This document shows, one piece after another, positions 1 to 64,000 of a stretch of 64,000 nucleotides of DNA. The position numbers and the translations under genes were made by a program. The notes under the pieces are model-generated. The model was not told the DNA's origin. It was given only the letters and a program-made list of their open reading frames with translations, and ran no database searches. How positions within the stretch are numbered: position 1 is the first letter of the stretch; each line of letters begins with the position of its first letter. The stretch comes from Steroidobacteraceae bacterium. GTDB taxonomy: Bacteria > Pseudomonadota > Gammaproteobacteria > Steroidobacterales > Steroidobacteraceae. The DNA is taken from the NCBI GenBank assembly GCA_025458905.1, contig JALORN010000024.1:1-64000 (forward strand), in the 5' to 3' direction.

Positions 1-756
1 GACTGGGGCTACCCGGACGGCGCGGACCGCTTCCTCGACCTCGACGACTACATCAACGGCTTCCTGCACAACTGCATCCAGCACGTGCTCGACGAGCACA
101 AGATCGACGCGGTGAACCTGCTGGGCGTCTGCCAGGGCGGCACCTTCAGCCTGTGCTACACGGCGCTGCACCCGGAGCGGGTGAAGAACCTCGTGACGAT
201 GGTCACGCCGGTCGACTTCCGCACGCCGGAGAACCTGCTGTCGAAGTGGGCGCAGGACATGGACGTCGACGCGGTGGTCGACTCGGGCGGCAACGTCTCG
301 GGCGAGATGCTGAACGTCGCCTACGTATCGCTGATGCCGTTCCGGCTGATGCAGCAGAAGTACGTGGGCCTCGTCGACATCCTGAAGGACCCGCGCCAGG
401 TCGAGAACTTCATGCGCATGGAGAAGTGGATCTTCGACAGCCCGGACCAGTCGGGCGATGCGTTCCGCCAGTTCACCAAGTGGTTCTTCCAGGAGAACCG
501 CCTGGTCAAGGGCACGGTGGAGCTCGGCGGCGAGAAGGTCGACCTGAAGCAGATCACCCAGCCGGTGCTGAACATCTTCGGCCGGCAGGACCACCTGGTG
601 CCGCCCTCGGCCTCGATCCCGCTCGAGCGCTACGTGGGCACCACGGACTACACGGCGTTCGAGATGGACGTCGGCCACATCGGGATGTACGTTAGCGGCA
701 AGTCGCAGAAGCAGTTGCCGGAGACGATCGCCCGATGGCTGAAGGAGCGAGAGTAG
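1..756 (+). CDS. phaC: class III poly(R)-3-hydroxyalkanoate synthase subunit PhaC, 5'-truncated by the window edge
   Basis: Polymerises (R)-3-hydroxyacyl-CoA into polyhydroxyalkanoate granules in the cytoplasm. The frame is open from base 1, so the true start lies outside; 251 residues are visible. The lipase-like box GVCQGG carries the catalytic Cys (codon at 130). The Asp in GRQDHLVPP (codon 589) and the His in VGHIGMY (codon 676) complete the Cys-Asp-His triad. The short C-terminus and overall sequence fit class III synthases, which work with a PhaE subunit expected upstream, outside the window. The end overlaps the next gene by 22 bp, a MaoC-type hydratase that could supply monomer, so the two are probably co-translated. 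Confidence 0.93.
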   Translation, partial: DWGYPDGADRFLDLDDYINGFLHNCIQHVLDEHKIDAVNLLGVCQGGTFSLCYTALHPERVKNLVTMVTPVDFRTPENLLSKWAQDMDVDAVVDSGGNVSGEMLNVAYVSLMPFRLMQQKYVGLVDILKDPRQVENFMRMEKWIFDSPDQSGDAFRQFTKWFFQENRLVKGTVELGGEKVDLKQITQPVLNIFGRQDHLVPPSASIPLERYVGTTDYTAFEMDVGHIGMYVSGKSQKQLPETIARWLKERE

Positions 757-1235
757 CGGCGGGTCCTGCCGCATCGGCCGCGTTCGAGGCCTTGCAGGGC
801 CGCATCGGCCAGGAAGTCCACGTCAGCGACTGGCTGCTCGTCACGCAGCATCGCATCGACGCGTTCGCCGGGGCGACCGGGGATCACCAGTGGATCCACG
901 TCGACCCGGCGCGCGCGGCGGCCGAGTCGCCCTACAAGGCACCGATCGCGCACGGCTACCTCACGCTGTCGCTGCACATCCTGCTGCGCGACCTCGTCTC
1001 GGCAGACCGGCCCTACGTCCCCGGCGTGGCCAGCGTCGTCAACTACGGTCTCAACAAGGTGCGCTTCCCCAACGCGGTGCGCGTCGGCTCGCGGATCCGC
1101 GGGCGCTTCGTGCTGCTCTCGGTCGAGGCCGTGGCCCCCGAGGTGCTGCAGGTCTGCGAACGCTACACCGTCGAGATCGAGGGCGAGTCCAAGCCCGGCT
1201 GCGTCGCCGAAGGCCTCTTCCGCCTGATCTTCTGA
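735..1235 (+). CDS. MaoC-family (R)-specific enoyl-CoA hydratase, PhaJ-like
   Basis: A 166-residue hot-dog-fold hydratase that interconverts trans-2-enoyl-CoA and (R)-3-hydroxyacyl-CoA. The hydratase-2 motif is clear: GDHQWIHVDP places the catalytic Asp50 and His55, followed by PIAHGYLTLSL at about 70-80. The ATG lies inside the 3' end of phaC (22-bp overlap), which suggests translational coupling and a role in feeding beta-oxidation intermediates to the synthase. MaoC hydratases also occur outside PHA metabolism, so the PhaJ role rests mainly on the neighbour. A cluster of dispersed repeats begins five bases after the stop. Confidence 0.9.
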   Translation: MAEGARVAAGPAASAAFEALQGRIGQEVHVSDWLLVTQHRIDAFAGATGDHQWIHVDPARAAAESPYKAPIAHGYLTLSLHILLRDLVSADRPYVPGVASVVNYGLNKVRFPNAVRVGSRIRGRFVLLSVEAVAPEVLQVCERYTVEIEGESKPGCVAEGLFRLIF

Positions 1236-1240
1236 CCCGG

Positions 1241-1320
1241 GAAAAGGGGACAGATTTATTTTTCTGAAATCCAAAAATAAATCCGTCCCCTTTTTCAGAA
1301 AATAGATCTGTCCCCTTTTC
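1241..1320. repeat. dispersed GGGGACNGATTTATTTT repeat, locus 1 (three units, one inverted)
   Basis: Three units of the same element are packed here. One is on the plus strand (1241-1267, gaaaaggggacagatttatt...) and two are inverted (1273-1298 and about 1299-1320). Units 1 and 2 form an imperfect hairpin. The block starts five bases after the MaoC stop and ends exactly one base before the ATG of the following dehydrogenase. Its AT-rich composition stands out from the surrounding sequence. It resembles REP-like elements spread by RAYT-type transposases, but no transposase is in the window, so that link is inference. Confidence 0.85.
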
Positions 1321-2277
1321 ATGAAGGCGGTGTTTCTCGATTTCGAGACGGTGAGCGCGGGTGACCTGGACCCGGCGCGGCTGCTCCGTGCCGCACCGGG
1401 GCTGCAGCTGCTGGCGGCGACGCGGCAGGAGGAGGTCGCGGCGCGGATCGCGGGGCACGAGGTCGTGATCCTCAACAAGCTGCGGATCGACCGCGCGCTG
1501 ATCGCGGCGACGCCGACGCTGAAGCTCGTGGTGCTCGCCGCGACCGGCACCAACAACGTCGACCTCGAGGCGGCACGCGAGCATGGCGTCGCGGTCTGCA
1601 ACATCCGCGACTACTGCACGCCCTCGGTGGCGCAGCACGTGCTCGGCGCGATCCTCGCGCTGACGCACCGGACGGCGGAGTACTCGCGCGCCGCGGTCGA
1701 CGGCACCTGGGCCCGCAGCCGGCAGTTCACGGTGCTGGAGTGGCCGATCCGCGAGCTCGCGGGGCGCGTGCTCGGGGTCGTCGGCTGGGGCGTGCTCGGC
1801 CAGGCCGCCGCGCGCGCCTGCGAGGCGGCGCTCGGCATGCGGGTGCGGGTGGCGAACCGCGCCGGCGCGCCGCCGCAGGACGGCCGCGTCGACCTGCACG
1901 AGCTGCTGCCGCAGGTCGACGTGCTGACCCTGCACTGCCCGCTCACCCCGCAGACCACCGGACTGATCGGCGCGCGCGAGCTCGCGCTGATGAAGCACGA
2001 CGCGCTGCTGGTCAACACGGCGCGCGGCGCGCTGGTCGACCTCGAGGCATTGGCGACGGCACTGCGCACACGGCGGATCGGCGGCGCGGCGATCGACGTG
2101 CTGCCGCAGGAGCCGCCGGCCGACGGCAGCCCGCTGTTCGCGCCCGACCTGCCCAACCTGATCGTCACCCCGCACGTCGCCTGGGCCGCACGGGAATCGC
2201 GCCAGCGGTGCATCGACGAGATCGCGGCCAACGTCGAGGACTTCCGCGCCGGCGGACGGCGCGGGCGCGTCGCCTGA
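1321..2277 (+). CDS. D-2-hydroxyacid dehydrogenase (NAD(P)-dependent, glycerate/hydroxypyruvate-type)
   Basis: A 318-residue cytoplasmic oxidoreductase that interconverts a 2-oxoacid and a D-2-hydroxyacid. The Rossmann motif GWGVLG is at 155-160. The family's catalytic Arg, Glu and His are at R235 (NTARGALVD), E264 (LPQEPP) and H285 (TPHVAWA). The best relatives are glycerate or hydroxypyruvate reductases, but the substrate cannot be read from the sequence. The ATG is directly preceded by the repeat block, so no Shine-Dalgarno sequence is visible and the repeat must supply the 5' leader. A hairpin lies about 80 bp after the stop. Confidence 0.88.
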   Translation: MKAVFLDFETVSAGDLDPARLLRAAPGLQLLAATRQEEVAARIAGHEVVILNKLRIDRALIAATPTLKLVVLAATGTNNVDLEAAREHGVAVCNIRDYCTPSVAQHVLGAILALTHRTAEYSRAAVDGTWARSRQFTVLEWPIRELAGRVLGVVGWGVLGQAAARACEAALGMRVRVANRAGAPPQDGRVDLHELLPQVDVLTLHCPLTPQTTGLIGARELALMKHDALLVNTARGALVDLEALATALRTRRIGGAAIDVLPQEPPADGSPLFAPDLPNLIVTPHVAWAARESRQRCIDEIAANVEDFRAGGRRGRVA

Positions 2278-2356
2278 ACCTGGCGCGCGCGAGGGCGCCC
2301 ACCCGCGCCGCGCGCGCCGGGCGCCGGGCGCCGGGCGCCCACGCCATGAAACGCCG

Positions 2357-2388
2357 CGGGGGCCTCGCGTGCCACACGCAAGCCCCCG
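2357..2388 (+). terminator. terminator-like hairpin after the D-2-hydroxyacid dehydrogenase
   Basis: CGGGGGC at 2357-2363 pairs with GCCCCCG at 2382-2388, and an inner GCGTG/CACGC pair extends the stem. Only a weak T-containing tail follows, so intrinsic termination is possible but not certain. The rest of 2278-2488 is a gcgccgg-rich tandem-like stretch and the leader of the RND operon. Confidence 0.4.
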
Positions 2389-2488
2389 TCCTGTAAAGAA
2401 TTGCGAAGCGCGGCCCCGATGCGCCGCCTGACAGACAAACGCCATCGGGACGCCCTATCCTAGAGGACCGTCGCCACCGGCCCTCCCG

Positions 2489-3670
2489 ATGCCCCGCGCC
2501 CGTTCCCGACCCCGCCGTGCCCGCTTCCCGGCCCTGCTGCTCCTCGCCGGTGCGGTGGCGGGCCTCGCGGCCTGCTCGGAATCCCCCGAGCAGCTGGTGG
2601 GCAACGGCGGCCCGGGCGACCGGCCGATGAGCCGCAACCCACCGCCGGTCCCCGTCGTCACCACGGTGCCGGAGCGGCGCGCCTTCGGCGTCGAGATCGA
2701 GGCGGTCGGCACCGCGCTCGCCAACGAGTCGGTCGAGATCACCTCGAAGACCAGCAACACGGTGACCGCGATCCGGTTCCGCGAGGGCCAGGTCGTGCGC
2801 CGCGGCGCGGTGCTGGTCGAGCTCGACCGCTCGACCGTGGCCGCCGAGCTCGCCGAGGCCGAGGCGACGCTCGCCGACGCACGCAACCAGTTCAACCGCG
2901 GCCGCGACCTGTCGGTGACGCAGGCGCTGTCGAAGGCGCAGCTCGAGCAGCTCGAGACCGCGGTCAAGACCGCCGAGGCGCGCGTCGCCGCGGCGCGCGC
3001 GCGCTTCAACGACACCGTGATCCGCGCGCCGTTCGACGGCCGCACCGGCTTCCGCCGCGTGAGCCTCGGCGGCCTGGTCAATGCCGGCGCGGTGATCACC
3101 ACGCTCGACGACACCTCGGTGATCAAGCTCGAGTTCACGATGCCGCAGAGCTTCCTCAACGAGCTCGTGCCGGGCCTGCCGATCGAGGCGACGACGGAAG
3201 GGCTGCCCACCCGGGTGTTCGAGGGCAAGGTCACCACGATCGGCTCGCGCGTCGACGCCAACACGCGCTCGATCCCGGTGCGCGCCGAGCTGCCGAACCG
3301 CGACGGCGTGCTGCGACCCGGCATGTTCATGTCGGTGCGCGTCAAGGGGCGCGAGGCGCCGACGCTGATGCTGCCCGAGGAGGCGCTGGTGCCCGAGCAG
3401 GGCAAGACCTATGTCTACGTGGTCGCGGAGGGACGCGCCGCGCGGCGCGCGGTCCAGACCGGCGGCCGCGTGCCCGGCAGCGTCGCGGTGCTCGCCGGAC
3501 TCGAGCCGGGCGAGCGGGTGATCGTCGAGGGCACGCAGCGCGTGCGCGACGGCGCGCTGGTGGCCGAGGCGGCCCGCACCGCCGGCGGGGGCGATGCAAC
3601 GGCGACGGCCGATTCTGGAGCGGGTGCAGGCGCCGCCCGCGGCGAAGGCGCGCGGCGAACGGCGCCGTGA
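2489..3670 (+). CDS. RND efflux periplasmic adaptor (membrane fusion protein), lipoprotein
   Basis: A 393-residue adaptor that would link the inner-membrane RND pump to an outer-membrane channel. An N-terminal hydrophobic stretch ends in the lipobox GLAAC, with Cys29 as the likely lipidated residue. It is followed by barrel-sandwich/lipoyl halves (about 75-110 and 185-215), a coiled-coil hairpin (about 110-180, rich in AEAEATLADA-like sequence) and a beta-barrel domain. The tail after about 360 is low-complexity Ala/Gly. The pump gene starts 10 bp downstream. No outer-membrane factor gene is present, so the system probably borrows a TolC-type channel. Confidence 0.92.
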   Translation: MPRARSRPRRARFPALLLLAGAVAGLAACSESPEQLVGNGGPGDRPMSRNPPPVPVVTTVPERRAFGVEIEAVGTALANESVEITSKTSNTVTAIRFREGQVVRRGAVLVELDRSTVAAELAEAEATLADARNQFNRGRDLSVTQALSKAQLEQLETAVKTAEARVAAARARFNDTVIRAPFDGRTGFRRVSLGGLVNAGAVITTLDDTSVIKLEFTMPQSFLNELVPGLPIEATTEGLPTRVFEGKVTTIGSRVDANTRSIPVRAELPNRDGVLRPGMFMSVRVKGREAPTLMLPEEALVPEQGKTYVYVVAEGRAARRAVQTGGRVPGSVAVLAGLEPGERVIVEGTQRVRDGALVAEAARTAGGGDATATADSGAGAGAARGEGARRTAP

Positions 3671-3680
3671 ACGACTCGCC

Positions 3681-6600
3681 GTGAACATCTCGGAGTTCTG
3701 CATCCGCCGGCCCGTCTTCGCGACGGTGCTGAGCCTGTTGCTGGTGCTGTTCGGGCTGGTGGCGCTGCAGCGGCTCTCGGTGCGCGAGTACCCGGACATC
3801 ACGCGCCCGGTGGTGTCGATCACGACGATCTACCGCGGCGCCTCGGCGGCGGTGGTCGAGAACAAGATCACGCAGGCGATCGAGGACCGGATCGCCGGCA
3901 TCGAGGGCGTGCTCAAGCTCGAGTCCGACAGCGAGGACGAGCGCTCGAGCATCCGCATCGAGTTCGACGTCGAGCGCGACATCGACGCCGCGACCAACGA
4001 CGTGCGCGACCGCATCTCGCGGGTGATGGCGCAGCTGCCGCCGGAGGCCGAGCCGCCTCAGGTGATGAAGTCGGACGCGATGGCCGAGTCGGTGATGTTC
4101 CTGAGCTTCAACTCCGAGAACATGACGGAGCTCGAGGTCACGGACTACGCCGAGCGCTACATCGTCGACCGGCTCTCGGTGATCCCGGGCGTGGCGCGCG
4201 CCGCGCTCTCGGGCGGGCGGCGCGCGGCGATGCGCATCTGGATCGATCGCCAGGCGCTGGCGGCGCGCGCGCTCACCGTCGGCGACATCGAGAACGCGCT
4301 GCGGCGCGAGAACGTGATGCTGCCGGCCGGGCGGCTGGAATCGCGCACCCGCGAGTTCTCGCTGCGCACCGACGTCGGGCTCGACACCGAGGACGACTTC
4401 CGCAACCTCGCGATCGGCCGCGGCGCCGACGGCCACCTGGTGCGCCTCGGCGAGGTCGCCGACGTGCGGCTCGCGGCCGAGAACACCCGCTCGATGATGC
4501 GCACCAACGGCCGGCCCGGCGTCGGCATCGGCATCGAGGCGCAGTCGAAGGCCAACGTGCTGGAGATCGTCCGCGGGGTGCGCGCCGAAGCCGCGAAGCT
4601 GCAGGCCGAACTGCCACCGGGCGCCTCGCTGATGGTGAACGTCGACAACGGCGTGGCGATCGAGGCGGCGCTGCGCGAGGTGCTGATCGCGGTGGCGTTC
4701 GCGTTCGCGTCGGTGCTGCTGGTGATCTTCCTGTTCCTCGGCAACCTGCGCAGCACGCTGATCCCGGCGGTGACGATCCCGGTGTCGATCGTCGCGGCGT
4801 TCATGGCGATGTACCTGATGGGCTACTCGATCAACGTGCTGACCCTGCTCGGGGTGGTGCTGGCGATCGGCCTGGTGGTCGACGATGCGATCGTGGTGCT
4901 CGAGAACATCCACCGCCGCGCCGAGCTCGGCGAGGGCCCGGTGGTCGCCGCGGTCAACGGCAGCCGCGAGATCGGCTTCGCGGTGATCGCGACCACCGCC
5001 ACGCTGATCGCGGTGTTCGTGCCGATCTCCTTCCTGCCCGGCGACATCGGCCGGCTGTTCCGCGAGTTCGGCCTGACGCTGGCGGCCGCGGTCGCGTTCT
5101 CCTCGCTGATCGCGCTGACGCTGACGCCGATGATGGCGTCCCGGCTGCCGCCCACCGAGTCGATGCGGCCGAGCCGCTTCGCGGCGCGGGTCGAGCACTT
5201 CTTCGCCAGGCTCTCCGGCACCTACGAGGACAAGCTGCGGCAGGTGAACCGGCGGCCGTGGCTGATCGTGGCCGGGGTCGTGGTGCTGAGCGCGGCCGGT
5301 TTCCTCACCTTCCGCGCCCTGCCCTCCGAGTTCACGCCGAACGCCGACATCGGGCGGCTGTTCGTGTCGATGGAGGCGCCCGAGGGTGCGAGCTTCGAGT
5401 ACACGGAATCCTACGGGCGGCGGCTGGAGGAGATCGCGGCGCGCGAGGCGGAGAAGGGCGACATCAAGCGCGTCACGCTGCGCCTGCCGGGTGGCCTCGA
5501 CGGCAGCTCGGGCTCGGTCAACAACGCGCGCCTGATCATCACCATGGTCGACTGGCGCGAGCGCCAGCGCTCCACGCAGGACGTGGCGCGGGCGATCACC
5601 GACGACCTGCGCAAGCTGCCGGGCGTGCGCGCCAACGCCTCGGCGCCGGGCGGCCTGCGCGGCGGCTGGGGCTCGCCGATCGAGGCCGTGATCGGCGGCC
5701 CGGACTACGAGAAGCTCGCCGAGTGGTCGGCGAAGCTGACGCGCCTCGCCGAGCAGAACCCCGGCCTGGTCGCGGTGGAGAACAGCTACAAGCCGCGCAA
5801 GCCGCAGATCCGCGTCGCGATCGACCGCGACCGCGCGGCCGACCTCGGCGTCTCGCTGCAGACGGTCGGGCGCACGCTCGAGACGGTGCTCGGCTCGCGC
5901 ATCGTCACCACGTTCATCGACCGCGGCCGCGAGTACAACGTGATCCTGCAGGGCAAGGAGGACGAGCGTGCGACCGTCACCGACCTCACCAACCTGCAGG
6001 TGCGCTCGGACCGCACCGGCGAGCTGATCCCGCTGGCGAGCATCGTGCAGCTGAAGGAGACCGCCGCCGCGACCCAGCTGAGCCGCTTCAACCGGCAGCG
6101 CGCGGTCGAGATCAAGGCGGGCCTCGCCGAGGGCTACACGATGGGCGAGGCGGTGAAGTGGTTCGAGACGACGGCCCGCAAGGAACTGCCGGCCGGCGCG
6201 ACGCTGATGTGGGACGGCGAGTCCGGCGACTACGTGCGCAGCGGCGGCCAGCTCTACCTCACCTTCCTGTTCGCGGTGTTGATCGTGTTCCTGGTGCTGG
6301 CGGCGCAGTTCGAGAGCTTCGTGCACCCGGCGATCATCATGACCACGGTGCCGCTGGCGCTGCTCGGGGCGGTGTTCGGCCTCAAGGTGCAGGGCCTCAG
6401 CATCAACATCTTCAGCCAGATCGCGGTGATCATGCTGATCGGCATCGCGGCCAAGAACGGCGTTCTGATCGTGGAGTTCGCGAACCAGCTGCGCGACCGC
6501 GGCGTCGAGTTCGAGGAGGCGATCGTGAAGGCCGCCGCCACGCGCCTGCGGCCGGTGCTGATGACCAGCCTGTGCACCGCCTTCGGCGCGATCCCCTTCC

Positions 6601-6812
6601 TGTTCGCGAGCGGCGCGGGCGCCGAGCAGCGCCTGCCGATCGGCGTCGTGGTGTTCTACGGCACGCTGCTCTCGGTGCTGCTGACGCTGATCGTGGTGCC
6701 GGCGGTCTATTCGCTGGTCGCGCGGCGCACCAAGTCCACCCAGTACACGACGCGGCTGGTCGACCGGCTGCTCGGCACCGCCTCGCCGCCGCAGCCGACC
6801 GCGCGCGGCTGA
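3681..6812 (+). CDS. RND multidrug efflux permease, HAE1 family (AcrB/MexB type)
   Basis: A 1043-residue proton-driven inner-membrane pump of normal family length. The start is the GTG at 3681, giving the classic N-terminus (M)NISEFCIRRPVFATVLSLL; the frame stays open further upstream but would add a non-family Arg-rich leader inside the adaptor gene. The proton-relay acidic pair of TM4 is D401-D402 (GLVVDDAIVVLENIHRR), and the TM10 lysine is K925 (AAKNGVLIVEFANQ). Two large periplasmic loops separate TM1-TM2 and TM7-TM8. It forms an operon with the adaptor. Substrates cannot be inferred, and no local regulator gene is adjacent. Confidence 0.94.
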   Translation: MNISEFCIRRPVFATVLSLLLVLFGLVALQRLSVREYPDITRPVVSITTIYRGASAAVVENKITQAIEDRIAGIEGVLKLESDSEDERSSIRIEFDVERDIDAATNDVRDRISRVMAQLPPEAEPPQVMKSDAMAESVMFLSFNSENMTELEVTDYAERYIVDRLSVIPGVARAALSGGRRAAMRIWIDRQALAARALTVGDIENALRRENVMLPAGRLESRTREFSLRTDVGLDTEDDFRNLAIGRGADGHLVRLGEVADVRLAAENTRSMMRTNGRPGVGIGIEAQSKANVLEIVRGVRAEAAKLQAELPPGASLMVNVDNGVAIEAALREVLIAVAFAFASVLLVIFLFLGNLRSTLIPAVTIPVSIVAAFMAMYLMGYSINVLTLLGVVLAIGLVVDDAIVVLENIHRRAELGEGPVVAAVNGSREIGFAVIATTATLIAVFVPISFLPGDIGRLFREFGLTLAAAVAFSSLIALTLTPMMASRLPPTESMRPSRFAARVEHFFARLSGTYEDKLRQVNRRPWLIVAGVVVLSAAGFLTFRALPSEFTPNADIGRLFVSMEAPEGASFEYTESYGRRLEEIAAREAEKGDIKRVTLRLPGGLDGSSGSVNNARLIITMVDWRERQRSTQDVARAITDDLRKLPGVRANASAPGGLRGGWGSPIEAVIGGPDYEKLAEWSAKLTRLAEQNPGLVAVENSYKPRKPQIRVAIDRDRAADLGVSLQTVGRTLETVLGSRIVTTFIDRGREYNVILQGKEDERATVTDLTNLQVRSDRTGELIPLASIVQLKETAAATQLSRFNRQRAVEIKAGLAEGYTMGEAVKWFETTARKELPAGATLMWDGESGDYVRSGGQLYLTFLFAVLIVFLVLAAQFESFVHPAIIMTTVPLALLGAVFGLKVQGLSINIFSQIAVIMLIGIAAKNGVLIVEFANQLRDRGVEFEEAIVKAAATRLRPVLMTSLCTAFGAIPFLFASGAGAEQRLPIGVVVFYGTLLSVLLTLIVVPAVYSLVARRTKSTQYTTRLVDRLLGTASPPQPTARG

Positions 6813-6873
6813 GCGCGGCCGAGCGCGGGCGGCGCCATGGCGGTCGCCGAGGCACTTGGACGCGGCCCTCGGG

Positions 6874-6889
6874 CTGTATAAAATTACAG
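6874..6889. promoter_or_regulatory. LexA (SOS) box, CTGT-N8-ACAG
   Basis: The sequence CTGTATAAAATTACAG matches the gamma/betaproteobacterial LexA consensus CTGT-N8-ACAG exactly, including the AT-rich spacer, in a region that is otherwise very GC-rich. It ends two bases before the ATG of the radical SAM gene. A repressor bound here would block the promoter or start of the DNA-repair pair. The position implies a transcript with almost no leader, or that the box overlaps the promoter core. Confidence 0.75.
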
Positions 6890-6891
6890 CC

Positions 6892-8208
6892 ATGGACATG
6901 CAGACAGTGCCTGCGATCGAGGACTCCACCCCGGGTGGCGAGGCCGCGGCGACGGCGCGGGCCCCCTGGATCCGCCAGGCGCTCGACCTGCGGGGCAAGC
7001 TCGCGCTGCTGGCCGATGCCGCGAAGTACGACGCCTCCTGCGCCTCGAGCGGCACGACGCGACGCGACTCGCGCAGCGGCGGTCTCGGCTCGGCCGGCGG
7101 CATGGGCATCTGTCATTCCTATGCGCCCGACGGCCGCTGCATCTCGCTGCTGAAGGTGCTGCTGACGAACTACTGCGAGTTCGACTGTCGCTTCTGCATC
7201 AACCGGCGCAGCAGCGACGTGCCGCGGGCGCGCTTCACCGAGCGCGAGCTGGTCGACCTGACGCTCGACTTCTACCGGCGCAACTACATCGAGGGGCTGT
7301 TCCTGTCGTCGGGCATCGTGCGCAGCCCCGACTACACGATGGCGCGGATGGTCGGCGTGGTGCGCGAGCTGCGCACGGTCCACGACTTCCGCGGCTACAT
7401 CCACCTGAAGACCATCCCGGGCGCGGACCCGGCGCTGGTCGAGGAGGCCGGGCGCCATGCCGACCGCTTGTCGATCAACGTCGAGCTGCCGGAGGCCGAG
7501 AGCCTCGCGCGGCTCGCGCCGGAGAAGGACGCCGCCGGGATCGAGCGTGCCATGGCGGGCATCGGCACGGCGATCGCCGAGAACCGCGACTCGCGCGCAC
7601 GCCACCGGCACGCGCCGCGCTTCGCACCCGCCGGCCAGAGCACGCAGATGATCGTCGGCGCCGACGCCGCGACCGACGCGACGGTGCTCGCGCGCAGCAG
7701 CACGCTGTACCGCAGCCATGCGCTGCGGCGCGTCTACTACTCGGCCTACAGCCCGATCCCGGACCCGAGCGACGCGCTGCCGTCGCGACCCGCGCCGCTG
7801 GTGCGCGAGCACCGCCTCTACCAGGCGGACTGGCTGCTGCGCTTCTACGGCTACAGCCTGCCCGAGGTCGTCGACGCGACCCGCGACGGGATGCTCGACC
7901 TGCGGATCGACCCGAAGCTCGCCTGGGCGCTGCGCCATCCGGAGCGCTTCCCGGTGGACGTCAACCGCGCGCCGCGCGAGCTGCTGCTGCGGGTGCCGGG
8001 GCTCGGCGTGCGCGGGGTCGAGCGGCTGCTGCGGATGCGCCGCCTGCAGCGCGTGCGGCTCGCGCACCTCGCGACGCTCGGCGTTTCGCTGGCCAAGATC
8101 CAGCCGTTCGTCTGCGCGGGCGACTGGCAGCCGCGCGCGCAGGCGGCAGGCCTCGCGCGCCGGCTCGCGGAAGCGGACGGCACCGCACAGCTCCCGCTGG
8201 CGCTGTGA
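6892..8208 (+). CDS. putative DNA modification/repair radical SAM protein (rSAM_link_UDG family)
   Basis: A 438-residue radical SAM enzyme of the family that accompanies a UdgX-type protein; its reaction is unknown. The FeS-binding motif is C95-x3-C99-x2-C102 (NYCEFDCRFCINRRSSD). A helix-hairpin-helix DNA-binding region lies near 354-385 (VDVNRAPRELLLRVPGLGVRGVE). The ATG at 6892 was chosen because it follows the LexA-type box; the frame extends upstream to 6856, but that start would place the box inside the gene. The stop overlaps the GTG of the next gene by four bases, a strong sign of co-translation. SOS control is inferred from the box. Confidence 0.9.
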   Translation: MDMQTVPAIEDSTPGGEAAATARAPWIRQALDLRGKLALLADAAKYDASCASSGTTRRDSRSGGLGSAGGMGICHSYAPDGRCISLLKVLLTNYCEFDCRFCINRRSSDVPRARFTERELVDLTLDFYRRNYIEGLFLSSGIVRSPDYTMARMVGVVRELRTVHDFRGYIHLKTIPGADPALVEEAGRHADRLSINVELPEAESLARLAPEKDAAGIERAMAGIGTAIAENRDSRARHRHAPRFAPAGQSTQMIVGADAATDATVLARSSTLYRSHALRRVYYSAYSPIPDPSDALPSRPAPLVREHRLYQADWLLRFYGYSLPEVVDATRDGMLDLRIDPKLAWALRHPERFPVDVNRAPRELLLRVPGLGVRGVERLLRMRRLQRVRLAHLATLGVSLAKIQPFVCAGDWQPRAQAAGLARRLAEADGTAQLPLAL

Positions 8209-9683
8209 ATCCCGTGGGCATCGCCCCGCGGCGGCCGGCCTCGCGTGTCGTGCGCGCCGCACCCGGCGGTCCGGTCCGCGTCACGCTGCAGCGCGCGTCC
8301 GACGCGGCCGAGTGGCGCGATGCGGCCCGGCGCCTGCTCGCGCAGGACACGGACCCGGCGAGGGTCGAGTGGCAGGACGCAGCGGCCGCGCAGGCCTCGC
8401 TGTTCACCACCGGCGACCCGGCGACGGACGCCGCGCCCGTCGTCGCGGACGCCGGTGCGGATCCCTGGCCCTGGCCGGCGCCGTTCGGCGCGCTCGCTCG
8501 CCGCGTGCTCTGCCACCGCGAGCCGGGGCGCCACGCGCTGCTCTACCGCGTCGCGTGGCGGCTGCGCCGCGAACCGCGCCTGCTCGACCTCGCGGCGGAC
8601 CCCGACGTGGCGCGCCTGCACGCGCTGGATCGCGAGGTGCGGCGCGCGGCGCACAAGATGAAGGCGTTCGTGCGCTTCCGGAAGCGGTCCGACGCCGACG
8701 TCTACGTCGCGTGGTTCGACCCGGGCCATCCGCTGCTGCACGCGCTGGCGCGTTTCTTCGTCGGCCGCTTCGCGAGCCTGCGCTGGATCATCGTCACGCC
8801 GGACGCGAGCGCGAGCTGGGACGGCGAGCGCCTCGCGTTCGGCCCGGGCGCGCCGCGGCCCGCAGCTCCCGCCGCCGATCCTTGCGAGGACCTGTGGCGC
8901 ACCTACTACGCGAGCATCTTCAATCCCGCCCGCCTGAAGCTGCGTGCGATGCGGCGCGAGATGCCGCGCCGCTACTGGCGCGACCTGCCGGAAGCGGTGC
9001 TGATCCCGCAGCTCGCCGCGGACGCGACGCGGCGCACGGCCGCGATGCTCGAGGCCGATGCGACCCTCGGGGTGCGCGCGGCGGCGGCGCGCTGCGGGAC
9101 GCTCGACGCGCTCGCCGCGGCCGTGCAGGCCTGCCGTGCCTGCCCTGTCGGCTGCCGCGGCACGCGCGCGGTCGCGGGCGAAGGCCCGAGCGGCGCACGC
9201 CTGATGCTGGTCGGCGAGCAGCCGGGGGACGCCGAGGAGCACGCGGGACGACCGTTCGTGGGGCCCGCGGGCGCGGTGCTGCAGCAGGCGCTGGACGCGG
9301 CCGGGGTGCGGCGCGACGACGCCTACCTCACCAACGCCGTGAAGCACTTCGGGTTCCAGCAGCGGCAGGGACGGCGGCTGCACCGCAGCCCGGACCGCCG
9401 CACGATCGAGCATTGCCGCTGGTGGCTGCTGCGCGAGCGCGAGCTGGTCGAGCCGGTGGCGGTGGTCGCGCTCGGTCGCACGGCCCTCGCGGCCCTGCTC
9501 GGGCCGGATGTGGCGCGCGAGGCCGCGGGCTCGCGCGCGCCGGTGACCACCCACGAGACGAGCGGCGGCCGCGTGATCGCGACGCGCCACCCGGCGCACG
9601 TGCTGCGGGCCGGGGATGCCGCGGCGCGCGCCGAGTCGTACGCTGCGATCGTCGCCGCGCTGCGCACCGCGGCCGGACGCTGA
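8205..9683 (+). CDS. DUF4130 - UdgX-like uracil-DNA glycosylase fusion
   Basis: A 492-residue two-domain protein. Residues about 20-290 are the DUF4130 (TIGR03915-like) domain always linked to the preceding radical SAM family. Residues about 310-490 are a UDG-superfamily domain of UdgX type, with GEQPG at 337-341, an upstream C-x2-C (ACRACPVGC) and a further Cys in IEHC for an FeS cluster. His393 lies in GRRLH, matching the KRRIH-type loop whose His forms a covalent bond with uracil-derived DNA in characterised UdgX. The start is a GTG overlapping the upstream TGA. The gene ends one base short of the convergent kinase gene. Covalent trapping activity is inferred from the motif. Confidence 0.9.
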   Translation: MNPVGIAPRRPASRVVRAAPGGPVRVTLQRASDAAEWRDAARRLLAQDTDPARVEWQDAAAAQASLFTTGDPATDAAPVVADAGADPWPWPAPFGALARRVLCHREPGRHALLYRVAWRLRREPRLLDLAADPDVARLHALDREVRRAAHKMKAFVRFRKRSDADVYVAWFDPGHPLLHALARFFVGRFASLRWIIVTPDASASWDGERLAFGPGAPRPAAPAADPCEDLWRTYYASIFNPARLKLRAMRREMPRRYWRDLPEAVLIPQLAADATRRTAAMLEADATLGVRAAAARCGTLDALAAAVQACRACPVGCRGTRAVAGEGPSGARLMLVGEQPGDAEEHAGRPFVGPAGAVLQQALDAAGVRRDDAYLTNAVKHFGFQQRQGRRLHRSPDRRTIEHCRWWLLRERELVEPVAVVALGRTALAALLGPDVAREAAGSRAPVTTHETSGGRVIATRHPAHVLRAGDAAARAESYAAIVAALRTAAGR

Positions 9684-9684
9684 G

Positions 9685-12027
9685 TCAGCCGCCGACCGCG
9701 GCGGCCGCGGCCGGGCCGCCCGGCAGCCCGCGCAGGATCGCCTCAATCAGCTCCTCCGGATCGACGGGCTTGGTCAGGTGCTCGTCGATGCCTGCGTCGC
9801 GGCTGCGTGCCCGGTCGACCTCCTGGCCCCAGCCGGTCACGGCGATCAGGCGCATGTCGCGACCCCAGGTCTCGGCGCGCAGGCGGCGGGCGACGTCGTG
9901 GCCGTTCATCAGCGGCAGGCCGAGGTCGAGCAGCGCGACGTCGGGGCGCATCAACTCGGCGATCTCGACGGCGGTGCGGCCGTCGTAGGCGACGCGGGTG
10001 TCGAAGCCCGCGAGCCGCAGCATCTGGGCGAGCGAATCGGCGGCGTCGACGTTGTCGTCGACCACCAGCAGCCGCCTGGCGCGGGCGCCGAGCGTGGCGA
10101 TGCGCTCCGGCCCGGCGAGCGGGGCGACGACGGCCTGGGGTTGCGCGACGGCGCGCGGCAGGCGCAGGACGAACTCGCTGCCGTGGCCGCGCCCGCCGCT
10201 GGTGGCCGAGAGGCTGCCGCCATGCAGCGCCGCGAGCTGCCGTGCCAGCGACAGCCCGATGCCGAGGCCGCCGGTCGGGCCGCTGCTGCGCTCGCCCTGC
10301 ACGAAGGGGTCGAAGATCCGTGGCAGCAGCTCCGGCGGGATGCCGATGCCGTCGTCGCGCACGCGCACCACGACTTCCTCGGTGCCGTCGCTGCCCCGCT
10401 CGAGACCCGCGCGCACGGTGATGCGGCCGCCGGCGGGCGTGAAGCGCACCGCATTGCTCAGCAGGTTGCCGATCACCTGTACCAGGCGGGTGGAGTCGCC
10501 GTCGACGGTCAATGGCGCGGCCGGCAGGTGCACGTCGATGCCGTGCCCGGCAGCCTCGGCGAGTGGCTGGGCGGCCTCGACGGCCGATTCGACCAGGGGC
10601 CGCAGGTCGAGCACGCTGCGGCGCAGCTCGAGCGCGCCACGCGTGACGCGCGACACGTCGAGCAGGTCGTCGAGCAGGCGCGACATGTGCGCGAGCTGCC
10701 GGTCGATCATCCGCCGCGCGTCGGCGAGCAGCGGCGCCGGGGTGTTGGGCCGGAACACGTAGCTGGCGTAGCGGATCGGCGCGAGCGGGTTGCGCAGCTC
10801 GTGCGCGAGCGTCGCGATGAACTCGTCCTTGCGGCGGCTCGCCTCGCGCAGCTCCTCCTCGAGCGCGCGGCGGTGGGTGACGTCGTTGACGACGGCCACC
10901 CAGCCCTCGACCGTGCCGTCGCGCGCGACCACCGGCGTGTAGGCAGCGTGGATCCAGCGCGGGCCGATCGTCCTGAAGTTCACGGACTCCTCGAACTCGA
11001 ACGACTCGCCGGCCAGCGCACGCTCGAGATGCGGCTTCAGGCGCGCGAAGCCGCCCTCGCCGATCACCTCGACGATCGGCACGCCGCGCAACTCGTCGAT
11101 GCCGCGACCGACCCAGGCGAGGTAGGCGCGGTTCGCCCACACGTAGCGATGCTGGCGATCGCCGCGCACGACGCCCGTGGTCATCAGGCCGGTGACCAGC
11201 TCGAGCTCTTCGCGCGCCCGGGCGTGCGCCCGCTCGGCGGCACGGCGGCGGCTCACGTCGAGGTTGAACCCGGCCCAGGACTCGATCGAGCCGTCCGCGG
11301 CCCGCAGCGCGACGCCGCGGCTCCAGATGGTGCGCACCGAACCGTCGGCGCCGGCGGCGTCGAACTCCCAGTCGAAATCCTCGCCGGTGCGGCAGCAACG
11401 CTCCCAGCGGGCCCTGGCCTCGGCGATCCGCTCGGGTGGCTCGACGAGGTTCGAGTGCCAGTCGCCGCCGGTCCACTGCTCGAAGGTACGGCCGAGGAAG
11501 TTCAGCAGCCGCGGACTCACGAAGGTGACCCGGCCGGTCGCATCGCCGCTCCACATGCCGAAGTCGAAGGCCTCGCCGACGGTGCGGTAGCGCCGCTCGC
11601 TGCTCGCGAGCGCCTCGCGGGTCGCGGTCTGCTCGGCGAGCGAGCGCCGCAGCGAGGCCTCGCGCTGGTGCACGCGGCGCACCAGCAGGACGATGCCGGC
11701 GCAGATGGCGACGAAGAACACGAGTTCGACGGCGTCCTTGCCGCCGGCGGCGAGCAGGGTGCCGCGCGGCTCGACGAACATCCAGTTGCCACCGAGGAAG
11801 CCGAGCACGGCGACGGCGACCGCCGGGACGACGCCGAGGAACCAGCCGACGACCCCCACCGCGAGGTAGATGGTGCCGAACGGGTAGCGCAACCCGAGCA
11901 CGGGATCGAGCGCGAGGCGCAGCACGAGCGCAGCGGCGAGCAGCGTTCCGGCGAGTGCCCAGGCCTGCCAGGACCCCCGCGGGGTCGTGAGATTCACTGG
12001 ATCGTTCCCCGTCGATGCGCGCGACAC
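9685..12027 (-). CDS. hybrid sensor histidine kinase/response regulator (DUF4118, PAS-PAS, HisKA, HATPase, REC)
   Basis: A 780-residue membrane sensor. The N-terminal transmembrane segments (about 20-115) resemble the DUF4118 module of KdpD-like kinases. Two PAS domains (about 145-265 and 275-385) precede the phospho-acceptor His409 in ATLAHELRNPLAPI. The HATPase N and G boxes follow (NLLSNAVRF, DDGIGIP, GLGIGLSLA), then a C-terminal receiver with Asp701 in LLDLGLPLMNG. No separate output regulator is adjacent, so the phosphate presumably passes to a distant partner. The GTG at 12027 has a gaagg upstream; a second GTG at 11997 with ggggaa is an equally plausible start. Confidence 0.92.
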   Translation of the reverse strand: MSRASTGNDPVNLTTPRGSWQAWALAGTLLAAALVLRLALDPVLGLRYPFGTIYLAVGVVGWFLGVVPAVAVAVLGFLGGNWMFVEPRGTLLAAGGKDAVELVFFVAICAGIVLLVRRVHQREASLRRSLAEQTATREALASSERRYRTVGEAFDFGMWSGDATGRVTFVSPRLLNFLGRTFEQWTGGDWHSNLVEPPERIAEARARWERCCRTGEDFDWEFDAAGADGSVRTIWSRGVALRAADGSIESWAGFNLDVSRRRAAERAHARAREELELVTGLMTTGVVRGDRQHRYVWANRAYLAWVGRGIDELRGVPIVEVIGEGGFARLKPHLERALAGESFEFEESVNFRTIGPRWIHAAYTPVVARDGTVEGWVAVVNDVTHRRALEEELREASRRKDEFIATLAHELRNPLAPIRYASYVFRPNTPAPLLADARRMIDRQLAHMSRLLDDLLDVSRVTRGALELRRSVLDLRPLVESAVEAAQPLAEAAGHGIDVHLPAAPLTVDGDSTRLVQVIGNLLSNAVRFTPAGGRITVRAGLERGSDGTEEVVVRVRDDGIGIPPELLPRIFDPFVQGERSSGPTGGLGIGLSLARQLAALHGGSLSATSGGRGHGSEFVLRLPRAVAQPQAVVAPLAGPERIATLGARARRLLVVDDNVDAADSLAQMLRLAGFDTRVAYDGRTAVEIAELMRPDVALLDLGLPLMNGHDVARRLRAETWGRDMRLIAVTGWGQEVDRARSRDAGIDEHLTKPVDPEELIEAILRGLPGGPAAAAAVGG

Positions 12028-12096
12028 GCTCGCGCCTTCGTGTCCCGCACTGCCCGGGCCCGGGGCGATGATCGCAGAGCACGCGGGCCCGGCTCT

Positions 12097-12112
12097 GTAG
12101 GCATCCGCCTAC
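12097..12112. promoter_or_regulatory. 16-bp inverted repeat in the histidine kinase/ada divergent region
   Basis: GTAGGC-ATCC-GCCTAC is a perfect 6-bp-arm inverted repeat in the 178-bp region between the divergent kinase and ada genes. It could be an operator or a small hairpin in the leader of either gene. Nothing else recognisable was found in 12028-12205. Confidence 0.3.
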
Positions 12113-12205
12113 TCGCGCGGCAGAATTCGACAGCAAGAAGCGGATGGCGGCCGCCGTGGCGCGGACCGACGATGTCGTTGCGCTCCGTCACCCGCGAGCA
12201 GGACC

Positions 12206-13396
12206 ATGGCAAATCGACGCAGCACCCCGGACCGGCAGCCGGCCCCCAAGGGCGCGGCCCGCCAGACGCTGGAGGACCCACGCTGGGCTGCGGTGCTGGC
12301 GCGCGACGCCAGCGCCGACGGCCGCTTCGTGTATTCAGTGCGCACGACCGGTGTGTATTGCCGCCCGTCCTGCGGCTCGCGACGGGCGCGGCCCGAGAAC
12401 GTGCGCTTCCACGTGGATGCGGCCGCGGCCGAGCTCGCGGGGTTTCGCGCCTGCAGGCGCTGCGAGCCGGACCGGCCGCCTGCGTCGCGACGACAGGCGG
12501 GCCTGGTGGCGCGCGCCTGCCGGGCCATCGAGGCGGCCGAGGCGCCGCCCTCGCTCGGGTCGCTGGCGCAGGCCGCGGGGCTCAGCGCGTACCACTTCCA
12601 CCGCGTGTTCAAGGCGGTCACCGGCCTGACGCCACGGGGCTACGCGCTCGCGCAGCGCAGCCGGCGACTGCGCGAGCGGCTCGACCCGGTGCGCGGTGCA
12701 CGCACGGTGACCGACGCGCTGTTCGACGCGGGGTTCAATTCCGGCGCGCGCGCCTACGCGCAGGCGCCGGGGCAGCTCGGCATGACGCCCTCGGCGTACC
12801 GGCGCGGCGGCGCCGACGTGCGGATCCGCTTCGCGGTCGGCCAGTGCTCGCTGGGGTCCGTGCTGGTGGCGCAGAGCGGGCGTGGCCTGTGCGCAATACT
12901 GCTCGGCGACGAGCCCGAGGCGCTGGTCCGCGACCTGGAGGATCGCTTCCCGCACGCGGAGCTGGTGGGCGGTGACGCGGAATTCGAGCGCGTGGTCGCG
13001 GCCGTGGTGGGGTTCGTGGAGGCGCCGCGACTCGGCCTCGAGCTGCCGCTCGACATCCGTGGCACCGCGTTCCAGCAGCGCGTGTGGCAGGCGCTGCGCG
13101 CGCTGCCACCCGGCCAGACGACCAGCTACGCGGAGCTCGCCCGCCGCATCGGTGCGCCCTCCTCGACCCGGGCCGTCGCCGCCGCCTGCGCGGCCAATGC
13201 GCTCGCGGTGGCGATCCCCTGCCATCGGGTGGTGCGCACCGACGGCAGCCTGTCCGGCTACCGCTGGGGTGTGGAGCGCAAGCGGCGCCTCCTGCAGCGC
13301 GAGTCGACCGCAGAAGGCGAAGAAGGGGACGGATTGGAAAAAGGGGACGGATTTATTTTCCGGGATCGGGTCCATGGACCCGATCCCGGAAAATAA
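12206..13396 (+). CDS. ada: Ada: methylphosphotriester/O6-methylguanine-DNA methyltransferase and transcriptional activator
   Basis: Direct reversal of DNA alkylation combined with activation of the adaptive response. The N-terminal zinc module has Cys52, Cys56, Cys83 and Cys86 with the same spacing as E. coli Ada (C38/42/69/72); Cys52 would accept the phosphotriester methyl. An AraC-type HTH region spans about 95-190. The C-terminal O6-methylguanine domain has the PCHRVV active site at Cys339. The normal domain ends near residue 366 (KRRLLQRE). The last 30 residues are encoded by the downstream dispersed repeat, which also supplies the TAA stop. The start has an agcagga leader. Confidence 0.93.
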   Translation: MANRRSTPDRQPAPKGAARQTLEDPRWAAVLARDASADGRFVYSVRTTGVYCRPSCGSRRARPENVRFHVDAAAAELAGFRACRRCEPDRPPASRRQAGLVARACRAIEAAEAPPSLGSLAQAAGLSAYHFHRVFKAVTGLTPRGYALAQRSRRLRERLDPVRGARTVTDALFDAGFNSGARAYAQAPGQLGMTPSAYRRGGADVRIRFAVGQCSLGSVLVAQSGRGLCAILLGDEPEALVRDLEDRFPHAELVGGDAEFERVVAAVVGFVEAPRLGLELPLDIRGTAFQQRVWQALRALPPGQTTSYAELARRIGAPSSTRAVAAACAANALAVAIPCHRVVRTDGSLSGYRWGVERKRRLLQRESTAEGEEGDGLEKGDGFIFRDRVHGPDPGK

Positions 13397-13455
13397 ATCC
13401 GTCCCCTTTTTCCAATCCGTCTCCGTCCCCTTTTTCCAATCCGTCCCCTTTTTCG
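13322..13455. repeat. dispersed GGGGACNGATTTATTTT repeat, locus 2 (nested inverted cluster between ada and the Anbu gene)
   Basis: Several AAAAAGGGGACGGATT units are arranged as two long inverted arms, with an extra unit on the right (to 13455). The left arm runs inside the ada reading frame and codes for its C-terminal tail. The right end touches the stop codon of the convergent peptidase gene (13456-13458). Poly-T/poly-A tracts and long complementary arms mean it could also serve as a bidirectional terminator. Confidence 0.85.
13328..13421. repeat. 94-bp perfect palindrome within repeat locus 2
   Basis: Reading outwards from the central CCATGG (13372-13377), every base pairs up to 13328 and 13421, giving 47-bp arms without a spacer. 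The core CCGGGATCGGGTCC and its complement are not part of the common repeat unit. The outer arms are two GGGGACGGATT units. Palindromes this long are usually unstable in vivo, which makes its survival notable. Confidence 0.85.
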
Positions 13456-14190
13456 CTAGGAGGAGAGGTCGGGGTTGGGGAGGGCGTGGAAGGCGTGGCG
13501 CAGGCTGTCGCTCCAGCCGGAGCGGATCATGCGGAAATACTGGTCGTCGACGGTGACGTTGCGGTGCAGCAGCACCCGCAGTGCGTCGCGCCGCACGCAG
13601 ACGAGGTCGAGCGGCGGTCCGACCGAGAGGTTGGAGCGGATCGTCGAGTCCATCGAGATCAGCGCGCACTTGGCGGCCTCGGCGAGGCTCGAGGAACGGG
13701 TGATCACGCGGTCGAGGATCGGCTTGCCGTACTTCGACTCGCCGATCTGGAAATACGGCGTGTCGAGCGTCGCCTCGATGAAGTTGCCGGCGGCGTAGAT
13801 GTTGAAGAGCCGCGGCGGCTCGCCGGCGATCTGGCCGCCGAGGATGAAGGCGGCGTTGAAGTCGATGCCATGCTCGCGGAACGCCTGGGCATCGCGCCGG
13901 TGCACCTCGCGCAGCGCCTCGCCGACGAGGCCCGCCGCCTCGAACAGGTTGTGGGCCGTGTACAGGCTCGGGCGGCCATCGGAATGGGTGACCTGCTCGT
14001 GCAGGACGTGCAGCGTCGACTGGGCGACCGCGAGGTTGCCGGAGGTCATGATGACGAGCACGCGGTCGCCCGGCCTCTCGAACACGTGCATCTTGCGGAA
14101 CGTGTTGATGTGGTCCACGCCGGCGTTGGTGCGGGAGTCCGAGAGGAAGACGAGGCCCGTGTCGAGCAGGGCGGCGACGCAGTAGGTCAT
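13456..14190 (-). CDS. Anbu-type proteasome-like peptidase (family T1)
   Basis: A 244-residue member of the ancestral beta-subunit (Anbu) branch of Ntn-hydrolase proteasome homologues. The conserved start MTYCVAALLDTGLVFLSDSRTNAG exposes Thr2 as the predicted nucleophile after Met removal. The frame is open upstream, but only the ATG at 14190 gives this N-terminus. Anbu genes usually sit with transglutaminase, alpha-E and ATP-grasp genes; none of these is here, so this copy is solitary. The stop TAG is directly followed by the repeat cluster that also forms the end of the convergent ada gene. Substrates of Anbu are not known. Confidence 0.87.
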   Translation of the reverse strand: MTYCVAALLDTGLVFLSDSRTNAGVDHINTFRKMHVFERPGDRVLVIMTSGNLAVAQSTLHVLHEQVTHSDGRPSLYTAHNLFEAAGLVGEALREVHRRDAQAFREHGIDFNAAFILGGQIAGEPPRLFNIYAAGNFIEATLDTPYFQIGESKYGKPILDRVITRSSSLAEAAKCALISMDSTIRSNLSVGPPLDLVCVRRDALRVLLHRNVTVDDQYFRMIRSGWSDSLRHAFHALPNPDLSS

Positions 14191-14288
14191 GCCCGATTCT
14201 ACTTCCGGGCCTGCCGCTGCTGCATCTGGCGCGGCGTCGGCACCGCGTCTCGGCGATGCGCCGGCGGGCATGCATGGCCCTTGCGGCT

Positions 14289-14762
14289 TCAGCGGCGCAG
14301 CATGCCCGCCGTGTCTGCCACTGCGGCCGCCGCGAGCCGTGCCGCGGCCCACTCGACCACCGGCAGCACCCGCGGCGACACCAGGTCGAGCGCCTGCTCG
14401 TAGTCGACCCAGCGCCACTCGTGGTGCTCGGGCTTGCCGAGTTCGGGCACGACCGGCAGCGTGACGCGCGCCGTGCGCGTCACGCCGAGGTAGTAGCGCG
14501 CGACCTTGTTGCGGGCATAGGGCCCGGTCTCGATGAAGTCGTGGCCGAGCGGGAACTCGAGGTCGGCGATGGTGCTCTCCTCGCGGACCTCGCGCACCGC
14601 GGCGGCGAACGGGTCCTCGCCCGGCTCCACCATGCCCTTCGGGAAGTCCCAGCTGCGGTAGACGCGCAGCAGCAGGAACAGCCAGCCTGCGGCGGCATCG
14701 TGGCGCGCGACCGCCACGCCCGCGGACAGATGCGGCGCGGAGGTGGCGGGAGCCGGCGGCAT
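14289..14762 (-). CDS. NUDIX hydrolase
   Basis: A 157-residue pyrophosphohydrolase, probably acting on a nucleoside-diphosphate derivative. The Nudix box is complete: GMVEPGEDPFAAAVREVREE with the catalytic REVREE, around residues 52-75. It resembles the Ap4A/diadenosine-hydrolase-like bacterial group, but the substrate cannot be assigned. The ATG at 14762 is the first in frame just before the conserved domain. The YciI gene ends 14 bp upstream on the same strand, so the two are probably one operon. Confidence 0.85.
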   Translation of the reverse strand: MPPAPATSAPHLSAGVAVARHDAAAGWLFLLLRVYRSWDFPKGMVEPGEDPFAAAVREVREESTIADLEFPLGHDFIETGPYARNKVARYYLGVTRTARVTLPVVPELGKPEHHEWRWVDYEQALDLVSPRVLPVVEWAAARLAAAAVADTAGMLRR

Positions 14763-14776
14763 CGGCGGCGCGGGCG

Positions 14777-15139
14777 CTACCAGATCTTGCCGCCGATGTA
14801 CTTCCCGGCGGCGGGCAGGTGCGGGAAGTACTCGACGGACTCGAAGGCGCCGGCCTGGTAGAAGGGGTCGTTCTCGATGATCTCGCGCGCGCGCGCCAGG
14901 CTGCGGGTGTGCAGCAGGTAGAGGCTGCCGACCGTGTGCTTGCCCGAGTCGTCGAACAGCGGGCCGGCGACGTTGAGGTCGCCGAGCACGGTCTCGATGT
15001 AGGCGAGGTGCGCCTGGGTGGCCGAGGCGCGCGCCGCGGCGCCGTTCGGCCCGTCGCGGCAGACCACGACGTACGCGGTGCTCTCGTAGGGCTGGCGGGA
15101 GGTCCTCGGTGCCTGGCCGGCGGTGTCGTGGGCGCTCAT
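14777..15139 (-). CDS. YciI-family protein
   Basis: A 120-residue small ferredoxin-like alpha/beta-barrel protein. The YCII signature is visible: AYVVVCRDGPNG, then AHLAYIE, then SLYLLHTRSLARAREIIENDPFYQAGAFESVEYFPH. The conserved His and Asp of the family (in AHLAYIE and ENDPF) suggest an unknown enzymatic role; no reaction is established for most members. It lies upstream of the NUDIX gene on the same strand and divergent from oxyR. Confidence 0.85.
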   Translation of the reverse strand: MSAHDTAGQAPRTSRQPYESTAYVVVCRDGPNGAAARASATQAHLAYIETVLGDLNVAGPLFDDSGKHTVGSLYLLHTRSLARAREIIENDPFYQAGAFESVEYFPHLPAAGKYIGGKIW

Positions 15140-15281
15140 GGCCGGAGATCGTAGCAGGCTCCACCACGGGCCGTGTCACGCCGCCCGTTGCCCCCGCGCG
15201 CGGGCGCTCGCCGCCGGGTGGGCGGGGGGCGGCAGAGCGGCTGGCCCTGGTTGGCGCAGACACTGATTGATGCGATGCTTT

Positions 15282-15300
15282 CGATAGACGAGATAAATCG
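15282..15300. promoter_or_regulatory. candidate LysR-type (T-N11-A) operator upstream of oxyR
   Basis: CGAT-N11-ATCG forms an inverted T-N11-A motif, the general binding pattern of LysR-type regulators, 20-38 bp upstream of the chosen oxyR start. OxyR commonly represses its own gene. The motif is short and could arise by chance, so this is a candidate only. Confidence 0.3.
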
Positions 15301-15319
15301 GATCCGGGAAAGGCTGCGG

Positions 15320-16237
15320 ATGGCGGACATCAAGCTCAAGGACCTGCGCTACCTGGTCGCGCTCGCGGACACGCGGCACTTCGGCAAGGCCGCCGAGCGC
15401 TGCTTCGTCAGCCAGCCGACGCTGTCGGCGCAGCTGAAGAAGCTCGAGGACTACCTCGGCGTGACGCTGGTGGAGCGCCAGCCCAAGCACGCGATGCTGA
15501 CGCCGGCGGGCGAGGCGATCGTGTCGCGCGCGCGGCGCATCATCGAGTCGAGCGACGAGGTGGTGGAGATCGCCCGCTCGCACCGCGACCCGCTCGCGGG
15601 ACGGCTGCGCCTCGCGCTGCTGCCGACCATCGGCCCCTACCTGCTGCCGGCGATCGCGCCGCGGATCCGCAAGGCGCTGCCGCGACTCGAGCTGATGCTC
15701 TACGAATACCAGACCGGGCCGATGCTCGAGAAGCTGCGCGCCGGCGACATCGACATCGGGGTGCTGGCGCTGCCGGTCGACATCGACGGCCTCGAGTCGC
15801 GGCCGCTGTACGACGAGCCGTTCGTGCTCGCGGCGCCCGCGAACCATCCGCTCGCGCAGAAGGCCCAGGTGAAGGCCGGCGACCTCGAGGGCGCGACGCT
15901 GCTGCTGCTCGAGGACGGCCACTGCCTGCGCGACCATGCCCTCGAGGTCTGCAGCCGCGTCGACGTGCACGAGAAGCAGGACTTCCGCGCGACCAGCCTC
16001 GAGACGCTGCGACAGATGGTCGCCGCGGGCGCCGGCGTGACGCTGCTGCCGGAGCTCGCGACGCTCGGCCCGTACGCGTCGGTGCGCGGCATGGTGGTGC
16101 GGCCCTTCGCGAAGCCCGCGCCGACGCGGCAGATCGGCGCGGTGTGGCGCCGGACGCACCCCCGGCAGAACGCGATCGCCGCGGTCGCCGAGGTGATCGC
16201 CGGCCACGCGCCGCTACTGGCGCGCGGGCGCGGCTGA
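15320..16237 (+). CDS. oxyR: OxyR, hydrogen-peroxide-sensing LysR-type activator
   Basis: A 305-residue regulator of the peroxide response. The N-terminal winged HTH is DLRYLVALADTRHFGKAAER...SQPTLSAQLKKLE. The redox pair Cys202 and Cys211 lies in GHCLRDHALEVC with the 9-residue spacing of E. coli OxyR C199/C208. The ATG at 15320 has GGGAAAGG about seven bases upstream and gives the family N-terminus MADIKLKDLRYL. An in-frame ATG at 15275 would add 15 residues and engulf the candidate operator. The hydrolase gene follows after three bases. Confidence 0.92.
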   Translation: MADIKLKDLRYLVALADTRHFGKAAERCFVSQPTLSAQLKKLEDYLGVTLVERQPKHAMLTPAGEAIVSRARRIIESSDEVVEIARSHRDPLAGRLRLALLPTIGPYLLPAIAPRIRKALPRLELMLYEYQTGPMLEKLRAGDIDIGVLALPVDIDGLESRPLYDEPFVLAAPANHPLAQKAQVKAGDLEGATLLLLEDGHCLRDHALEVCSRVDVHEKQDFRATSLETLRQMVAAGAGVTLLPELATLGPYASVRGMVVRPFAKPAPTRQIGAVWRRTHPRQNAIAAVAEVIAGHAPLLARGRG

Positions 16238-16240
16238 ACG

Positions 16241-17551
16241 ATGCCGGGACCGGTCAGCCCGTACGATCGGGCCGCCGCGCTCGGGCCGGCGCAGCTCGAG
16301 GCCCTGTTCGCCGCGGGCGGCGAGCGGGAGCTGCTGCACGATCTGTTCGGCGCGGAGGGCTGCACCGAACTGCACGCGCTGGCGCAGGCGGCGCGCGCCT
16401 CGCGGCAGCGGCACCCGCGCGGTCGGCCGCGGGCCTGGCTGCTGCCGGGGATCATGGGCACGCGGCTCGGCCTCGCGCGCGCCGCGCAGGCGCCGCCGAA
16501 CGCGATCTGGCTCGACCCTGCCGACCTGGTGGCGGGTCGTGCGACGCTGCTGCGGCGCAGTCCCCGCGATCGCGTGCGCACGCTCGGCGTGATCGACCAG
16601 GGCTACCTCAAGCTGTGGCTGCGGCTCGCGGCAGCGGGCTACGACCCGGAGTACTTCGGCTACGACTGGCGACGCGGCGTGGCGTCGCTCGGCGCGGCGT
16701 TCGCCGCGCGGCTGCGCGCCGACGGCCGGCCGGCGTCGATCGTCGCGCACAGCCTCGGGGGCCTGGTGGCGCGCGCGGCGCTGCGGCGCGCGCGGCTGCC
16801 ACCGGTGGCGCGCGTCGTGCTGCTCGGCACGCCGAACCTCGGCTCGTACGCGGCCGTGCAGGCGATGCGCGGCAGCTATGCGGTGGTGCGCCGCGTCGCG
16901 ATGCTCGACCGCCAGCACGATGCCGACCGGCTGACGAGCGAGGTGTTCAGCACCTTCGACAGCCTCTACGACCTGCTGCCTGCGGGTGCTGCCGCCCCCG
17001 GCGTCGACTACCACGACCCGGCGAGCTGGCCGCGCGCGGGCCTGCGCCCCGATGCGGCGCGGCTCGCGGCGGCGTCCGGCCTCGGCGCGCGGCTCGCGGC
17101 GGGCGATGCGCGCTTCGCGGTGATCGCCGGCAGCGGTGCGCCGACCGTGACGGCAGCACGCGCCGGGCGGCACGAGTTCACCTACACCTACCGGCGCGAC
17201 GGCGACGGCACGGTGCCGCTCGACTCGGCGGCCCTCGAGGGCGCACCGCTCTACACCGCGGCGGTCGCGCACGGGCTGCTGCCGCGCGACGACCTGGTGA
17301 TCGAGGCCGTGGTCGACCTGCTGCGCGGTACGCGCACGAGGCGGCTGCGCGAGGGGCGGCCGCGGGCGCCCGCCGCCGCGGTCGAGCTCGGCGATCGCGA
17401 CCTGCACGCGGCGCTCGGCGGCAAGCTCGACTGGGACGCGCTCACCCCGGAGGCGCGGCGGCACTTCCTCGAGAACCTCAACGACCCGGGGCCGCTGCGG
17501 CAGGCCCGCGCGATCCGCGACGGGCGTCGCGTTCCGGCGGCGGGCACTTGA
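16241..17551 (+). CDS. lecithin:cholesterol acyltransferase-like alpha/beta hydrolase
   Basis: A 436-residue alpha/beta hydrolase of the LCAT/PGAP1-like group, probably a lipase or acyltransferase. WLLPGIMGTRLG near residue 66 is the family's oxyanion-strand motif. The nucleophile is Ser171 in AHSLGGLVARA. The Asp in RRDGDGTVPLDSA and the His in VAHGLLPRDDL complete a plausible triad. There is no signal peptide, so it is predicted to be cytoplasmic. It begins three bases after oxyR and may be co-transcribed, but no known peroxide-response role fits it. Confidence 0.78.
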   Translation: MPGPVSPYDRAAALGPAQLEALFAAGGERELLHDLFGAEGCTELHALAQAARASRQRHPRGRPRAWLLPGIMGTRLGLARAAQAPPNAIWLDPADLVAGRATLLRRSPRDRVRTLGVIDQGYLKLWLRLAAAGYDPEYFGYDWRRGVASLGAAFAARLRADGRPASIVAHSLGGLVARAALRRARLPPVARVVLLGTPNLGSYAAVQAMRGSYAVVRRVAMLDRQHDADRLTSEVFSTFDSLYDLLPAGAAAPGVDYHDPASWPRAGLRPDAARLAAASGLGARLAAGDARFAVIAGSGAPTVTAARAGRHEFTYTYRRDGDGTVPLDSAALEGAPLYTAAVAHGLLPRDDLVIEAVVDLLRGTRTRRLREGRPRAPAAAVELGDRDLHAALGGKLDWDALTPEARRHFLENLNDPGPLRQARAIRDGRRVPAAGT

Positions 17552-17639
17552 CCTAAGCTGGCGCGCGCCCGTCCCGGCCGATGCCGCGTCAACCGCCGTC
17601 CGTCAGGGACGTTGGCGGTCCCGAGGGAGGTTCCCACCG

Positions 17640-18521
17640 ATGCGCCATCCTGTTGCACCGGCCGCGCTGCTCGCGGCCCTGTCGCTGTCGGCCGTGCCCG
17701 TCGGCTTCGCGGCACCGGGCGTCGAAGTGCAGGTCGCCGGCTACGTCGACGACGCGGACGGCAGCAGCTTCGACGTCGCGGCGCGGCTGCGCCCGGTCGA
17801 CTGGCTGTCGCTGTCGATCGGCGGCGGGCAGAGCAGCGTCTCGCTGGTGGCCTCGGACTTCCAGGGCCGCTCGGTGCGCGGCGGCGTCGACCTGCGCCGC
17901 GGACGCTTCGGCGCCGGGCTGCGCGCGAGTTCCTGGGAGGACTCGGACCAGTTCAGCTCCGACATCCTCGAGGCCGAGCTGTCGTGGACGTTCGCCGATA
18001 CCCTGGACGTCGCGCTGCGCCTCGAGGACCGCAGGCTCGAGGTCGACTACGCGACCGTGGGCGCCTTCGGTCGCGTGCTGCCGCAGACCGCCCGCTTCGA
18101 CGGCACCGGCGTCGGCGCGCGCCTCGCCTGGTATGGCCGCGAGTGGAGTGCCTGGATCGACGGCACGAGCTACGACTACGACGCGCGGCTGGAGCGGCTG
18201 GTCGCGGCCTCGCGCGCACCGTCCACCCGCGCCTTCCCGCAGCTCGCCGTGCTGATCAATTCGGTGCTGACGCGCACCGCGGGCGCGATCGACTACCAGG
18301 CGAGCGTCGGCGTCGAGCGCTCCTTCGCGCGTGCCTGGGTCGGCGTGGACCTGCTGCGCTCGCGCGACTCGGTCAGCGGCGCGGACAGCACCAGCCTCGG
18401 CCTGAGCTTCCGCTACGACCTGTCGGCGCGCTGGGGCGTCGATGCCCAGCTCGGCACGATCGACACCGAGGGCATCGACCGGACCGGGTTCGCCGGGCTC
18501 GGGTTTTCGTTCCGCAATTGA
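17640..18521 (+). CDS. predicted outer-membrane beta-barrel protein of unknown function
   Basis: A 293-residue protein with a Sec signal peptide (hydrophobic core LLAALSLSAVPVGFA, cleavage near AAP). The mature part is built of alternating hydrophobic strands (LSLSIGGG, VSLVASDF, AELSWTFADTLDVALRLEDR, TSLGLSFRYDL). It ends FAGLGFSFRN, close to the aromatic terminal signature of barrel proteins. I do not recognise a family with a known function. A gggagg Shine-Dalgarno sequence precedes the ATG. It lies 88 bp after the LCAT-like gene and 36 bp before the photolyase. Confidence 0.65.
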   Translation: MRHPVAPAALLAALSLSAVPVGFAAPGVEVQVAGYVDDADGSSFDVAARLRPVDWLSLSIGGGQSSVSLVASDFQGRSVRGGVDLRRGRFGAGLRASSWEDSDQFSSDILEAELSWTFADTLDVALRLEDRRLEVDYATVGAFGRVLPQTARFDGTGVGARLAWYGREWSAWIDGTSYDYDARLERLVAASRAPSTRAFPQLAVLINSVLTRTAGAIDYQASVGVERSFARAWVGVDLLRSRDSVSGADSTSLGLSFRYDLSARWGVDAQLGTIDTEGIDRTGFAGLGFSFRN

Positions 18522-18536
18522 TGGTGCGATGATCGG

Positions 18537-18553
18537 CGTTCCCACAAGGAACG
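18537..18553 (+). promoter_or_regulatory. hairpin masking the photolyase ribosome-binding site
   Basis: CGTTCC-CACAA-GGAACG forms a 6-bp stem whose loop and 3' arm contain the AAGGA Shine-Dalgarno sequence of the photolyase gene (ATG at 18558). Folding would hide the ribosome-binding site, so translation could be limited or conditional. The stem is short and may not be stable alone. Confidence 0.35.
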
Positions 18554-18557
18554 TGCG

Positions 18558-19988
18558 ATGCCCTCACCCGCCCTGCTATGGATCCGGCAGGACCTCCGGC
18601 TCTCTGACCAACCGGCGCTGGCCGCCGCGATCGCGCGCGGCGGCGCGGTGCTGCCGGTGTTCGTCTGGGCCCCGGAAGAAGAAGAACCCTGGTCGCCCGG
18701 CGCGGCGTCGCGCTGGTGGCTGCACCACTCGCTCGCGAGGCTCGCGGCCGACCTCGAGGCGCGCGGCTCGCAGTTGGTCTTGCGGCGGGCGGCCCCTTCG
18801 GGTGACGGCGCGGGCTCGCTCGGGATGCTGCGCGCGCTGCTGCGCGAGACGGGCGCGGGCGCGGTCTACTGGAACCGGCGCTACGAGCCGGCGGTGGTGG
18901 CGCGCGACAAGGCGATCAAGCAGGCGCTGCGCGAGTCGGGCATCGAGGCGGAGAGCTTCAACGCGGCGCTGCTCGCCGAGCCCTGGGACGTGCGCAACCA
19001 GTCGGGGCGGCCGTTCCAGGTGTTCACGCCATTCTGGAAGTACGTCAAGGCATCGATCGACCCGCCGCGGCCGCTGCCGGCACCGGCGCGCGTGCCGGCG
19101 CCGGCCACCTGGCCCGACTCGCTGCCGCTCGAGGCGCTGGGCCTGCTGCCGCGGATCCGCTGGGATGCCGGGCTCGCGGCGAGCTGGGAGCCGGGGGAGC
19201 GCGGCGCGGCGCGGCAGCTCGCGCGCTTCCTGGAAGGGCCGGTGCGAGACTACGGCGAGCGGCGCAACCTGCCGGGCGTGGCGGGCACCGCGCGGCTCTC
19301 GCCGCACCTGCACTTCGGCGAGGTCTCGCCGCGCCAGGTGTGGCATGCCGCCGAGGCCTGGCGCGACGGCCAGTTCGTCACCGAGGTCGGCTGGCGCGAG
19401 TTCGCGCACCACCTGCTGTACCACTTCCCGCACACCCCGGACGAGCCGTTGCGTCCGGAGTTCCGGCGTTTTCCGTGGGACGGCGAGCGGGCGCACCTCG
19501 GGCCATGGCAGCGCGGCCGGACCGGCGTGCCGATGGTCGATGCCGGCATGCGCGAGCTGTGGCACAGCGGCTGGATGCACAACCGCGTGCGCATGGTGGT
19601 GGCATCGTTCCTGGTGAAGAACCTGCGGCTGCCCTGGCAGGACGGCGCACGCTGGTTCTGGGACACGCTGGTCGACGCGGACCTCGCCAGCAACACGCTC
19701 GGCTGGCAGTGGACCGCGGGCTGCGGCGCGGACGCGGCGCCCTACTTCCGCGTGTTCAACCCGGTCTCGCAGGGCAGCAAGTTCGACGCCGACGGCGAGT
19801 ACGTGCGGCGCTGGATCCCGGAGCTCGCGAAGCTGCCGGCGGCGGCGATCCACGCGCCCTGGGAAGCCGACGCGGCGACGCTCGCCGCGGCGGGGGTCGC
19901 GCTGCCACGGTCCTATCCGCGCCCGCTGGTCGACCTGCGCGCTTCGCGCGAGGCGGCGCTCGACGCCTACCAGCGCATGCGGAAATAG
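18558..19988 (+). CDS. phrB: deoxyribodipyrimidine photolyase (class I CPD photolyase)
   Basis: Light-driven repair of cyclobutane pyrimidine dimers using FAD. The protein has 476 residues, the normal length. The N-terminal antenna-binding domain (LLWIRQDLRLSDQPAL) is followed by the FAD/DNA domain, with the conserved blocks VPMVDAGMRELWHSGWMHNR, RMVVASFLVKNL, DADLASNTLGWQWTAGCG and RVFNPVSQGSKFD. A dispersed repeat unit starts five bases after the stop and separates it from the Dabb gene. With Ada and the UdgX/rSAM pair it gives this window three separate DNA-repair functions. Confidence 0.94.
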   Translation: MPSPALLWIRQDLRLSDQPALAAAIARGGAVLPVFVWAPEEEEPWSPGAASRWWLHHSLARLAADLEARGSQLVLRRAAPSGDGAGSLGMLRALLRETGAGAVYWNRRYEPAVVARDKAIKQALRESGIEAESFNAALLAEPWDVRNQSGRPFQVFTPFWKYVKASIDPPRPLPAPARVPAPATWPDSLPLEALGLLPRIRWDAGLAASWEPGERGAARQLARFLEGPVRDYGERRNLPGVAGTARLSPHLHFGEVSPRQVWHAAEAWRDGQFVTEVGWREFAHHLLYHFPHTPDEPLRPEFRRFPWDGERAHLGPWQRGRTGVPMVDAGMRELWHSGWMHNRVRMVVASFLVKNLRLPWQDGARWFWDTLVDADLASNTLGWQWTAGCGADAAPYFRVFNPVSQGSKFDADGEYVRRWIPELAKLPAAAIHAPWEADAATLAAAGVALPRSYPRPLVDLRASREAALDAYQRMRK

Positions 19989-19993
19989 ACCTC

Positions 19994-20017
19994 GAAAATA
20001 AATCTGTCCCCTTTTTT
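19994..20017. repeat. dispersed repeat, locus 3 (single inverted unit)
   Basis: A single GAAAATAAATCTGTCCCCTTTTTT unit fills most of the 41-bp gap between the photolyase stop and the Dabb start. It matches units 2 and 3 of locus 1 in orientation. It contributes most of the leader of the downstream gene, whose ggagcgg ribosome-binding site follows it directly. Confidence 0.85.
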
Positions 20018-20029
20018 CTGGAGCGGGTG

Positions 20030-20323
20030 ATGGTGAAGCACATCGTGGCGTGGCGGTTGCGCAAGGAGCCGTCGGTGCGGGCGAATGCCGAGCGGGTGAA
20101 GGGCTTGCTGGAAGGGATGGCGGGACGGATCCCGGGGCTGCTGCGGATCGAGGTGGGCATCAACTTCCTGGACGATGCGAATGCCGCGGACGTCGTGCTG
20201 TACAGCGAGTTCGAGGACCGTGAGGCGCTGCTCGGCTATCAGGTGCACCCGGTCCACGAGGCCGTGAAGCCGGCGATCCGCGAGCTGACGGTCGAGCGTC
20301 GCGTGGTCGACTATGAAACCTGA
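20030..20323 (+). CDS. Dabb (stress-responsive alpha/beta-barrel) domain protein
   Basis: A 97-residue dimeric alpha/beta-barrel protein of the Dabb family. The N-terminus MVKHIVAWRL, GLLEGMAGRIPGLLRIEVGINF and YQVHPVHEAV are the usual family blocks. The function of bacterial members is mostly unknown. The ATG at 20030 with ggagcgg upstream was chosen; a GTG three bases earlier would add one residue. It follows the photolyase across a repeat unit and may be read from the same promoter. Confidence 0.85.
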   Translation: MVKHIVAWRLRKEPSVRANAERVKGLLEGMAGRIPGLLRIEVGINFLDDANAADVVLYSEFEDREALLGYQVHPVHEAVKPAIRELTVERRVVDYET

Positions 20324-20455
20324 CCAGGCCGGTGCGGTCGAACGGGGTCGATTGCGCGGCGTAGGCGTCGTCCGACACCGGTGCCTCGCCCGTTCCGACA
20401 TTGGATTGCCACGACGGCGCACTAGGCTGCCGGCCCATCTCCCGAGGAGAACCCC

Positions 20456-20791
20456 ATGACCGACTCCCGCCCGATCGATTCCCACGAACACGAGGCGATC
20501 GCCGCCCGTGCCTACCAGCTCTGGCAACGTCGCGGCTGTCCGCAGGGGTCTGCCGAGCAGGACTGGCTCGAGGCCGAAGCGCAGCTGCGCGCGGAGCGCC
20601 GGGCGCGCCTGGAGGCGGCGCCTTCCGCCGGTCAGGCAACGCCGGTCGAAGCGGCGGCTTCGCCGGTGACGCGCCCCGAGGGCGCGGCGGAGGCCCCCAA
20701 GCGCCGGCGGCGCGCGACCGCCGCAGCAACGGCGACGCCGTCCACCGGTACGCGGGTCGTGCGCAAGCGCCCCGCCCGACCGGACGCCTGA
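20456..20791 (+). CDS. DUF2934 domain protein (first of two)
   Basis: A 111-residue cytoplasmic protein. Residues about 13-50 carry the DUF2934 motif IAARAYQLWQRRGCPQGSAEQDWLEAE. The remainder is a disordered, Ala/Pro/Arg-rich tail ending in basic residues. DUF2934 proteins often neighbour glycogen and trehalose genes, as here; their function is unknown. A GAGGAGA Shine-Dalgarno sequence precedes the ATG. A second DUF2934 gene lies 573 bp downstream. Confidence 0.83.
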   Translation: MTDSRPIDSHEHEAIAARAYQLWQRRGCPQGSAEQDWLEAEAQLRAERRARLEAAPSAGQATPVEAAASPVTRPEGAAEAPKRRRRATAAATATPSTGTRVVRKRPARPDA

Positions 20792-20965
20792 GAGCCTCGT
20801 AAAGGGTGCGGCCGGCCCGGTCGTCGCCGGGGGCCGCCGCGCCCGCGGCGCACGCGTACTCGCGTCTCGCCGCGTCGGCCGTGTCTGGCAACCGCGATCC
20901 TCCGCGGCTGACAGCGGGGTTCGTCGCGACCCACTAGCCTCCCTCGCCTCACAGGGAGGTCAGCC

Positions 20966-21367
20966 ATGCCAGGCGACGTGGTCACGCAAGTCGTTGCGCG
21001 CTTCGCGCAGGACCAGTACGAACGGATCCTCGCCGTCATGGTGGATGCGGCGCTGCTGCCGCCGACCCACGGTGCCTGGCGCCGTGGCTTCGAGGAGCGT
21101 CTCGCAGACCTCGCGCGCCGTGCGGTCCGGCCAGTCGTGGTCACGATCGATCCCGAGGCGTTCGCCGCGTGGTGTGCCGCCTGGGAGCTGCCCTGCGATG
21201 CGGACGCGCGGATGGACTACGCCGATTGGCTGGCGGCGGCCCGTGGCTCGCCCTGGCCTGCACGGGCGCGCTCGAGCGCCGGGCTGCCCGGCGCCGGCGT
21301 GACTGCACGCAGTCCTGCACCGTCGTCGTACGAGGGCGGGCCCCGCCTGTCGGAGGAGGCGGCATGA
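20966..21367 (+). CDS. hypothetical protein between two DUF2934 genes
   Basis: A 133-residue protein that I do not recognise. The first 95 residues look folded, with an amphipathic helix (VVTQVVARFAQDQYERILAVMVDAAL) and a segment RPVVVTIDPEAFAAWCAAWELPCDADARMDYADWLAAARG. The rest is Pro/Ser/Ala-rich. A strong AGGGAGG Shine-Dalgarno sequence supports the ATG. The stop overlaps the start of the second DUF2934 gene by four bases (ATGA), so the two are co-translated and likely act together. No signal peptide is visible. Confidence 0.7.
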   Translation: MPGDVVTQVVARFAQDQYERILAVMVDAALLPPTHGAWRRGFEERLADLARRAVRPVVVTIDPEAFAAWCAAWELPCDADARMDYADWLAAARGSPWPARARSSAGLPGAGVTARSPAPSSYEGGPRLSEEAA

Positions 21368-21618
21368 CCCACCCCCAGCCGGCGGACCGGGCCTCGATCG
21401 AGCGCCTCGCCCACACGCTCTGGATGGCGCGCGGCTGCCCGCTCGGCTCGCCCGAGGAGGACTGGCTGCAGGCCGAGAGGATGCTCGCGGAGGACACCGC
21501 GGGCGAGGCCCCGCCGCCGCTCGCTGCCCCGGCCGAGGCGGCTGCGGCGACGGCACCGCGCCGCCGCTCCGGCGGTCCTGCCGGCGCGCGCCGCAGCGGC
21601 GGCGGCCACCGCGCCTGA
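21364..21618 (+). CDS. DUF2934 domain protein (second of two)
   Basis: An 84-residue protein with the DUF2934 core RLAHTLWMARGCPLGSPEEDWLQAERML at about 12-43, followed by an Ala/Pro/Gly/Arg-rich tail. The ATG overlaps the stop of the preceding unknown gene. glgX starts 11 bp after its stop, so it heads the glgX-treZ-treY operon. It is a paralogue of the protein at 20456. Confidence 0.82.
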   Translation: MTHPQPADRASIERLAHTLWMARGCPLGSPEEDWLQAERMLAEDTAGEAPPPLAAPAEAAAATAPRRRSGGPAGARRSGGGHRA

Positions 21619-21628
21619 GCGGCCGACC

Positions 21629-23827
21629 GTGAAGTGGCGGATCCGGGAAGGCCGGCCCTTCCCGCTGGGCGCGACCTGGGACGGCCTCGGCGTCAACTTC
21701 GCGCTGTTCTCGGCGCACGCGACGCGGGTCGAGCTGTGCCTGTTCGACGCCGCAGGCGAGCGCGAGCTGGCGCGCATCGAGCTGCCGGAGTTCACCGACG
21801 AGGTCTGGCACGGCTACCTGCCCGACGCGCGGCCCGGCCTCGTCTACGGCTATCGCGTGCACGGTCCCTACGAGCCGGACGCGGGCCACCGCTTCAACCC
21901 CCACAAGCTGCTGCTCGACCCGTACGCGCGGCAGCTGGTCGGCACGCTGCGCTGGGACGATGCGCTGTTCGGCTACACGCTGGGCTCGCCCGACCTCGAC
22001 CGCTCGTTCGACGAGCGTGACAGCGCGCCGTTCGTGCCCAAGGCGATGGTGATCGACCCGGCCTTCACCTGGGGACGCGACCGGCCGCAGCCGATCCCCT
22101 GGGACCGCACGATCGTCTACGAGGCGCACGCCAAGGGCTTCACGCAGCGGCACCCGGGCGTGCCCGAGGCGCTGCGCGGCAAGATCGGCGCGCTCGCCGA
22201 ACCGGTGGTCGTCGACTACCTGCGGCGCCTCGGCATCACCGCGCTCGAGCTGCTGCCGATCCAGGGCTTCGTCGACGATCGCTACCTCGTCGACCGCGGG
22301 TTGCGCAACTACTGGGGCTACAACACGATCTCGTTCTTCGCGCCGGCGCGCCGCTACCTCGCCAGCGGCCATCCGGACGAGTTCAAGCGCGCGGTCAACC
22401 ACCTGCACGCCGCCGGCCTCGAGGTGCTGCTCGACGTCGTCTACAACCACACGCCCGAGGGCAACGAGCTCGGGCCGACGCTGTCGTTCAAGGGCATCGA
22501 CAACGCCTCGTACTACCGGCTGAGCGCACACGACCGGCGCTACTACGTCAACGACACCGGCACCGGCAACACCGTCAACCTCAGCCACCCGCGCGTCCTG
22601 CAGATGGTCTGCGACTCGCTGCGCTACTGGGCGACCGAGATGCGCGTCGACGGCTTCCGCTTCGACCTCGCGACGATCCTGGCGCGCGAGCCCTACGGCT
22701 TCGACGAGGGTGGCGGCTTCCTCGACGCCTGCCGCCAGGACCCGGTGCTGTCGCACGTGAAGCTGATCGCCGAGCCCTGGGACATCGGCCCGGGCGGCTA
22801 CCAGGTCAGCCACTTCCCGCCCGGCTGGGCGGAGTGGAACGACAAGTACCGCGCCGCGGTGCGCAGCTTCTGGCGTGGCGACGAGGGCCAGGCGCCCGAG
22901 CTCGCGCGCCGGCTGCTCGGCTCGGCCGACATCTTCGACAAGCGCGGCCGGCGACCCTGGGCGAGCGTCAACTTCGTGACCTCGCACGACGGCTTCTGCC
23001 TGCACGACCTCGTCTCCTACGACCAGAAGCACAACGAGGCGAACGGCGAGGACAACCGCGACGGCGACTCGCACAACCTCTCCTGCAACCACGGCGCCGA
23101 GGGCCCGACCGACGACCCGTGGATCCGCGGCCTGCGCGAGCGGCAGAAGCGCAACCTGCTCGCGACGCTGCTGTTCTCGCAGGGCACGCCGATGATCCTC
23201 GCGGGCGACGAGCTCGGCCGCACGCAGCAGGGCAACAACAACGCGTACGCGCAGGACAACGAGATCAGCTGGCTCGACTGGGAGCTCGCCGAGGACTCGC
23301 GCCAGCTGCTCGAATTCGTGCGCCGTGCGATCGCGCTGCGCCACGCCTACCCGATGCTGCGCCGCGGCCGCTTCCTGCACGGCACCTGGGACGAGGCGCT
23401 CGGCATCAAGGACGTCACCTGGCTGAACTCCGCCGGCGAGGAGATGCAGCAGGTCAACTGGGACGACCCGGGCACGCGCTGCTTCGGGCTGCTGCTCGAC
23501 GGGCGCGCGCAGCCGAGCGGGCTGCGCCAGCGCGGCGTCGACGCGACGCTGCTGCTGCTGCTGAATGCCCACACCGACACGGTCGAGGTGTCGCTGCCGG
23601 CGGTGCCCGAGGGCCGGCGCTGGGCGCTGCTGCTCGACACCGACGCGCCGCCCGCCCCCGGCGTGCCGATCGAGGACGAGGCGGCGCTCGACCGGCGCAT
23701 GCGCCGCGCGATCGAGCCGCTGCGCCACGAGGCGTTCGGCGCGCGGCTCGCGATGCCGACGCGATCGCTATGCCTCTTCGGCCTCGAGCCGGGCGACGCC
23801 GCGGCCCGTGGCGGCACGGATGGCTGA
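21629..23827 (+). CDS. glgX: glycogen debranching enzyme GlgX
   Basis: A 732-residue GH13 isoamylase-type enzyme that hydrolyses alpha-1,6 branches of phosphorylase-limit glycogen, feeding linear maltodextrin to TreY/TreZ. An N-terminal CBM48-like domain (GRPFPLGATWDGLGVNFALFS) precedes the barrel. The catalytic residues are D346 (VDGFRFDLA), E382 (LIAEPWD) and D454 (VTSHDGF). The start is a GTG, 11 bp after the DUF2934 gene. It overlaps treZ by 8 bp. Confidence 0.95.
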   Translation: MKWRIREGRPFPLGATWDGLGVNFALFSAHATRVELCLFDAAGERELARIELPEFTDEVWHGYLPDARPGLVYGYRVHGPYEPDAGHRFNPHKLLLDPYARQLVGTLRWDDALFGYTLGSPDLDRSFDERDSAPFVPKAMVIDPAFTWGRDRPQPIPWDRTIVYEAHAKGFTQRHPGVPEALRGKIGALAEPVVVDYLRRLGITALELLPIQGFVDDRYLVDRGLRNYWGYNTISFFAPARRYLASGHPDEFKRAVNHLHAAGLEVLLDVVYNHTPEGNELGPTLSFKGIDNASYYRLSAHDRRYYVNDTGTGNTVNLSHPRVLQMVCDSLRYWATEMRVDGFRFDLATILAREPYGFDEGGGFLDACRQDPVLSHVKLIAEPWDIGPGGYQVSHFPPGWAEWNDKYRAAVRSFWRGDEGQAPELARRLLGSADIFDKRGRRPWASVNFVTSHDGFCLHDLVSYDQKHNEANGEDNRDGDSHNLSCNHGAEGPTDDPWIRGLRERQKRNLLATLLFSQGTPMILAGDELGRTQQGNNNAYAQDNEISWLDWELAEDSRQLLEFVRRAIALRHAYPMLRRGRFLHGTWDEALGIKDVTWLNSAGEEMQQVNWDDPGTRCFGLLLDGRAQPSGLRQRGVDATLLLLLNAHTDTVEVSLPAVPEGRRWALLLDTDAPPAPGVPIEDEAALDRRMRRAIEPLRHEAFGARLAMPTRSLCLFGLEPGDAAARGGTDG

Positions 23828-25802
23828 GCCGCGCGCCGCCCGGTCGCGAGGGCGCGACGCGCGCGCAGCCGTGGCTGCGGGCGCGGGCGCGGGCCACGGC
23901 GCGCGCTCCCGGCGCCCCGTGGCGTTCGGCGCGAGCCTCGCCGCCGACGGCGCGCACTTCCGGCTGTTCGCACCCGCGCAGGCGCAGGTCGCGCTGCAGG
24001 TCGAGGGTGAGGCCTCGGCACGGCCCATGTACCGCGACGACGACGGCTGGCATGCGCTCGACTGCGACGACCTCGGTGCCGGCACGCGCTATCGCTACCG
24101 GCTCGGCGACGGCAGCCTGGTGCCGGACCCAGCATCGCGCTTCCAGCCCGAGGACGTGCATGGCCCGAGCGAGCTCGTCGACCCGCTGGCGCACCGCTGG
24201 CAGGACGGCGCGTGGCGCGGGCGGCCCTGGCACGAGGCCGTGGTCTACGAGCTGCACGTCGGCAGCTTCACGCCCGAGGGCACGTTCCGCGCCGTGATCG
24301 GACGGCTCGAGCACCTCGCGGCGCTCGGCGTGACCGCGATCGAGCTGATGCCCGTCGCCGAGTTCCCGGGCCGGCGCAACTGGGGCTACGACGGCGTGCT
24401 GCCGTTCGCGCCCGACTCGCGCTATGGCCGGCCGGAGGACCTGAAGGCGCTGGTCGACGCGGCGCACCAGCGCGGGCTGATGATCCTGCTCGACGTGGTC
24501 TACAACCACTTCGGGCCCGACGGCAACTACACGCACCTCTACTGGCCGCAGCTGATGACGCAGCGGCACCAGACACCCTGGGGCGCGGCCGTGAACTACG
24601 ACGATGCGGGCTGCACTCAGGTACGCGAGTTCGTGATCGCCAATGCGCTCCACTGGCTCGGCGAGTATCACTTCGACGGCCTCCGGCTCGACGCGGTGCA
24701 CGCGATCCGCGACGCTGGCCCGCGGCACCTGCTCGACGAGCTCGCGGCGCGCGCCGCGGCGCTGCGTCCCGGGCACGCGCCGCCACACCTCGTGCTCGAG
24801 AACGAGGAGAACGAGACGCGCTGGCTGCCGCCCGCGGGCGGCTGCACGGCGCAGTGGAACGACGACGTGCACCACGGCCTGCACGTCGCGCTGACCGGCG
24901 AGTGCTCCGGCTACTACGCCGAGTACCAGGAGGATCCTGGCAAGCTGCCACGTGCGCTCGCCGAGGGCTTCGCGTTCCAGGGCGAGACCATGCGCTACCG
25001 CGGCCACCCGCGCGGCACGCCGAGCGCGCACCTGCACCCGACGGCGTTCGTCTCGTTCCTGCAGAACCACGACCAGGTCGGCAACCGCGCCCGCGGCGAG
25101 CGCATCGCACGGCTCGCGCCGCAGCCGGCGGTGCGCGCCGCCGCGGCGACCTACCTGCTCGCGCCGCAGGTGCCGATGCTGTTCATGGGCGAGGAATGGG
25201 GGTCGCGCCAGCCGTTCCTGTACTTCTGCGACTTCGACGAGCCGCTCGCCACCGCGGTGCGCGACGGCCGGCGCGCCGAGTTCGCGCGCTTCCCGGAGTT
25301 CGCCGGGTCCGCGGCGCTGGCGATCCCCGACCCGACCGACGCGGCGAGCTTCGCGGCCTCGGTGCTCGACTGGTCCGCGGCCGAGGCCGAGGCCGGGCGC
25401 GACTGGCTGCAGTGGTATCGCGCGGTGCTGGCGGTGCGGCATTCGCAGGTCGTGCCGCTGCTCGCGCCGCGACCCGGCGGCGCACCGCAGCGACCGGCGC
25501 GCTGGAGCGCCGCGGGGCAGGCCTTCCAGGTGACGTGGTGGCTGCAGGATCGCGAGCTGTCGCTGATCGCGAACCTCGCGCCCGCGGCGAGCGCGGCGCC
25601 GGCGGTGCGCACGTGGCTCGCTGCGGTCCGGGGACGCGCGACGCTGTGGCGCGAGGGCTGGGGCGCTGCCGATGGCGTCGCCGGCACGGTCGCGCTCGAG
25701 GTCGCACGGGTCGCGCCGGCTGCGCGGGACGATCCGGCGACGCCCGTGCCGACGACGCACGAGCGGCTGCCGGCATGGAGCGTGTGGTGGACGATCGGCT
25801 GA
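23820..25802 (+). CDS. treZ: malto-oligosyltrehalose trehalohydrolase TreZ
   Basis: A 660-residue GH13 enzyme that releases trehalose from maltooligosyl trehalose. Catalytic residues are D291 (FDGLRLDAVHAI), E327 (LVLENEENE) and D418 (QNHDQVGNRARGER). The first ~35 residues after the ATG at 23820 are Ala/Arg-rich and not family-like, so the true start may be slightly further in; the domain begins at VAFGASLAADGAHFRLFAP. Overlaps with glgX (8 bp) and treY (28 bp) indicate one operon. Confidence 0.93.
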   Translation: MAEPRAARSRGRDARAAVAAGAGAGHGARSRRPVAFGASLAADGAHFRLFAPAQAQVALQVEGEASARPMYRDDDGWHALDCDDLGAGTRYRYRLGDGSLVPDPASRFQPEDVHGPSELVDPLAHRWQDGAWRGRPWHEAVVYELHVGSFTPEGTFRAVIGRLEHLAALGVTAIELMPVAEFPGRRNWGYDGVLPFAPDSRYGRPEDLKALVDAAHQRGLMILLDVVYNHFGPDGNYTHLYWPQLMTQRHQTPWGAAVNYDDAGCTQVREFVIANALHWLGEYHFDGLRLDAVHAIRDAGPRHLLDELAARAAALRPGHAPPHLVLENEENETRWLPPAGGCTAQWNDDVHHGLHVALTGECSGYYAEYQEDPGKLPRALAEGFAFQGETMRYRGHPRGTPSAHLHPTAFVSFLQNHDQVGNRARGERIARLAPQPAVRAAAATYLLAPQVPMLFMGEEWGSRQPFLYFCDFDEPLATAVRDGRRAEFARFPEFAGSAALAIPDPTDAASFAASVLDWSAAEAEAGRDWLQWYRAVLAVRHSQVVPLLAPRPGGAPQRPARWSAAGQAFQVTWWLQDRELSLIANLAPAASAAPAVRTWLAAVRGRATLWREGWGAADGVAGTVALEVARVAPAARDDPATPVPTTHERLPAWSVWWTIG

Positions 25803-28666
25803 CGCCTGCGCCCGCGCCTGCCCTGGCCCCGGATGTCGAAGCAGGCGAGGCGCGCGCGGAGGGCGCTGCAGTCGTGCCGCGCGCCACCTATCGCCTGCAG
25901 TTCCACGCCGGCTTCGGCTTCGCGGCCGCCACGGCGCTGGTGCCGATGCTCGCGCGGCTCGGCGTCAGCCACGTGTACTGCTCGCCGTACCTCGCGGCGC
26001 GGCCGGGCAGCACCCACGGCTACGACGTCGTCGACCACGGGCGGCTGAATCCGGAACTCGGCAGCGAGGCGGACTTCGCGGCCTTCGTCGCGGCCCTGCG
26101 GGCGCACGGCCTCGGCCAGATCCTCGACTTCGTGCCGAACCACGTCGGCATCGGTGGCCACCAGAACCGCTGGTGGCTGGAGGTGCTCGAGTGGGGCCGC
26201 GATGCGCCGCTCGCCAAGGCGTTCGACGTCGACTGGGCGGCGCCGGGACCCGATCTCTGCGGCCGGCTGCTGGTGCCGCTGCTCGGCGAGCCGTACGGCG
26301 TCGCGCTCGAGGCGGGCCGCATCGAGCTGCGCTTCGAGCCGGCGGCGGGCGAATTCGCGGCCTGGATCCCGGGCGAGCACAAGCTGCCGCTGTGTCCGAC
26401 GAGCTACCCGGCGCTGCTGCCGCGCGAGGGCGCACTCGAGCCGCTGTCGGTCGCATTCCGCGGCCTCGCACGGCTCGCGCCCGCGGCGCGCGTGGCACAG
26501 GCGGCGGCGCTGAAGACGCGGCTCGCCGCCTGCGTGGCGGAAGATGCGGCGGCGCGGGCCGGGGTGGAGCGGGCGCTGCGGCGCCTCGCTGGCCGGCCCG
26601 GCCGCGCGGCGAGCTTCCGGGCGCTCGACCGGCTGCTGTCGCGCCAGCACTGGCGCGTCGCCTGCTGGCGGGTCGCGGCCGACGACATCAACTACCGGCG
26701 CTTCTTCAACATCACCGAGCTGGCGGGGCTGCGCGTCGAGGACCCGGAGGTGTTCGCCGAGGCGCACCGCTGGGTGCTGCCGCGGCTCGCCGACGGCACG
26801 CTCGCGGGCCTGCGGATCGACCACGTCGATGGGCTGTTCGACCCGGCGCAGTACTGCCGGCGGCTGCGCGAGGCGGTGCCGCGGCCCTTCCACCTCGTGG
26901 TGGAGAAGATCCTCGCGGCGCACGAACGCCTGCCGGAGGCGCTGGCGGTCGACGGCACCACCGGCTACGAGTTCGCGGCCTGGGCGACCGGCCTGCAGGT
27001 GGACCCGGCCGGCGAGGCGGCGCTCACCGAGGGCTGGACGCGCTTCACCGGCGAGCCCGGCGACGCGGCGGCCTGGGCGGCGCTGGTGGTCGAGTGCAAG
27101 CGGCTGATCATGGACACCGAGCTCGCCAGCGAGCTGCACGGACTCGCGCTCGAGGCGGCGCGGATCGCGCGCAGCGACTGGCACGGCCGCGACTTCACGC
27201 TCAACGGGCTGCGCGACACGCTCGCCGAGATCGTCGCCCACTACCCGGTGTACCGGACCTACATCCGCCGTGGCGAGGACGGCCGCGCGCAGGTCGCGCC
27301 CGAGGATCGCCGGCACGTCGCCTGGGCCGTGGCCCGGGCGCGCCGCTCGCAGCGCCCGACCGAGGACACGACGCTCGACTTCCTCGAGCGGCTGCTGCTC
27401 GGCGAGCGCCCCGGACGCCGCGCCGGTGGCGCGGCCGATGCGCTCGATCCGGTCGACGCGGCGATCCTGCGCTTCGCGATGAAGGTGCAGCAGTTCACCG
27501 GGCCGGTGACCGCCAAGGCCGTCGAGGACACGGCGTTCTACCGCTACAACCGACTGCTCGCGCTGAACGAGGTCGGCGCACAGCCGGAGCGCTTCGGGCG
27601 CAGCGTCGCGGCCTTCCACCGCGCGATGGCGGAGGTCGCGCAGCGCCACCCGGCGACGCTGCTCGCGACCTCGACCCACGACACCAAGCGCGGCGAGGAC
27701 GCGCGGGCGCGGCTCGCGGTGCTCTCGGAGATGCCGGAGGAGTGGTCACGCGCGGTGCACGGCTGGAGCCGGCTGGTGCGCGCGCGGCGCGGCGAGATCG
27801 GCGCCGGCGGGCCGCCCGCGGCTGCCGACGAGTGGGCGTTCTTCCAGCTGCTGCTGGCGAGCTGGCCGGCGGCGACGGCGCGCGACCCGGCGCTGCCGCT
27901 CGCGCCCGGCGCCCTCGACGAGCTCGGCGAGCGGCTGCGCGAGGCGCTGCGCAAGTCGGCGCGCGAGGCCCGCCGCCACACCAGCTGGGCCCGTCCGGAC
28001 GAGGCCTACGAGACCGGCCTGCTCGACTACGTCGGCGCGGCGCTCGACCTGTCGCGGCCGAACCTGTTCCTCGAGCAGTTCCGGCCGGTGCTCGCCGAGG
28101 TGGTGCGGCACGGCATGGTCAACGGTCTCGCGCAGACGGTGCTGAAACTGACGGCGCCGGGGGTGCCCGACATCTACCGCGGCGCCGAGGGCTGGGACCT
28201 GAGCCTCGTCGACCCGGACAACCGCCGTCCCGTCGACCACGCGCTCGGCGCGAGGCAGCTGGAGGCGGTCGCCGCCCTCGACGACCTCGCGCCGTTGCTG
28301 GCGCACTGGGAAGACGGGTCGGCGAAGCGGTTCGTGATCCATCGCCTGCTGCAGCATCGGACGCAGCATCCGGCCCTGTTCGCCCGCGGCGAGCACGTCG
28401 CGCTCGAGGCGCAGGGGACCGCAGCCGGTCACGTGGTCGCCTTCGCGCGCCGGCTCGGCGATGCGGTGACCGTGACGATCGTCCCGCGCCTGCCGGCGAC
28501 GCTCGGGCGACAGCCCGACGGCTGGGGGGACACCCTGCTCGATTTGTCCGGACTCGGCGGCGCAGACGGCTGGCGATCGCTGCTCGAACCGCGCCGGATC
28601 GTGGGCCCGCTGGTGTCCCTCGGCGAACTGCTCTCGCGGACGCCGGTGGCAGTGCTGGAGAGGTAG
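25775..28666 (+). CDS. treY: maltooligosyl trehalose synthase TreY
   Basis: A 963-residue GH13 enzyme that isomerises the reducing-end alpha-1,4 bond of maltodextrin to an alpha,alpha-1,1 bond. The domain starts at PRATYRLQFHAGFGF, near residue 35. Catalytic residues are D349 (GLRIDHVDGLFDP), E377 (HLVVEKILAAHE) and D636 (TSTHDTKRGEDAR). The ATG at 25775 lies inside treZ, and the frame remains open far upstream, but that part has no family similarity. With GlgX and TreZ it completes the TreYZ trehalose pathway. Confidence 0.93.
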   Translation: MERVVDDRLTPAPAPALAPDVEAGEARAEGAAVVPRATYRLQFHAGFGFAAATALVPMLARLGVSHVYCSPYLAARPGSTHGYDVVDHGRLNPELGSEADFAAFVAALRAHGLGQILDFVPNHVGIGGHQNRWWLEVLEWGRDAPLAKAFDVDWAAPGPDLCGRLLVPLLGEPYGVALEAGRIELRFEPAAGEFAAWIPGEHKLPLCPTSYPALLPREGALEPLSVAFRGLARLAPAARVAQAAALKTRLAACVAEDAAARAGVERALRRLAGRPGRAASFRALDRLLSRQHWRVACWRVAADDINYRRFFNITELAGLRVEDPEVFAEAHRWVLPRLADGTLAGLRIDHVDGLFDPAQYCRRLREAVPRPFHLVVEKILAAHERLPEALAVDGTTGYEFAAWATGLQVDPAGEAALTEGWTRFTGEPGDAAAWAALVVECKRLIMDTELASELHGLALEAARIARSDWHGRDFTLNGLRDTLAEIVAHYPVYRTYIRRGEDGRAQVAPEDRRHVAWAVARARRSQRPTEDTTLDFLERLLLGERPGRRAGGAADALDPVDAAILRFAMKVQQFTGPVTAKAVEDTAFYRYNRLLALNEVGAQPERFGRSVAAFHRAMAEVAQRHPATLLATSTHDTKRGEDARARLAVLSEMPEEWSRAVHGWSRLVRARRGEIGAGGPPAAADEWAFFQLLLASWPAATARDPALPLAPGALDELGERLREALRKSAREARRHTSWARPDEAYETGLLDYVGAALDLSRPNLFLEQFRPVLAEVVRHGMVNGLAQTVLKLTAPGVPDIYRGAEGWDLSLVDPDNRRPVDHALGARQLEAVAALDDLAPLLAHWEDGSAKRFVIHRLLQHRTQHPALFARGEHVALEAQGTAAGHVVAFARRLGDAVTVTIVPRLPATLGRQPDGWGDTLLDLSGLGGADGWRSLLEPRRIVGPLVSLGELLSRTPVAVLER

Positions 28667-28932
28667 GCGCGAGCCGCCGCCGGCCTCGATGTCCATGAGC
28701 CACGTCGCTGGATCGGCACGATGCTACGACTCGGACCAGGTTCTCAAGGAGGGCGTGTGTCTCACCGGCGGCCACGGCGCGTAGTCGCAGGGGGAACGCC
28801 GCGGCTGCATCGCGATGTCGTCGGCGCGCGTCTCGTTGTAGGCTCGTTGCGGCTTCCGTCGGCACTACGACCACGGACCGTCCGCCAAGCAGCCGGATTG
28901 AGAAGCTGCGCGTCGTCGTAGCAGGGCACCCG

Positions 28933-29712
28933 ATGGCGAGAGACAAGCTGAAGCGTCTGTTCACGGCCATACCGAGCGGCGAGCCGTTTTCGTCGCGACG
29001 CCTGGCGTTGCTCGGGATCTCCGCCGATCTCGCCGTCAGCTACGTGCGCAACGGCTGGCTGTTGCGCCTGGCACGTGGGGTGTTCTGCCGCGCCGGCGAC
29101 GAGCCGGACCTCGGGCGCAGCATCGTGTTCCTGCGCGAGTCGCTCGCCGGGCTGCACGTCGGCGGGCGCACCGCGCTGCAGTGGCATGGACTGCTGCCTC
29201 CGGACGCGGCGGGGGCGGGGACCGGGGGTACCTCAACGAACGGGCCGGCACCTCCTCCTACTGCCCCATTGACGCTCTATGGGTGGGACGACGGCCAGCT
29301 CCCGCCGTGGTTCACCGCGCGTTTCCCGGCCACCTATCGCCGCAAGCGGCTGATCCGCGAGGAACGCGCCTGGCCGCTGCAGGTCGGGCCGGCGCCGGGC
29401 CGAATGGGCCTTGCCACGGTGTCGAGCGCCGAGCGGGCGCTGCTCGAGCTGCTGAGCGAGGTCGGCGTCAGCGTCACGCTGGCCGAGGCGCGTCGCGCCG
29501 CGGCGCTCGCCGGCGGGCTGCAGGGCGAGGCCCTGCAGGCCCTGCTGCAACGCTGTACCAGCGTGAAGACGGTGCGGCTCTGCGTGACCGCGGGACAGGA
29601 GTTCGCCCACCCGTGGTACGCGACGCTGGTGCTCTCGAGCCTGCCGGGCGGCAGCGCGCGACCCTGGGTCTGGCGTTCCGCGGAAGGCCTGCTGGTGTTG
29701 CCGCCGGTCTGA
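28933..29712 (+). CDS. AbiEi-family type IV antitoxin-like protein, without its toxin
   Basis: A 259-residue protein resembling AbiEi antitoxins. It has an N-terminal winged-helix (FSSRRLALLGISADLAVSYVRNGWLLRLARGVFCRAG) and a later region with VGGRTALQWHGLL and SSAERALLELLSEVG typical of the family. AbiEi genes normally precede an AbiEii nucleotidyltransferase gene, but here the next gene is a convergent aldo/keto reductase 18 bp away, so the toxin is absent. A Gly/Pro/Thr-rich insert lies near 95-113. The 266 bp upstream (28667-28932) hold no gene I can support. Confidence 0.72.
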   Translation: MARDKLKRLFTAIPSGEPFSSRRLALLGISADLAVSYVRNGWLLRLARGVFCRAGDEPDLGRSIVFLRESLAGLHVGGRTALQWHGLLPPDAAGAGTGGTSTNGPAPPPTAPLTLYGWDDGQLPPWFTARFPATYRRKRLIREERAWPLQVGPAPGRMGLATVSSAERALLELLSEVGVSVTLAEARRAAALAGGLQGEALQALLQRCTSVKTVRLCVTAGQEFAHPWYATLVLSSLPGGSARPWVWRSAEGLLVLPPV

Positions 29713-29730
29713 GCGGGCAGCGCCGCCCGT

Positions 29731-30714
29731 TCAGGCCCGGGCCACGGCCTCGGCGATCGCCTGGCGCAGCCGCGCGTCCGGCAGTGGCCCGCGGCCCGCA
29801 CCGAGGTTGTCGCGAAGGTTGCGCAGCTTGCCCGTGGCCGGGATCACGCAGGTGACGGCCGGATGGGCGATCACGAACTTCAGCAGCAGCTGCGCCCAGC
29901 TGGTGCACTCGATCTCCGACGCCCACGGCGGCAGTGGCCGGTCGCGCAGCTTCGCGAACACCTTGCCGTCGTCGAAGGCGCGGTTCACGAGCGTGGCGAC
30001 GCCGCGATCGGCGCACAGCGGCAGCAGCCGCTGCTCGGCCTCGGGCGAGGTGACGGAATAGTTGAACTGCACGAAGTCGAGCTTCTCGCGCTGCACGATC
30101 GCCGCGAGCTCGGCCTGTGCGGCGACGGTGTAGTGCGTGATGCCGACGTAGCGCACGCGCCCCTCGTCCTTCCAGCGACGCAACGTCCGCAGGTGCACGT
30201 CGAGGTCGAGCAGGTTGTGCACCTGCACGAGGTCGAGCACCTTGCGCTTCATCAGGCTGGCCGAGCGGGTCATCTGCGCGATGCCCTCCTGCTCGCCGCG
30301 CGTCCAGACCTTGGTGGCGACGAACGCGCGCTGCTGCATCGCGGGCGTCAGCAGGTCGCCGAGCACGGCCTCGGCCGTGGAATACATCGGCGAGGTGTCG
30401 ATCAGGGTCGCGCCGCCGGCGAAGAACCCCTCGAGCACCTCGGACAGCGGCTCGCGGGCGGACGGATCGGGCCCGACCTCGAACGGCCCAGAGGTGCCGA
30501 GGCCGATCACCGGGATCGACTCCCCGGTGGCGGGGATGCGGCGCGCGATCAGCGACGACGCCGGTGCACCCCGGCCGCGCGCCGCCTGCGCATCGGCGCC
30601 CGGCGCCGGGCCTGCGCCGCCCTGCGCACGCGCGGCCGGGACTGCGGCGATGCCGGCCGCACCGGCGGCCGCCGCCGAGACCAGGCCGCCCCTGAGGAAG
30701 TCGCGTCGCTGCAT
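29731..30714 (-). CDS. aldo/keto reductase with Tat signal peptide
   Basis: A 327-residue predicted oxidoreductase. The N-terminus MQRRDFLRGGLVSAAAAGAAG has a twin-arginine motif and hydrophobic core, so a folded, cofactor-loaded protein would be exported. The reductase fold shows VIGLGTSGPF, then LIDTSPMYSTAE (catalytic Asp and Tyr) and VATKVWTRG. The substrate is unknown. It lies 53 bp downstream of the acyl-CoA dehydrogenase on the same strand. Confidence 0.83.
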   Translation of the reverse strand: MQRRDFLRGGLVSAAAAGAAGIAAVPAARAQGGAGPAPGADAQAARGRGAPASSLIARRIPATGESIPVIGLGTSGPFEVGPDPSAREPLSEVLEGFFAGGATLIDTSPMYSTAEAVLGDLLTPAMQQRAFVATKVWTRGEQEGIAQMTRSASLMKRKVLDLVQVHNLLDLDVHLRTLRRWKDEGRVRYVGITHYTVAAQAELAAIVQREKLDFVQFNYSVTSPEAEQRLLPLCADRGVATLVNRAFDDGKVFAKLRDRPLPPWASEIECTSWAQLLLKFVIAHPAVTCVIPATGKLRNLRDNLGAGRGPLPDARLRQAIAEAVARA

Positions 30715-30767
30715 TCCGGGAAACCTCGTGTTGCCGCGCCCGGCCGAGAACTGCGGCCGCGCGGCGC

Positions 30768-32552
30768 TCAGATCAGGGCCGCATCGACCTCGAGCACGCT
30801 GGCCGCCCCCTGGCCGACGATGCGCGCGAGGCCGCCCGACTGCGGCAGCACCTGCTCGGCGTAGAAGCGCGCGCTCGCGAGCTTGCCGGCGAGGAACTCG
30901 CGGTCCGCGTCGCCGGCGGCGAGCCGGCGCGCCGCGACGTCGGCGGACTTGGCGAGCAGCCAGCCGCCCATCACCAGGCCGCAGAGCTTCAGGAACGGCA
31001 CCGAGACCGCGTAGGCGCGCTCGGGCGAGTTCGCCATCGCGTCGAGGATCGTGCCGACCGCGCCGCGCAGCGTCGCTGCGCCTTCCAGCGCGGCGGCCCT
31101 GGCGAGCTTCACCGCCGGCTCGGTCGAGTCGATCGCGCCGAGCTCGCGCTCCATGTCGGCGAGCAGCGCGCCGAGCGCGGCGCCGCGGTCACGGCCGACC
31201 TTGCGGCCGACGAGGTCGTTCGACTGGATGCCGGTCGTGCCCTCGTAGATGGTCGTGATGCGCACGTCGCGCAGCGGCTGTGCGGCCCCAGTCTCCTCGA
31301 CGTAGCCCATGCCGCCGTGCACCTGGATGCCGAGCGAGGCGACCTCGATGCCGGTCTCGGTGCTCCAGCCCTTGACGATCGGGATCAGCAGGTCGCCGCG
31401 CGCCTGCGCCGCGGCGCGCACCTTCGCGTCGGGGTGCGCGGCGCCGAGGTCGAGCTGGAACGCGGTGTACAGGCCGAGCGCGCGCATCGCCTCGACCTGC
31501 GACTTCATCGTCAGCAGCATCCGCTTGACGTCGGGGTGGTGGATGATCGGCAGCGGGCCGGACGCGGCCGCGACCGGCGGCTTGCCCTGCACCCGGGTGC
31601 GGGCCCATTCGGCGGCCTGCTGGAAGGCGCGCTCCGCGACCGCGTAGCCCTCGAGGCCGACCGAGAGACGCGCCGCGTTCATCATCACGAACATGTACTC
31701 GAGGCCGCGGTTCGGCTCGCCGACGAGGTAGCCGACCGCGCCGTCCTTCTGGCCGAAGGCCATCACGCAGGTCGGGCTGGCGTGGATGCCGAGCTTGTGC
31801 TCGATCGAGAGGCACTGCACGTCGTTGCGCACGCCCGGCTCGCCGTTCGCGTCCGGGATGAACTTCGGCACGATGAACAGCGAGATGCCCTTGACCCCGG
31901 GCGGCGCGCCGTCGATCCGCGCCAGCACCATGTGCACGATGTTCGCCGCGAGGTCGTGCTCGCCGTAGGTGATGAAGATCTTCTGGCCGAAGAGCCGATG
32001 GTTCGCGCCGTCCGGCACCGCGCGGGTGCGCACCGCCGCGAGGTCCGAGCCCGCCTGCGGCTCGGTCAGGTTCATCGTGCCGGTCCACTCGCCGCTGACC
32101 ATCTTCGGCAGGAACAGCGCCTTCTGCGCGTCCGAGCCCTTGAGCTCGAGCGCCTCGATCGCGCCCTGGGTGAGCATCGGGCAGAGCTTGAAGCCGAGGT
32201 TCGAACCGCCCCAGAACTCCTCGACCGCGGTCCCTAGCACGACCGGCGCGGCCTGGCCGCCGTAGTGGGCCGTGGCGCGCAGCGACGGCCAGCCACCCTC
32301 GACGTACTGCTGGTAGGCGGCCTTGAAGCCCGCCGGCGTGACGACGCCGTCCGGGGTCCATTTCGCGCCCTCGCGATCCGCGGTCTTGTAGAGCGGGTCG
32401 AGCACGTTCTCGGCGAACTTGCCGGCTTCCTCGAGCACGGCATCGGCGAGGTCGGGCGAGTAGTCGGCGAACGCGCTGCAGGCCTGCAGCGCCGACTCGT
32501 CGATCAGCTCGCGCAAGACGAAACGGACATCCTTGACCGGTGCGCGGTACAT
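30768..32552 (-). CDS. acyl-CoA dehydrogenase (large, DmdC/AidB-like class)
   Basis: A 594-residue FAD-dependent dehydrogenase oxidising acyl-CoA to 2-enoyl-CoA. The length and the C-terminal extension (about 460-594) are typical of the larger acyl-CoA dehydrogenases with an extra C-terminal domain. Visible blocks include GTMNLTEPQAGSDLAAVRTRA, KIFITYGEHDLAANIVHMVLARIDGAPPGVKGISLF and IQVHGGMGYVEETGAAQPLRDVRITTIYEGTTGIQ. The start MYRAPVKDVRFVLRELID at 32552 has a gaggggc upstream; the frame is open further up without similarity. Natural substrate unknown. Confidence 0.9.
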   Translation of the reverse strand: MYRAPVKDVRFVLRELIDESALQACSAFADYSPDLADAVLEEAGKFAENVLDPLYKTADREGAKWTPDGVVTPAGFKAAYQQYVEGGWPSLRATAHYGGQAAPVVLGTAVEEFWGGSNLGFKLCPMLTQGAIEALELKGSDAQKALFLPKMVSGEWTGTMNLTEPQAGSDLAAVRTRAVPDGANHRLFGQKIFITYGEHDLAANIVHMVLARIDGAPPGVKGISLFIVPKFIPDANGEPGVRNDVQCLSIEHKLGIHASPTCVMAFGQKDGAVGYLVGEPNRGLEYMFVMMNAARLSVGLEGYAVAERAFQQAAEWARTRVQGKPPVAAASGPLPIIHHPDVKRMLLTMKSQVEAMRALGLYTAFQLDLGAAHPDAKVRAAAQARGDLLIPIVKGWSTETGIEVASLGIQVHGGMGYVEETGAAQPLRDVRITTIYEGTTGIQSNDLVGRKVGRDRGAALGALLADMERELGAIDSTEPAVKLARAAALEGAATLRGAVGTILDAMANSPERAYAVSVPFLKLCGLVMGGWLLAKSADVAARRLAAGDADREFLAGKLASARFYAEQVLPQSGGLARIVGQGAASVLEVDAALI

Positions 32553-32694
32553 CCCAGCCCCTCTTCTTCTGCGTGGTTCGGCGACCCCGATTCTACCCCG
32601 CGACGGCACGGCCGGGTCGCGGCGCGGGCCCGCGAGCGCGGGCACCTGTGCGGCCGGGATGACATAGCGCAGCGCGGCGCGCGCGCCGCGGGCG

Positions 32695-33606
32695 CTAGCG
32701 GGCGAGTGCCGGGACGATGTTCGCGGCGAGGAAGTCGACCAGCGCGTTGACCCGCGGGTCCTGCGCGAGCCGCGCCGGATAGATCGCGCACAGCGCCGCC
32801 TGCTCGGGCAGCTCCCAGTCCGGCAGCACCTGGCGCAGCTTCTGCGTCATCAGGCCCTGCCGGCACAGGAACTCGGGCAGCAGCGCGATGCCGAGGCCGG
32901 CCGCGGCCGCGGCGTGCAGCAGCGCCGGGTCGTTGACCGCGAGCTTCGGGCGCACCGACACCTCGGCGCGGCGCAGGCCCTGCGAGAGGCGCAGCGTGAA
33001 CAGCGGACCGGCGCCGCTCTCGGGCGTCAGCAGCTCGTGGCCCTCCAGCTCCTCGGGGCGCACCGGCAGCGGGAAGCGCTGCAGGTAGCCGGGGGTGGCG
33101 ACCAGCACGGCGGGCGGCGCGCCGAGCACGCGCGAGGTCTGCTCGGGATCGGTGCTGGCGCCGGCCCTCACGACGACGTCGAACCCGGCGGCGCGGGCGG
33201 CGTCGGCGCCCTCGCCCAGCTCGACCTCGAGGGGGATCCCGGGGAAGCGCTCCAGGAAGCGCGGCACCAGCGGCGACAGCAGCACCCGGCCGTAGGTGGC
33301 CTCGGCGAGCACCTTGAGGGGGCCGCCGCGCGACTGGGTCAGCTCGGCGGAGCGCTGGCGCACCTGCTCGGCGGCCTCGAGGATCGTGCGGCAGTGGGGC
33401 AGCAGCTGCTCGCCGGCGGGGGTCAGGTGGATGCGGCGGGTGGTGCGGGTCAGCACCTTCAGGCCGAGCTCGCGTTCGAGGTCCGCGATCGCCCGGCTGA
33501 CCGCGGCCTTGGGCACCTTGAGCGCCCTGGCGGCGGCGGTGAAGCCGTTGAGGTCGACGACCTTGGCGAAGGTGGCCATGTGGGCCGGGGACCAGATTAG
33601 CGGCAT
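32695..33606 (-). CDS. LysR-family transcriptional regulator
   Basis: A 303-residue regulator with an N-terminal HTH (FAKVVDLNGFTAAARALKVPKAAVSRAIADLE) and a periplasmic-binding-like effector domain. It belongs to the large AaeR/DsdC-like LTTR group with the signature LKVLTRTTRRIHLTPAGEQL. It is divergent from the DUF1993 and aldo/keto reductase genes across 175 bp, so those are its most likely targets. A Met at residue 10 is an alternative start. Confidence 0.9.
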   Translation of the reverse strand: MPLIWSPAHMATFAKVVDLNGFTAAARALKVPKAAVSRAIADLERELGLKVLTRTTRRIHLTPAGEQLLPHCRTILEAAEQVRQRSAELTQSRGGPLKVLAEATYGRVLLSPLVPRFLERFPGIPLEVELGEGADAARAAGFDVVVRAGASTDPEQTSRVLGAPPAVLVATPGYLQRFPLPVRPEELEGHELLTPESGAGPLFTLRLSQGLRRAEVSVRPKLAVNDPALLHAAAAAGLGIALLPEFLCRQGLMTQKLRQVLPDWELPEQAALCAIYPARLAQDPRVNALVDFLAANIVPALAR

Positions 33607-33781
33607 GATCGAAACCAGAAGCTCTTCGAGGGCCGCTATTGTCGCACGACGGCATCAAATGGCGCGAGTCTCGTGCGCCGAACCCGCCCCAGCGGGGCGC
33701 GTTGCGGCGCCCCGGTCGATCTGTGATCCTGCCGTCCCTTTTTCGCCCACCCTGCGCCCGCCGGCGCCCGGAGATCCCGCC

Positions 33782-34288
33782 ATGTCCCTGTCGATGCACG
33801 CGATGACCGTCGGCCAGTTCGTCCCGATGCTGAACAACCTCGGCCGGATCCTGGAGAAAGCGGAGGCGTTCGCCGCCGCGAAGAAGGTCGAGGCCGGCGT
33901 GCTCGAGGGCCTGAGGCTCGCGCCCGACATGCTGTCGTTCACCCGCCAGGTGCAGCTCGCCAGCGACTTCGCCAAGAACAGCACCGCGCGCCTGGCAGGC
34001 GTCGAGGCACCGAAGTTCGCCGACGACGAGAAGACCCTCGGCGAGCTGAAGGCGCGCGTCGCGAAGACGGTCGACTGGCTGCAGGGCCTCCCGGCCGCGC
34101 AGCTCGAGGGTGCCGAGACGCGCCACGTCGTGGTGCCGCTGCGCACCCGCACGCTCGAGATGGACGGGCTGCCGTTCCTGCAGAAGTGGGCGCTGCCGAA
34201 CTTCTACTTCCACGTGACCACGGCCTACGCACTGCTGCGCCACGTCGGCGTCGAGGTCGGCAAGCAGGACTACCTCGGCGGCGTCTGA
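33782..34288 (+). CDS. DUF1993 domain protein
   Basis: A 168-residue protein matching DUF1993, a DinB-like four-helix family: SMHAMTVGQFVPMLNNLGRILEKAEAFAAAKKV, LASDFAKNSTARLAGVE and a C-terminal PNFYFHVTTAYALLRHVGVEVGKQDYLG. Function unknown. The ATG has a GGAG eight bases upstream. The aldo/keto reductase gene starts 22 bp downstream, and a LysR gene is divergent; this three-gene arrangement is common in Proteobacteria. Confidence 0.88.
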   Translation: MSLSMHAMTVGQFVPMLNNLGRILEKAEAFAAAKKVEAGVLEGLRLAPDMLSFTRQVQLASDFAKNSTARLAGVEAPKFADDEKTLGELKARVAKTVDWLQGLPAAQLEGAETRHVVVPLRTRTLEMDGLPFLQKWALPNFYFHVTTAYALLRHVGVEVGKQDYLGGV

Positions 34289-34310
34289 CACGTTCACCCA
34301 GGAGTCGGTC

Positions 34311-35324
<1,014 letters not shown>

Positions 35325-35334
35325 GGAGACCCGG

Positions 35335-36489
35335 ATGCCCCGCACGTGCCGCGCGCTCGCCGCAACCTGGCCGATGGCGCTGGCACTGGCACTGGCATGC
35401 GGCGCGCCGTCGGCGGCGTGGGGGCAGGCAGCGCCGCGCGATCCCGAGGTCGCGGCCCTGATCGAGGGCTACGGTCTGCGCGAGGCGCCCGAGCCCGTCG
35501 CCGCGCGCCCCGGCTGGAGGCGGCCGCAGCGGCTCCTGGTCGACGGCGCCGTGCCGGGGCTCGAGGACGCGGTGCGACGCGCAGCCCCTGGCGTCACCGT
35601 CGTCGCCGCGGCGACGCCGGCGGAGTTCGTCGCACGCGTCGCGGACGCCGATGCGATGATCGGCCGCACCGGCCTGCTCTGCACCGAGCCGGTGCTGGCG
35701 GCGGCACGCGAGCTGCGCTGGATCCAGCTGGTCTCGGCCGGCGTCGAGGTCTGCGTCGCCCGGCCGGCGATCGCCTCGGGCCGCTATCTCTTCACCAACA
35801 TGCGCGCGATCTCGGCGCCGGTGATCGCCGAGCACACGATCGGCATGCTGCTCGCGCTGACGCGCGGCCTGACGGTGTCGATCCCGCGGCAGGCCGCCGG
35901 CCTCTGGTCGGGCGACTACGGCGAGCAGCCGCTGGTGACCCTGCAGGGCAAGACGCTGCTGGTGGTCGGCCTCGGCGGCATCGGCGGCGAGATCGCGAAG
36001 CGCGCGGACGCCCTCGGCATGCGCGTGATCGCGACCCGCGGCTCCTCGCGCGAGCGCCCGCCCTACGTCGACTACGTCGGGCTCGCCGACGAGCTGCCGC
36101 AGCTGCTCGGCCAGGCCGACGTGGTCGCGAACGCCCTGCCGCTGACCGCGGCCACGCGCAACCTGTTCGACGCCGCAGCGTTTGCGCGGATGCGGCCGAC
36201 GGCCTACTTCCTGAACGTGGGCCGCGGCGGCACGGTGGTCACGACCGACCTCGCCGCGGCGCTCGTGGCGCGCCGCCTCGCCGGCGCCGGGCTCGACGTC
36301 ACCGAGCCCGAGCCGCTGCCGAAGGAGCACCCGCTGTGGCGCGCACCGAACGTCGTGATCACGCCGCACAATTCCAACGAGTCGGACCTCGGTGTCGAGG
36401 CGCAGCGGCGCGTGATCGCCGAGAACGTGCGGCGCTACGTCGCCGGGGAGCGGATGCTCTCCGTGGTCGACGTGACGAGGGGCTACTAG
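35335..36489 (+). CDS. D-2-hydroxyacid dehydrogenase with a predicted signal peptide
   Basis: A 384-residue protein of the D-isomer 2-hydroxyacid dehydrogenase family. Rossmann motif LLVVGLGGIGGEIAKRA; NVGRGGTVV contains the catalytic Arg, EPEPLPKEHPLW the Glu, and ITPHNSNES the His. Unlike ordinary cytoplasmic members it starts MPRTCRALAATWPMALALALACGAPSAAWGQ, which looks like a Sec signal peptide with cleavage after AWG or AWGQA. Exporting an NAD-dependent enzyme is unusual. A GAGGAGA site supports the start. The 3' end overlaps the convergent DUF2950 gene by four bases. Confidence 0.87.
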   Translation: MPRTCRALAATWPMALALALACGAPSAAWGQAAPRDPEVAALIEGYGLREAPEPVAARPGWRRPQRLLVDGAVPGLEDAVRRAAPGVTVVAAATPAEFVARVADADAMIGRTGLLCTEPVLAAARELRWIQLVSAGVEVCVARPAIASGRYLFTNMRAISAPVIAEHTIGMLLALTRGLTVSIPRQAAGLWSGDYGEQPLVTLQGKTLLVVGLGGIGGEIAKRADALGMRVIATRGSSRERPPYVDYVGLADELPQLLGQADVVANALPLTAATRNLFDAAAFARMRPTAYFLNVGRGGTVVTTDLAAALVARRLAGAGLDVTEPEPLPKEHPLWRAPNVVITPHNSNESDLGVEAQRRVIAENVRRYVAGERMLSVVDVTRGY

Positions 36490-37454
36490 CGCTCGGTCAC
36501 GCTTCGCTCGTCGCGCTTCGACGACGGGCGCCAGGTCGGGTCTGGGTCGAAGGCCGTGACTCCGGCGACCGACTCTGCGGTCGCTTCGCCCAGGTCCTTC
36601 TGGAACGGCACGCCGTCCTGGTTGATCACGAAAGTCATGACGCCGCTCACCCCGTACTCCGCGGGCCAGGCCAGCAACGCGAAGCCCCGCGTCAGCAAGC
36701 CGTCGGCGAAATACTCGCGCGCGCCGCCATCGGCGTTCGCGCCCTGCCGGTAGAGCATGCGGTAGCGATAACCCTGGTAGGGAACCCCGGCGGCCGCCCG
36801 ATAGCCCTCGGCCGCCGCCGCGGCGACGAACGCTCCGGCCGGGCTCTCCGGCTCGTCCTCGTCCGTCTCCCAATACAGGCCGTTCTGCAGGCCGGGATCG
36901 CTGATCAGCTTCAGTGCGTAGATGCCGGGTGGGTCGCCGTCGTGGCCTTCGGCGGCGTACTCCTGCTGCGCCTCGACGAACCCCGCGAGCACGTCGAGCG
37001 CGCCCAGCTCGTTCGCGCCGATGCGGCGATACACCAGCTCGTCGGCGCCGGCGTTTCCGTCGAGGTACCACTTGCCTGCGCGCTGCACGGCGGGGATGGG
37101 CAGCGGCCATTCGTCCGTGCCGACGAGGAGCGTACGGCGGGTATCGCCGTCGGCTTCCAACAGGTGCCTGGCGCGGTATGCCGCCACGAAGTCGGCCGCG
37201 TCGGCCGCGTCCTGAACGGCGTCCCCCGACCGCAGCAGCTCATCGACCCCTGGACCGAGCAACCTTGCCAGCCTGGCATCGTCGCCCTTCTCGAGGTGTA
37301 CCACGAGGGCCTCGAACGCGGCCTCCGGGGTCGCGAAGGCGTCCTGCTCGGTGGCAGAGCGGCCGCTGCACGCGACCAGCAGCAGCGTGAGCGCGGCGAC
37401 CCCGGGCCAGGCGCGCAACCGTGAATCGCGCGCAGTCAGCGGGTTTCCGTTCAT
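36486..37454 (-). CDS. DUF2950 family lipoprotein
   Basis: A 322-residue exported protein. The N-terminal hydrophobic segment ends in a lipobox LLLVACSG, predicting a lipid anchor. The DUF2950 body includes FATPEAAFEALVVHLEKGD, WYLDGNAGADELVYRRIGANEL and VPYQGYRYRMLYRQG. DUF2950 genes frequently sit directly behind DUF3300 genes, and here the DUF3300 gene ends 13 bp upstream on the same strand. Function of the pair is unknown; an envelope role is inferred from the signals. Confidence 0.88.
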   Translation of the reverse strand: MNGNPLTARDSRLRAWPGVAALTLLLVACSGRSATEQDAFATPEAAFEALVVHLEKGDDARLARLLGPGVDELLRSGDAVQDAADAADFVAAYRARHLLEADGDTRRTLLVGTDEWPLPIPAVQRAGKWYLDGNAGADELVYRRIGANELGALDVLAGFVEAQQEYAAEGHDGDPPGIYALKLISDPGLQNGLYWETDEDEPESPAGAFVAAAAAEGYRAAAGVPYQGYRYRMLYRQGANADGGAREYFADGLLTRGFALLAWPAEYGVSGVMTFVINQDGVPFQKDLGEATAESVAGVTAFDPDPTWRPSSKRDERSVTER

Positions 37455-37467
37455 GGGCGGCGTACTC

Positions 37468-39255
37468 CTAGCGGCCACGCTGCTGGGCCGCGGCGCGCGC
37501 GCGCGCTGCACCACCGGGCGGCATGCTGGCGCGGCCACGCGCGCCCGCAGCGGCGTCGGCACGCCCGCCACCGCCGCGCGAAACACCGGTTCTCGTAAGG
37601 GCAGGACGCTGTGGGCGCGACGTCGGCGTGACGGACGGCCGCTGCATCGAAGGCATGGCCGGCCGGCTGGCCCGATCCGACACGCGCGAGGGGTCGAACC
37701 GGCCGCGGTCGGGCGTGGCCGGGCGCATCGACGGCCGCGCCGGGCTGGTGCCGCTCGCCGGTCGACTCGCGACCGCCGGTCTCGCGGTCGCGCCCCCTGG
37801 CGTCGGTAGCGGACGCGCAGCGGGACGCGCCGACGTGCCCGGCTGACCGGCGCCACCCGCAACGGCGGGCCGCTCCCGCGTGGGCTTGCGCCCGGCGTAG
37901 CTGCCCTGCACCTTCGGCGCCGGCCGCGAGCCCGAGGCGCCCGGGCGCAGGGGCTGGCGTCCCGTTGCCGCACGAACCTTGGGATCCGCGCCGGCGTAAC
38001 CGCCCCTGCCCTTCCAGGCCTCCGCCGCCGACGGCGCCTTGCGTTCCGGGCCGCGCGCGGCACGGGCATTCAGCGACCGTAGCTCGGGCCGGTTCGGCTT
38101 CGCGGCCGTGATCGGGCTGCGGGGCTGCCTGCGATTGCTCAGGATGCTGGCGTCGTCGCGGTACCGCCGGTAGTAGTTGTTGTTCTGGTTGATGACGATG
38201 GTCGTGCCGCCGCGGATGTAGATCGGCGGACGGTTGTAGCCGAATCCCGGATAGAACCCGCCGCCATATACCGGACGGTAGACGTAGGGCGGGTAGTAGG
38301 GCATGGGCAGGTAGTACATGCCGCCGTAGAAACCGCGGCCCCAATAGTCGTCGTCGTCGTCGTCGAAGACCTCGTTGACCAGCATGCCGGCGCCGAACGA
38401 CAGCAGTCCGGTCAGGATCAAGGAGCCCGCATCGTATTTCTTCTCGCTCTCCGGCCCGGCCTGGCCCGAAGCCGCTGGCGTCGCGGGCGCGGCTGCCGGG
38501 TTCACGGTGACGTTCGTCGTGGCACCAGGGGCCGTCGTGATCGTCGTACCGGCCGGTGCATAGGCTGCCACCGGATCGTACTGGGGAACGTGCACGACGT
38601 TGGGCCGGGCGGGCTCCAGGGTCACCACCGACTTGCCCTGCTGCTGCGTCGTCGCAACCGTCATCTCCTTCGAGCTCTTGAGGTTGCCGGCCTCCTGCGC
38701 CTGCACCCGCAGCCGCTGCACCGCCTCCATCACACCGGCCTGATCGTTCACGTACGCCTGCCCCAGTTCCTCCGTCCACGGCAAGTTCAGGCAAAGCTTG
38801 TCGATCACGTCGGGGAACTGGACCAGCGAGCGCGTGGGCAACGTGAAGCCCACCTTCTCGGCCGCCGCGTCGAGCGCCTTGCCCTCGAGCTCCGGGTTCG
38901 CGACCAGCCAGTTGCCGGCGTCGAGGATTTCCTGGGGGTTCGTGACGGCCACCAGAAGCTGCGCCAGGACCGGATCCGGATACAGGGCGACCGGCGCGAG
39001 CAAGTCCTCCAGCGCCTCCGGACTCCAGGTTGCGTCAGTCGCAGCGAGCGGCTGCGCCGGGGCTGCCGCGGCCGCAGCTGGTGCGACGGCCGTGGCCGGT
39101 GGCGCCGCCGTCGCGGCGGACTGGGCGGCGTCGGCGGTCGCCATCAGGGACAGCATCGACGACGGCCCGAACTGCCCACTGGAGCCGAGCACGAACAGCG
39201 CGAGGGCGACGAGGGAGGATGCCTGCGAGCGCCAACTGGACGATTTCGAGACCAT
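37468..39255 (-). CDS. DUF3300 family exported protein
   Basis: A 595-residue protein with a long signal sequence (cleavage plausible after MATADA). The DUF3300 domain (about 85-290) contains LEDLLAPVALYPDPVLAQLLVAVTNPQEI and VVHVPQYDPVAAYAP. It is followed by an acidic cluster (five Asp in a row), a Tyr/Gly/Pro-rich stretch and a long Arg/Pro/Ala/Ser-rich tail from about 400 that is probably disordered and basic. The Met at 39255 starts the recognisable protein; the open frame continues upstream across the amidohydrolase gene without meaning. It forms a likely operon with DUF2950. Confidence 0.88.
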   Translation of the reverse strand: MVSKSSSWRSQASSLVALALFVLGSSGQFGPSSMLSLMATADAAQSAATAAPPATAVAPAAAAAAPAQPLAATDATWSPEALEDLLAPVALYPDPVLAQLLVAVTNPQEILDAGNWLVANPELEGKALDAAAEKVGFTLPTRSLVQFPDVIDKLCLNLPWTEELGQAYVNDQAGVMEAVQRLRVQAQEAGNLKSSKEMTVATTQQQGKSVVTLEPARPNVVHVPQYDPVAAYAPAGTTITTAPGATTNVTVNPAAAPATPAASGQAGPESEKKYDAGSLILTGLLSFGAGMLVNEVFDDDDDDYWGRGFYGGMYYLPMPYYPPYVYRPVYGGGFYPGFGYNRPPIYIRGGTTIVINQNNNYYRRYRDDASILSNRRQPRSPITAAKPNRPELRSLNARAARGPERKAPSAAEAWKGRGGYAGADPKVRAATGRQPLRPGASGSRPAPKVQGSYAGRKPTRERPAVAGGAGQPGTSARPAARPLPTPGGATARPAVASRPASGTSPARPSMRPATPDRGRFDPSRVSDRASRPAMPSMQRPSVTPTSRPQRPALTRTGVSRGGGGRADAAAGARGRASMPPGGAARARAAAQQRGR

Positions 39256-39317
39256 GCGCCACTTCTCCGTGATCAGGGCCGTTCCGCGTTCGTCGACGGG
39301 CGCGATGGCCGCCGCGA

Positions 39318-41261
39318 TCAGCGTCCGCCTGCCAGCATCGTCGCGATCAGCACGTCGGCATAGCGGATCGAGCACGACGGATCGGGCCCCGCGCTGCCCG
39401 TGATCCCGGCGCGCAGCGCCGCCGCACGCGCGAAGGGCAGCAGTTGCATCGCGTCCTGGTGGCGCGCACCGGCCGCCAGGAAACGCTCGAAGGCGTTGCC
39501 ACCACCCGAGTCGGGCCGCAGCATCAGGTCGGCCTTGCGCTGCTCCGCCGGCGTCAGCGTGAATACGGCGACGCCTTCCTTGATGGTCTCGGTGACCTTG
39601 ATCTGGTCGAGCGAGTCCGGCTCCACGGCGGTCGGGTCGGCGGAGAGGATCACGAAATCGGCGAGCTTGCCGACCTCGATCGAGCCCTTGGCCGCTTCCT
39701 CGCGGTGCTGGTAGGCGGGCCAGATCGTCATCGCCTTGAGCGCGGTGATCACGTCGACGCGCTGCCGCGGGCCGATGATGTCGCCGGAACGCGAGCGTCG
39801 CGTCACGGTGGCGTCGAGCACGCGCATCGAGTCCGGGAAGGCGACGGGCGCATCGTGGTGCGAGGTGAAGCGCATGCCGCGTTGCACCGCCCAGCCGGTC
39901 GGCGAGATGTCCTCGGCCAGCACCGGACCCGCCGTCTGGTCGCGATGCCAGTCGCCCCAGTAGAAGGTGTGCATCGGGAACAGCGACGGGATCACCCCGA
40001 GCTTGCCGTAGGACTCGACCTGGTCCTCGCGGAGGAACGTGCCGTGGATCAGCACGTGGCGACGATCGCCGGGACCGTGCCTGGCGAGCGAGCTCTGGTG
40101 CGCGGCGATCAGCAGGTCGGAGGCGGCCTCGCCATTGGCGTGCACGATGATCTGCACGCCGTTGGTGTAGGCCCACTCGACTGCGTCCAGCACCTGCTCG
40201 TTCTTCACCGCGGGATAGCCGACGTAGCCCGGCGGATAGTTGCCGACGGGCTTGTAGTAGGGCCGGTCGCGCCACGCGGTGAAGCCGGGCGCGGACCCGT
40301 CGATCGTCAGCTTGGCGCCGGCGATGCGCAGCCGGTTGCGATAGCCGGGCGTCACGTTCTTGGCGATGAAGTCGCGGTCGATCAGCACGTCCGGATAGGC
40401 GGCGACGTCGATCTTGAAGCCGCCGGCATCGGCGACGCCGCGCAGCACGCCGTAGACGGTGGGATCGGAGCGGCCCTCCTGCGCCGTGGTGTAGCCGAAG
40501 CGTGCCCACAGCTCGGAGCCGGCCTTGGCGAAGGCCTTGAGCCCGCCCGCGCCGAGTTGCCCGAGCAGCTTCTGCGCGGCCGCGAAGAACGCCGACTCCT
40601 CGAGGACTCCGTCCGGTTCGCTGCTGCCCGCGCGTCGCCGGATGATGCCGCCGGCCGGATCGGTCGACTGCGCATTCACCCCGATGACCTCGAGCGCCTT
40701 CGAGTTCAGCGCACCGATGTGCCCGGACTGGTGGACGACGAACACCGGCACGTCCTTCGAGACGGCGTCCAGCTCGTCGCGCGTCGGGTCGCGGCGCTCG
40801 GCGAGCTGCGCGTTGTCGTAGCCGAAGCCGACGATCAGGTTCACGGACTTGACGGTCTCGGCGTTGGCAGCCGCCCACTCGCGCAGCGTGCGCTGCAGCG
40901 AGGCGATGTCGCGCACCTGGCCGTCCGGCGGCGGCAGCATGTTCGCCGACAGGGCCTGCAGGCCGCCGAACACGACGTGCCCGTGCGCGTCGACGAAGCC
41001 GGGCAGCATCGCGCGACCGCCGAGGTCGACGACCGTGGTCTTCGGCCCCTGCAGCTTCATCACGTCCGCCTTCGAGCCGACCGCGACGATGCGGCCGCCC
41101 TTGGTCGCGACGGCCTCCGCGCGCATCGCGGCGTCGTTCATCGTGAGCACTGGGCCGCCGGTCCAGATCCGGTCGGCCGCGCCGCGCTGCGCGAGCGCCA
41201 CCGGCATGCCGCAAAGCATCGAAACGAGCGCGACGGCCACTCCCGGAATCTTGTAGTTCAT
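39318..41261 (-). CDS. exported amidohydrolase, YtcJ-like (amidohydrolase 3)
   Basis: A 647-residue metal-dependent hydrolase. A Sec signal peptide (VAVALVSMLCGMPVALAQ) predicts a periplasmic location. The metal-binding H-x-H is in LPGFVDAHGHVVFGG, the usual family position near residue 93. Further blocks are VHANGEAASDLLIAAHQ, HGTFLREDQV and FTSHHDAPVAFPDSMRVLDATVTRRS. Substrates of YtcJ-like enzymes are rarely known. It lies upstream of DUF3300 on the same strand, with 62 bp between them. A candidate operator and -10 box are in its leader. Confidence 0.88.
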   Translation of the reverse strand: MNYKIPGVAVALVSMLCGMPVALAQRGAADRIWTGGPVLTMNDAAMRAEAVATKGGRIVAVGSKADVMKLQGPKTTVVDLGGRAMLPGFVDAHGHVVFGGLQALSANMLPPPDGQVRDIASLQRTLREWAAANAETVKSVNLIVGFGYDNAQLAERRDPTRDELDAVSKDVPVFVVHQSGHIGALNSKALEVIGVNAQSTDPAGGIIRRRAGSSEPDGVLEESAFFAAAQKLLGQLGAGGLKAFAKAGSELWARFGYTTAQEGRSDPTVYGVLRGVADAGGFKIDVAAYPDVLIDRDFIAKNVTPGYRNRLRIAGAKLTIDGSAPGFTAWRDRPYYKPVGNYPPGYVGYPAVKNEQVLDAVEWAYTNGVQIIVHANGEAASDLLIAAHQSSLARHGPGDRRHVLIHGTFLREDQVESYGKLGVIPSLFPMHTFYWGDWHRDQTAGPVLAEDISPTGWAVQRGMRFTSHHDAPVAFPDSMRVLDATVTRRSRSGDIIGPRQRVDVITALKAMTIWPAYQHREEAAKGSIEVGKLADFVILSADPTAVEPDSLDQIKVTETIKEGVAVFTLTPAEQRKADLMLRPDSGGGNAFERFLAAGARHQDAMQLLPFARAAALRAGITGSAGPDPSCSIRYADVLIATMLAGGR

Positions 41262-41371
41262 CGAAAAACCCCCTGGTCGACCATGACCGAGGTGCCCAGC
41301 AGGACGCGGGAAGCACCCCTGACTCGTTCGATTCTTGGTCGCGCAACAAAATTTGTATAGCGAAAATAGTT

Positions 41372-41382
41372 TGGTCCGACCA
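41372..41382. promoter_or_regulatory. GntR/FadR-type operator in the amidohydrolase leader
   Basis: TGGTCCGACCA is a perfect inverted repeat matching the FadR-type half-sites TGGTC-N-GACCA of GntR regulators. It sits about 110 bp upstream of the amidohydrolase ATG in a short AT-rich patch. On the minus strand a TATACAAAT -10-like element (41351-41359) follows, so the palindrome would overlap the -35 region. No GntR gene is in the window. The remainder of 41262-41527 holds no gene I can support. Confidence 0.4.
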
Positions 41383-41527
41383 TTCCCTTCCGTCGGTCAG
41401 GACTCATCAGGGTTTCGCCGAGCGCGTCGCGAAGGCGGGCGGCAAGCGCACGGCGGGCCGAGACGCTGGACCTGCCGATCTTGGGCGTCGACTTCGCCCG
41501 GACCGCAGCCGGGTCCCGGCGTCCGCA

Positions 41528-42004
41528 TCAGCGAAGCGCGAACGTCCTGCCGTGGGCGCGCAGCTGCGCGTCGATGAACCGCGTCCAGGTCTCGTTCGGC
41601 ATCCAGACCTTGCGCACGTCGCTCCAGGCGACGGCCGGGTCCTCGCCGTCGTGGATCACCCGCACCAGGAAGGTCACCGCCGAGGCGCGCATGTTCTTCT
41701 GGCAGTGCACCAGCACCTTGCGGCCACGCAGGCGCTGCAACGCCGCAGCCGTCGCCTCGAGGTGCGCGGCCTCGGGCGCGAGCCACGGAATCGGCACGTG
41801 CACGTACTCGATGCCCTGCGCGGCGAGGATCCGTGCCTCGTCGGGCACGGCGTCGGGCGCATCGCCCGGCGCCAGCGAGATCACCGCCGCATAGCCCTCG
41901 GAGCCGAGCCCCTGCAGCGACTCGCGCGTCGGCTGGCCGGCCGTGACCAGCGAGCCGTTGCTGCAGGAGATCAGCGCCGCCTTGCAATACCCCAAGGTCC
42001 GCAA
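41528..42004 (-). pseudogene. dual-specificity-phosphatase-like (DUF442-type) protein, 5'-truncated
   Basis: The visible 158-residue frame carries the family core: SLVTAGQPTRESLQGL, VISLAPGDAPDAVPDE and the loop VHCQKNMRASAVTFL. Cys and Arg are separated by four residues rather than the five of a standard P-loop, as in this subfamily. Relatives have some 15-20 residues before the TAGQPT motif; here that part is replaced by sequence antisense to a PIN-domain gene. The frame has no ATG or GTG upstream of the core, only TTG codons without a Shine-Dalgarno sequence. It is probably a relic rather than a working gene. Confidence 0.65.
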
Positions 42005-42251
42005 GCGCGTTGCGCTGGGCGATGCGCAGCTGTGGCGATTCGTCGCGGAGCTGCGCTACCTCACGGAGGTCGTCGACATCCGCGGCGTGGTGGCCCGCGT
42101 GCCGAAGGACCGCCGCGACGACATGTTCCTCGCCACCTCCCTGGCCAGCAGTGCGGACTGCCTGGTCACTGGCGACCGCGACCTGTTGAAGCTGGCTCCG
42201 GACCATCCTGTCCTCACGGCGCGCGAATTCTGCGACCAGTACCTGCGCTGA
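41943..42251 (+). pseudogene. PIN-domain toxin (COG1569-like), 5'-truncated
   Basis: A 102-residue C-terminal fragment of a PIN-family ribonuclease toxin. It begins at VTSEPLLQEISAALQYPKVRKRV and contains PKDRRDDMFLATSLASSADCLVTGDRDLLKL, with the later acidic residues of the active site. The first 40-45 residues, including the N-terminal catalytic Asp, are missing. The GTG at 41943 lacks a ribosome-binding site. Its 5' end overlaps the truncated phosphatase on the other strand. No antitoxin gene is adjacent. Confidence 0.65.
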
Positions 42252-42326
42252 CGGGAGGTCGGTGCGGGCAAGCACGTCGGGATCGCAGCCAGCCGCGGAC
42301 GCGCCTGGGAACCGCCTCTGTTGGCT

Positions 42327-45300
42327 TCAGGCGAGCGGCGCGCGCTCGCGCTCCGCCCAGGCGTCCTCCAGCCGTCGCGCCGATACGGTGACGCGCGTGC
42401 GCAGCGCCTGCGCGAACAGCGACACGCGGAACTCCTCGAGCAGCCAGCGGAACTCGTCCTCGCCTGGCGGGCGCAGGCCGCGCTCGGCCCTGACGCGCTC
42501 GCGCCAGCGCGCCTCGAGCGGCGCGACCTGGGCGGCGAGCTGCGCGTCGCGGCGCGGGTCGCGCACGATCTTCTCCAGGCGCTGCTCGAGCGCCTGCAGG
42601 TAGCGCGGGAATTCCTGCAGCCGCGCGAGCGGCGTCACCCGCAGGAAGCCCGCGGGCACGAGCCACGCGAGCTGGGCGCGGATGTCCGCCACCGCCGCGG
42701 CCGGTACGGCGGCGGGCAGCTTCGACAGGGCCGCGAGCACCCGCCCGAGCCGCTCGAGGATGCCCTGGACCAGGCGCGAGATTTCCTGCGCCGGCAGGCC
42801 GACGCTGGCGCGCAGCGCCTCGACCCGCGAGTCGAACGCCGCCGCCGTGCGCAGCGGCTCGCGGCCCTCGAGGAACACGGTGATGACGATCCGGTCGAGC
42901 AGGTCCTCGCGCAAGTCGCGGTCGGTGCCGGGCTCGGGCTGCAGCACCGGGTGCGCCGCGAGCCCGCGGTAGACCAGTTCCGCCTGCACGTTCACCGGCA
43001 GGTCGCGCAGCAGCGGCTTCAGCTCGCGGGCGAGCACCAGCCGCAGCAGGCGCGCACAGCCATGCTCGTGGCTGATCCGCGCCTCGGGCGGCGTGGCGAA
43101 GGCACGCAGGCCGACGCTCGTGCCTTCGTCGACCAGCGCGGGGTAGCCGACCTGGCGCCGCCCCGCAGGCCCGGTTTCCTGCCGCTCCGGCAGGTCACCA
43201 AATACCCAGCTGCGTGCGCCGCTCGTGAGACGCGACTGGCGGGCGTAGTCCTCCTCGGAGGCTGCGGCATGTCGCCCCTGCAGCGCCGCGAGGCTGCGCG
43301 AGCGCGCGATCACCTGGTCCGCGTCGTCGAGCAGCAGGAAGTTCATCCGCAGGTGCGGCGGCAGCAGGTCTTCACGGAAGGCATCGCGGGTCACCGTCAC
43401 GCCGCCGGTCACGGTCAGCGCCTCGGCGAGCTGGGCGTGCAGCGAGCCCCGCCCGGGGTCGAGCCGCGGCAGAGCGCGCGCCACGGCCTCGGGTACCGGC
43501 ACGAAGTGCACGCGCAGGGCCTTCGGCAGCGAGCGCAGCAGCGCGGTGACCTTCTCTTCGAAGAGACCGGGCACCAGCCATTCGAACGGCTCCGGCGGCA
43601 GCTGGTTGAGCACGTGCAGCGGCACCAGCGCCGACACGCCGTCATCCTCGTGGCCCGGATCGAAGCGGTAGCGCAGCTGCACCACCAGGGGACCAGCGGT
43701 CAGGTGGTCGGGAAAGCGCGCCGCCTCGAGCTCGGCATCGCCCGGCGAGATGTCGCGCTCGGTCAGCCACAGCAGCTTCGGCTGCTTGGCCTCGGCCTCG
43801 CGACGCCAGCGCTCGAAGGCCGCGCCGGTCGAGATACCGTCCGGTAGCCGCGCGTCGAAGAAGTCGTACAGCCGGCCCTCGTCGACCAGCAGGTCGACGC
43901 GCCGGCCCTTCTGCTGAAGGTACTCGGTGTCCTGGAGCAGCTTGCGGTTGTGGGCGAGGAACGGCGCGCGCGCGTCGTACTCCATGCGCACCAGCGCGTG
44001 GCGGATGAAGAGCTCGCGCGCGGCCTTCGGGTCGACGTGCTCGTACGGCACGCGCCGTCCGGATGAGAGCGTCAACCCGAACAGCGTCACGCGCTCGTAG
44101 ACCGCGGCACGCGCGGCGCGCCGCTCCCAGTGCGGCTCGTAGTGCTGGCGCCGCACGAGGTGCGCGCCCACCTGCTCGATCCATGCCGGGTCGATGCGCG
44201 CGACGGTGCGCGCATAGACCTTGGTGGTCTCGACCTGCTCGGCGCTGACGATCCACGCTGGCCGCGTCTTGAACTGCCCCGAGCCGGGATGGATGTAGAG
44301 CTTGGTGCCGCGCGCCCCCAGGTACTCGGCCTGCTCGCGCCGCTGCGCGACCTGCGCGAGCAGCCCCGCCAGCAGCGCGCGGTGGATGGGCGCGTACTGC
44401 CCCGGCTGGGTGTTCGCCTGCAGCCCGAGCTCGCCCTTGACGACCTCCATCACCTGGCCGTGCACGTCCTGCCACTCGGTCATCCGCAGGTAGGAGACGA
44501 AGTTCTCCTTGCACCAGCCGCGCAGCTTCGCGCGCGACAGCGCCGTGCGCTGCTCGATGAAGGCGCGCCACAGCTTCAGCAGCGACAGGAAGTCCGACTG
44601 CTCGTCGCGCAGCGGCGCGTGCTTCTGGTCGGCCTGGGTCTGCTTGTCGGCCGGCCGGTCGCGCGGGTCCGGCACCGACAGCGCCGCAGCGATGATCGCC
44701 ACCTCCTCGAGGCAGTGTTCCGCGGCGCCAGCGAGCAGCATCCGTCCGAGCTTCGGGTCGAGCGGCAGCTTCGCGAGTCGCCGGCCGACCTCGGTCAGCT
44801 GCCCCTCCTCGGAAAGCGCACCGAGCTCGCGCAAGGTACGCTGGCCGTCGCGCACCAGGCGCCCGTCCGGCGGCTCGACGAACGGGAAGGCCTCGATGTC
44901 GCCGAGCTTCAGCGCGTGCATCTGCAGGATCACCGCGGCGAGGTTGGTGCGCTGGATCTCGGGCTCGGTGAACTCGGGCCGCGCCAGGAAGTCCTCTTCG
45001 GAATAGAGCCGGATCGCGATGCCGGGCCCGACGCGGCCGCAGCGCCCGGCGCGCTGGTTGGCCGAGGCGCGCGACACCTTCTCGATCGGCAGGCGCTGCA
45101 GCTGGCTGCGGTGGCTGTAGCGGCTGATGCGTGCGACCCCGGTGTCGATCACCGCGCGGATGCCAGGCACGGTCAGCGAGGTCTCGGCGACGTTGGTCGC
45201 GAGCACCACGCGCCGCTGGCCAGACGGGCGGAACACGCGCTGCTGCTCGTCCTGCGAGAGCCGCGAGTACAGCGGCAGCACCTCGCAGCCGCGCGGATGG

Positions 45301-46238
45301 TGCTTGCGCAGCGACTCGGCAGTCTCGCGGATCTCACGCTCGCCGCTCAGGAACACCAGGATGTCGCCCGGCTGCTCGCGCCACAGTTCGTCGACCGCGG
45401 CGAGGATCGCGGCCTGTTCGTCGACGGCGGTTTCGTCGTCTTGCTCGTCGAGCTGCACCGGCCGCCAGCGGATCTCTACGGGAAAGCTGCGGCCCGAGAC
45501 GTTGACGATCGGCGCATCGCCGAAGTGCCGCGAGAAGCGCTCCGGGTCGATGGTCGCCGAGGTGATCACGAGCTTCAGGTCCGGCCGCCGCGGCAGCAGC
45601 CACTTGAGGTAGCCGAGCAGGAAGTCGATGTTCAGCGAACGCTCGTGCGCCTCGTCGACGATGAGCGTGTCGTAGGCGTCGAGGAAGCGGTCACCCTGCG
45701 TCTCGGCGAGCAGGATGCCGTCGGTCATCAGCTTGACCAGGCCCTCGGGCCGGCTGCGGTCCTGGAAGCGCAGCTTGTAGCCGACCCCCTGCCCGAGCGG
45801 CGTGCCGAGTTCCTCGGCGATGCGCGTCGCGACCGCGCGCGCCGCGATGCGCCGCGGCTGGGTGTGGCCGATGATGCCGGCGACGCCGCGGCCGGCCTCG
45901 AGGCAGATCTTCGGCAGCTGCGTGGTCTTGCCCGAGCCGGTCTCGCCGCAGACGATGACGACCGGGTGGCGCTCGATGGCGCGGCGGATCTCGTCGCGGT
46001 GCGCCGCGACCGGCAGGTCCTCGGGATAGTGGATCGCCGGGACGCTCGCGCCGCGCGCCGCGCGCGCGGCGGCCGAGGCGGCGATCCGCTCGGCCAGCGC
46101 CGCCTCGGCGCGCGCGACGTCCTGGCCCCGCGCCCGCTCGCCGCGCAGCCGGTCGCGCTCGCGACGCAGCCGGAACTGGTCGCGACGCAGGCAGTCTTCG
46201 ATGGCGGGATCGGTGGGGGCGGTCAGCGGCCGGTTCAT
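42327..46238 (-). CDS. hrpA: ATP-dependent RNA helicase HrpA (DEAH box)
   Basis: A 1303-residue DEAH/RHA helicase acting on RNA and ribosomes. Walker A GETGSGKT is at 98-105, DEAH at 195-198 and SAT at 227-229; motif VI (QRAGRCGRVGPG) follows near 400. The helicase-associated and OB-fold domains and the HrpA-specific C-terminal region (DUF3418-like, about 690-1290) are all present, so the gene is full length. ATG at 46238. It stands alone; the neighbours are the PIN relic and a small basic protein. Confidence 0.95.
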   Translation of the reverse strand: MNRPLTAPTDPAIEDCLRRDQFRLRRERDRLRGERARGQDVARAEAALAERIAASAAARAARGASVPAIHYPEDLPVAAHRDEIRRAIERHPVVIVCGETGSGKTTQLPKICLEAGRGVAGIIGHTQPRRIAARAVATRIAEELGTPLGQGVGYKLRFQDRSRPEGLVKLMTDGILLAETQGDRFLDAYDTLIVDEAHERSLNIDFLLGYLKWLLPRRPDLKLVITSATIDPERFSRHFGDAPIVNVSGRSFPVEIRWRPVQLDEQDDETAVDEQAAILAAVDELWREQPGDILVFLSGEREIRETAESLRKHHPRGCEVLPLYSRLSQDEQQRVFRPSGQRRVVLATNVAETSLTVPGIRAVIDTGVARISRYSHRSQLQRLPIEKVSRASANQRAGRCGRVGPGIAIRLYSEEDFLARPEFTEPEIQRTNLAAVILQMHALKLGDIEAFPFVEPPDGRLVRDGQRTLRELGALSEEGQLTEVGRRLAKLPLDPKLGRMLLAGAAEHCLEEVAIIAAALSVPDPRDRPADKQTQADQKHAPLRDEQSDFLSLLKLWRAFIEQRTALSRAKLRGWCKENFVSYLRMTEWQDVHGQVMEVVKGELGLQANTQPGQYAPIHRALLAGLLAQVAQRREQAEYLGARGTKLYIHPGSGQFKTRPAWIVSAEQVETTKVYARTVARIDPAWIEQVGAHLVRRQHYEPHWERRAARAAVYERVTLFGLTLSSGRRVPYEHVDPKAARELFIRHALVRMEYDARAPFLAHNRKLLQDTEYLQQKGRRVDLLVDEGRLYDFFDARLPDGISTGAAFERWRREAEAKQPKLLWLTERDISPGDAELEAARFPDHLTAGPLVVQLRYRFDPGHEDDGVSALVPLHVLNQLPPEPFEWLVPGLFEEKVTALLRSLPKALRVHFVPVPEAVARALPRLDPGRGSLHAQLAEALTVTGGVTVTRDAFREDLLPPHLRMNFLLLDDADQVIARSRSLAALQGRHAAASEEDYARQSRLTSGARSWVFGDLPERQETGPAGRRQVGYPALVDEGTSVGLRAFATPPEARISHEHGCARLLRLVLARELKPLLRDLPVNVQAELVYRGLAAHPVLQPEPGTDRDLREDLLDRIVITVFLEGREPLRTAAAFDSRVEALRASVGLPAQEISRLVQGILERLGRVLAALSKLPAAVPAAAVADIRAQLAWLVPAGFLRVTPLARLQEFPRYLQALEQRLEKIVRDPRRDAQLAAQVAPLEARWRERVRAERGLRPPGEDEFRWLLEEFRVSLFAQALRTRVTVSARRLEDAWAERERAPLA

Positions 46239-46364
46239 GGCCGACCCGGGCGGGGGCCCGGTGCGGGTTCGGGAGGGAATCCGCAGTTTACCGTTCCGGC
46301 GACCCCGGCGACCTGGGCGACCCCGGCCAGCCCGCCGACCGCGCTGACCCCAGTGACCGCGACG

Positions 46365-46466
46365 CTAGCGCGCGGCCTTCTTCTCGCGCTTGGCCGCACG
46401 CTTCTCCTCGAGCGTCTTCGCGGGCTTCTTGCGGGTTTCCTTCTTGCGGTCCATTCCCTTGCTCAT
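46365..46466 (-). CDS. 33-residue basic protein (conserved small protein)
   Basis: MSKGMDRKKETRKKPAKTLE and a Lys/Arg-rich end form a 33-residue, highly basic peptide. Similar MSKGMDRKKE-type small proteins recur in Proteobacteria, without known function. A GGAG site eight bases upstream supports the ATG at 46466. The frame is open further upstream, but that part is unlike the family. The 126 bp between its stop and hrpA hold only degenerate GACCCCGGCGAC-like repeats. Confidence 0.65.
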   Translation of the reverse strand: MSKGMDRKKETRKKPAKTLEEKRAAKREKKAAR

Positions 46467-46604
46467 GGCTTCGCTCCGGTGGGCTTCGACCCCCGCATCA
46501 TGTGCGCGTCGTGGCCGCTTGGCCACTGCCCACGCTGGAGGACTGCGTGCGGGTGCAATCGCACGCCGCCGGCGCGGCGGGCGCCAGGGATCGGGCATCG
46601 GGCA

Positions 46605-47369
46605 TCAGGCGAAGGCCTTGGCGATGATCGGCCGGCTGGCGCGGACGATGCGCTCATGGGTCGACTGGATGCGTGGAGTGGGCCCGCCCACCACCAGCGC
46701 GAAGTGTCCACCGGCGGCCTCGACCGGCAGCGGGAAGGCGACCGCGGCCACGCCGGGGATCATCAGGTCGAAGCTGGCGAGATGGCCGCGCCGGCGCGCC
46801 GACTGGGCGTCGCGCAGCGCGGCCGCCGCGTCGAACGGGTGGCGACGCTCGCGGTGCTGCACGTCCTCGAGGATGCCGCGCACCTCGTCGTCGTCGAAGG
46901 TCGCGAGCACCGCGCGGCCCGCGCCGCTGCAGGGCAGCGGGCCGCCGCGGCCGACGTGCATCAGGATGCTACCGGCGAGCGTGCCGGGCACGAAGTGCTC
47001 GATCTGCAGGAAGTGGCCATTGCGGCCGCAGACGCTGGTGGTCTCGCCGGTGGCGCGCGCGACGTCGGTGGCGGTGGCCTGCAGCCGGCGCATCGGCAGG
47101 TCGAGCTCGCCCAGCCAGCGCCCGAGGTCGGCGAGCCGGCCGCTCGGGAAGTAAGTACGGCCGCGCGGGTCGTAGGACAGGTAGCCGAGGGCGGCGAGCT
47201 CGCGCGCCAGCACCAGGGCGCTCGCCTGCGGCAGCGACAGCGCGGACTCGATCTCGGTGGCGGTCAGCGGCCGGCGCTCGCGCCGGAACAGCTCGAGCAG
47301 GGCGAACGCCCGGCCGACCGACTTGCTGATGACCGTGGACACGACCGGCCCCCCTGGCTTCTGCGGCAT
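46605..47369 (-). CDS. IclR-family transcriptional regulator
   Basis: A 254-residue regulator. The N-terminal winged HTH (SVGRAFALLELFRRERRPLTATEIESALSLPQASALVLAREL) is followed by the IclR effector domain (VCGRNGHFLQIEHF, LPCSGAGRAVLATF, VAAVAFPLPVEAAGGHFALVVGG). It is divergent from the transporter gene at 47436 and probably controls the transporter-esterase unit. The start is uncertain: ATG 47369 lacks a Shine-Dalgarno sequence, GTG 47342 has an AGGGGGG six bases upstream, and GTG 47411 is also in frame. Confidence 0.88.
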   Translation of the reverse strand: MPQKPGGPVVSTVISKSVGRAFALLELFRRERRPLTATEIESALSLPQASALVLARELAALGYLSYDPRGRTYFPSGRLADLGRWLGELDLPMRRLQATATDVARATGETTSVCGRNGHFLQIEHFVPGTLAGSILMHVGRGGPLPCSGAGRAVLATFDDDEVRGILEDVQHRERRHPFDAAAALRDAQSARRRGHLASFDLMIPGVAAVAFPLPVEAAGGHFALVVGGPTPRIQSTHERIVRASRPIIAKAFA

Positions 47370-47370
47370 G

Positions 47371-47388
47371 GGGCGCTTGCAAGCGCCC
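47371..47388. promoter_or_regulatory. 18-bp perfect palindrome between the iclR-type gene and the transporter gene
   Basis: GGGCGCTTGCAAGCGCCC is a perfect palindrome in the short divergent region, directly upstream of the regulator's ATG and about 50 bp upstream of the transporter start. The position fits an operator serving both genes. A gataat-like element lies beside it on the minus strand (about 47400-47410). Confidence 0.5.
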
Positions 47389-47435
47389 ATCGCCGGCGTA
47401 AGATTATCCACGGTCCCTTCCGCATCAGCAAACTA

Positions 47436-48929
47436 ATGTCAGCGAAGCTGCATGCGCAGCCCGGCATCCCCGACGACGCCCTGCCCTTCGCGCTGCGGGC
47501 CGGCTGGGGCGTCGGCGGCCTCGGCTCCTACACGATCCTCTCGACCAGCTCGCTGCTGCTGCTGTTCTTCATGACCACTGCGCTCGGCATCGAGCCGGCC
47601 GTCGCCGGCGCCATCATGTTCGTGTCCAAGATCTACGACATGGCGCTGAACCCCGTCGTCGGCACGCTGAGCGACCGCACCCGTTCGCGCTGGGGCAGGC
47701 GCCGGCCGTACATCCTGGTCGGCGCGGCCCTCGCCTCGACCGCGCTGGTGCTGATGTTCAACGCGCCCGTGTTCGCGCGCGAATCGGCGACCATCGCCTG
47801 GATGGTCGCGACCCTGCTGCTGCTCGCCACCGGCTACACCTTCTTCAACGTGCCCTATCTCTCGATGCCGGCCGAGATGACCGGGAGCTTCCACGAGCGC
47901 ACGGTGCTGATGTCCTACCGGGTGTTCTTCGTGTCGGTGGCGACCCTGGTCAGCACCTCGGCGGCCCCGGCGCTGGTCGAGGCGATGGGCGGCGGGCGCA
48001 CGGGCTTCGCGGCGATGGCCTGGCTGGTCGGCGGCACCTGCCTGGTCGCGATGCTGGCCTGCTTCGCCGGCACCGCGCAGGCGCGCTTCACCGAGCCGAC
48101 GACGCTGCGGCCCGGTTTCGTGGAACAGGCGCGCACGGTGCTCTCGAACCAGCCGTTCCGGGTGTTCATCGGCGCGAAGTTCCTGCAGCTCGTCGGGCTG
48201 TCGGCCTCGTCGGTGGCGCTGCCGTTCCTGATGACCACGGCGCTCGGCCGCGGTGGCTACGGCCTCGCGACGTTCGGGCTCGCGAGCACCGTCGGCACGA
48301 TGGCCTCGATGCCCGCCTGGGTGTCGGCGTCGAAGCGCCTCGGCAAGCGCAACGTCTACGTCGCCTCGATCGTCGTGTTCGCGATCACCAAGTGCTCGTG
48401 GGTGCTCGCCACGCCGCAGGAGAGCGACTTCGCGTTCCTGGTGCGCGCGCTGCTCACCGGCATCACGGCGGGCGGCATCATGCTGCTCGGCACCTCGCTG
48501 CTGCCCGACTGCGCCGAATACGACTACCGCCGCACCGGCATGCGCCGCGAGGGGCTCTACTCCGGCTTCTACAGCTTCGTCGAGAAGACCGCGTTCGCGA
48601 TCGGCCCGCTGCTGTCGGGCCTGATCCTCTCGGCCGGCGGCTTCGTGAAGTCCACGGGCGGGGCCGCGCCGTTGCAGCCGCAGAGCGCGATCGACGCCGT
48701 CTACTTCACCTCCTCGGTGATCCCGGCGCTCGCGCCGCTGCTCAGCATCGCGTTCCTGTGGCGCTACCGGCTGACGCAGGAGCAGATCGCGGCGACGGTG
48801 CCACTCGCCGCCGCGGGCAGCGCGGGCACCGCGCCGGGTGCCGGCGCCGCGGCGTCGACCTCGGTGTCGGCCGCCGTGGTGCACCCGCCCGCCGCGCCCG
48901 CCGGACCGGCCGGGGCACCCACACGCTGA
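47436..48929 (+). CDS. MFS transporter, GPH (glycoside-pentoside-hexuronide:cation symporter) family
   Basis: A 497-residue inner-membrane transporter with about 12 membrane segments. The GPH signature is NPVVGTLSDRTRSRWGRRRPYIL after TM2, with PYLSMPAEMT and the second-half motif PDCAEYDYRRTGMRREGLYSGFYSF. The C-terminal 45 residues are an Ala/Pro/Gly-rich extension. The ATG at 47436 gives the family N-terminus; its ribosome-binding site is weak. With the divergent IclR gene and the tannase-family esterase 29 bp downstream it suggests uptake or export of an aromatic or glycoside compound; the substrate is unknown. Confidence 0.87.
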   Translation: MSAKLHAQPGIPDDALPFALRAGWGVGGLGSYTILSTSSLLLLFFMTTALGIEPAVAGAIMFVSKIYDMALNPVVGTLSDRTRSRWGRRRPYILVGAALASTALVLMFNAPVFARESATIAWMVATLLLLATGYTFFNVPYLSMPAEMTGSFHERTVLMSYRVFFVSVATLVSTSAAPALVEAMGGGRTGFAAMAWLVGGTCLVAMLACFAGTAQARFTEPTTLRPGFVEQARTVLSNQPFRVFIGAKFLQLVGLSASSVALPFLMTTALGRGGYGLATFGLASTVGTMASMPAWVSASKRLGKRNVYVASIVVFAITKCSWVLATPQESDFAFLVRALLTGITAGGIMLLGTSLLPDCAEYDYRRTGMRREGLYSGFYSFVEKTAFAIGPLLSGLILSAGGFVKSTGGAAPLQPQSAIDAVYFTSSVIPALAPLLSIAFLWRYRLTQEQIAATVPLAAAGSAGTAPGAGAAASTSVSAAVVHPPAAPAGPAGAPTR

Positions 48930-48958
48930 CGTCCGTTCCTTCGCCTCGAGGTCCGACG

Positions 48959-50605
48959 ATGATGCCGCGACGCACTGCCACGCTCCTGCGCGCCTGTGCC
49001 GCGCTGCTGCTGCTCTCGCTCGGGCTCGCCGCGCAGGGGGCACGCGCCGACGAGACCTGCGGCCGCTTCGGCGGCACGCCTGGGCAGCCGAACCCGCCCG
49101 AGGTGGCGGCGATCCTCGACCAGTTCCTGAGGATCCCCGACGCGCCCACGGTGATCACCGCGATCGAGTCGGTGCCGGCCGCCGGCACGCTGCCGGCCTA
49201 CTGCCGCTTCAAGGGCACGATCGCGCCGCAGGTCAACTTCGAGCTGCGGCTGCCGGTCGAGTGGAACGGCAAGTTCCTGATGCAGGGCTGCGGCGGCATG
49301 TGCGGCTGGCTGAACCTCGGCGCGGCCGAGGATTCGCTCGAGAAGCGCTACGCGGTGGTCAACACCGACATGGGCCACTCCGGCCCGCCCTCGGTGGCGC
49401 TGTGGGCGCTCGACAACCGCGCCGCCGAGCTCGACTTCGCCTACCGCGCGACCTGGACCACGGCGGTGGCCGCGAAGCGCATCGCCGAGGCCTTCTACGG
49501 CGCGGCGCCGAAGCGTTCGTACTTCAACGGCTGTTCGACCGGCGGGCGCCAGGGGATGCTGGCCGCACAGCGCTTCCCCGAGCTGTTCGACGGCATCATC
49601 TCGGGGGCGCCGGTGCTCAACCAGACCGGTACCGCGATGCTGCACCTGCTGTGGTCGGCGCGCGCGAACGTCGGCGCCGATGGCAAGCCGATCCTGAACA
49701 CCGCGCAGCTGAAGCTGGTCCACGACCGGGTGATCGCGGCCTGCGACCGCCTGGATGGCGTCGCGGACGGCCTGATCCCGGACCCGCGATTTTGCGGCTT
49801 CCGGGTCGAGACGCTCGCCTGCCGCGCGGGCACGAGCGGCGCCGACTGCCTGGGCCCCGCCGAGATCGGCGCGCTGCGCAAGCTCTACGACGGCGCGAGC
49901 AATTCCAGCGGCCGGCTCGCCTGGGCCGGCGGCGGCGGACTGCCGCTCGGCTCCGAGTACACCTGGTCGCCGGTGTTCGTGAACGAGGCCGGCAAGCACG
50001 GCGCGATCATCGCCGCGCCGTCGATGATCAGCCAGATCCTGCAGGCCAAGGTCTTCTACCGCGACCCCGGCCCCGGGATCTCGGTGACGGACTTCGACTT
50101 CGAGCGCGACCCGCCGCGGCTCGCACTGACGGAGGCGTTCTACAACGCGCAGAACCCGGACCTGCGGCGTTTCAAGGCGCGCGGCGGCAAGCTGCTGCTC
50201 TACCACGGCTGGGACGACACCGAGGTGACGCCCGGCAACACGGTCGACTACTACGAGACCGCGACCCGAACGATGGGCGGACCGGAGGCGACGCGCGACT
50301 TCTTCCGCCTCTTCATGGTGCCGGGCATGGGCCACTGCCGTCGCGGCAACGGCGCCGACGCGATCGACTACCTCGATGCGCTCGAGCGCTGGGTCGAGCA
50401 GGGCGAGGCGCCCGCGAAGCTGGTGGCGCACAAGCTCGTCAAGGAGCAGTCCTACCTCGGCCTGCCGCGGCCGCGTTTCCCGCTGAAGCCCGAGGAGTAC
50501 CAGTGGCGACGCCCGGTGTTCGCCTATCCGGACGTCGCGGTGTACGCCGGCAAGGGCGACCCGAACGACCCGGCCAGCTGGCAACCCCGCCGCCTCCAAA
50601 AATAG
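48959..50605 (+). CDS. tannase/feruloyl esterase family hydrolase, secreted
   Basis: A 548-residue esterase likely cleaving an aromatic (gallate, ferulate or similar) ester outside the cytoplasm. A Sec signal peptide (LLRACAALLLLSLGLAAQGARA) is followed by the tannase fold. The nucleophile is Ser193 in FNGCSTGGRQGM; the acid and base are probably in HGWDDTEVTPGN and PGMGHCRRG. Two ATGs lie in tandem at the start. The stop TAG lies inside a decayed repeat. It follows the GPH transporter by 29 bp. Confidence 0.88.
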   Translation: MMPRRTATLLRACAALLLLSLGLAAQGARADETCGRFGGTPGQPNPPEVAAILDQFLRIPDAPTVITAIESVPAAGTLPAYCRFKGTIAPQVNFELRLPVEWNGKFLMQGCGGMCGWLNLGAAEDSLEKRYAVVNTDMGHSGPPSVALWALDNRAAELDFAYRATWTTAVAAKRIAEAFYGAAPKRSYFNGCSTGGRQGMLAAQRFPELFDGIISGAPVLNQTGTAMLHLLWSARANVGADGKPILNTAQLKLVHDRVIAACDRLDGVADGLIPDPRFCGFRVETLACRAGTSGADCLGPAEIGALRKLYDGASNSSGRLAWAGGGGLPLGSEYTWSPVFVNEAGKHGAIIAAPSMISQILQAKVFYRDPGPGISVTDFDFERDPPRLALTEAFYNAQNPDLRRFKARGGKLLLYHGWDDTEVTPGNTVDYYETATRTMGGPEATRDFFRLFMVPGMGHCRRGNGADAIDYLDALERWVEQGEAPAKLVAHKLVKEQSYLGLPRPRFPLKPEEYQWRRPVFAYPDVAVYAGKGDPNDPASWQPRRLQK

Positions 50606-50632
50606 ATCAGATTTATTTTCGGATTTTTTTTC
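50597..50632. repeat. dispersed repeat, locus 4 (decayed, missing its GGGGAC cores)
   Basis: AAAAATAGATC is directly joined to AGATTTATTTTC. These are the outer parts of two inverted repeat units whose GGGGAC cores have been lost. The tannase stop codon lies within the left part, and the serine hydrolase ATG follows at 50636. The AT-rich island is conspicuous in this background. Confidence 0.6.
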
Positions 50633-50635
50633 GGG

Positions 50636-52009
50636 ATGAAGTCGATCGGTTCTTGTCTTCTGGCCGGGCTGCTGGTCAACGCAAGCGCGGCGGGACAGCC
50701 TTCCGTGCCCGCCGTCTCGCCGGCGGCGCCACCGGTGGCGACGCCGACGTTCGTGGTCGATGTCACGGGCCGTTTCTCGGCGGCGGAGGACGCGCTGTAC
50801 CAGCGGCGTCTCGACCTGCGCGCGCGGACGCTGGCCGACTTCGAGACCTACGACACCGTCGAGCCGGTGCCTGGCGCCGCGCGACACCGCCCGCTGCCGG
50901 CGGCCACGGCGCGCTCACGCTCGATCGCGCCGCAGGCGCTCGACGCGGCCGCGGCCTACGCGGCGTCGATGCCCTCGAGCGCGCTGTTCGTCTGGCACCG
51001 TGAGCGCCTGCAGCTCGAGCGCCACTTCGGCGGCCGTGCGCCGCAGGACCCGATCCTCGGCCGCTCGCTTGCCAAGCCGCTGGCCGCGATCGCGATCGGC
51101 CGCGCGATCGCGCTCGGGCGCATCCGCTCGCTCGAGCAGCCGGTCGCGGAGCTGCTGCCGGAGTGGCGCGGCGACCCGCGCCGCTCGCGGATCCGCATCC
51201 ACCACCTGCTCGATGGCACGGCGGGCTTCCTGCCACAGGGCTTCAGCGTGCGACGCGAGGACGTACTGAACCTCGCCTTCCTGCACCCGCGGCACGACGA
51301 GATCATCGTGCACGACTACCCGGTCGTCGCCGAGCCCGGCAGCGAGTTCTCGTACAACAACGCGCAGTTCGACCTGGTGGCCGTGCTGGTCGAGCGCGCC
51401 ACCGGCCGCCGCTACCACGAGTTCGTCGGCGAGGAGTTGCTGCGGCCGATCGGCGCCGCGGGCGGCGAGGTCTGGGTCAACCGCCCGGGCGGCGTCGCGC
51501 ACGCGGGATGCTGCATCCAGCTCCCGCCCGAGACCTGGCTGCGGCTCGGCGTGCTGCTCGCGCAGGACGGCCAGTGGAGCGGCCGGCGCCTGCTGCCGCG
51601 AGGCTTCGTCGCACGGATGGCCACCGGCACCCCGGCGAATCCGCATTACGGCCTCGGCGTCTACGTCGCCGGCCCCTACGTCGAGCGTCGCGGCTGGGCC
51701 GGCCCGCAGCGCACGCCCCCCGCGCTGCAGGTGCTGCACTCCGAACCCTACCTCGCCCGCGACCTCTTCCTGTTCGACGGCAACGGCAATCAGGTGATGT
51801 ACATCGTGCCGTCGGAACGCCTCGTGATCCTGCGTACCGGCACGGGCCCGAAGCGGCCGCTCGAGTGGGACAACAGCCGGTTGCCGAACGTGCTGATGCG
51901 CGGCATCAGGCGCACAACGGGCGAGCAGCCGCTCGTACCGCAGGCGCGACGCCAGCCCGGGATCGCGTCAGACGCCGAAGAAGAGGTAGTCGACCGCCGC
52001 CAGCAGTAG
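50636..52009 (+). CDS. serine hydrolase, beta-lactamase-like (family S12)
   Basis: A 457-residue exported hydrolase of the penicillin-binding protein-like/esterase group. A signal peptide (SIGSCLLAGLLVNASAAG) precedes the domain. The S-x-x-K motif is Ser144-Leu-Ala-Lys147 (LGRSLAKPLAA), and FSYNNAQFD supplies the Y-x-N element. It follows the tannase gene by 30 bp and may be part of the same unit. The last ~14 residues (about 51968-52009) are encoded antisense to the end of ccdB, so the C-terminus was probably altered when ccdAB arrived. Confidence 0.85.
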   Translation: MKSIGSCLLAGLLVNASAAGQPSVPAVSPAAPPVATPTFVVDVTGRFSAAEDALYQRRLDLRARTLADFETYDTVEPVPGAARHRPLPAATARSRSIAPQALDAAAAYAASMPSSALFVWHRERLQLERHFGGRAPQDPILGRSLAKPLAAIAIGRAIALGRIRSLEQPVAELLPEWRGDPRRSRIRIHHLLDGTAGFLPQGFSVRREDVLNLAFLHPRHDEIIVHDYPVVAEPGSEFSYNNAQFDLVAVLVERATGRRYHEFVGEELLRPIGAAGGEVWVNRPGGVAHAGCCIQLPPETWLRLGVLLAQDGQWSGRRLLPRGFVARMATGTPANPHYGLGVYVAGPYVERRGWAGPQRTPPALQVLHSEPYLARDLFLFDGNGNQVMYIVPSERLVILRTGTGPKRPLEWDNSRLPNVLMRGIRRTTGEQPLVPQARRQPGIASDAEEEVVDRRQQ

Positions 52010-52282
52010 CTGGCGTTGCAGCGCGACCGAACCGACTGGTGACCCCAGGTCGCGCTCGGGCAACGACGCGAGGGAGGGCACGAGGACGAGATACTCCGAA
52101 TCCTCCAGGTGAACTGCCGGGGTCAGTCGACCCGGAGCCTGGGGCAGCGCGACTCGCGGAGCCATGGGGGCCACGAGTCGCGAGCGACTCCCCGCGAGCA
52201 GGTCGGACTGCATGACGACGACCCACGGGTAAGCACGTCGCGCGCCCGGAACCGGATTAGCGTGGACGTCAAACTGCGCCAT
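51968..52282 (-). CDS. ccdB: CcdB-family gyrase-targeting toxin
   Basis: A 104-residue CcdB homologue: MAQFDVHANPVPGARRAYPWVVVMQSDLL, RLTPAVHLEDSEYLVLVPSLASLP and LLLAAVDYLFFGV. F-plasmid CcdB ends in Trp-Gly-Ile, important for poisoning gyrase; this one ends Phe-Gly-Val, so potency may differ. The ATG at 52282 lies within ccdA (14-bp overlap), the usual coupled arrangement. Its 3' end overlaps the serine hydrolase gene on the other strand by 42 bp. Confidence 0.88.
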   Translation of the reverse strand: MAQFDVHANPVPGARRAYPWVVVMQSDLLAGSRSRLVAPMAPRVALPQAPGRLTPAVHLEDSEYLVLVPSLASLPERDLGSPVGSVALQRQLLLAAVDYLFFGV

Positions 52283-52541
52283 CGTCCCGGTCGTAGTGCG
52301 TGCGGACGAGTTCGGCGAAGTCGCCATGCCGGCTGGCGTACTCGTCGACGGCAGCGAGGTCCCGCTGGATCTCGGCCTTGATCGTCTCGGCGCGCTTCCT
52401 GGAATACGCCTCGGCGACGGCCTGCTCGGCTACCTGCGAAACGTTGATCCCGGCGCGCTTCGCCTTGGCATAGAGGTCGGAATTGACGGTGATGCTCACC
52501 GTCTGCTTGGAGGCCTCTCGCTCGAAGAGGGAATCGCGCAT
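52269..52541 (-). CDS. ccdA: CcdA-family antitoxin
   Basis: A 90-residue antitoxin. The N-terminal ribbon-helix-helix (KQTVSITVNSDLYAKAKRAGINVSQVAEQAV) would bind the operator, and the C-terminal half (RKRAETIKAEIQRDLAAVDEYASRHGDFAELV) would wrap CcdB. It precedes and overlaps ccdB, and normally represses the operon. Only 33 bp separate it from the lipoprotein gene upstream, so the promoter must lie in or near that gene. Confidence 0.88.
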   Translation of the reverse strand: MRDSLFEREASKQTVSITVNSDLYAKAKRAGINVSQVAEQAVAEAYSRKRAETIKAEIQRDLAAVDEYASRHGDFAELVRTHYDRDDGAV

Positions 52542-52574
52542 CGAAAGCGACCCGTGTCGAAATACACGGGTAAT

Positions 52575-53507
52575 CTACCCATGCCCGGAAACCTCGTCCA
52601 GCCCCAGTCCAGCGGCGCTCCCTTCGGCCAGCGCCTGCCGCAGCCACTCCCACCCCTTGCGCAGCGCCAGGATGCCGGAAGCCGAGCCGCCGATGGTGCG
52701 GATCCGGAACCCCATCGGTCGGTGCCCGGGGTCGGTCCAGAGGTCAAAGTCCAGCCGGAACGTGCCGCCGTCCGGGAGCGGCAGCAGTTCGACGAAGGAG
52801 AAGTGCCGGATCGGCGTCTCGCGGCCGGCGGGATCGCGCAGCCGGCGCTCTCCGTGGTAGCTGAGGCGCGAGCGGCCGCCGGACAGCGTGCGCACCCGGT
52901 CGAGGTCCTGGCCGACCCAGCGGAACTCCTGCTCGCCGCCGCGCGCGAAGTCGTAGTGTCGCGTCATGACGAACATTGCGGTGGCGCTCGGCGACATGTT
53001 GACGAAGCAATCCGGATCGCAGCTCGCCGACGTCGTGGACGCTCCGGCGCCAGAGCCCGACAGCGGATGCACGTCGATCGCCACCGCCATGCCCCGCACC
53101 TGCATCGCGATCGCCACCGGCTGCCCGTCGTAGAGCCCGACGCCGTGCGCAGACAGCGAACGCCAGGCCGCATCGAGGTCGAACCGTGCCTGCACGCGGT
53201 AGGCACCGCTGGCCGCCGTGATGTTGTTCAGCAGCGTGTAGCCGCCGTCGGGACGCTGCAGGTACTCGAAGACTTCCTCGCGGTCGAACGGTCCACCGCC
53301 GGTGACGACCAGCGCGCCGCTGTCGAGCAGGCGTGCACCGCGGACTCCCGCGTAGAGAGTCGACTCGGCGCGGGCCACGGGCAACGGCGTGGACAGGCAG
53401 CCGGCGACCACCGTGAGCGCGATGGCGCTACCGACGATCGCAACTGCCGATGCGACGCGAAGCAGCACGGCTACGACCCCCCTGTGTGGAGAAGACCCCG
53501 AAGCCAT
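52575..53507 (-). CDS. predicted lipoprotein of unknown function
   Basis: A 310-residue protein that I do not recognise. The N-terminus has a hydrophobic core (LLRVASAVAIVGSAIALTVVAGC) ending in a plausible lipobox. The mature region is beta-rich, with FDREEVFEYLQRPDGGYTLLNNITAASGAYRVQARF and EFRWVGQDLDRVRTLSGGRSRLSYHGER, and two Cys in SCDPDCF. It reads towards ccdAB on the same strand. A repeat locus separates it from mcr. Confidence 0.6.
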   Translation of the reverse strand: MASGSSPHRGVVAVLLRVASAVAIVGSAIALTVVAGCLSTPLPVARAESTLYAGVRGARLLDSGALVVTGGGPFDREEVFEYLQRPDGGYTLLNNITAASGAYRVQARFDLDAAWRSLSAHGVGLYDGQPVAIAMQVRGMAVAIDVHPLSGSGAGASTTSASCDPDCFVNMSPSATAMFVMTRHYDFARGGEQEFRWVGQDLDRVRTLSGGRSRLSYHGERRLRDPAGRETPIRHFSFVELLPLPDGGTFRLDFDLWTDPGHRPMGFRIRTIGGSASGILALRKGWEWLRQALAEGSAAGLGLDEVSGHG

Positions 53508-53531
53508 CCCGTCTCGCGCAGAAGAATCCGC

Positions 53532-53578
53532 AAAAAATAAATCCGTCCCCTTTTCAAAAACAAATCCGTCCCCTTTTC
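53532..53578. repeat. dispersed repeat, locus 5 (two direct units at the mcr stop)
   Basis: Two direct units, about 53532-53555 and 53556-53578, read TGAAAAGGGGACGGATTT on the minus strand. The mcr stop TGA (minus strand, 53577-53579) is the first three bases of the terminal unit, so the repeat begins exactly at the end of mcr. The second unit has a C in the AT-rich part (caaat). Confidence 0.85.
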
Positions 53579-56500
53579 AGACCGTGATGGCGAGGCCGCG
53601 GTAGATGCGGGCGCGGTAGCGGCTTTCCTGGGCCTCGGCGAGCGGCGCGGCGGCGAGCAGCACGGCGTGGGCGAAGCGGCCGTACTCCTCCGCCTGCTCG
53701 GCGGCATCGCGTGGCTCCTCGCTGCGCATGCGGCGTGTCAGGTTCACCTGGTTCACCGGCACGTAGGTATGGAGGCGCTCGTTCTCGACGCCGAGCGTCG
53801 CGGTCAGCGCGTGCAGCGTGGTCTTCACGAAGTTGGCGAGCGCGAACTGGGCGATCGTGCCGCCGACCGGCACGTCGGGCGAGCAGAGGATCAGCCGCGT
53901 GCCCTTGAACAGCGAGACCTTGCGCGCCACGCGGAAGTGGTGCGTCAGGTTGGCCTCGACCAGGGCCGCGAACCCGGCCGCGTTCAGTCGCTCCTCGCCC
54001 TCGACGCCGAACAGTCCCGTCGGCAGGGGCGCGAACGGCGTGCAGATCACGGCCGCCGGCTTGCCGGTCGACTGGAAGGCGCGGTCGAGGCCCGCCTCGA
54101 GGTCGTCGCCGACTGCGAGATAGGTGACGCGGTCGTGGCCGAGCGCGCGGCCGAGCGCCGCGCGGATCGCCTCGCCGCGCCGCTGCGTGCGCGTCAGCAT
54201 CATCACGCTGCCGACGTGGCCTTCCGCGAGGAACAGGCGCGCTGCCGCGGCCACCGGCTCGGCCATGTGCTCGCCGACGAACCAGATGGTCTCGCCCTCC
54301 ATGCGTCGCACGCGCTCGGGCTTGGCGCGGCCGAACAGCTCGCGCTCGGTGATCGTGCGCTCCTGCTGCAGGCCGCCGGAGGGCTCGAAGGTCTCGCCGG
54401 AGATCGCGCGGTCGGCCATGAAGAACACGGTCGCGAGCGCGACGTCGGTCTCGGTCGGCATGCGCCGCAGGTGCAGCATGCCGAGCACGCCGGTGCGGAT
54501 CTTGCCAGCCTCGGCGCGCACCGCCTCCGGGTCGACGAACGGCGGCGGCGGCTCCGGGAGCGAGCCCACCCAGGACTGGGCACGCTGCACGTCGAGCGGG
54601 TCGACGAGGATGCAGCCGTTGCGCAGCCGGTGCACCAGCCGGTCGGCGATCGCGTGGGTCATCAGGAAGCGCAGCGACGAGTGCGTCGGCGCGGCGCGAT
54701 TGCCACCCTCGGCGGCGACGCGCATCGCGAACGCCCGCAGCGGCTCGGGCGCGCTGCCCGAATGCGCCAGCAGGCCGACGTCGTTCGGTGACAGGGCGTT
54801 GAACACCGCATCGAGCGAGACCCCCTGCTCCAGCGCCTGCAGCACCGCGCCGTGCACGCCGTTGAGGCGCCGGTTCTCGATGATCAGCCGGGCACGACGG
54901 TCGAACAGGCCCGCCTTGCCCTCCTTGCCCTTGAGGCGCTGGCCGTCGACCGGGCCGGGCGCGATCGCGTTGATCTGGATCTCCGGGCCGACGAAGCGCG
55001 CGAGGTTCTCGACCAGCGCGCGCTGGCCGGCCTTCGAGACCGCGTAGTCGGCGCGGTTCGGGTAGGGCACGGCGATGTACTTCTCGCCGCCGAAGTAGGA
55101 GCTGACGTTGAGGATGTAGCCGCTGCCCTGCGCCTTCATCAGCGGCACGACCTTCTCGATCAGCGAGTAGTTCGAGTTCAGGTTCGACTGCAGCGTCGCG
55201 CGCCAGGCCTCCGGGTCGAGGTCGACCACCATCTGCTCGGCGCCCGCGACGCCGGCGTTGTTGACGAGGTAGTCGATGCGCCCGAACGCCCGCAGCGTCG
55301 CCTCGAGCGCGAGCTTCATCGCGGCCTCGCTGCCGACGTCGACGTCCGCCAGCACCTGCACGCGGTCCCCGGGCTGGTAATAGCCGATGTCCTCGAGCTC
55401 GCGGACGATGGAGGCGCGCATCTCGAGCAGCGGCTCGGCGCGCCGCGCAGTGATCATCACCTTCGCGCCGGCGATCGCCAGCAGCCGCGCGAGCTGGCCG
55501 CCGATGCCCGCCGAGCCGCCGGTGATCAGCACGCACTTGCCGAGGTGCAGGCCGGTCAGCGCCTCGGTCCAGCCGAGCACCGAGCGCTGCGCGCCCGTGA
55601 CCTCGGCGATGTTGACCGGCGCGTACAGGCAGATCTGCGGGATGCGCCGCTTCATGAACAGCAGCCGCGCCGCCTGCCCGGCGCTGAACGGCAGCGACTC
55701 CGCGTCCGGGCTGCTGAAGCGCAGGATCTGGTTCGACCACTCCACGGCGGCACGGTCGCCGCCGTTGACCTGCATCTCGCTCTCGTCGCGCCAGACGCGG
55801 ATCAGCTCCTCGATCGCCGCGCGCAGGATGTCGGCGTAGGCGTTGCCGGCGCCATCGTCGCCGTTCGACATGAACACCGCGCGCGGCGCCGCGCCGCGCG
55901 GCGCCGTCTCCTTCCAGAAGCGCGTCAGCTCGCGGGCCACCGAGATCGCGCCGGCGAGCTCGGTCGTCAGGAAGTTGTCGACGTCGGTGTCGCCGACCTC
56001 GGTCAGCGCCCCGCGGAAGCGGTACGCGCCGTAGGCCGGCAGCACGATGGCGCCGTGCAGCGCGCCGTGCTTGTCGGACGCGCGCGCCTGCGAGCCCGAG
56101 AGCACCGCGTGCAGCGTGCCGGCGCGGCTGCGGTCGAACAGCACCGGCTCGATGCGCCGGTCGCGGCCGCCGCGGCCATCGGCGTCCGGGTCGTCGACGT
56201 CGTCGCGCGCCAGCGCCGCGCGCGCCGCCTGCACGCCCTCCTCGGAACCGAGCCCCAGCAGCACGTGCGCGCCGACGCCCGCCTGCACGCGCGCGATCGC
56301 GAGCGCGTCGGCGATCTGGTCGCCGGCGGCGACCAGCACGGTCGTGCCGTCGCCGTCGAGGGTGCGCAGGTCCGGCCGCGACAGCAGCGTCGAGCGCGAC
56401 TCCTGCCAGACGTTCATGCCGTTGGTCACCTCGAAGCCGTGTGCCGAGAAGGCACGCGACTCGTCGGAGCCGAGGAACACGATCGCGTTGGCGACGTCGT

Positions 56501-57308
56501 CGATCGACGGGAACACCGGCTGCAGGCCGGCCGGGCCCTCGCCCCGCGACAGCGCCATCGTGGCGAGGAAGTCCTGCGCGGTGGTGCCGGGCGGCACCTT
56601 CTTCAGGCCGTCCATCGCCGCGAACACGTTGTGGATGCGCTCGCTCTCGATCGGGCCCGGATAGACCACGTTGACGCGGATGCCGCGCGGCCCGAGCTGC
56701 AGCGCGAGGTGGCGCGAGAAGGTGTTCAGCGCGGCCTTCGGCACGACGTAGGGCGCGCGGCCGTAGTAGCGGGTGCGCGAGAAGATCGTCGAGACGTTGA
56801 CGATGCTGGAGCCCGGCTGCAGGTGCGGCGACGCCGCGCGGCACATGTTCCAGGTCAGGCCGAACAGGTTGGAGATCGCGTCGCGCACGGTCTCGGTGTC
56901 GTTCGAACCCGCGGCCCGCAGCGCCTCGACCTCCTCGCGCGTCAGCGGCACGTTGCCGAGCGGCTGCTTGGGCCCGGTGGAGCCGGCGTTGTTGACCAGG
57001 ACGTCGAGCCGCCCGAGCTCCTGCACCACGGTCTCGACGCCGAGCCGCGCCTGGCCGGGATCGGAGGCGTCGAACGGCAGGATGAGCGCCGCTCGCGAGC
57101 CCCAGCCGAGGGTCTGCTCGATGCGCGCCAGCGTCGCCTCGAGCTTGGCGCGCTTGCGGCCGACCATCACGACGCGCGCACCTTCCTCCAGGTAGCGGCG
57201 CACGATGGTCTCGCCGAAATTGCCGCCGGCGCCGGTGATCAGGGCGACCTTCCCGGCCAGCCGACCGGTGCGCCCCTGTGCCGCCAGACCGGGATCCGTG
57301 GTCGTCAT
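53577..57308 (-). CDS. mcr: bifunctional malonyl-CoA reductase (Chloroflexus type)
   Basis: Reduces malonyl-CoA by two NADPH-dependent steps to 3-hydroxypropionate. The 1243-residue protein closely matches the Chloroflexus enzyme (about 1220 residues) in domain order. The N-terminal SDR has GAGGNFG at 26-32, Ser173 and Tyr187-x3-Lys191; the C-terminal SDR has GGSAGIGGQ near 590 and Tyr755-x3-Lys759. SDR-like extended domains follow each, and the terminus RIYRGLAITV is the family's. The ATG at 57308 has an ideal AAAGGAGG five bases upstream; an ATG at 57350 is in frame without a site. No internal stop or frameshift is seen. Confidence 0.92.
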   Translation of the reverse strand: MTTTDPGLAAQGRTGRLAGKVALITGAGGNFGETIVRRYLEEGARVVMVGRKRAKLEATLARIEQTLGWGSRAALILPFDASDPGQARLGVETVVQELGRLDVLVNNAGSTGPKQPLGNVPLTREEVEALRAAGSNDTETVRDAISNLFGLTWNMCRAASPHLQPGSSIVNVSTIFSRTRYYGRAPYVVPKAALNTFSRHLALQLGPRGIRVNVVYPGPIESERIHNVFAAMDGLKKVPPGTTAQDFLATMALSRGEGPAGLQPVFPSIDDVANAIVFLGSDESRAFSAHGFEVTNGMNVWQESRSTLLSRPDLRTLDGDGTTVLVAAGDQIADALAIARVQAGVGAHVLLGLGSEEGVQAARAALARDDVDDPDADGRGGRDRRIEPVLFDRSRAGTLHAVLSGSQARASDKHGALHGAIVLPAYGAYRFRGALTEVGDTDVDNFLTTELAGAISVARELTRFWKETAPRGAAPRAVFMSNGDDGAGNAYADILRAAIEELIRVWRDESEMQVNGGDRAAVEWSNQILRFSSPDAESLPFSAGQAARLLFMKRRIPQICLYAPVNIAEVTGAQRSVLGWTEALTGLHLGKCVLITGGSAGIGGQLARLLAIAGAKVMITARRAEPLLEMRASIVRELEDIGYYQPGDRVQVLADVDVGSEAAMKLALEATLRAFGRIDYLVNNAGVAGAEQMVVDLDPEAWRATLQSNLNSNYSLIEKVVPLMKAQGSGYILNVSSYFGGEKYIAVPYPNRADYAVSKAGQRALVENLARFVGPEIQINAIAPGPVDGQRLKGKEGKAGLFDRRARLIIENRRLNGVHGAVLQALEQGVSLDAVFNALSPNDVGLLAHSGSAPEPLRAFAMRVAAEGGNRAAPTHSSLRFLMTHAIADRLVHRLRNGCILVDPLDVQRAQSWVGSLPEPPPPFVDPEAVRAEAGKIRTGVLGMLHLRRMPTETDVALATVFFMADRAISGETFEPSGGLQQERTITERELFGRAKPERVRRMEGETIWFVGEHMAEPVAAAARLFLAEGHVGSVMMLTRTQRRGEAIRAALGRALGHDRVTYLAVGDDLEAGLDRAFQSTGKPAAVICTPFAPLPTGLFGVEGEERLNAAGFAALVEANLTHHFRVARKVSLFKGTRLILCSPDVPVGGTIAQFALANFVKTTLHALTATLGVENERLHTYVPVNQVNLTRRMRSEEPRDAAEQAEEYGRFAHAVLLAAAPLAEAQESRYRARIYRGLAITV

Positions 57309-57597
57309 CGGCCCTCCTTTCGCGCCCGCCGCGGCGCCCTCGGCGTGCATCCCGCCCGGACGCCGCCCGCTCCATGACCTGCCTCAGGATGTCTCACACA
57401 TCGGTCGCCCGAAGCAACTGTGGCTGGCGACACCGCAGCCGCGGCTACGCCGGGACCGCGGCCGCGGCCCGGTGCCGAAGCCCCGCGACCGAACCCGGCG
57501 ACCGGCCGGACACGGACCGGCTGCGCGGCGCAGGCAGCCGGTGGCATCCTTCACCGCGGCGCGCCGAACCCGGTGCCACCATTGGAGGACGGCAGAG
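57309..57597. promoter_or_regulatory. divergent intergenic region between mcr and the aldo/keto reductase
   Basis: A 289-bp region carrying the leaders of both divergent genes. Shine-Dalgarno sequences are clear on both sides (57312-57319 for mcr, GGAGG at 57584-57588 for the reductase). I see no convincing promoter hexamers or operator, apart from a loose GTCGCC/GGCGAC inverted pair near 57400-57430. No gene is supported here. Confidence 0.35.
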
Positions 57598-58659
57598 GTG
57601 GACCGAAGGACCATGGGCGACGGAGCACGCGTCCCGCATCGCGAGGCCTCGCCGACGACCCTGCCGCTACGCCTGCCGCGCCTCGCGCTCGGCTGCATGG
57701 GCTTCGGCTCGAGCGCCTGGCGACCCTGGGTGCTCGACGAGCCGGCGGCGCTGGAAGTGCTGGCCCGCGCGCTCGAGGCCGGCGTCACGTTCTTCGACAC
57801 CGCCAACGTCTACTCGACCGGCCGCAGCGAGCTCGTGCTCGGCCGGATGCTGCGCGCCGCGCAGGCGCGGGAGCGGGTGCTGGTGGCGACCAAGCTGTTC
57901 TTCCCGGTCGGCGCCGGCGAGGCCGGGCTGTCGCGCCGCAACGTGCTCGAGTCCTGCGACGCCTCGCTCCGGCGGCTCGGCCTCGAGCGCATCGACCTGC
58001 TGCAGATCCACTGCTACGACGAGGCGACGCCGGTCGAGGAGACGCTGCAGGCACTCGACGAGCTGGTGCGCGCCGGCAAGGTCGCACACCTCGGCGCATC
58101 CAACGTGCGCGCCTGGCAGCTCGCCAAGCTGAACTTCACCGCCCGCGCGCAGGGCTGGGCACCGTTCGAGACCGTGCAGGTCCACTACAACCTGCTGTAC
58201 CGCGAGGAAGAGCGCGAGCTGCTGCCGTTCTGCGTCGACCAGGGCATCGCGGTGCTGCCCTGGAGCCCGCTCGCCCGCGGGCGACTCGCGCGCCCGACCG
58301 CGCCGCTCGCGACCAGCCGCGCCGCCGCCGACGACGTCGCCGACACTCTCTATGGCCCGCCGACCGACCCGATCCTCGGCGCGCTCGCTGCGCTCTCGAC
58401 CGAGCTCGGCGTCGCCCCTGCACAGCTCGCCCTCGCGTGGACGTGGACGCGCCCGGCGGTCGCGGCGCCGGTGGTCGGCGCGACCTCGCTGCGCCACGTG
58501 GAGGAAGCCCTGGCCGCGTCGCGACTGGACCTGCCCGCCGGCGTCTTCGAGCCGCTGGAGCGCGCCTACACGCCGCGGCCGCTGGCGGACCTGCCGAAGA
58601 CGGCACGCAACCAGACGGTGCTGCAGCCGATGGAGCCGTCCCCCGGCGCCCCGGCCTAG
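57598..58659 (+). CDS. aldo/keto reductase divergent from mcr
   Basis: A 353-residue cytoplasmic NADP-dependent reductase. LALGCMGFGSSAWRPW, TFFDTANVYSTGRSELVLGRML (catalytic Asp and Tyr), VLVATKLFFPVG (Lys) and IDLLQIHCYD (His) define the family. It resembles YajO-like enzymes. The GTG at 57598 with GGAGG nine bases upstream is preferred; the ATG at 57613 has its purine tract too close. Its position suggests, but does not prove, a role with the 3-hydroxypropionate genes, for example reducing malonate semialdehyde. The stop overlaps the convergent gene by four bases. Confidence 0.88.
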   Translation: MDRRTMGDGARVPHREASPTTLPLRLPRLALGCMGFGSSAWRPWVLDEPAALEVLARALEAGVTFFDTANVYSTGRSELVLGRMLRAAQARERVLVATKLFFPVGAGEAGLSRRNVLESCDASLRRLGLERIDLLQIHCYDEATPVEETLQALDELVRAGKVAHLGASNVRAWQLAKLNFTARAQGWAPFETVQVHYNLLYREEERELLPFCVDQGIAVLPWSPLARGRLARPTAPLATSRAAADDVADTLYGPPTDPILGALAALSTELGVAPAQLALAWTWTRPAVAAPVVGATSLRHVEEALAASRLDLPAGVFEPLERAYTPRPLADLPKTARNQTVLQPMEPSPGAPA

Positions 58660-59906
58660 AGCTGCGTGCCGAGCGCCACCGAGTTGGTCGCGGTGGCGGC
58701 CGGGCTGTCGACCAGCGGGTCGCCGGTCGGCACGCCGAGCCGCAGCTTGCCGGTCGCCGACATCGAGTGGTCCCAGTTCAGTTCGACGTGCATCGAGACC
58801 GTGCGGCAGTCGCGGTGCAGGCGCTGCACCGGGTTGCCGGTCGCGTAGCCGGTGATGCCCATCATCGTCGAGAGCGTGTCGGTCGCCTCGGCGCAGAGCG
58901 TCGAGGCGAGGGTGATCAGCCGGCGCATCCGCAGCAGGTCCTCGCCGCGGATCTCCTCGCGCGCCGCGCCGTGGCGATGCAGGCGAGCGAGCACGTCGGC
59001 GAATACCAGCTCCGCCGCGTCGAGCCGCGCGCAGGCGGCGCCGATGCGCACCTGCACCGGCACCTGGGTCGCGATCGACTCGCCGAGGATGCGGCCGGTG
59101 CGGGCGCGGGTCTGCTCGAGATAGGAGGCCAGCGCGCCGCGCGCGGTGCCGAGCAGCGGCCCGAAGAACCAGCTCTTCTGGTAGGCCGGCGTGCGCACGC
59201 AGTGCACGTAGCTCTCGGCGATCGCCGCGCCCGGCGGCGTCATGCTGGTGAACTCCTGCATCGACAGCACGCGGCGCGCCGGCACCTGCAGGCCGTCGAC
59301 GCTGATGTCGTGGCTGCCGGTGCCGCGCAGTCCCTCGGCGTTCCAGGTGTCGTGGATCGAGTACTCGCCCGGCAGCAGGAGGATGAAGTGCGAGATCGGC
59401 CCCTGGCCGCCCTCGCGCGCCACGACCATCGCGCCGCCGGCGACGTTGACGCCGCTGACGAAGCTCCAGCGACCCTGCAGGCGCCAGGCCTCGCCCTCGC
59501 GATGCAGCGCGCCGCCGCCCGCCGAGCCGGTGGCGAGCACCGGGTCAGGGCTGCGCGCGAAGAACTCCTCCTGGCCCTCGGGCGCGAAGCGGCCGACGTA
59601 CATGATGTGCGAGAACACCAGCGAAGTGAGCCAGCCGGTGGCGCCGCACTCGCGCGACAGCCGCTCGCTCGCGACGTAGTGCGCGCCCCAGTCCATGCCG
59701 TAGCCGCCGAAGCGGCGCGGCATGTAGAGCCGGTGCAGCCCCGCGGCGCGCAGCGCCGCGACCACTTCCGGCACCGGGTCGCGGCGCTGCTCGGCCGCCT
59801 CGGCGTTGGCGCGGACGAGCGGCGCGAGGCGCTCGGCGGCGTCAGCGAGCTCGCCCGGCGTGGGCGCGGTGGACGGCGTCGCCGCGGTGACGGTGTGGAC
59901 GGGCAT
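58656..59906 (-). CDS. acyl-CoA-dehydrogenase-fold flavin-dependent protein, HsaA/HpaB-like monooxygenase type
   Basis: A 416-residue protein with the acyl-CoA dehydrogenase fold of group D two-component monooxygenases (HsaA-like). Visible blocks: RRFGGYGMDWGAHYVASERLSRECGATGWL, then WRLQGRWSFVSGVNVAGGAMVVA, and a C-terminal LHRDCRTVSMHVELNWDHSM typical of the type 2 C-terminal domain. GAGGAAG precedes the ATG at 59906. It follows pcs by 35 bp on the same strand, so it is probably co-transcribed. A reductase partner is not in the window. It could instead be a genuine dehydrogenase. Confidence 0.82.
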   Translation of the reverse strand: MPVHTVTAATPSTAPTPGELADAAERLAPLVRANAEAAEQRRDPVPEVVAALRAAGLHRLYMPRRFGGYGMDWGAHYVASERLSRECGATGWLTSLVFSHIMYVGRFAPEGQEEFFARSPDPVLATGSAGGGALHREGEAWRLQGRWSFVSGVNVAGGAMVVAREGGQGPISHFILLLPGEYSIHDTWNAEGLRGTGSHDISVDGLQVPARRVLSMQEFTSMTPPGAAIAESYVHCVRTPAYQKSWFFGPLLGTARGALASYLEQTRARTGRILGESIATQVPVQVRIGAACARLDAAELVFADVLARLHRHGAAREEIRGEDLLRMRRLITLASTLCAEATDTLSTMMGITGYATGNPVQRLHRDCRTVSMHVELNWDHSMSATGKLRLGVPTGDPLVDSPAATATNSVALGTQL

Positions 59907-59941
59907 GGTACTTCCTCGAGACCGGTGAGCAGGCGACGGCG

Positions 59942-62338
59942 TCAGTCGCGCCGGGCGGCAGCCCACTCCTGGAACAGCTCGTCGCGCGAGCGGATGCCGG
60001 GCCGCGGCAGCGCGTGGTTGACGACGTAGTTGGCGCCGGCGTGCGTGTTGTCCCACATCGCCTGGTGCGCCTGCGGCAGTTCGTCCCAGGGCACCACGGT
60101 CGGCGGCGTCACCTCGAGCTGGCCGGCGGCGATCATGTCGTTCATCCGCGCGACCTCGTAGGCATTGCAGAGGTGCGTGCCGGCGATGCTCGCGCGTGGC
60201 ATCAGGATGCGGCGCTGGCGCATCCAGACCTGCGGCGCGTAGAACGTGTAGCGGCGCCCCGCCATGTCTTCGCAATAGACCACGCGCCCGGTGAACGGCT
60301 TGGCCAGCGAGGTGCTGGCGGCGAGCGCGTCGTGGCCGGCGCGCTCGACGACGAGGTCGGGGTAGCCGCGCGGGTTGTCGGCGGACCTCAGGTAGCGGCC
60401 GATCGCGCCGCCGAAGGGCTTCATCGTGCGCTCCTGGTAGAGCCGCACGGCCTCCTTGAACTTCGCGGTCTCGCGCTTGGCGTCCGGCATCGGCGGCAGC
60501 GCCGTCGGCCAGTCGAAGTCGGCGCCTTCCTTGCGGCGGATCTCCTCGAGCGACACCACGCCCTTGACGGCGTCGCCGAAGCCGAGCGACTGCACGAACT
60601 CGCGCTGCGCGTCGGTCGCGGTGGCGACGACCAGCCGCCCACCCAGCGCGCGCACCGCCTCGATCGCCTCGAGACCCACGGCGTCGGCGAGCGCCGGACC
60701 GGCGACGCCGTAGTACAGCAGCACCGCCTCGCCGGCGCGCAGCCGCGCGCGCTGCAGCATCTCCTCGGGGCTCGTCGCACCGCGCTTGCCGACGAACGAG
60801 AACCCGTAGCCGCTGGTCGCGCCGTAGAACGTCAGCGTGCCGCCGTCGGCGAGCAGCTGGAACGAGCGCGGGAAGGATTCCTGGCCGGCATGCGAGACCG
60901 CGTAGTCGGCGAGCCGGCCACCGGTCTGCGCACGCATCGCCGCGCACAGCGGCTCGCCGGCCGCCTCCCAGGCCGCGATCGCCTCGGGCGCGGACGGCAC
61001 CGGGGTGAACGCGGCTGCCCAGCGCGGGTCCTTGCGGTTGATCGCGCCGGCGGCGCCGAGGGTCTTCACGTAGGCCGCGCGCTCGTCGTTCGACACCAGG
61101 CCGACCGCCGCGAGACCGTTCTTCGCGGCGCTCTTCAGCGCCTCCATGCCGGTGCCGGTCGCGGCGCCCTCGACGAAGATCGTGCGGCCCGACTCGATCT
61201 TCAGCGTGGTGAACAATGCACGCGCGATCGTGCCGAGGTTCAGCACGTAGGAACCCGCCGCCTCCAGCGTCAGGTCGCTCGGCACCGGGTGCAGCTGCGG
61301 GCCCTGCACCAGCAGGAACTGCTGGTGGCTGCCGGTGTCCGTCTCGTAGCCCTGGATCGAGAAGCCGGCGTACATCGGGTCGCGCGCCGCGAGCGGCGAC
61401 AGCAGCTCACTCTGGCCGCTGTAGATCGTGACCAGATCCCCGGTCTTCAGCCGCGCCTCGCGCTTGACCTCGCTGCCGAGCGCGACCACGAGGCCGACGC
61501 CGCCGGAGCCGGTGACCTGGTAGTCGAGATCGTGGTTCTCGAACGGCGAGACCGGGATGCCGGTGATGGCCCAGATGTCGTTGAAGTTCACCTCGGAGGC
61601 GAGCACGTAGACCACGGCCTCGTTCGGCCCGGGCTCGGGCACCGGCAGCAGGATCTCCCTCTCGCAGTCCTTCGGCAGGCCGTGCGCCAACGCGCCGGAG
61701 ACCGGGTCCTTGATGACCGCATGGCCGTACTGCCAGGCCGGCAGCGGCGTGAAGCCGGGGTAGAACGGGCTGCCGAGCGGCAGCAGCTCGCCGCGCGCGA
61801 TCAGGTCGCCGGCCTGGTCGTGCGAAGGCAGGACGTTGCGGCGCGTCGGCAGCGGCGCGCTCTGCTTGTCGATGAAGGCGCGGATGCCGGCCTTGCCACC
61901 CTGCGGGTCGACGACCGCCTCGGCGAACAGGCGCGCCTCGTGCTCGAGGCCCGCGTCGATGCCGCGCGTCCAGCCGGTGCGCAGCGCGTCGAGGATGCGG
62001 CCCGCCGTGGCGGCGCGGCCGACGAGGCGCGCCTGCTCGACCAGTCGCCGCACCTCGGGATCCGTGAGCACGGGTTCGAAGGCGCTGCGACCCGGCTGGC
62101 GCCAGGCCTCGTTGGCCTGCCGCCGCGCGCGATAGGCGCGGGCGACGAGCCCGTCGCCGCCCGGCGCGCACACGAACTCGGCGGCGAGGCCCACGGCCTC
62201 GCTGACCACGTCGCGCCGGTCCGAGATCGCGTCGATCAGCCCGTCGGCCCGCGCCTCGTCGGCGGACAGCGTGCGGCCGCCGAGCACGATCTCAATCGCG
62301 CGCACCAGCGGCGCCGGGTGGCCCGCGGCCTCGAGCAG
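59942..62338 (-). CDS. pcs: propionyl-CoA synthase, 3' part: end of enoyl-CoA hydratase domain plus enoyl-CoA reductase domain (frame-shifted)
   Basis: This frame picks up the enoyl-CoA hydratase domain at LLEAAGHPAPLVRAIEIVLGG and continues into the zinc-free MDR-type enoyl-CoA reductase, with VVYVLASEVNFNDIWAITGIPVSPF and the NADP-binding IFVEGAATGTGMEALKSAAKNG. Together with the upstream part it corresponds to the trifunctional propionyl-CoA synthase that turns 3-hydroxypropionate into propionyl-CoA. Two extra bases separate the frames at 62339-62340. The only in-frame start near the junction is a GTG at 62305 without a Shine-Dalgarno sequence, so independent translation is doubtful. Confidence 0.85.
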   Translation of the reverse strand: MLEAAGHPAPLVRAIEIVLGGRTLSADEARADGLIDAISDRRDVVSEAVGLAAEFVCAPGGDGLVARAYRARRQANEAWRQPGRSAFEPVLTDPEVRRLVEQARLVGRAATAGRILDALRTGWTRGIDAGLEHEARLFAEAVVDPQGGKAGIRAFIDKQSAPLPTRRNVLPSHDQAGDLIARGELLPLGSPFYPGFTPLPAWQYGHAVIKDPVSGALAHGLPKDCEREILLPVPEPGPNEAVVYVLASEVNFNDIWAITGIPVSPFENHDLDYQVTGSGGVGLVVALGSEVKREARLKTGDLVTIYSGQSELLSPLAARDPMYAGFSIQGYETDTGSHQQFLLVQGPQLHPVPSDLTLEAAGSYVLNLGTIARALFTTLKIESGRTIFVEGAATGTGMEALKSAAKNGLAAVGLVSNDERAAYVKTLGAAGAINRKDPRWAAAFTPVPSAPEAIAAWEAAGEPLCAAMRAQTGGRLADYAVSHAGQESFPRSFQLLADGGTLTFYGATSGYGFSFVGKRGATSPEEMLQRARLRAGEAVLLYYGVAGPALADAVGLEAIEAVRALGGRLVVATATDAQREFVQSLGFGDAVKGVVSLEEIRRKEGADFDWPTALPPMPDAKRETAKFKEAVRLYQERTMKPFGGAIGRYLRSADNPRGYPDLVVERAGHDALAASTSLAKPFTGRVVYCEDMAGRRYTFYAPQVWMRQRRILMPRASIAGTHLCNAYEVARMNDMIAAGQLEVTPPTVVPWDELPQAHQAMWDNTHAGANYVVNHALPRPGIRSRDELFQEWAAARRD

Positions 62339-64000
62339 CCGTAGCCCGGCAGCAGGTTCAGCCGCACCTCCGGCTGCCCGAACGTGGCGCCGGGCTCGGC
62401 GACCCGCACGTGGCAGGCCATCGCGAACTCCATGCCGCCGCCGAGCGCGACGCCGTTGATCGCCGCCAGCGCCGGCTTGCCCATCGACTCGATCTTGCGG
62501 AACGCGAGGTGCGCGTTGTTCGGCAGCGGCAGCGCTTCCTCGAGCGTGTGCACGTCCTCGAGCAGCTGGCGCACGTCGGCGCCGGCGACGAACGAGGCGG
62601 TGCCCTGGCCGGTGAACACCACCGCCTTGACGTCGTCGCGGCGCGCGACGTGGTCGACCACGATGTTCAGCTCGTCGAGTGCACGCTCGTTCAGCGCGTT
62701 GACCGGCGGGTTGGTGACGGTGACGAGAGCGATGCGCGAGACCGGCGCGCCGGCGGCGCCCGGCAGCGCGTGGTACTGGATGCGGAAGTAGCGATAGTCC
62801 TCGAACAGCTGCTGCTCGTCGGCGACCTTCTGCCGCGACAGCCAGTCGGCGATCGCCGCGCGCAGCTCGGGGATCGACTCGGGGTTGCGCAGCGTCGAGG
62901 TGTCGCCGACGTCGCCGTCCTCGACCAGCGCGCGAACCATGCGGCGCATGTACTTGCCGCTGCGCGTCTCCGGGAACTGCGAGACCTCGATGAAGTCCTC
63001 CGGCACGGCCACCGCGCCCTTCTCCTGGCGCACGATCTCGATCAGCCGGCGGCGATCGTCGGCGGTGAGCTTGCGGCCCGGCGCGGGCTTCACGAAGGCG
63101 AGCGGCGTCAGGCCCTTCTGCGCATGCGGCGCGCCGACCACGATCACGTTGCCCACCGGCGAATCCGGGTTGACCTGCTTGTCGCGCAGGATCGCGCCCT
63201 CGATCTCCTCGGTGCCGAGCCGGTGGCCGGAGACGTTGATGACGTCGTCCGAGCGGCCGTGCAGCGAGAAGCCGCCGTCGGCGTACTTCACCGCGAAGTC
63301 GCCCTGGGTGTAGGCGAACGTGTCTTTCCAGCGCGTCCAGTAGGTCTTCGCGTAGCGCTCGAAATCGCCCTTCCAGGCGGGGCTGACGCGCGTGCCCTCG
63401 ATGCGGAAGTGCTCGGCGTCGCCCCAGATGGTGCGGCAGAGGTAGGGATAGGGCGCGGCGACCACGATCTCGCCCTTCTCGCCGATCTCCGCGACGCGCG
63501 CCGCGACCCGGCCGGTGGCCGCATCCGGCTCGCTGTCGGGCACCCAGACGTCGCCCATCACCCAGGGCAGCGGATAGGTGTGTGCGTCGGCGCGCAGCGG
63601 GAAGTCGCCGTTGCCGAAGAAATGCGTCCAGACGATGCCGCCGTGCTCGGTGGCCCAGTAGGAGTTGATGTACCAGGGCGTGACGAGGTCCATGCCGAAC
63701 TGCTGCACGCTCGGTGAGGTCGGCTCGGCGCAGAACGTGGCCACGCGCAGCGAGCCGAGGCCATAGGCCTGCACGTCGGCGACGTTCTGCGGGTCGGTCA
63801 TCACCGTCTTCAGGAAGGTGACGCCCGCCTTGAAGATCTGCACGCCGAAGCGCTCGATGATGCTCGCGAAGCGCCCCGCGCTCGGGAACACCGGCGCGCC
63901 CTCGGTGATCACGGTGGTGACGCGCGTCGCGAGCGCGGCCGCGATCATGTAGCTCTGGCCGGTGATCCAGCCCGGGTCGGCGACGACATAGATCACGTCG
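62236..64000 (-). CDS. pcs: propionyl-CoA synthase, 5' part: acyl-CoA synthetase C-terminal region plus most of the enoyl-CoA hydratase domain (frame-shifted, cut by window end)
   Basis: Open from the window edge. The acyl-CoA synthetase part shows TFLKTVMTDPQNV, SYWATEHGGIVWTHF, GRSDDVINVSGHRLGTEEIE and the catalytic-lysine region PETRSGKYMRRMV. The enoyl-CoA hydratase part follows, with FVAGADVRQLLE (oxyanion hole) and ALGGGMEFAMACH plus FGQPEVRLNLLPGYG (two catalytic Glu). After PGYG the family expects GTQRLPR-like sequence, but the frame runs out into unrelated residues (last 35) and stops at 62236; the correct frame resumes at 62338. It was probably one gene with the 3' part. Confidence 0.85.
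   Translation of the reverse strand, partial: DVIYVVADPGWITGQSYMIAAALATRVTTVITEGAPVFPSAGRFASIIERFGVQIFKAGVTFLKTVMTDPQNVADVQAYGLGSLRVATFCAEPTSPSVQQFGMDLVTPWYINSYWATEHGGIVWTHFFGNGDFPLRADAHTYPLPWVMGDVWVPDSEPDAATGRVAARVAEIGEKGEIVVAAPYPYLCRTIWGDAEHFRIEGTRVSPAWKGDFERYAKTYWTRWKDTFAYTQGDFAVKYADGGFSLHGRSDDVINVSGHRLGTEEIEGAILRDKQVNPDSPVGNVIVVGAPHAQKGLTPLAFVKPAPGRKLTADDRRRLIEIVRQEKGAVAVPEDFIEVSQFPETRSGKYMRRMVRALVEDGDVGDTSTLRNPESIPELRAAIADWLSRQKVADEQQLFEDYRYFRIQYHALPGAAGAPVSRIALVTVTNPPVNALNERALDELNIVVDHVARRDDVKAVVFTGQGTASFVAGADVRQLLEDVHTLEEALPLPNNAHLAFRKIESMGKPALAAINGVALGGGMEFAMACHVRVAEPGATFGQPEVRLNLLPGYGCSRPRATRRRWCARLRSCSAAARCPPTRRGPTG

Follow-up and report, generated by a model that had tools for sequence, protein, structure and literature searches.

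The window, which is the whole stretch of 64 kb of DNA analyzed, contains several copies of a short repeat unit at the ends of genes. With GGGGACNGATTTATTTT as search pattern eight matches were found at up to three mismatches, compared to 0.02 expected from shuffled sequences. An earlier note on this DNA had described five loci sharing the unit, each at a stop codon. Four of these, loci 1, 2, 3, and 5, carry the unit. Locus 4 (50597–50632) is at most a remnant, as it only contains the AT-rich halves (AAAATAGATC and AGATTTATTTT); GGGGAC is absent and there was no unit match at up to three mismatches. The association with stop codons was found at all five loci, with stops located at most 10 nt away or inside the element.

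Locus 1 is an 80-nt element (1241–1320) with units at 1246–1262 on the plus strand and at 1274–1290 and 1299–1315 on the minus strand. The palindrome is located between the MaoC stop codon (TGA, 1233–1235), which is 5 nt from the palindrome and 10 nt from the first unit, and the next ATG at 1321, which it touches as previously claimed. Locus 2 (13322–13455) is a long palindrome between Ada and a convergent minus-strand gene (13456–14190), the end of which is the foot of the element. Its units are found at 13343–13359 (plus strand) and 13390–13406 (minus strand), the core between them (13360–13389) is a perfect palindrome, and shortened unit copies are present on the outer sides, both left and right. 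The Ada reading frame, which is on the plus strand, runs from the first arm across the core into the second arm, where it terminates (TAA, 13394–13396), and about 24 residues are encoded by the element. The predicted RNA folds of locus 1 (z −7.3) and locus 2 (z −13.2) were in both cases more stable than those of 200 out of 200 shuffled sequences. Locus 3 is a single, partnerless unit on the minus strand (19995–20011) that follows 6 nt after the photolyase stop codon (TAG, 19986–19988). In locus 4 the tannase stop codon (TAG, 50603–50605) lies inside the remnant. Locus 5 (53534–53573) consists of two tandem minus-strand units (53534–53550 and 53557–53573), located 3 nt from the end of the minus-strand gene 53577–57308.

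The names MaoC, Ada, photolyase, and tannase given to genes in the earlier note were supported by Pfam, which also supported a 2-hydroxyacid dehydrogenase. The remaining two names were not: for the gene at 13456–14190, named Anbu, a Pfam search at E 1e-5 gave no match, and the gene named Mcr showed short-chain dehydrogenase-type domains only. Rfam gave no match anywhere in the window.

Anatomy and position of the repeat population

In the draft genome (G000; 4,276,071 bases in 109 contigs, 85.8% complete) the unit was found 153 times at up to one mismatch. The reversed pattern, used as control, had no match in the whole genome at the same threshold. The typical layout is an A run followed by GGGGAC.GATTTATTTT, a core, the inverted copy and a T run, so that most units are the arms of palindromes; single unpartnered units are also found. 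In GTCCCC-TTTTT the T tract directly follows the stem, and this is the case on both strands. Thirty-five dimers were measured. The arms were letter-identical in 20 of them, and the cores were 5–61 nt long, with 21 of the 35 being 28–41 nt. Perfect arms of at least 10 nt were present in 17 of the 26 cores that were 25 nt or longer.

Some units are arranged in nested arrays (++...--). The mirrored spacers were identical in all 14 arrays compared (11 from G000 and three from G010, another genome of the family), and the outer units were likewise equal in all 14, while the inner units were equal in 10. In one additional nested array, L336, a single spacer letter differed when inspected by eye. The symmetric nesting suggests that new elements insert at the centre of palindromes. 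Several contigs of the genome end within long palindromes, which seem to break assemblies.

The position relative to genes, predicted with a simple codon-usage gene caller, was determined for 60 clusters (up to two mismatches), i.e., the loci covering the first 100 of the 153 matches, a few of which at contig ends look like halves of one palindrome. Twenty-three clusters were located between convergent genes and 24 between genes on the same strand, none between divergent genes, two inside a predicted gene and 11 at contig edges. With the lengths of the 48 intergenic gaps in the window as a small background, this corresponds to p 9e-7 for divergent and p 5e-12 for convergent positions. A gene is directed towards 57 of the clusters, and in 44 of these the closest stop codon of such a gene was at most 12 nt away. 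The same-strand test excluded the two clusters beside the transposase gene described below. Of the other 22 same-strand clusters, 19 started within 12 nt after the upstream stop codon, and of those with a remaining gap of 50 nt or more, 12 out of 13 were closer to the stop than to the start. A random distribution relative to gene ends, which the earlier note had named as refuting its reading, was thus not observed. Its proposal that the element targets gene ends is not separated by these data from selection against insertions elsewhere, although the symmetric nesting points to insertion in the middle of palindromes.

The transposase gene and its relatives

A search of the genome with PF01797 resulted in a single match at L034. 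The gene lies between inverted pairs of the unit (L034 3238–3281 and 4037–4125), and is thus a Y1 transposase gene flanked by the unit of the kind that the earlier note had proposed to look for. The encoded protein, P0001, has 234 aa and contains the motifs NHVH, WE, and YVELNP. It was matched by Pfam at E 1.2e-13 and by the NCBIfam model REP_Tyr_transpos at 65.9 bits, below the cut-off of 80, and a PDB sequence search gave no match at E 0.001. A C-terminal helix-turn-helix was not found by Pfam at E values up to 10; four out of four proteins had only the Y1_Tnp domain, apart from a weak AT_hook match (E 0.016) in one of them.

We scanned GTDB genomes for relatives of the transposase and analyzed the best 80 loci. 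Twelve of these had no full-length frame of 200–300 aa and were excluded, which left 68 full-length genes. Among the best 80 loci, the inverted repeats identified de novo beside the gene were AAAAGGGGACAGATTTATTTT or a close variant of it in Geobacteraceae, Desulfuromonadales, Pseudomonas, Scalindua, Thalassospira, Smithella, and others; relatives of the gene from three or more phyla are flanked by this end. Of the 68 full-length genes, 25 have the unit class at both flanks and 35 at one flank or more, compared to none of 115 control windows. NHVH was conserved in 55 and Y[IV]ELNP in 58 of the 68 proteins. In 65 of them the last 60 residues contain GRP, which resembles an AT hook, and this tail may serve to recognize the AT-rich portion of the unit. 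In a tree built from 72 proteins, in which five of the 68 had no repeat class and carried no label, the unit class changed seven times compared to 21.8 times in shuffles, and none of 500 shuffles was as low.

Within the family the unit was found in at least seven of 100 genomes. This number is an undercount since the pattern misses variants; G048 had one hit yet carries a GGGGTC form. Relatives of P0001 at E 0.001 were present in 32 of the 100 genomes, and the five genomes with relatives above 220 bits were all among the seven that carry the unit. The other two, G037 and G060, had distant relatives only (best 96.8 and 101.7 bits, respectively). In G010, G017, and G028 the close relative was likewise flanked by inverted units. 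Six congeners that were drawn had neither the unit nor a close relative of the transposase.

Gain of elements and origin of the cores

The element of locus 1 was absent from the orthologous junction in 11 out of 11 aligned congeners, the L041 element was absent in four out of four, and the L050 junction was empty in 19 out of 19. At locus 1 the congeners were found by eye to have the left stop codon at the same place, and the flanks meet with no target duplication. L038 was left out, as two of three congeners were unjoinable and the third had a junction of 132 nt. Four loci were compared between G017 and G037. Two were empty in G037 and two had retained the element, with shared cores (10 of 10 and 22 of 22 letters). 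The cores of a fifth shared locus, L283/L290, differed as judged by eye. The empty congener sites and the block copies described below are consistent with the repeats being mobilized by the transposase.

In an initial sample, 12 cores from G010 and 23 from G000 were only found at their own place or, where a palindrome was divided over two contigs, in its other half. The resulting view that cores are unique at every locus was dropped when block copies were found in a wider sample, because the first pattern had omitted a core-sharing subfamily of G010 ending in TTTA. In the wider sample, six of 25 G010 cores had a relative, the best pair being identical in 39 of 40 letters and others in 32 of 40 and 28 of 37, and the remaining 19 had none detectable. 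For G000, seven of 32 cores had a relative, some of them through shared unit letters, and 25 had none detectable; for G048 none of seven had one. As block copies exist, no new copying mechanism is required. Most cores are nevertheless unrelated, and plain block copying would need much core drift, yet the orthologous elements of G017 and G037 kept their cores at two loci and differ at a third. The length of the G010 core was 35–45 nt in 23 of 27 dimers. In 11 of the first 12 G010 cores the ends were complementary by 2–8 nt, and none of 5000 random draws was as high in sum.

Other origins of the cores were considered and rejected. That cores are pre-existing host DNA does not agree with the L050 core, which had no similarity to the 19 empty junctions; shuffled cores did equally well in 288 of 300 cases. 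A 9-letter match between the L041 core and one congener, seen by eye, was taken as chance. Captured phage DNA was rejected after exact 22-mers, one from each of six of the 25 G010 cores, gave no match to viral contigs, which is a weak test. Hypermutation of the cores was unsupported, since the two orthologous G017/G037 elements keep theirs, even though the L283/L290 pair differs. Shared cores in Pseudomonas genomes lie in clusters within a few kb and do not provide a fair contrast to dispersed copies.

Explanation and relation to known elements

We find it likely, with a probability of roughly 0.8, that the unit (A)AAAAGGGGACNGATTTATTTT represents the terminal inverted repeat of a TIRYT-type Y1/HUH transposase with a single gene copy, and that its copies have spread mainly as non-autonomous inverted pairs. 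Such a pair would consist of a unit, a core of often 28–41 nt and an inverted unit, similar to a REPIN. It could fold into a hairpin on the lagging-strand template, where the transposase would recognize and cut the unit on single-stranded DNA. The hairpin would then be pasted without target duplication, preferably into the centre of an existing palindrome, and insertions would rarely persist anywhere but in the short interval following a stop codon. The many cores lacking a detectable relative, the differing spacer letter of L336, the two unit-bearing genomes with distant relatives of the gene only (G037 and G060) and the missing Pfam match to a helix-turn-helix speak against this model. The transcripts of many pairs are predicted to form long hairpins preceded by an A tract and followed by a U tract on both strands, and bidirectional transcription termination by these hairpins is plausible. 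A further extension, in which pairs are pasted into palindromes, terminator hairpins above all, and the selfish end has taken over termination and sometimes the stop codon at dozens of junctions, is in our view doubtful.

The potential for termination also allows the opposite emphasis, i.e., that the repeats are functional intrinsic terminators under selection, where hairpin and U tract end incoming transcription and mobility is secondary. The absence of clusters between divergent genes and their number between convergent (23 of 60) and same-strand genes (24 of 60) speak for this, as do the very stable folds of loci 1 and 2 and the T tracts following the stem on both strands. It leaves the tie to one transposase gene and the absence from the six congeners drawn unexplained, and partnerless single units such as locus 3 do not fit. 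In addition, a consensus scan of positions 1–20000 gave four terminator-like sites compared to 3.8 expected, and did not list loci 1 and 2, although its stem and loop limits may exclude them. Selection for termination as the primary cause is therefore a tentative alternative, which we hold to be possible but somewhat improbable. Each copy could also be built anew, if a one-armed unit lands and the strand folds back and copies the arm. The mirror symmetry and a locus-specific core would follow directly, in agreement with the identical mirrored spacers (14 of 14), the complementary core ends and the 35 cores of the initial sample (23 from G000 and 12 from G010) without a second copy elsewhere. 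However, block copies do exist, the L050 core is unlike the empty junctions, and fold-back copying alone does not predict the tight core length in G010, which makes this route unlikely.

DNA uptake signals spread by natural transformation resemble the unit in being short, often paired and found at gene ends, and the unit is near-exact and occurs in inverted pairs. Uptake signals do, however, occur inside genes too, while only two of the 60 clusters did. Furthermore, the unit borders a single transposase gene and, across phyla, its occurrence agrees with the transposase tree, and its distribution is patchy in the family (seven of 100 genomes by a pattern that undercounts). An uptake signal is thus a very improbable explanation.

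The repeats are best read as a TIRtron population made up of a subclass-2.1-like Y1 transposase and its end. They would be a new member, present in high number, of an already described type of miniature mobile DNA.

TIRtrons are described as a Y1 gene (TIRYT) flanked by inverted repeats that are unrelated to GTAG REPs and carry the motif GGGGWSAS; the repeats are dispersed as singles, dimers, and clusters, and the families are called moderately abundant (Di Nocera et al., 2013, PMC3733652). The present element agrees with that description in having a Y1 gene between terminal inverted repeats unrelated to GTAG REPs and in the dispersal of the repeats as clusters and dimers. GGGGACAG fits GGGGWSAS, while the variant GGGGACGG misfits at the seventh letter. 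It differs from the description in the 153 matches in one genome, the letter-mirrored nested palindromes and the strong gene-end bias. TnpAY1 subclass 2.1, which corresponds to group 1 of Bertels, is characterized by NHVH, W[EQ], Y[IV]ELNP, a length of about 238 aa, a C-terminal helix-turn-helix-like domain and flanking GGGG[AT][CG]A[CG]; the subclass is large, occurring in 14.9% of the strains of that study, and its genes are described as having no REP-like sequences nearby (Quentin et al., 2018, PMC6006769). P0001 is similar in motifs, length and flanking repeats, and is unlike the subclass as described there in having an AT-hook-like GRP tail in place of a Pfam-detectable helix-turn-helix and in being accompanied by a dispersed repeat population.

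The earlier note had regarded the unit as a REP-like mobile element. This holds for the outline and for the link to a Y1 transposase, but not for the repeat itself: the end sequence differs from GTAG/CGTC REPs, the GTAG/CGTC foot is missing, and the single unit GGGGACNGATTTATTTT is not self-complementary (Nunvar, 2010, PMC2817692; Di Nocera et al., 2013, PMC3733652). The placement does match that of REPs, most of which are described as being no more than 20 bp from either 3′ end when located between convergent genes and near the upstream 3′ end when between same-strand genes; some REP dimers are also situated inside palindromes (Di Nocera et al., 2013, PMC3733652). REPINs are inverted doublets whose ends are conserved and whose spacer is less so; length and pairing of the spacer matter, and compensatory changes are found (Bertels and Rainey, 2011, PMC3116915). 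The present pairs are similar with respect to the inverted doublet, the conserved ends, the spacer that is kept in length and pairing, and the linked tyrosine transposase, but their ends are not GTAG-tagged REP hairpins and the unit is itself non-palindromic. Judged by sequence, the element appears to work like a REPIN without being a REP, and has those TIRYT features that can be assessed in this way.

The literal unit was not found in the literature searched, and among the papers matched there, only Di Nocera et al. (2013) and Quentin et al. (2018) used any of the terms TIRYT, TIRtron, and GGGGWSAS. This genome lends itself to studying why such elements come to lie directly after stop codons, and the match between end and enzyme across phyla defines an enzyme-substrate pair for cleavage tests. 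The class was described without nearby REP-like partners; here, one subclass-2.1-like gene is accompanied by no fewer than 153 copies of its end within a draft genome. Among 25 genomes carrying relatives of the transposase, exact inverted pairs were present in eight, with one to five pairs each, and the repeat population of G000 is large by comparison.

Transposase C-terminus and a variant unit

Close to the C-terminus, 65 of the 68 full-length transposases recovered from 80 loci (L187-L266) carry the motif GRP, which resembles an AT hook. Unit pairs of the type seen in G010 were also observed in its congener G048, at L350-L355. Here the unit takes the form GGGGTCAGATCTATTTT, which differs from the unit by one changed letter, and the transposase adjoining these pairs is 54% identical to P0001, the Y1 transposase of the draft genome G000.

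Nesting of unit pairs in other repeats

A second repeat family, GGGGACATGCCTATTT, was found in G010, where its pairs enclose unit pairs at their centre (L091, L093, L103, L336, L339, L342, L343, and L348). The entire nested block is common to L343 and L348. Further Y1 paralogues of G010 (L105 and L102) have their own flanking inverted repeats, beginning GGGTGCCGGGTG and TAGCGGTGCCGGG, and inverted repeats of this paralogue type also enclose some unit pairs (L098 and L099).

Contig ends, gene ends and neighbours

Several G000 contigs terminate within palindromes of the unit family; the pairs of ends C41/C90, C49/C80, C67/C27, and C77/C39 each apparently represent two halves of a single palindrome. 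In the window, at 13322-13396, the element at locus 2 adds about 24 residues to the Ada reading frame, with the stop codon in the second arm. A stretch that by eye resembles a cobalamin riboswitch is flanked on both sides by unit pairs at L283 (G037) and at L290 (G017).

Directly after locus 4, the AT-rich remnant holding the tannase stop codon, a protein with a PF00144 Beta-lactamase-family domain is encoded (50636-52009, forward strand). The 1243-aa protein at 53577-57308 (reverse strand), putatively named Mcr in the earlier note, which used sequence only, has short-chain dehydrogenase domains in two stretches.

Follow-up and report, generated by a model that had tools for sequence, protein, structure and literature searches.

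What role might two large enzymes that lead from malonyl-CoA to propionyl-CoA play in a member of the Steroidobacteraceae? Malonyl-CoA reductase (Mcr) converts malonyl-CoA with two NADPH to 3-hydroxypropionate, and propionyl-CoA synthase (Pcs) turns the latter into propionyl-CoA by ATP-dependent activation, dehydration and reduction. The stretch of DNA analyzed here (64,000 nucleotides, referred to as the window) lies on contig C85, which ends at position 65438 and belongs to a genome bin (G000) of 4.28 Mb. This bin is 86% complete with a listed contamination of 2.6%, and gene absences from it therefore carry little weight. The locus contains genes for both enzymes, in the genome of a phototroph (Table 1). 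The enzymes themselves are already known. We consider it probable that the locus belongs to that half of the 3-hydroxypropionate bi-cycle which leads from acetyl-CoA to succinyl-CoA, and that this half serves light-assisted co-assimilation of CO2 and not autotrophy.

Table 1. Positions of the predicted features within the window
Feature	Position	Strand	Remarks
mcr, bifunctional malonyl-CoA reductase, 1243 aa	53577..57308	-	four SDR-like domains by homology with 8hi4
aldo/keto reductase, ~348 aa, start uncertain	57613..58659	+	PF00248 E 3e-68; divergent from mcr
HsaA/HpaH-like acyl-CoA-dehydrogenase-fold flavin monooxygenase, 416 aa	58656..59906	-	NF045629, 2rfq matches
pcs downstream part: rest of hydratase and reductase domain, shifted frame	59942..62338	-	
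junction in pcs at which 22 bases are missing compared with C83 and seven relatives	62338..62339	.	
pcs upstream part: acyl-CoA synthetase domain and first half of hydratase	62339..64000	-	

The mcr start is an ATG preceded by an AGGAGG site; the longest in-frame ORF sharing its stop starts at 57350 and encodes 1257 residues. A first-pass annotation of the window had described a full-length Mcr, and two solved full-length chains, 8hi4 (1160 bits) and 8hjw (1128 bits), indeed align with the whole protein through both halves (residues 27/29-1257 in the 1257-residue numbering). This end-to-end match rules out a chance run of SDR domains. The two YxxxK sites named in that annotation are both present (Tyr201/Lys205 and Tyr769/Lys773, or Tyr187/Lys191 and Tyr755/Lys759 when counted from the ATG). 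Among 14 positions checked, from the set of functional residues named in the accessible part of PMC10470521, 13 are kept (8hi4 numbering): all five in SDR1 (Thr165, Tyr172, Arg175, Tyr178 and Lys182) and all eight in SDR3 and the extra domain (Ser731, Tyr743, Arg746, Tyr749, Lys753, Arg785, Leu795 and Arg799). The CoA contact Lys807 is replaced by Arg; Lys919 and Arg1164 were outside this check. In the same part of that paper, 12 of the 13 kept residues were mutated, Tyr743 being the additional one. By alignment and residues, the protein is a predicted bifunctional malonyl-CoA reductase. No plasmid relatives of Mcr were detected at 80% query coverage among the best 5000 records, and the rows listed were generic SDRs.

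Domain searches found all three parts of Pcs (synthetase, hydratase and reductase), on the same strand as mcr and with 2633 bases between the pcs stop and the mcr start, in agreement with the 2.6 kb given previously. The downstream pcs ORF matches chain 6eqo (1850 residues) over residues 3-787 with 1039 bits, and the Pcs parts match L010 residues 25-1067 and 1071-1878. Both enzyme identities proposed by the first-pass annotation are supported, and so are the three Pcs domains. In this assembly, however, pcs is not a single open frame: it is interrupted by the 22-base deletion, which had been overlooked, and the gene extends beyond the window to contig position ~65382-65436, almost to the contig end. 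Pcs function would therefore rest on the second pcs copy of the bin (contig C83), unless the deletion is an assembly error.

Propionyl-CoA processing genes and phototrophy genes were sought in the bin, and both were found. Genes for methylmalonyl-CoA mutase, MeaB and a carboxylase pair are adjacent on contig C103; the mutase and MeaB exceed their model cut-offs. The best model for the carboxylase is mmdA with a score under the cut-off, and the pair, assigned by context, is putatively propionyl-CoA carboxylase. No epimerase gene was seen in this cluster. The reaction-centre genes pufL and pufM (two PF00124 matches, C19:69720-71378) mark the organism as a predicted phototroph with a type II reaction centre. 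In the proposed mechanism, acetyl-CoA carboxylase, assumed as the general fatty-acid enzyme, would supply malonyl-CoA, the locus would encode the limb from acetyl-CoA to propionyl-CoA, and the C103 enzymes would carry propionyl-CoA to succinyl-CoA, which would replenish the TCA cycle. The net conversion would be acetyl-CoA plus two bicarbonates to succinyl-CoA, at a cost in ATP and reductant that could be met by photosynthetic electron flow. Because neither RuBisCO nor a malyl-CoA lyase orthologue was detected in this 86% complete bin, the most likely role in an anoxygenic phototroph would be light-assisted CO2 co-assimilation and electron disposal with no closed autotrophic cycle. The gene content, including the C103 genes and pufL/pufM, supports the earlier suggestion of CO2 co-assimilation or anaplerosis. 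Isocitrate lyase is present in the bin, and therefore the 3-hydroxypropionate route is not its only way of acetyl-CoA assimilation; the idea that the pathway is there because isocitrate lyase was lost is ruled out for this genome. Isocitrate lyase had no match in 6 of 26 genomes, and Ccr of the ethylmalonyl-CoA pathway was above cut-off in none of the 26.

We then considered the distribution of the route, family search counts being listed positives over stated genome totals. Occurrence of mcr, previously described as sporadic, is indeed rare class-wide (1 of 368 other genomes sampled) but not within the genus (21 of 24 genomes). In each of the 20 other mcr genomes of the genus, pcs lies immediately upstream of mcr. 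The same holds for every one of the 27 other junctions read, which come from 24 distinct genomes plus three named records, these last probably duplicating some of the 24; by gene order, pcs and mcr are a predicted two-gene cassette. RuBisCO was found in none of the 24 genomes of the genus. In the family, 21 of the 23 mcr genomes have reaction-centre genes and one has RuBisCO, the Fisher tests on these genome data disregarding relatedness. G196 (93% complete) contains reaction-centre genes and no mcr. The carboxyltransferase search covered 15 of the 26 genomes; G205 (100% complete, mcr present) had no match at E 1e-30 and its mutase match was of the fused type only, so that the downstream limb is not visible in every mcr genome. 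As the route is nearly universal in a phototrophic proteobacterial genus in which RuBisCO was not found, it becomes a testable question whether the half pathway can substitute for RuBisCO in such organisms as an electron sink that assimilates CO2.

An incomplete 3-hydroxypropionate bi-cycle occurs in several marine phototrophs. The window resembles marine phototrophic proteobacteria with Mcr in that the Porphyrobacter enzyme 6k8s is among the closest solved relatives and that pcs and mcr adjoin, as they do in G240, a distant relative in the class. However, G000 is of a different lineage, and the Mcr of the window and that of G240 are only 44% identical. Phototrophs of a bloom, aerobic and anoxygenic, appear to use an incomplete 3-hydroxypropionate bi-cycle (PMC11089705, accessible part), and mcr was not found in a boreal lake data set according to the accessible part of PMC6094481. 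We did not find this host lineage with Mcr and Pcs in the published, mainly open-access, literature.

Phylogenetic analysis placed the window Mcr with other genera, away from its own genus (AU p 6e-65). Incomplete Mcr sequences (G189, G190 and G199) were not among the 26 rows of the tree; for the test, L101 (a long outgroup), L023 (partial) and L013 and L017, which duplicate other rows, were dropped as well. In contrast, an isocitrate lyase tree, built from 17 of the 20 genomes that had a hit, puts G000 in its genus. PufLM showed a similar but weaker displacement: p was 0.0135 when G000 was held with the genus and 0.053 when G000, G140 and G165 were held together (21 of 38 phototroph genomes, with 5 of 18 inner branches well supported). 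The displacement of Mcr and the reaction centre may reflect either joint transfer or bin mixing. It is possible, though we propose it only tentatively, that phototrophy and the pcs-mcr cassette move together between genera of the family as a mobile photomixotrophy package replacing the Calvin cycle. Recipients would keep their core (isocitrate lyase, mutase) and gain light-powered acetyl-CoA carboxylation, and some congeners with the glyoxylate half would approach the full bi-cycle. If so, the genus would contain both the half pathway and a near-complete bi-cycle, and could serve as a natural series showing how the bi-cycle is assembled or dismantled.

Bin mixing, in which C85 and C19 would come from another phototroph so that the gene set is a mixture, would account for the contrast between the trees. 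It would also fit the two diverged pcs copies in the bin and its 4.28 Mb, compared with 1.4-3.6 Mb for the other listed genomes of the genus. We nevertheless regard it as unlikely: tetranucleotide profiles of C85 and C19 correlate with other G000 contigs (mean r 0.875-0.887) as well as these do with each other (0.863) and less with G140 (0.845-0.865) and G165 (0.860-0.871), although the difference is small. Moreover, only 2.6% contamination is listed, and other genomes of the genus carry the same gene combination anyway.

Co-assimilation would also be called into question if the pathway were decaying, with pcs a pseudogene, the pair split, and Mcr either a leftover or serving only the metabolism of 3-hydroxypropionate or malonate semialdehyde. 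In favour of decay, alignment with the second pcs copy (contig C83) and seven relatives shows that the deletion at ~62339 causes a frameshift and the loss of the GTQRLPR segment from the hydratase part, and two genes are inserted at the pcs-mcr junction. The C83 copy is an open fragment, truncated at both ends and 86% identical in DNA, possibly from another strain. Relative to this copy, dN/dS is ~0.25 upstream of the deletion and ~0.36 downstream. The somewhat higher downstream value would fit decay, but both halves of the broken gene look constrained, and the reading frames are otherwise open. Mcr is intact with its functional residues kept, and an open pcs fragment exists elsewhere in the bin. 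An assembly error would give the same picture as decay. We regard decay as quite unlikely.

A complete autotrophic bi-cycle, whose second-half genes would be missing only through incompleteness of the bin, appears very unlikely. Lyase searches were carried out first with the L011 lyase against 15 genomes and then with the G192 lyase against 217 genomes. There was no match at E 1e-60 in G000, whose best weaker homologue is 32% identical and citE-like. Among the 217 family genomes, an orthologue was detected in four, G186, G189, G190 and G192, all in the genus (4 of 24) and with a CoA-transferase homologue and a single hydratase homologue beside it. These congeners, a Rhodocyclaceae MAG with a similar second-half gene set adjoining its mcr, and the 86% completeness of G000 would be consistent with a full cycle. 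However, the orthologue was also absent from more complete mcr genomes of the genus (94-100%), such as G198, G200, G202, G203, G204 and G205. Having members both with and without the glyoxylate half, the genus lends itself to a natural comparison.

The half pathway shares with the bi-cycle of Chloroflexaceae and Roseiflexus a bifunctional Mcr whose functional residues are the same, the three domains of a trifunctional Pcs, although in a broken frame here, a phototrophic host, and the carboxylase and mutase steps. It differs in the undetected lyase orthologue, in the two-gene arrangement of pcs and mcr, and in the additional isocitrate lyase, although C. aurantiacus is said to use the glyoxylate cycle too (PMC8307300, accessible part). 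The accessible part of PMC9802188 describes Mcr and Pcs outside Chloroflexota as well, in bi-cycle sets of Burkholderiales and Gemmatimonadales MAGs. These sets are reported to exceed the completeness threshold, their glyoxylate-salvage genes forming one operon, and photosynthesis is predicted for the Burkholderiales cases, whereas no lyase orthologue was found in G000.

The first-pass annotation had further proposed an accessory role in the pathway for the HsaA-like protein and the aldo/keto reductase. That they are partners making the route a variant is highly improbable and is ruled out on synteny: the HsaA-like gene does begin 35 bases past the pcs stop on the same strand, but the aldo/keto reductase is encoded on the opposite strand, the HsaA match is far under the curated cut-off (NF045629, 197 bits versus 450; best solved match 2rfq, 148 bits), and homologues above 150 bits occur in the fetched loci at none of the 27 other junctions. 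Since pcs and mcr adjoin at each of these, the two unrelated genes are a predicted local insertion, which would have split the cassette here.

The malonyl-CoA reductase (Mcr) and propionyl-CoA synthase (Pcs) of the window are real enzymes that the first-pass annotation had named correctly, and the role it proposed, in CO2 co-assimilation or anaplerosis, is plausible. In alignments, Mcr matched the solved chains 8hi4 and 8hjw across its entire length, confirming it as the full-length enzyme, and 13 of 14 functional residues named for the Roseiflexus enzyme were retained, the exception being Lys807 (replaced by Arg). A passage of PMC10470521 is the source of these residues, 12 of which were mutated there, with Tyr743 and Lys807 in addition.

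Features of the window and of the loci compared with it
Feature	Location	Coordinates	Strand
mcr, complete malonyl-CoA reductase	window (contig C85)	53577-57308	minus
pcs, propionyl-CoA synthase, upstream of mcr	window (contig C85)	59942 to past window edge	minus
IclR-type regulator	window (contig C85)	46605-47411	
Second pcs of the bin	contig C83 (L095)	1-4485	
Frame switch in Mcr match	L021 (G165)	12826-12838	
Second-half cluster	G192, contig C13 (L076)	about 8052-12600	
mcr with second-half homologs	L011 (Rhodocyclaceae MAG)	3626-19184	

Pcs had likewise been placed rightly, upstream of mcr on the same strand, but a break in its frame had been overlooked. The gene extends almost to the contig end (65438), and in this assembly its reading frame is interrupted, the two halves corresponding to residues 25-1067 and 1071-1878 of an intact Pcs of 1884 residues (L010). 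Alignment with the second pcs of the same genome bin (G000) and seven relatives located a single 22-base deletion at ~62339, within the hydratase domain. This second copy, on C83, is 4485 bases long and cut by the contig edge at both ends; its 1494 codons are open and its DNA is 86.2% identical to that of the window's copy. It may be a paralog, or C83 may derive from a related strain. When compared with it, the two parts of the window's pcs had dN/dS of about 0.25 and 0.36. Both appear constrained, and therefore the deletion is either a recent event or an assembly error. A second example of a broken frame in the pcs/mcr pair was observed in G165, where the Mcr match switches frame near query residue 985 (L021, on a contig shared with L080).

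We compared the pcs-mcr junction at 29 loci, of which 27 were readable (L058 and L059 lacked upstream sequence). These 27 represent 24 distinct genomes and three named records, probably repeats of some of them; the genomes comprise the 20 remaining mcr carriers in the genus, G140 and G165 from two other genera of the family, one Gemmatimonadetes MAG, and G240 from another family. At all 27, pcs and mcr share a strand, pcs comes first, and their aligned ends are 16-200 bases apart; the gap in the window is 2633 bases and holds genes for an HsaA-like protein and an aldo/keto reductase. The suggestion that these two are accessories of the pathway was not borne out, as neither had a match above 150 bits at any of the 27 other junctions; their insertion is local to the window. 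Genes outside the pair vary from lineage to lineage: across the genus's main block it is followed by cytochrome-oxidase genes, and in G140 a photolyase gene precedes it and a TraB-like gene follows. Thus, pcs-mcr behaves as a two-gene cassette. The window also encodes an IclR-type regulator weakly similar to PcaR and BhcR models.

Among 217 genomes of the family, mcr was detected in 23, reaction-centre genes in 38 and RuBisCO in 79. Reaction-centre genes occurred in 21 of the 23 mcr genomes, the exceptions (G189 and G199) each being 77% complete. Within the genus, 21 of 24 genomes had mcr and 20 had reaction-centre genes (one, G196, had the latter and no mcr), and RuBisCO was found in none of the 24. 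Both mcr genomes outside the genus fall within the 18 phototrophs of 193 genomes (Fisher p 0.008, uncorrected for relatedness), and one of them, G165, has RuBisCO too. Among the family's phototrophs, RuBisCO was present in 1/21 with mcr versus 9/17 without. In a class sample of 369 genomes, Mcr occurred in one besides the window's own (44% identity).

Passages of PMC9802188 cite Mcr/Pcs outside Chloroflexota, in Alpha- and Gammaproteobacteria, and describe bi-cycle gene sets in Burkholderiales (photosynthesis predicted) and Gemmatimonadales; the passage naming Steroidobacteraceae concerns the Calvin cycle. The enzymes are known in kind. Our literature search found no paper on this pathway in the window's lineage, which is not proof of absence. 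New here are the host lineage, the near-universal occurrence there of the pcs-mcr pair with no RuBisCO detected, the mixed history described below and the interrupted pcs of this assembly.

In the Mcr tree, the window's Mcr clustered with those of G140 and G165 (support 100/100), and a single clade with its own genus was rejected (AU p 6e-65). The isocitrate lyase of G000 was 87-90% identical to that of its own genus versus 68-69% to G140/G165, with full tree support. PufLM of G000 also fell outside the genus (p 0.0135), in a tree where few branches are well supported. Two explanations are possible: a different lineage donated both the cassette and the photosynthesis genes, or contigs from a second phototroph were placed in the bin; tetranucleotide profiles are consistent with one genome and compatible with mixing too. 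Mcr was also detected in two Gemmatimonadota MAGs, L018 (pcs directly upstream) and L023, both placed close to the Rhodocyclaceae Mcr in the tree, with moderate support.

The first-pass annotation had pointed to the remaining pathway and phototrophy genes, and these were found in part. In G000, methylmalonyl-CoA mutase, MeaB and a carboxyltransferase/biotin-carboxylase pair lie near one another on C103, the pair being read as propionyl-CoA carboxylase by genomic context; pufL and pufM are on C19 and isocitrate lyase on C12. No malyl-CoA lyase ortholog was found in G000, nor RuBisCO large subunit, nor Ccr above the cut-off. In G205 (100% complete, mcr present), no carboxyltransferase was detected at E 1e-30 and the mutase match was of the fused type only, which speaks against a uniform downstream pathway across mcr genomes.

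Within the genus, four members (G186, G189, G190 and G192) carry a malyl-CoA lyase ortholog, in each case adjoined by CoA-transferase and hydratase homologs. One CoA-transferase of G192 scored 665 bits against the 2-methylfumaryl-CoA isomerase model (cut-off 725), the hydratase of this genome has a stop codon within the frame, and isocitrate lyase had no match there; the G189 CoA-transferase match is split into two pieces. In L011, mcr adjoins a similar set of CoA-transferases, a lyase-family gene and a hydratase homolog, followed downstream by a 1796-residue fused protein with biotin carboxylase, biotin carrier and carboxyltransferase domains; pcs was not found in the stretch examined. Judged from these gene clusters, the genus contains the half pathway from acetyl-CoA to succinyl-CoA and, possibly, a near-complete bi-cycle.
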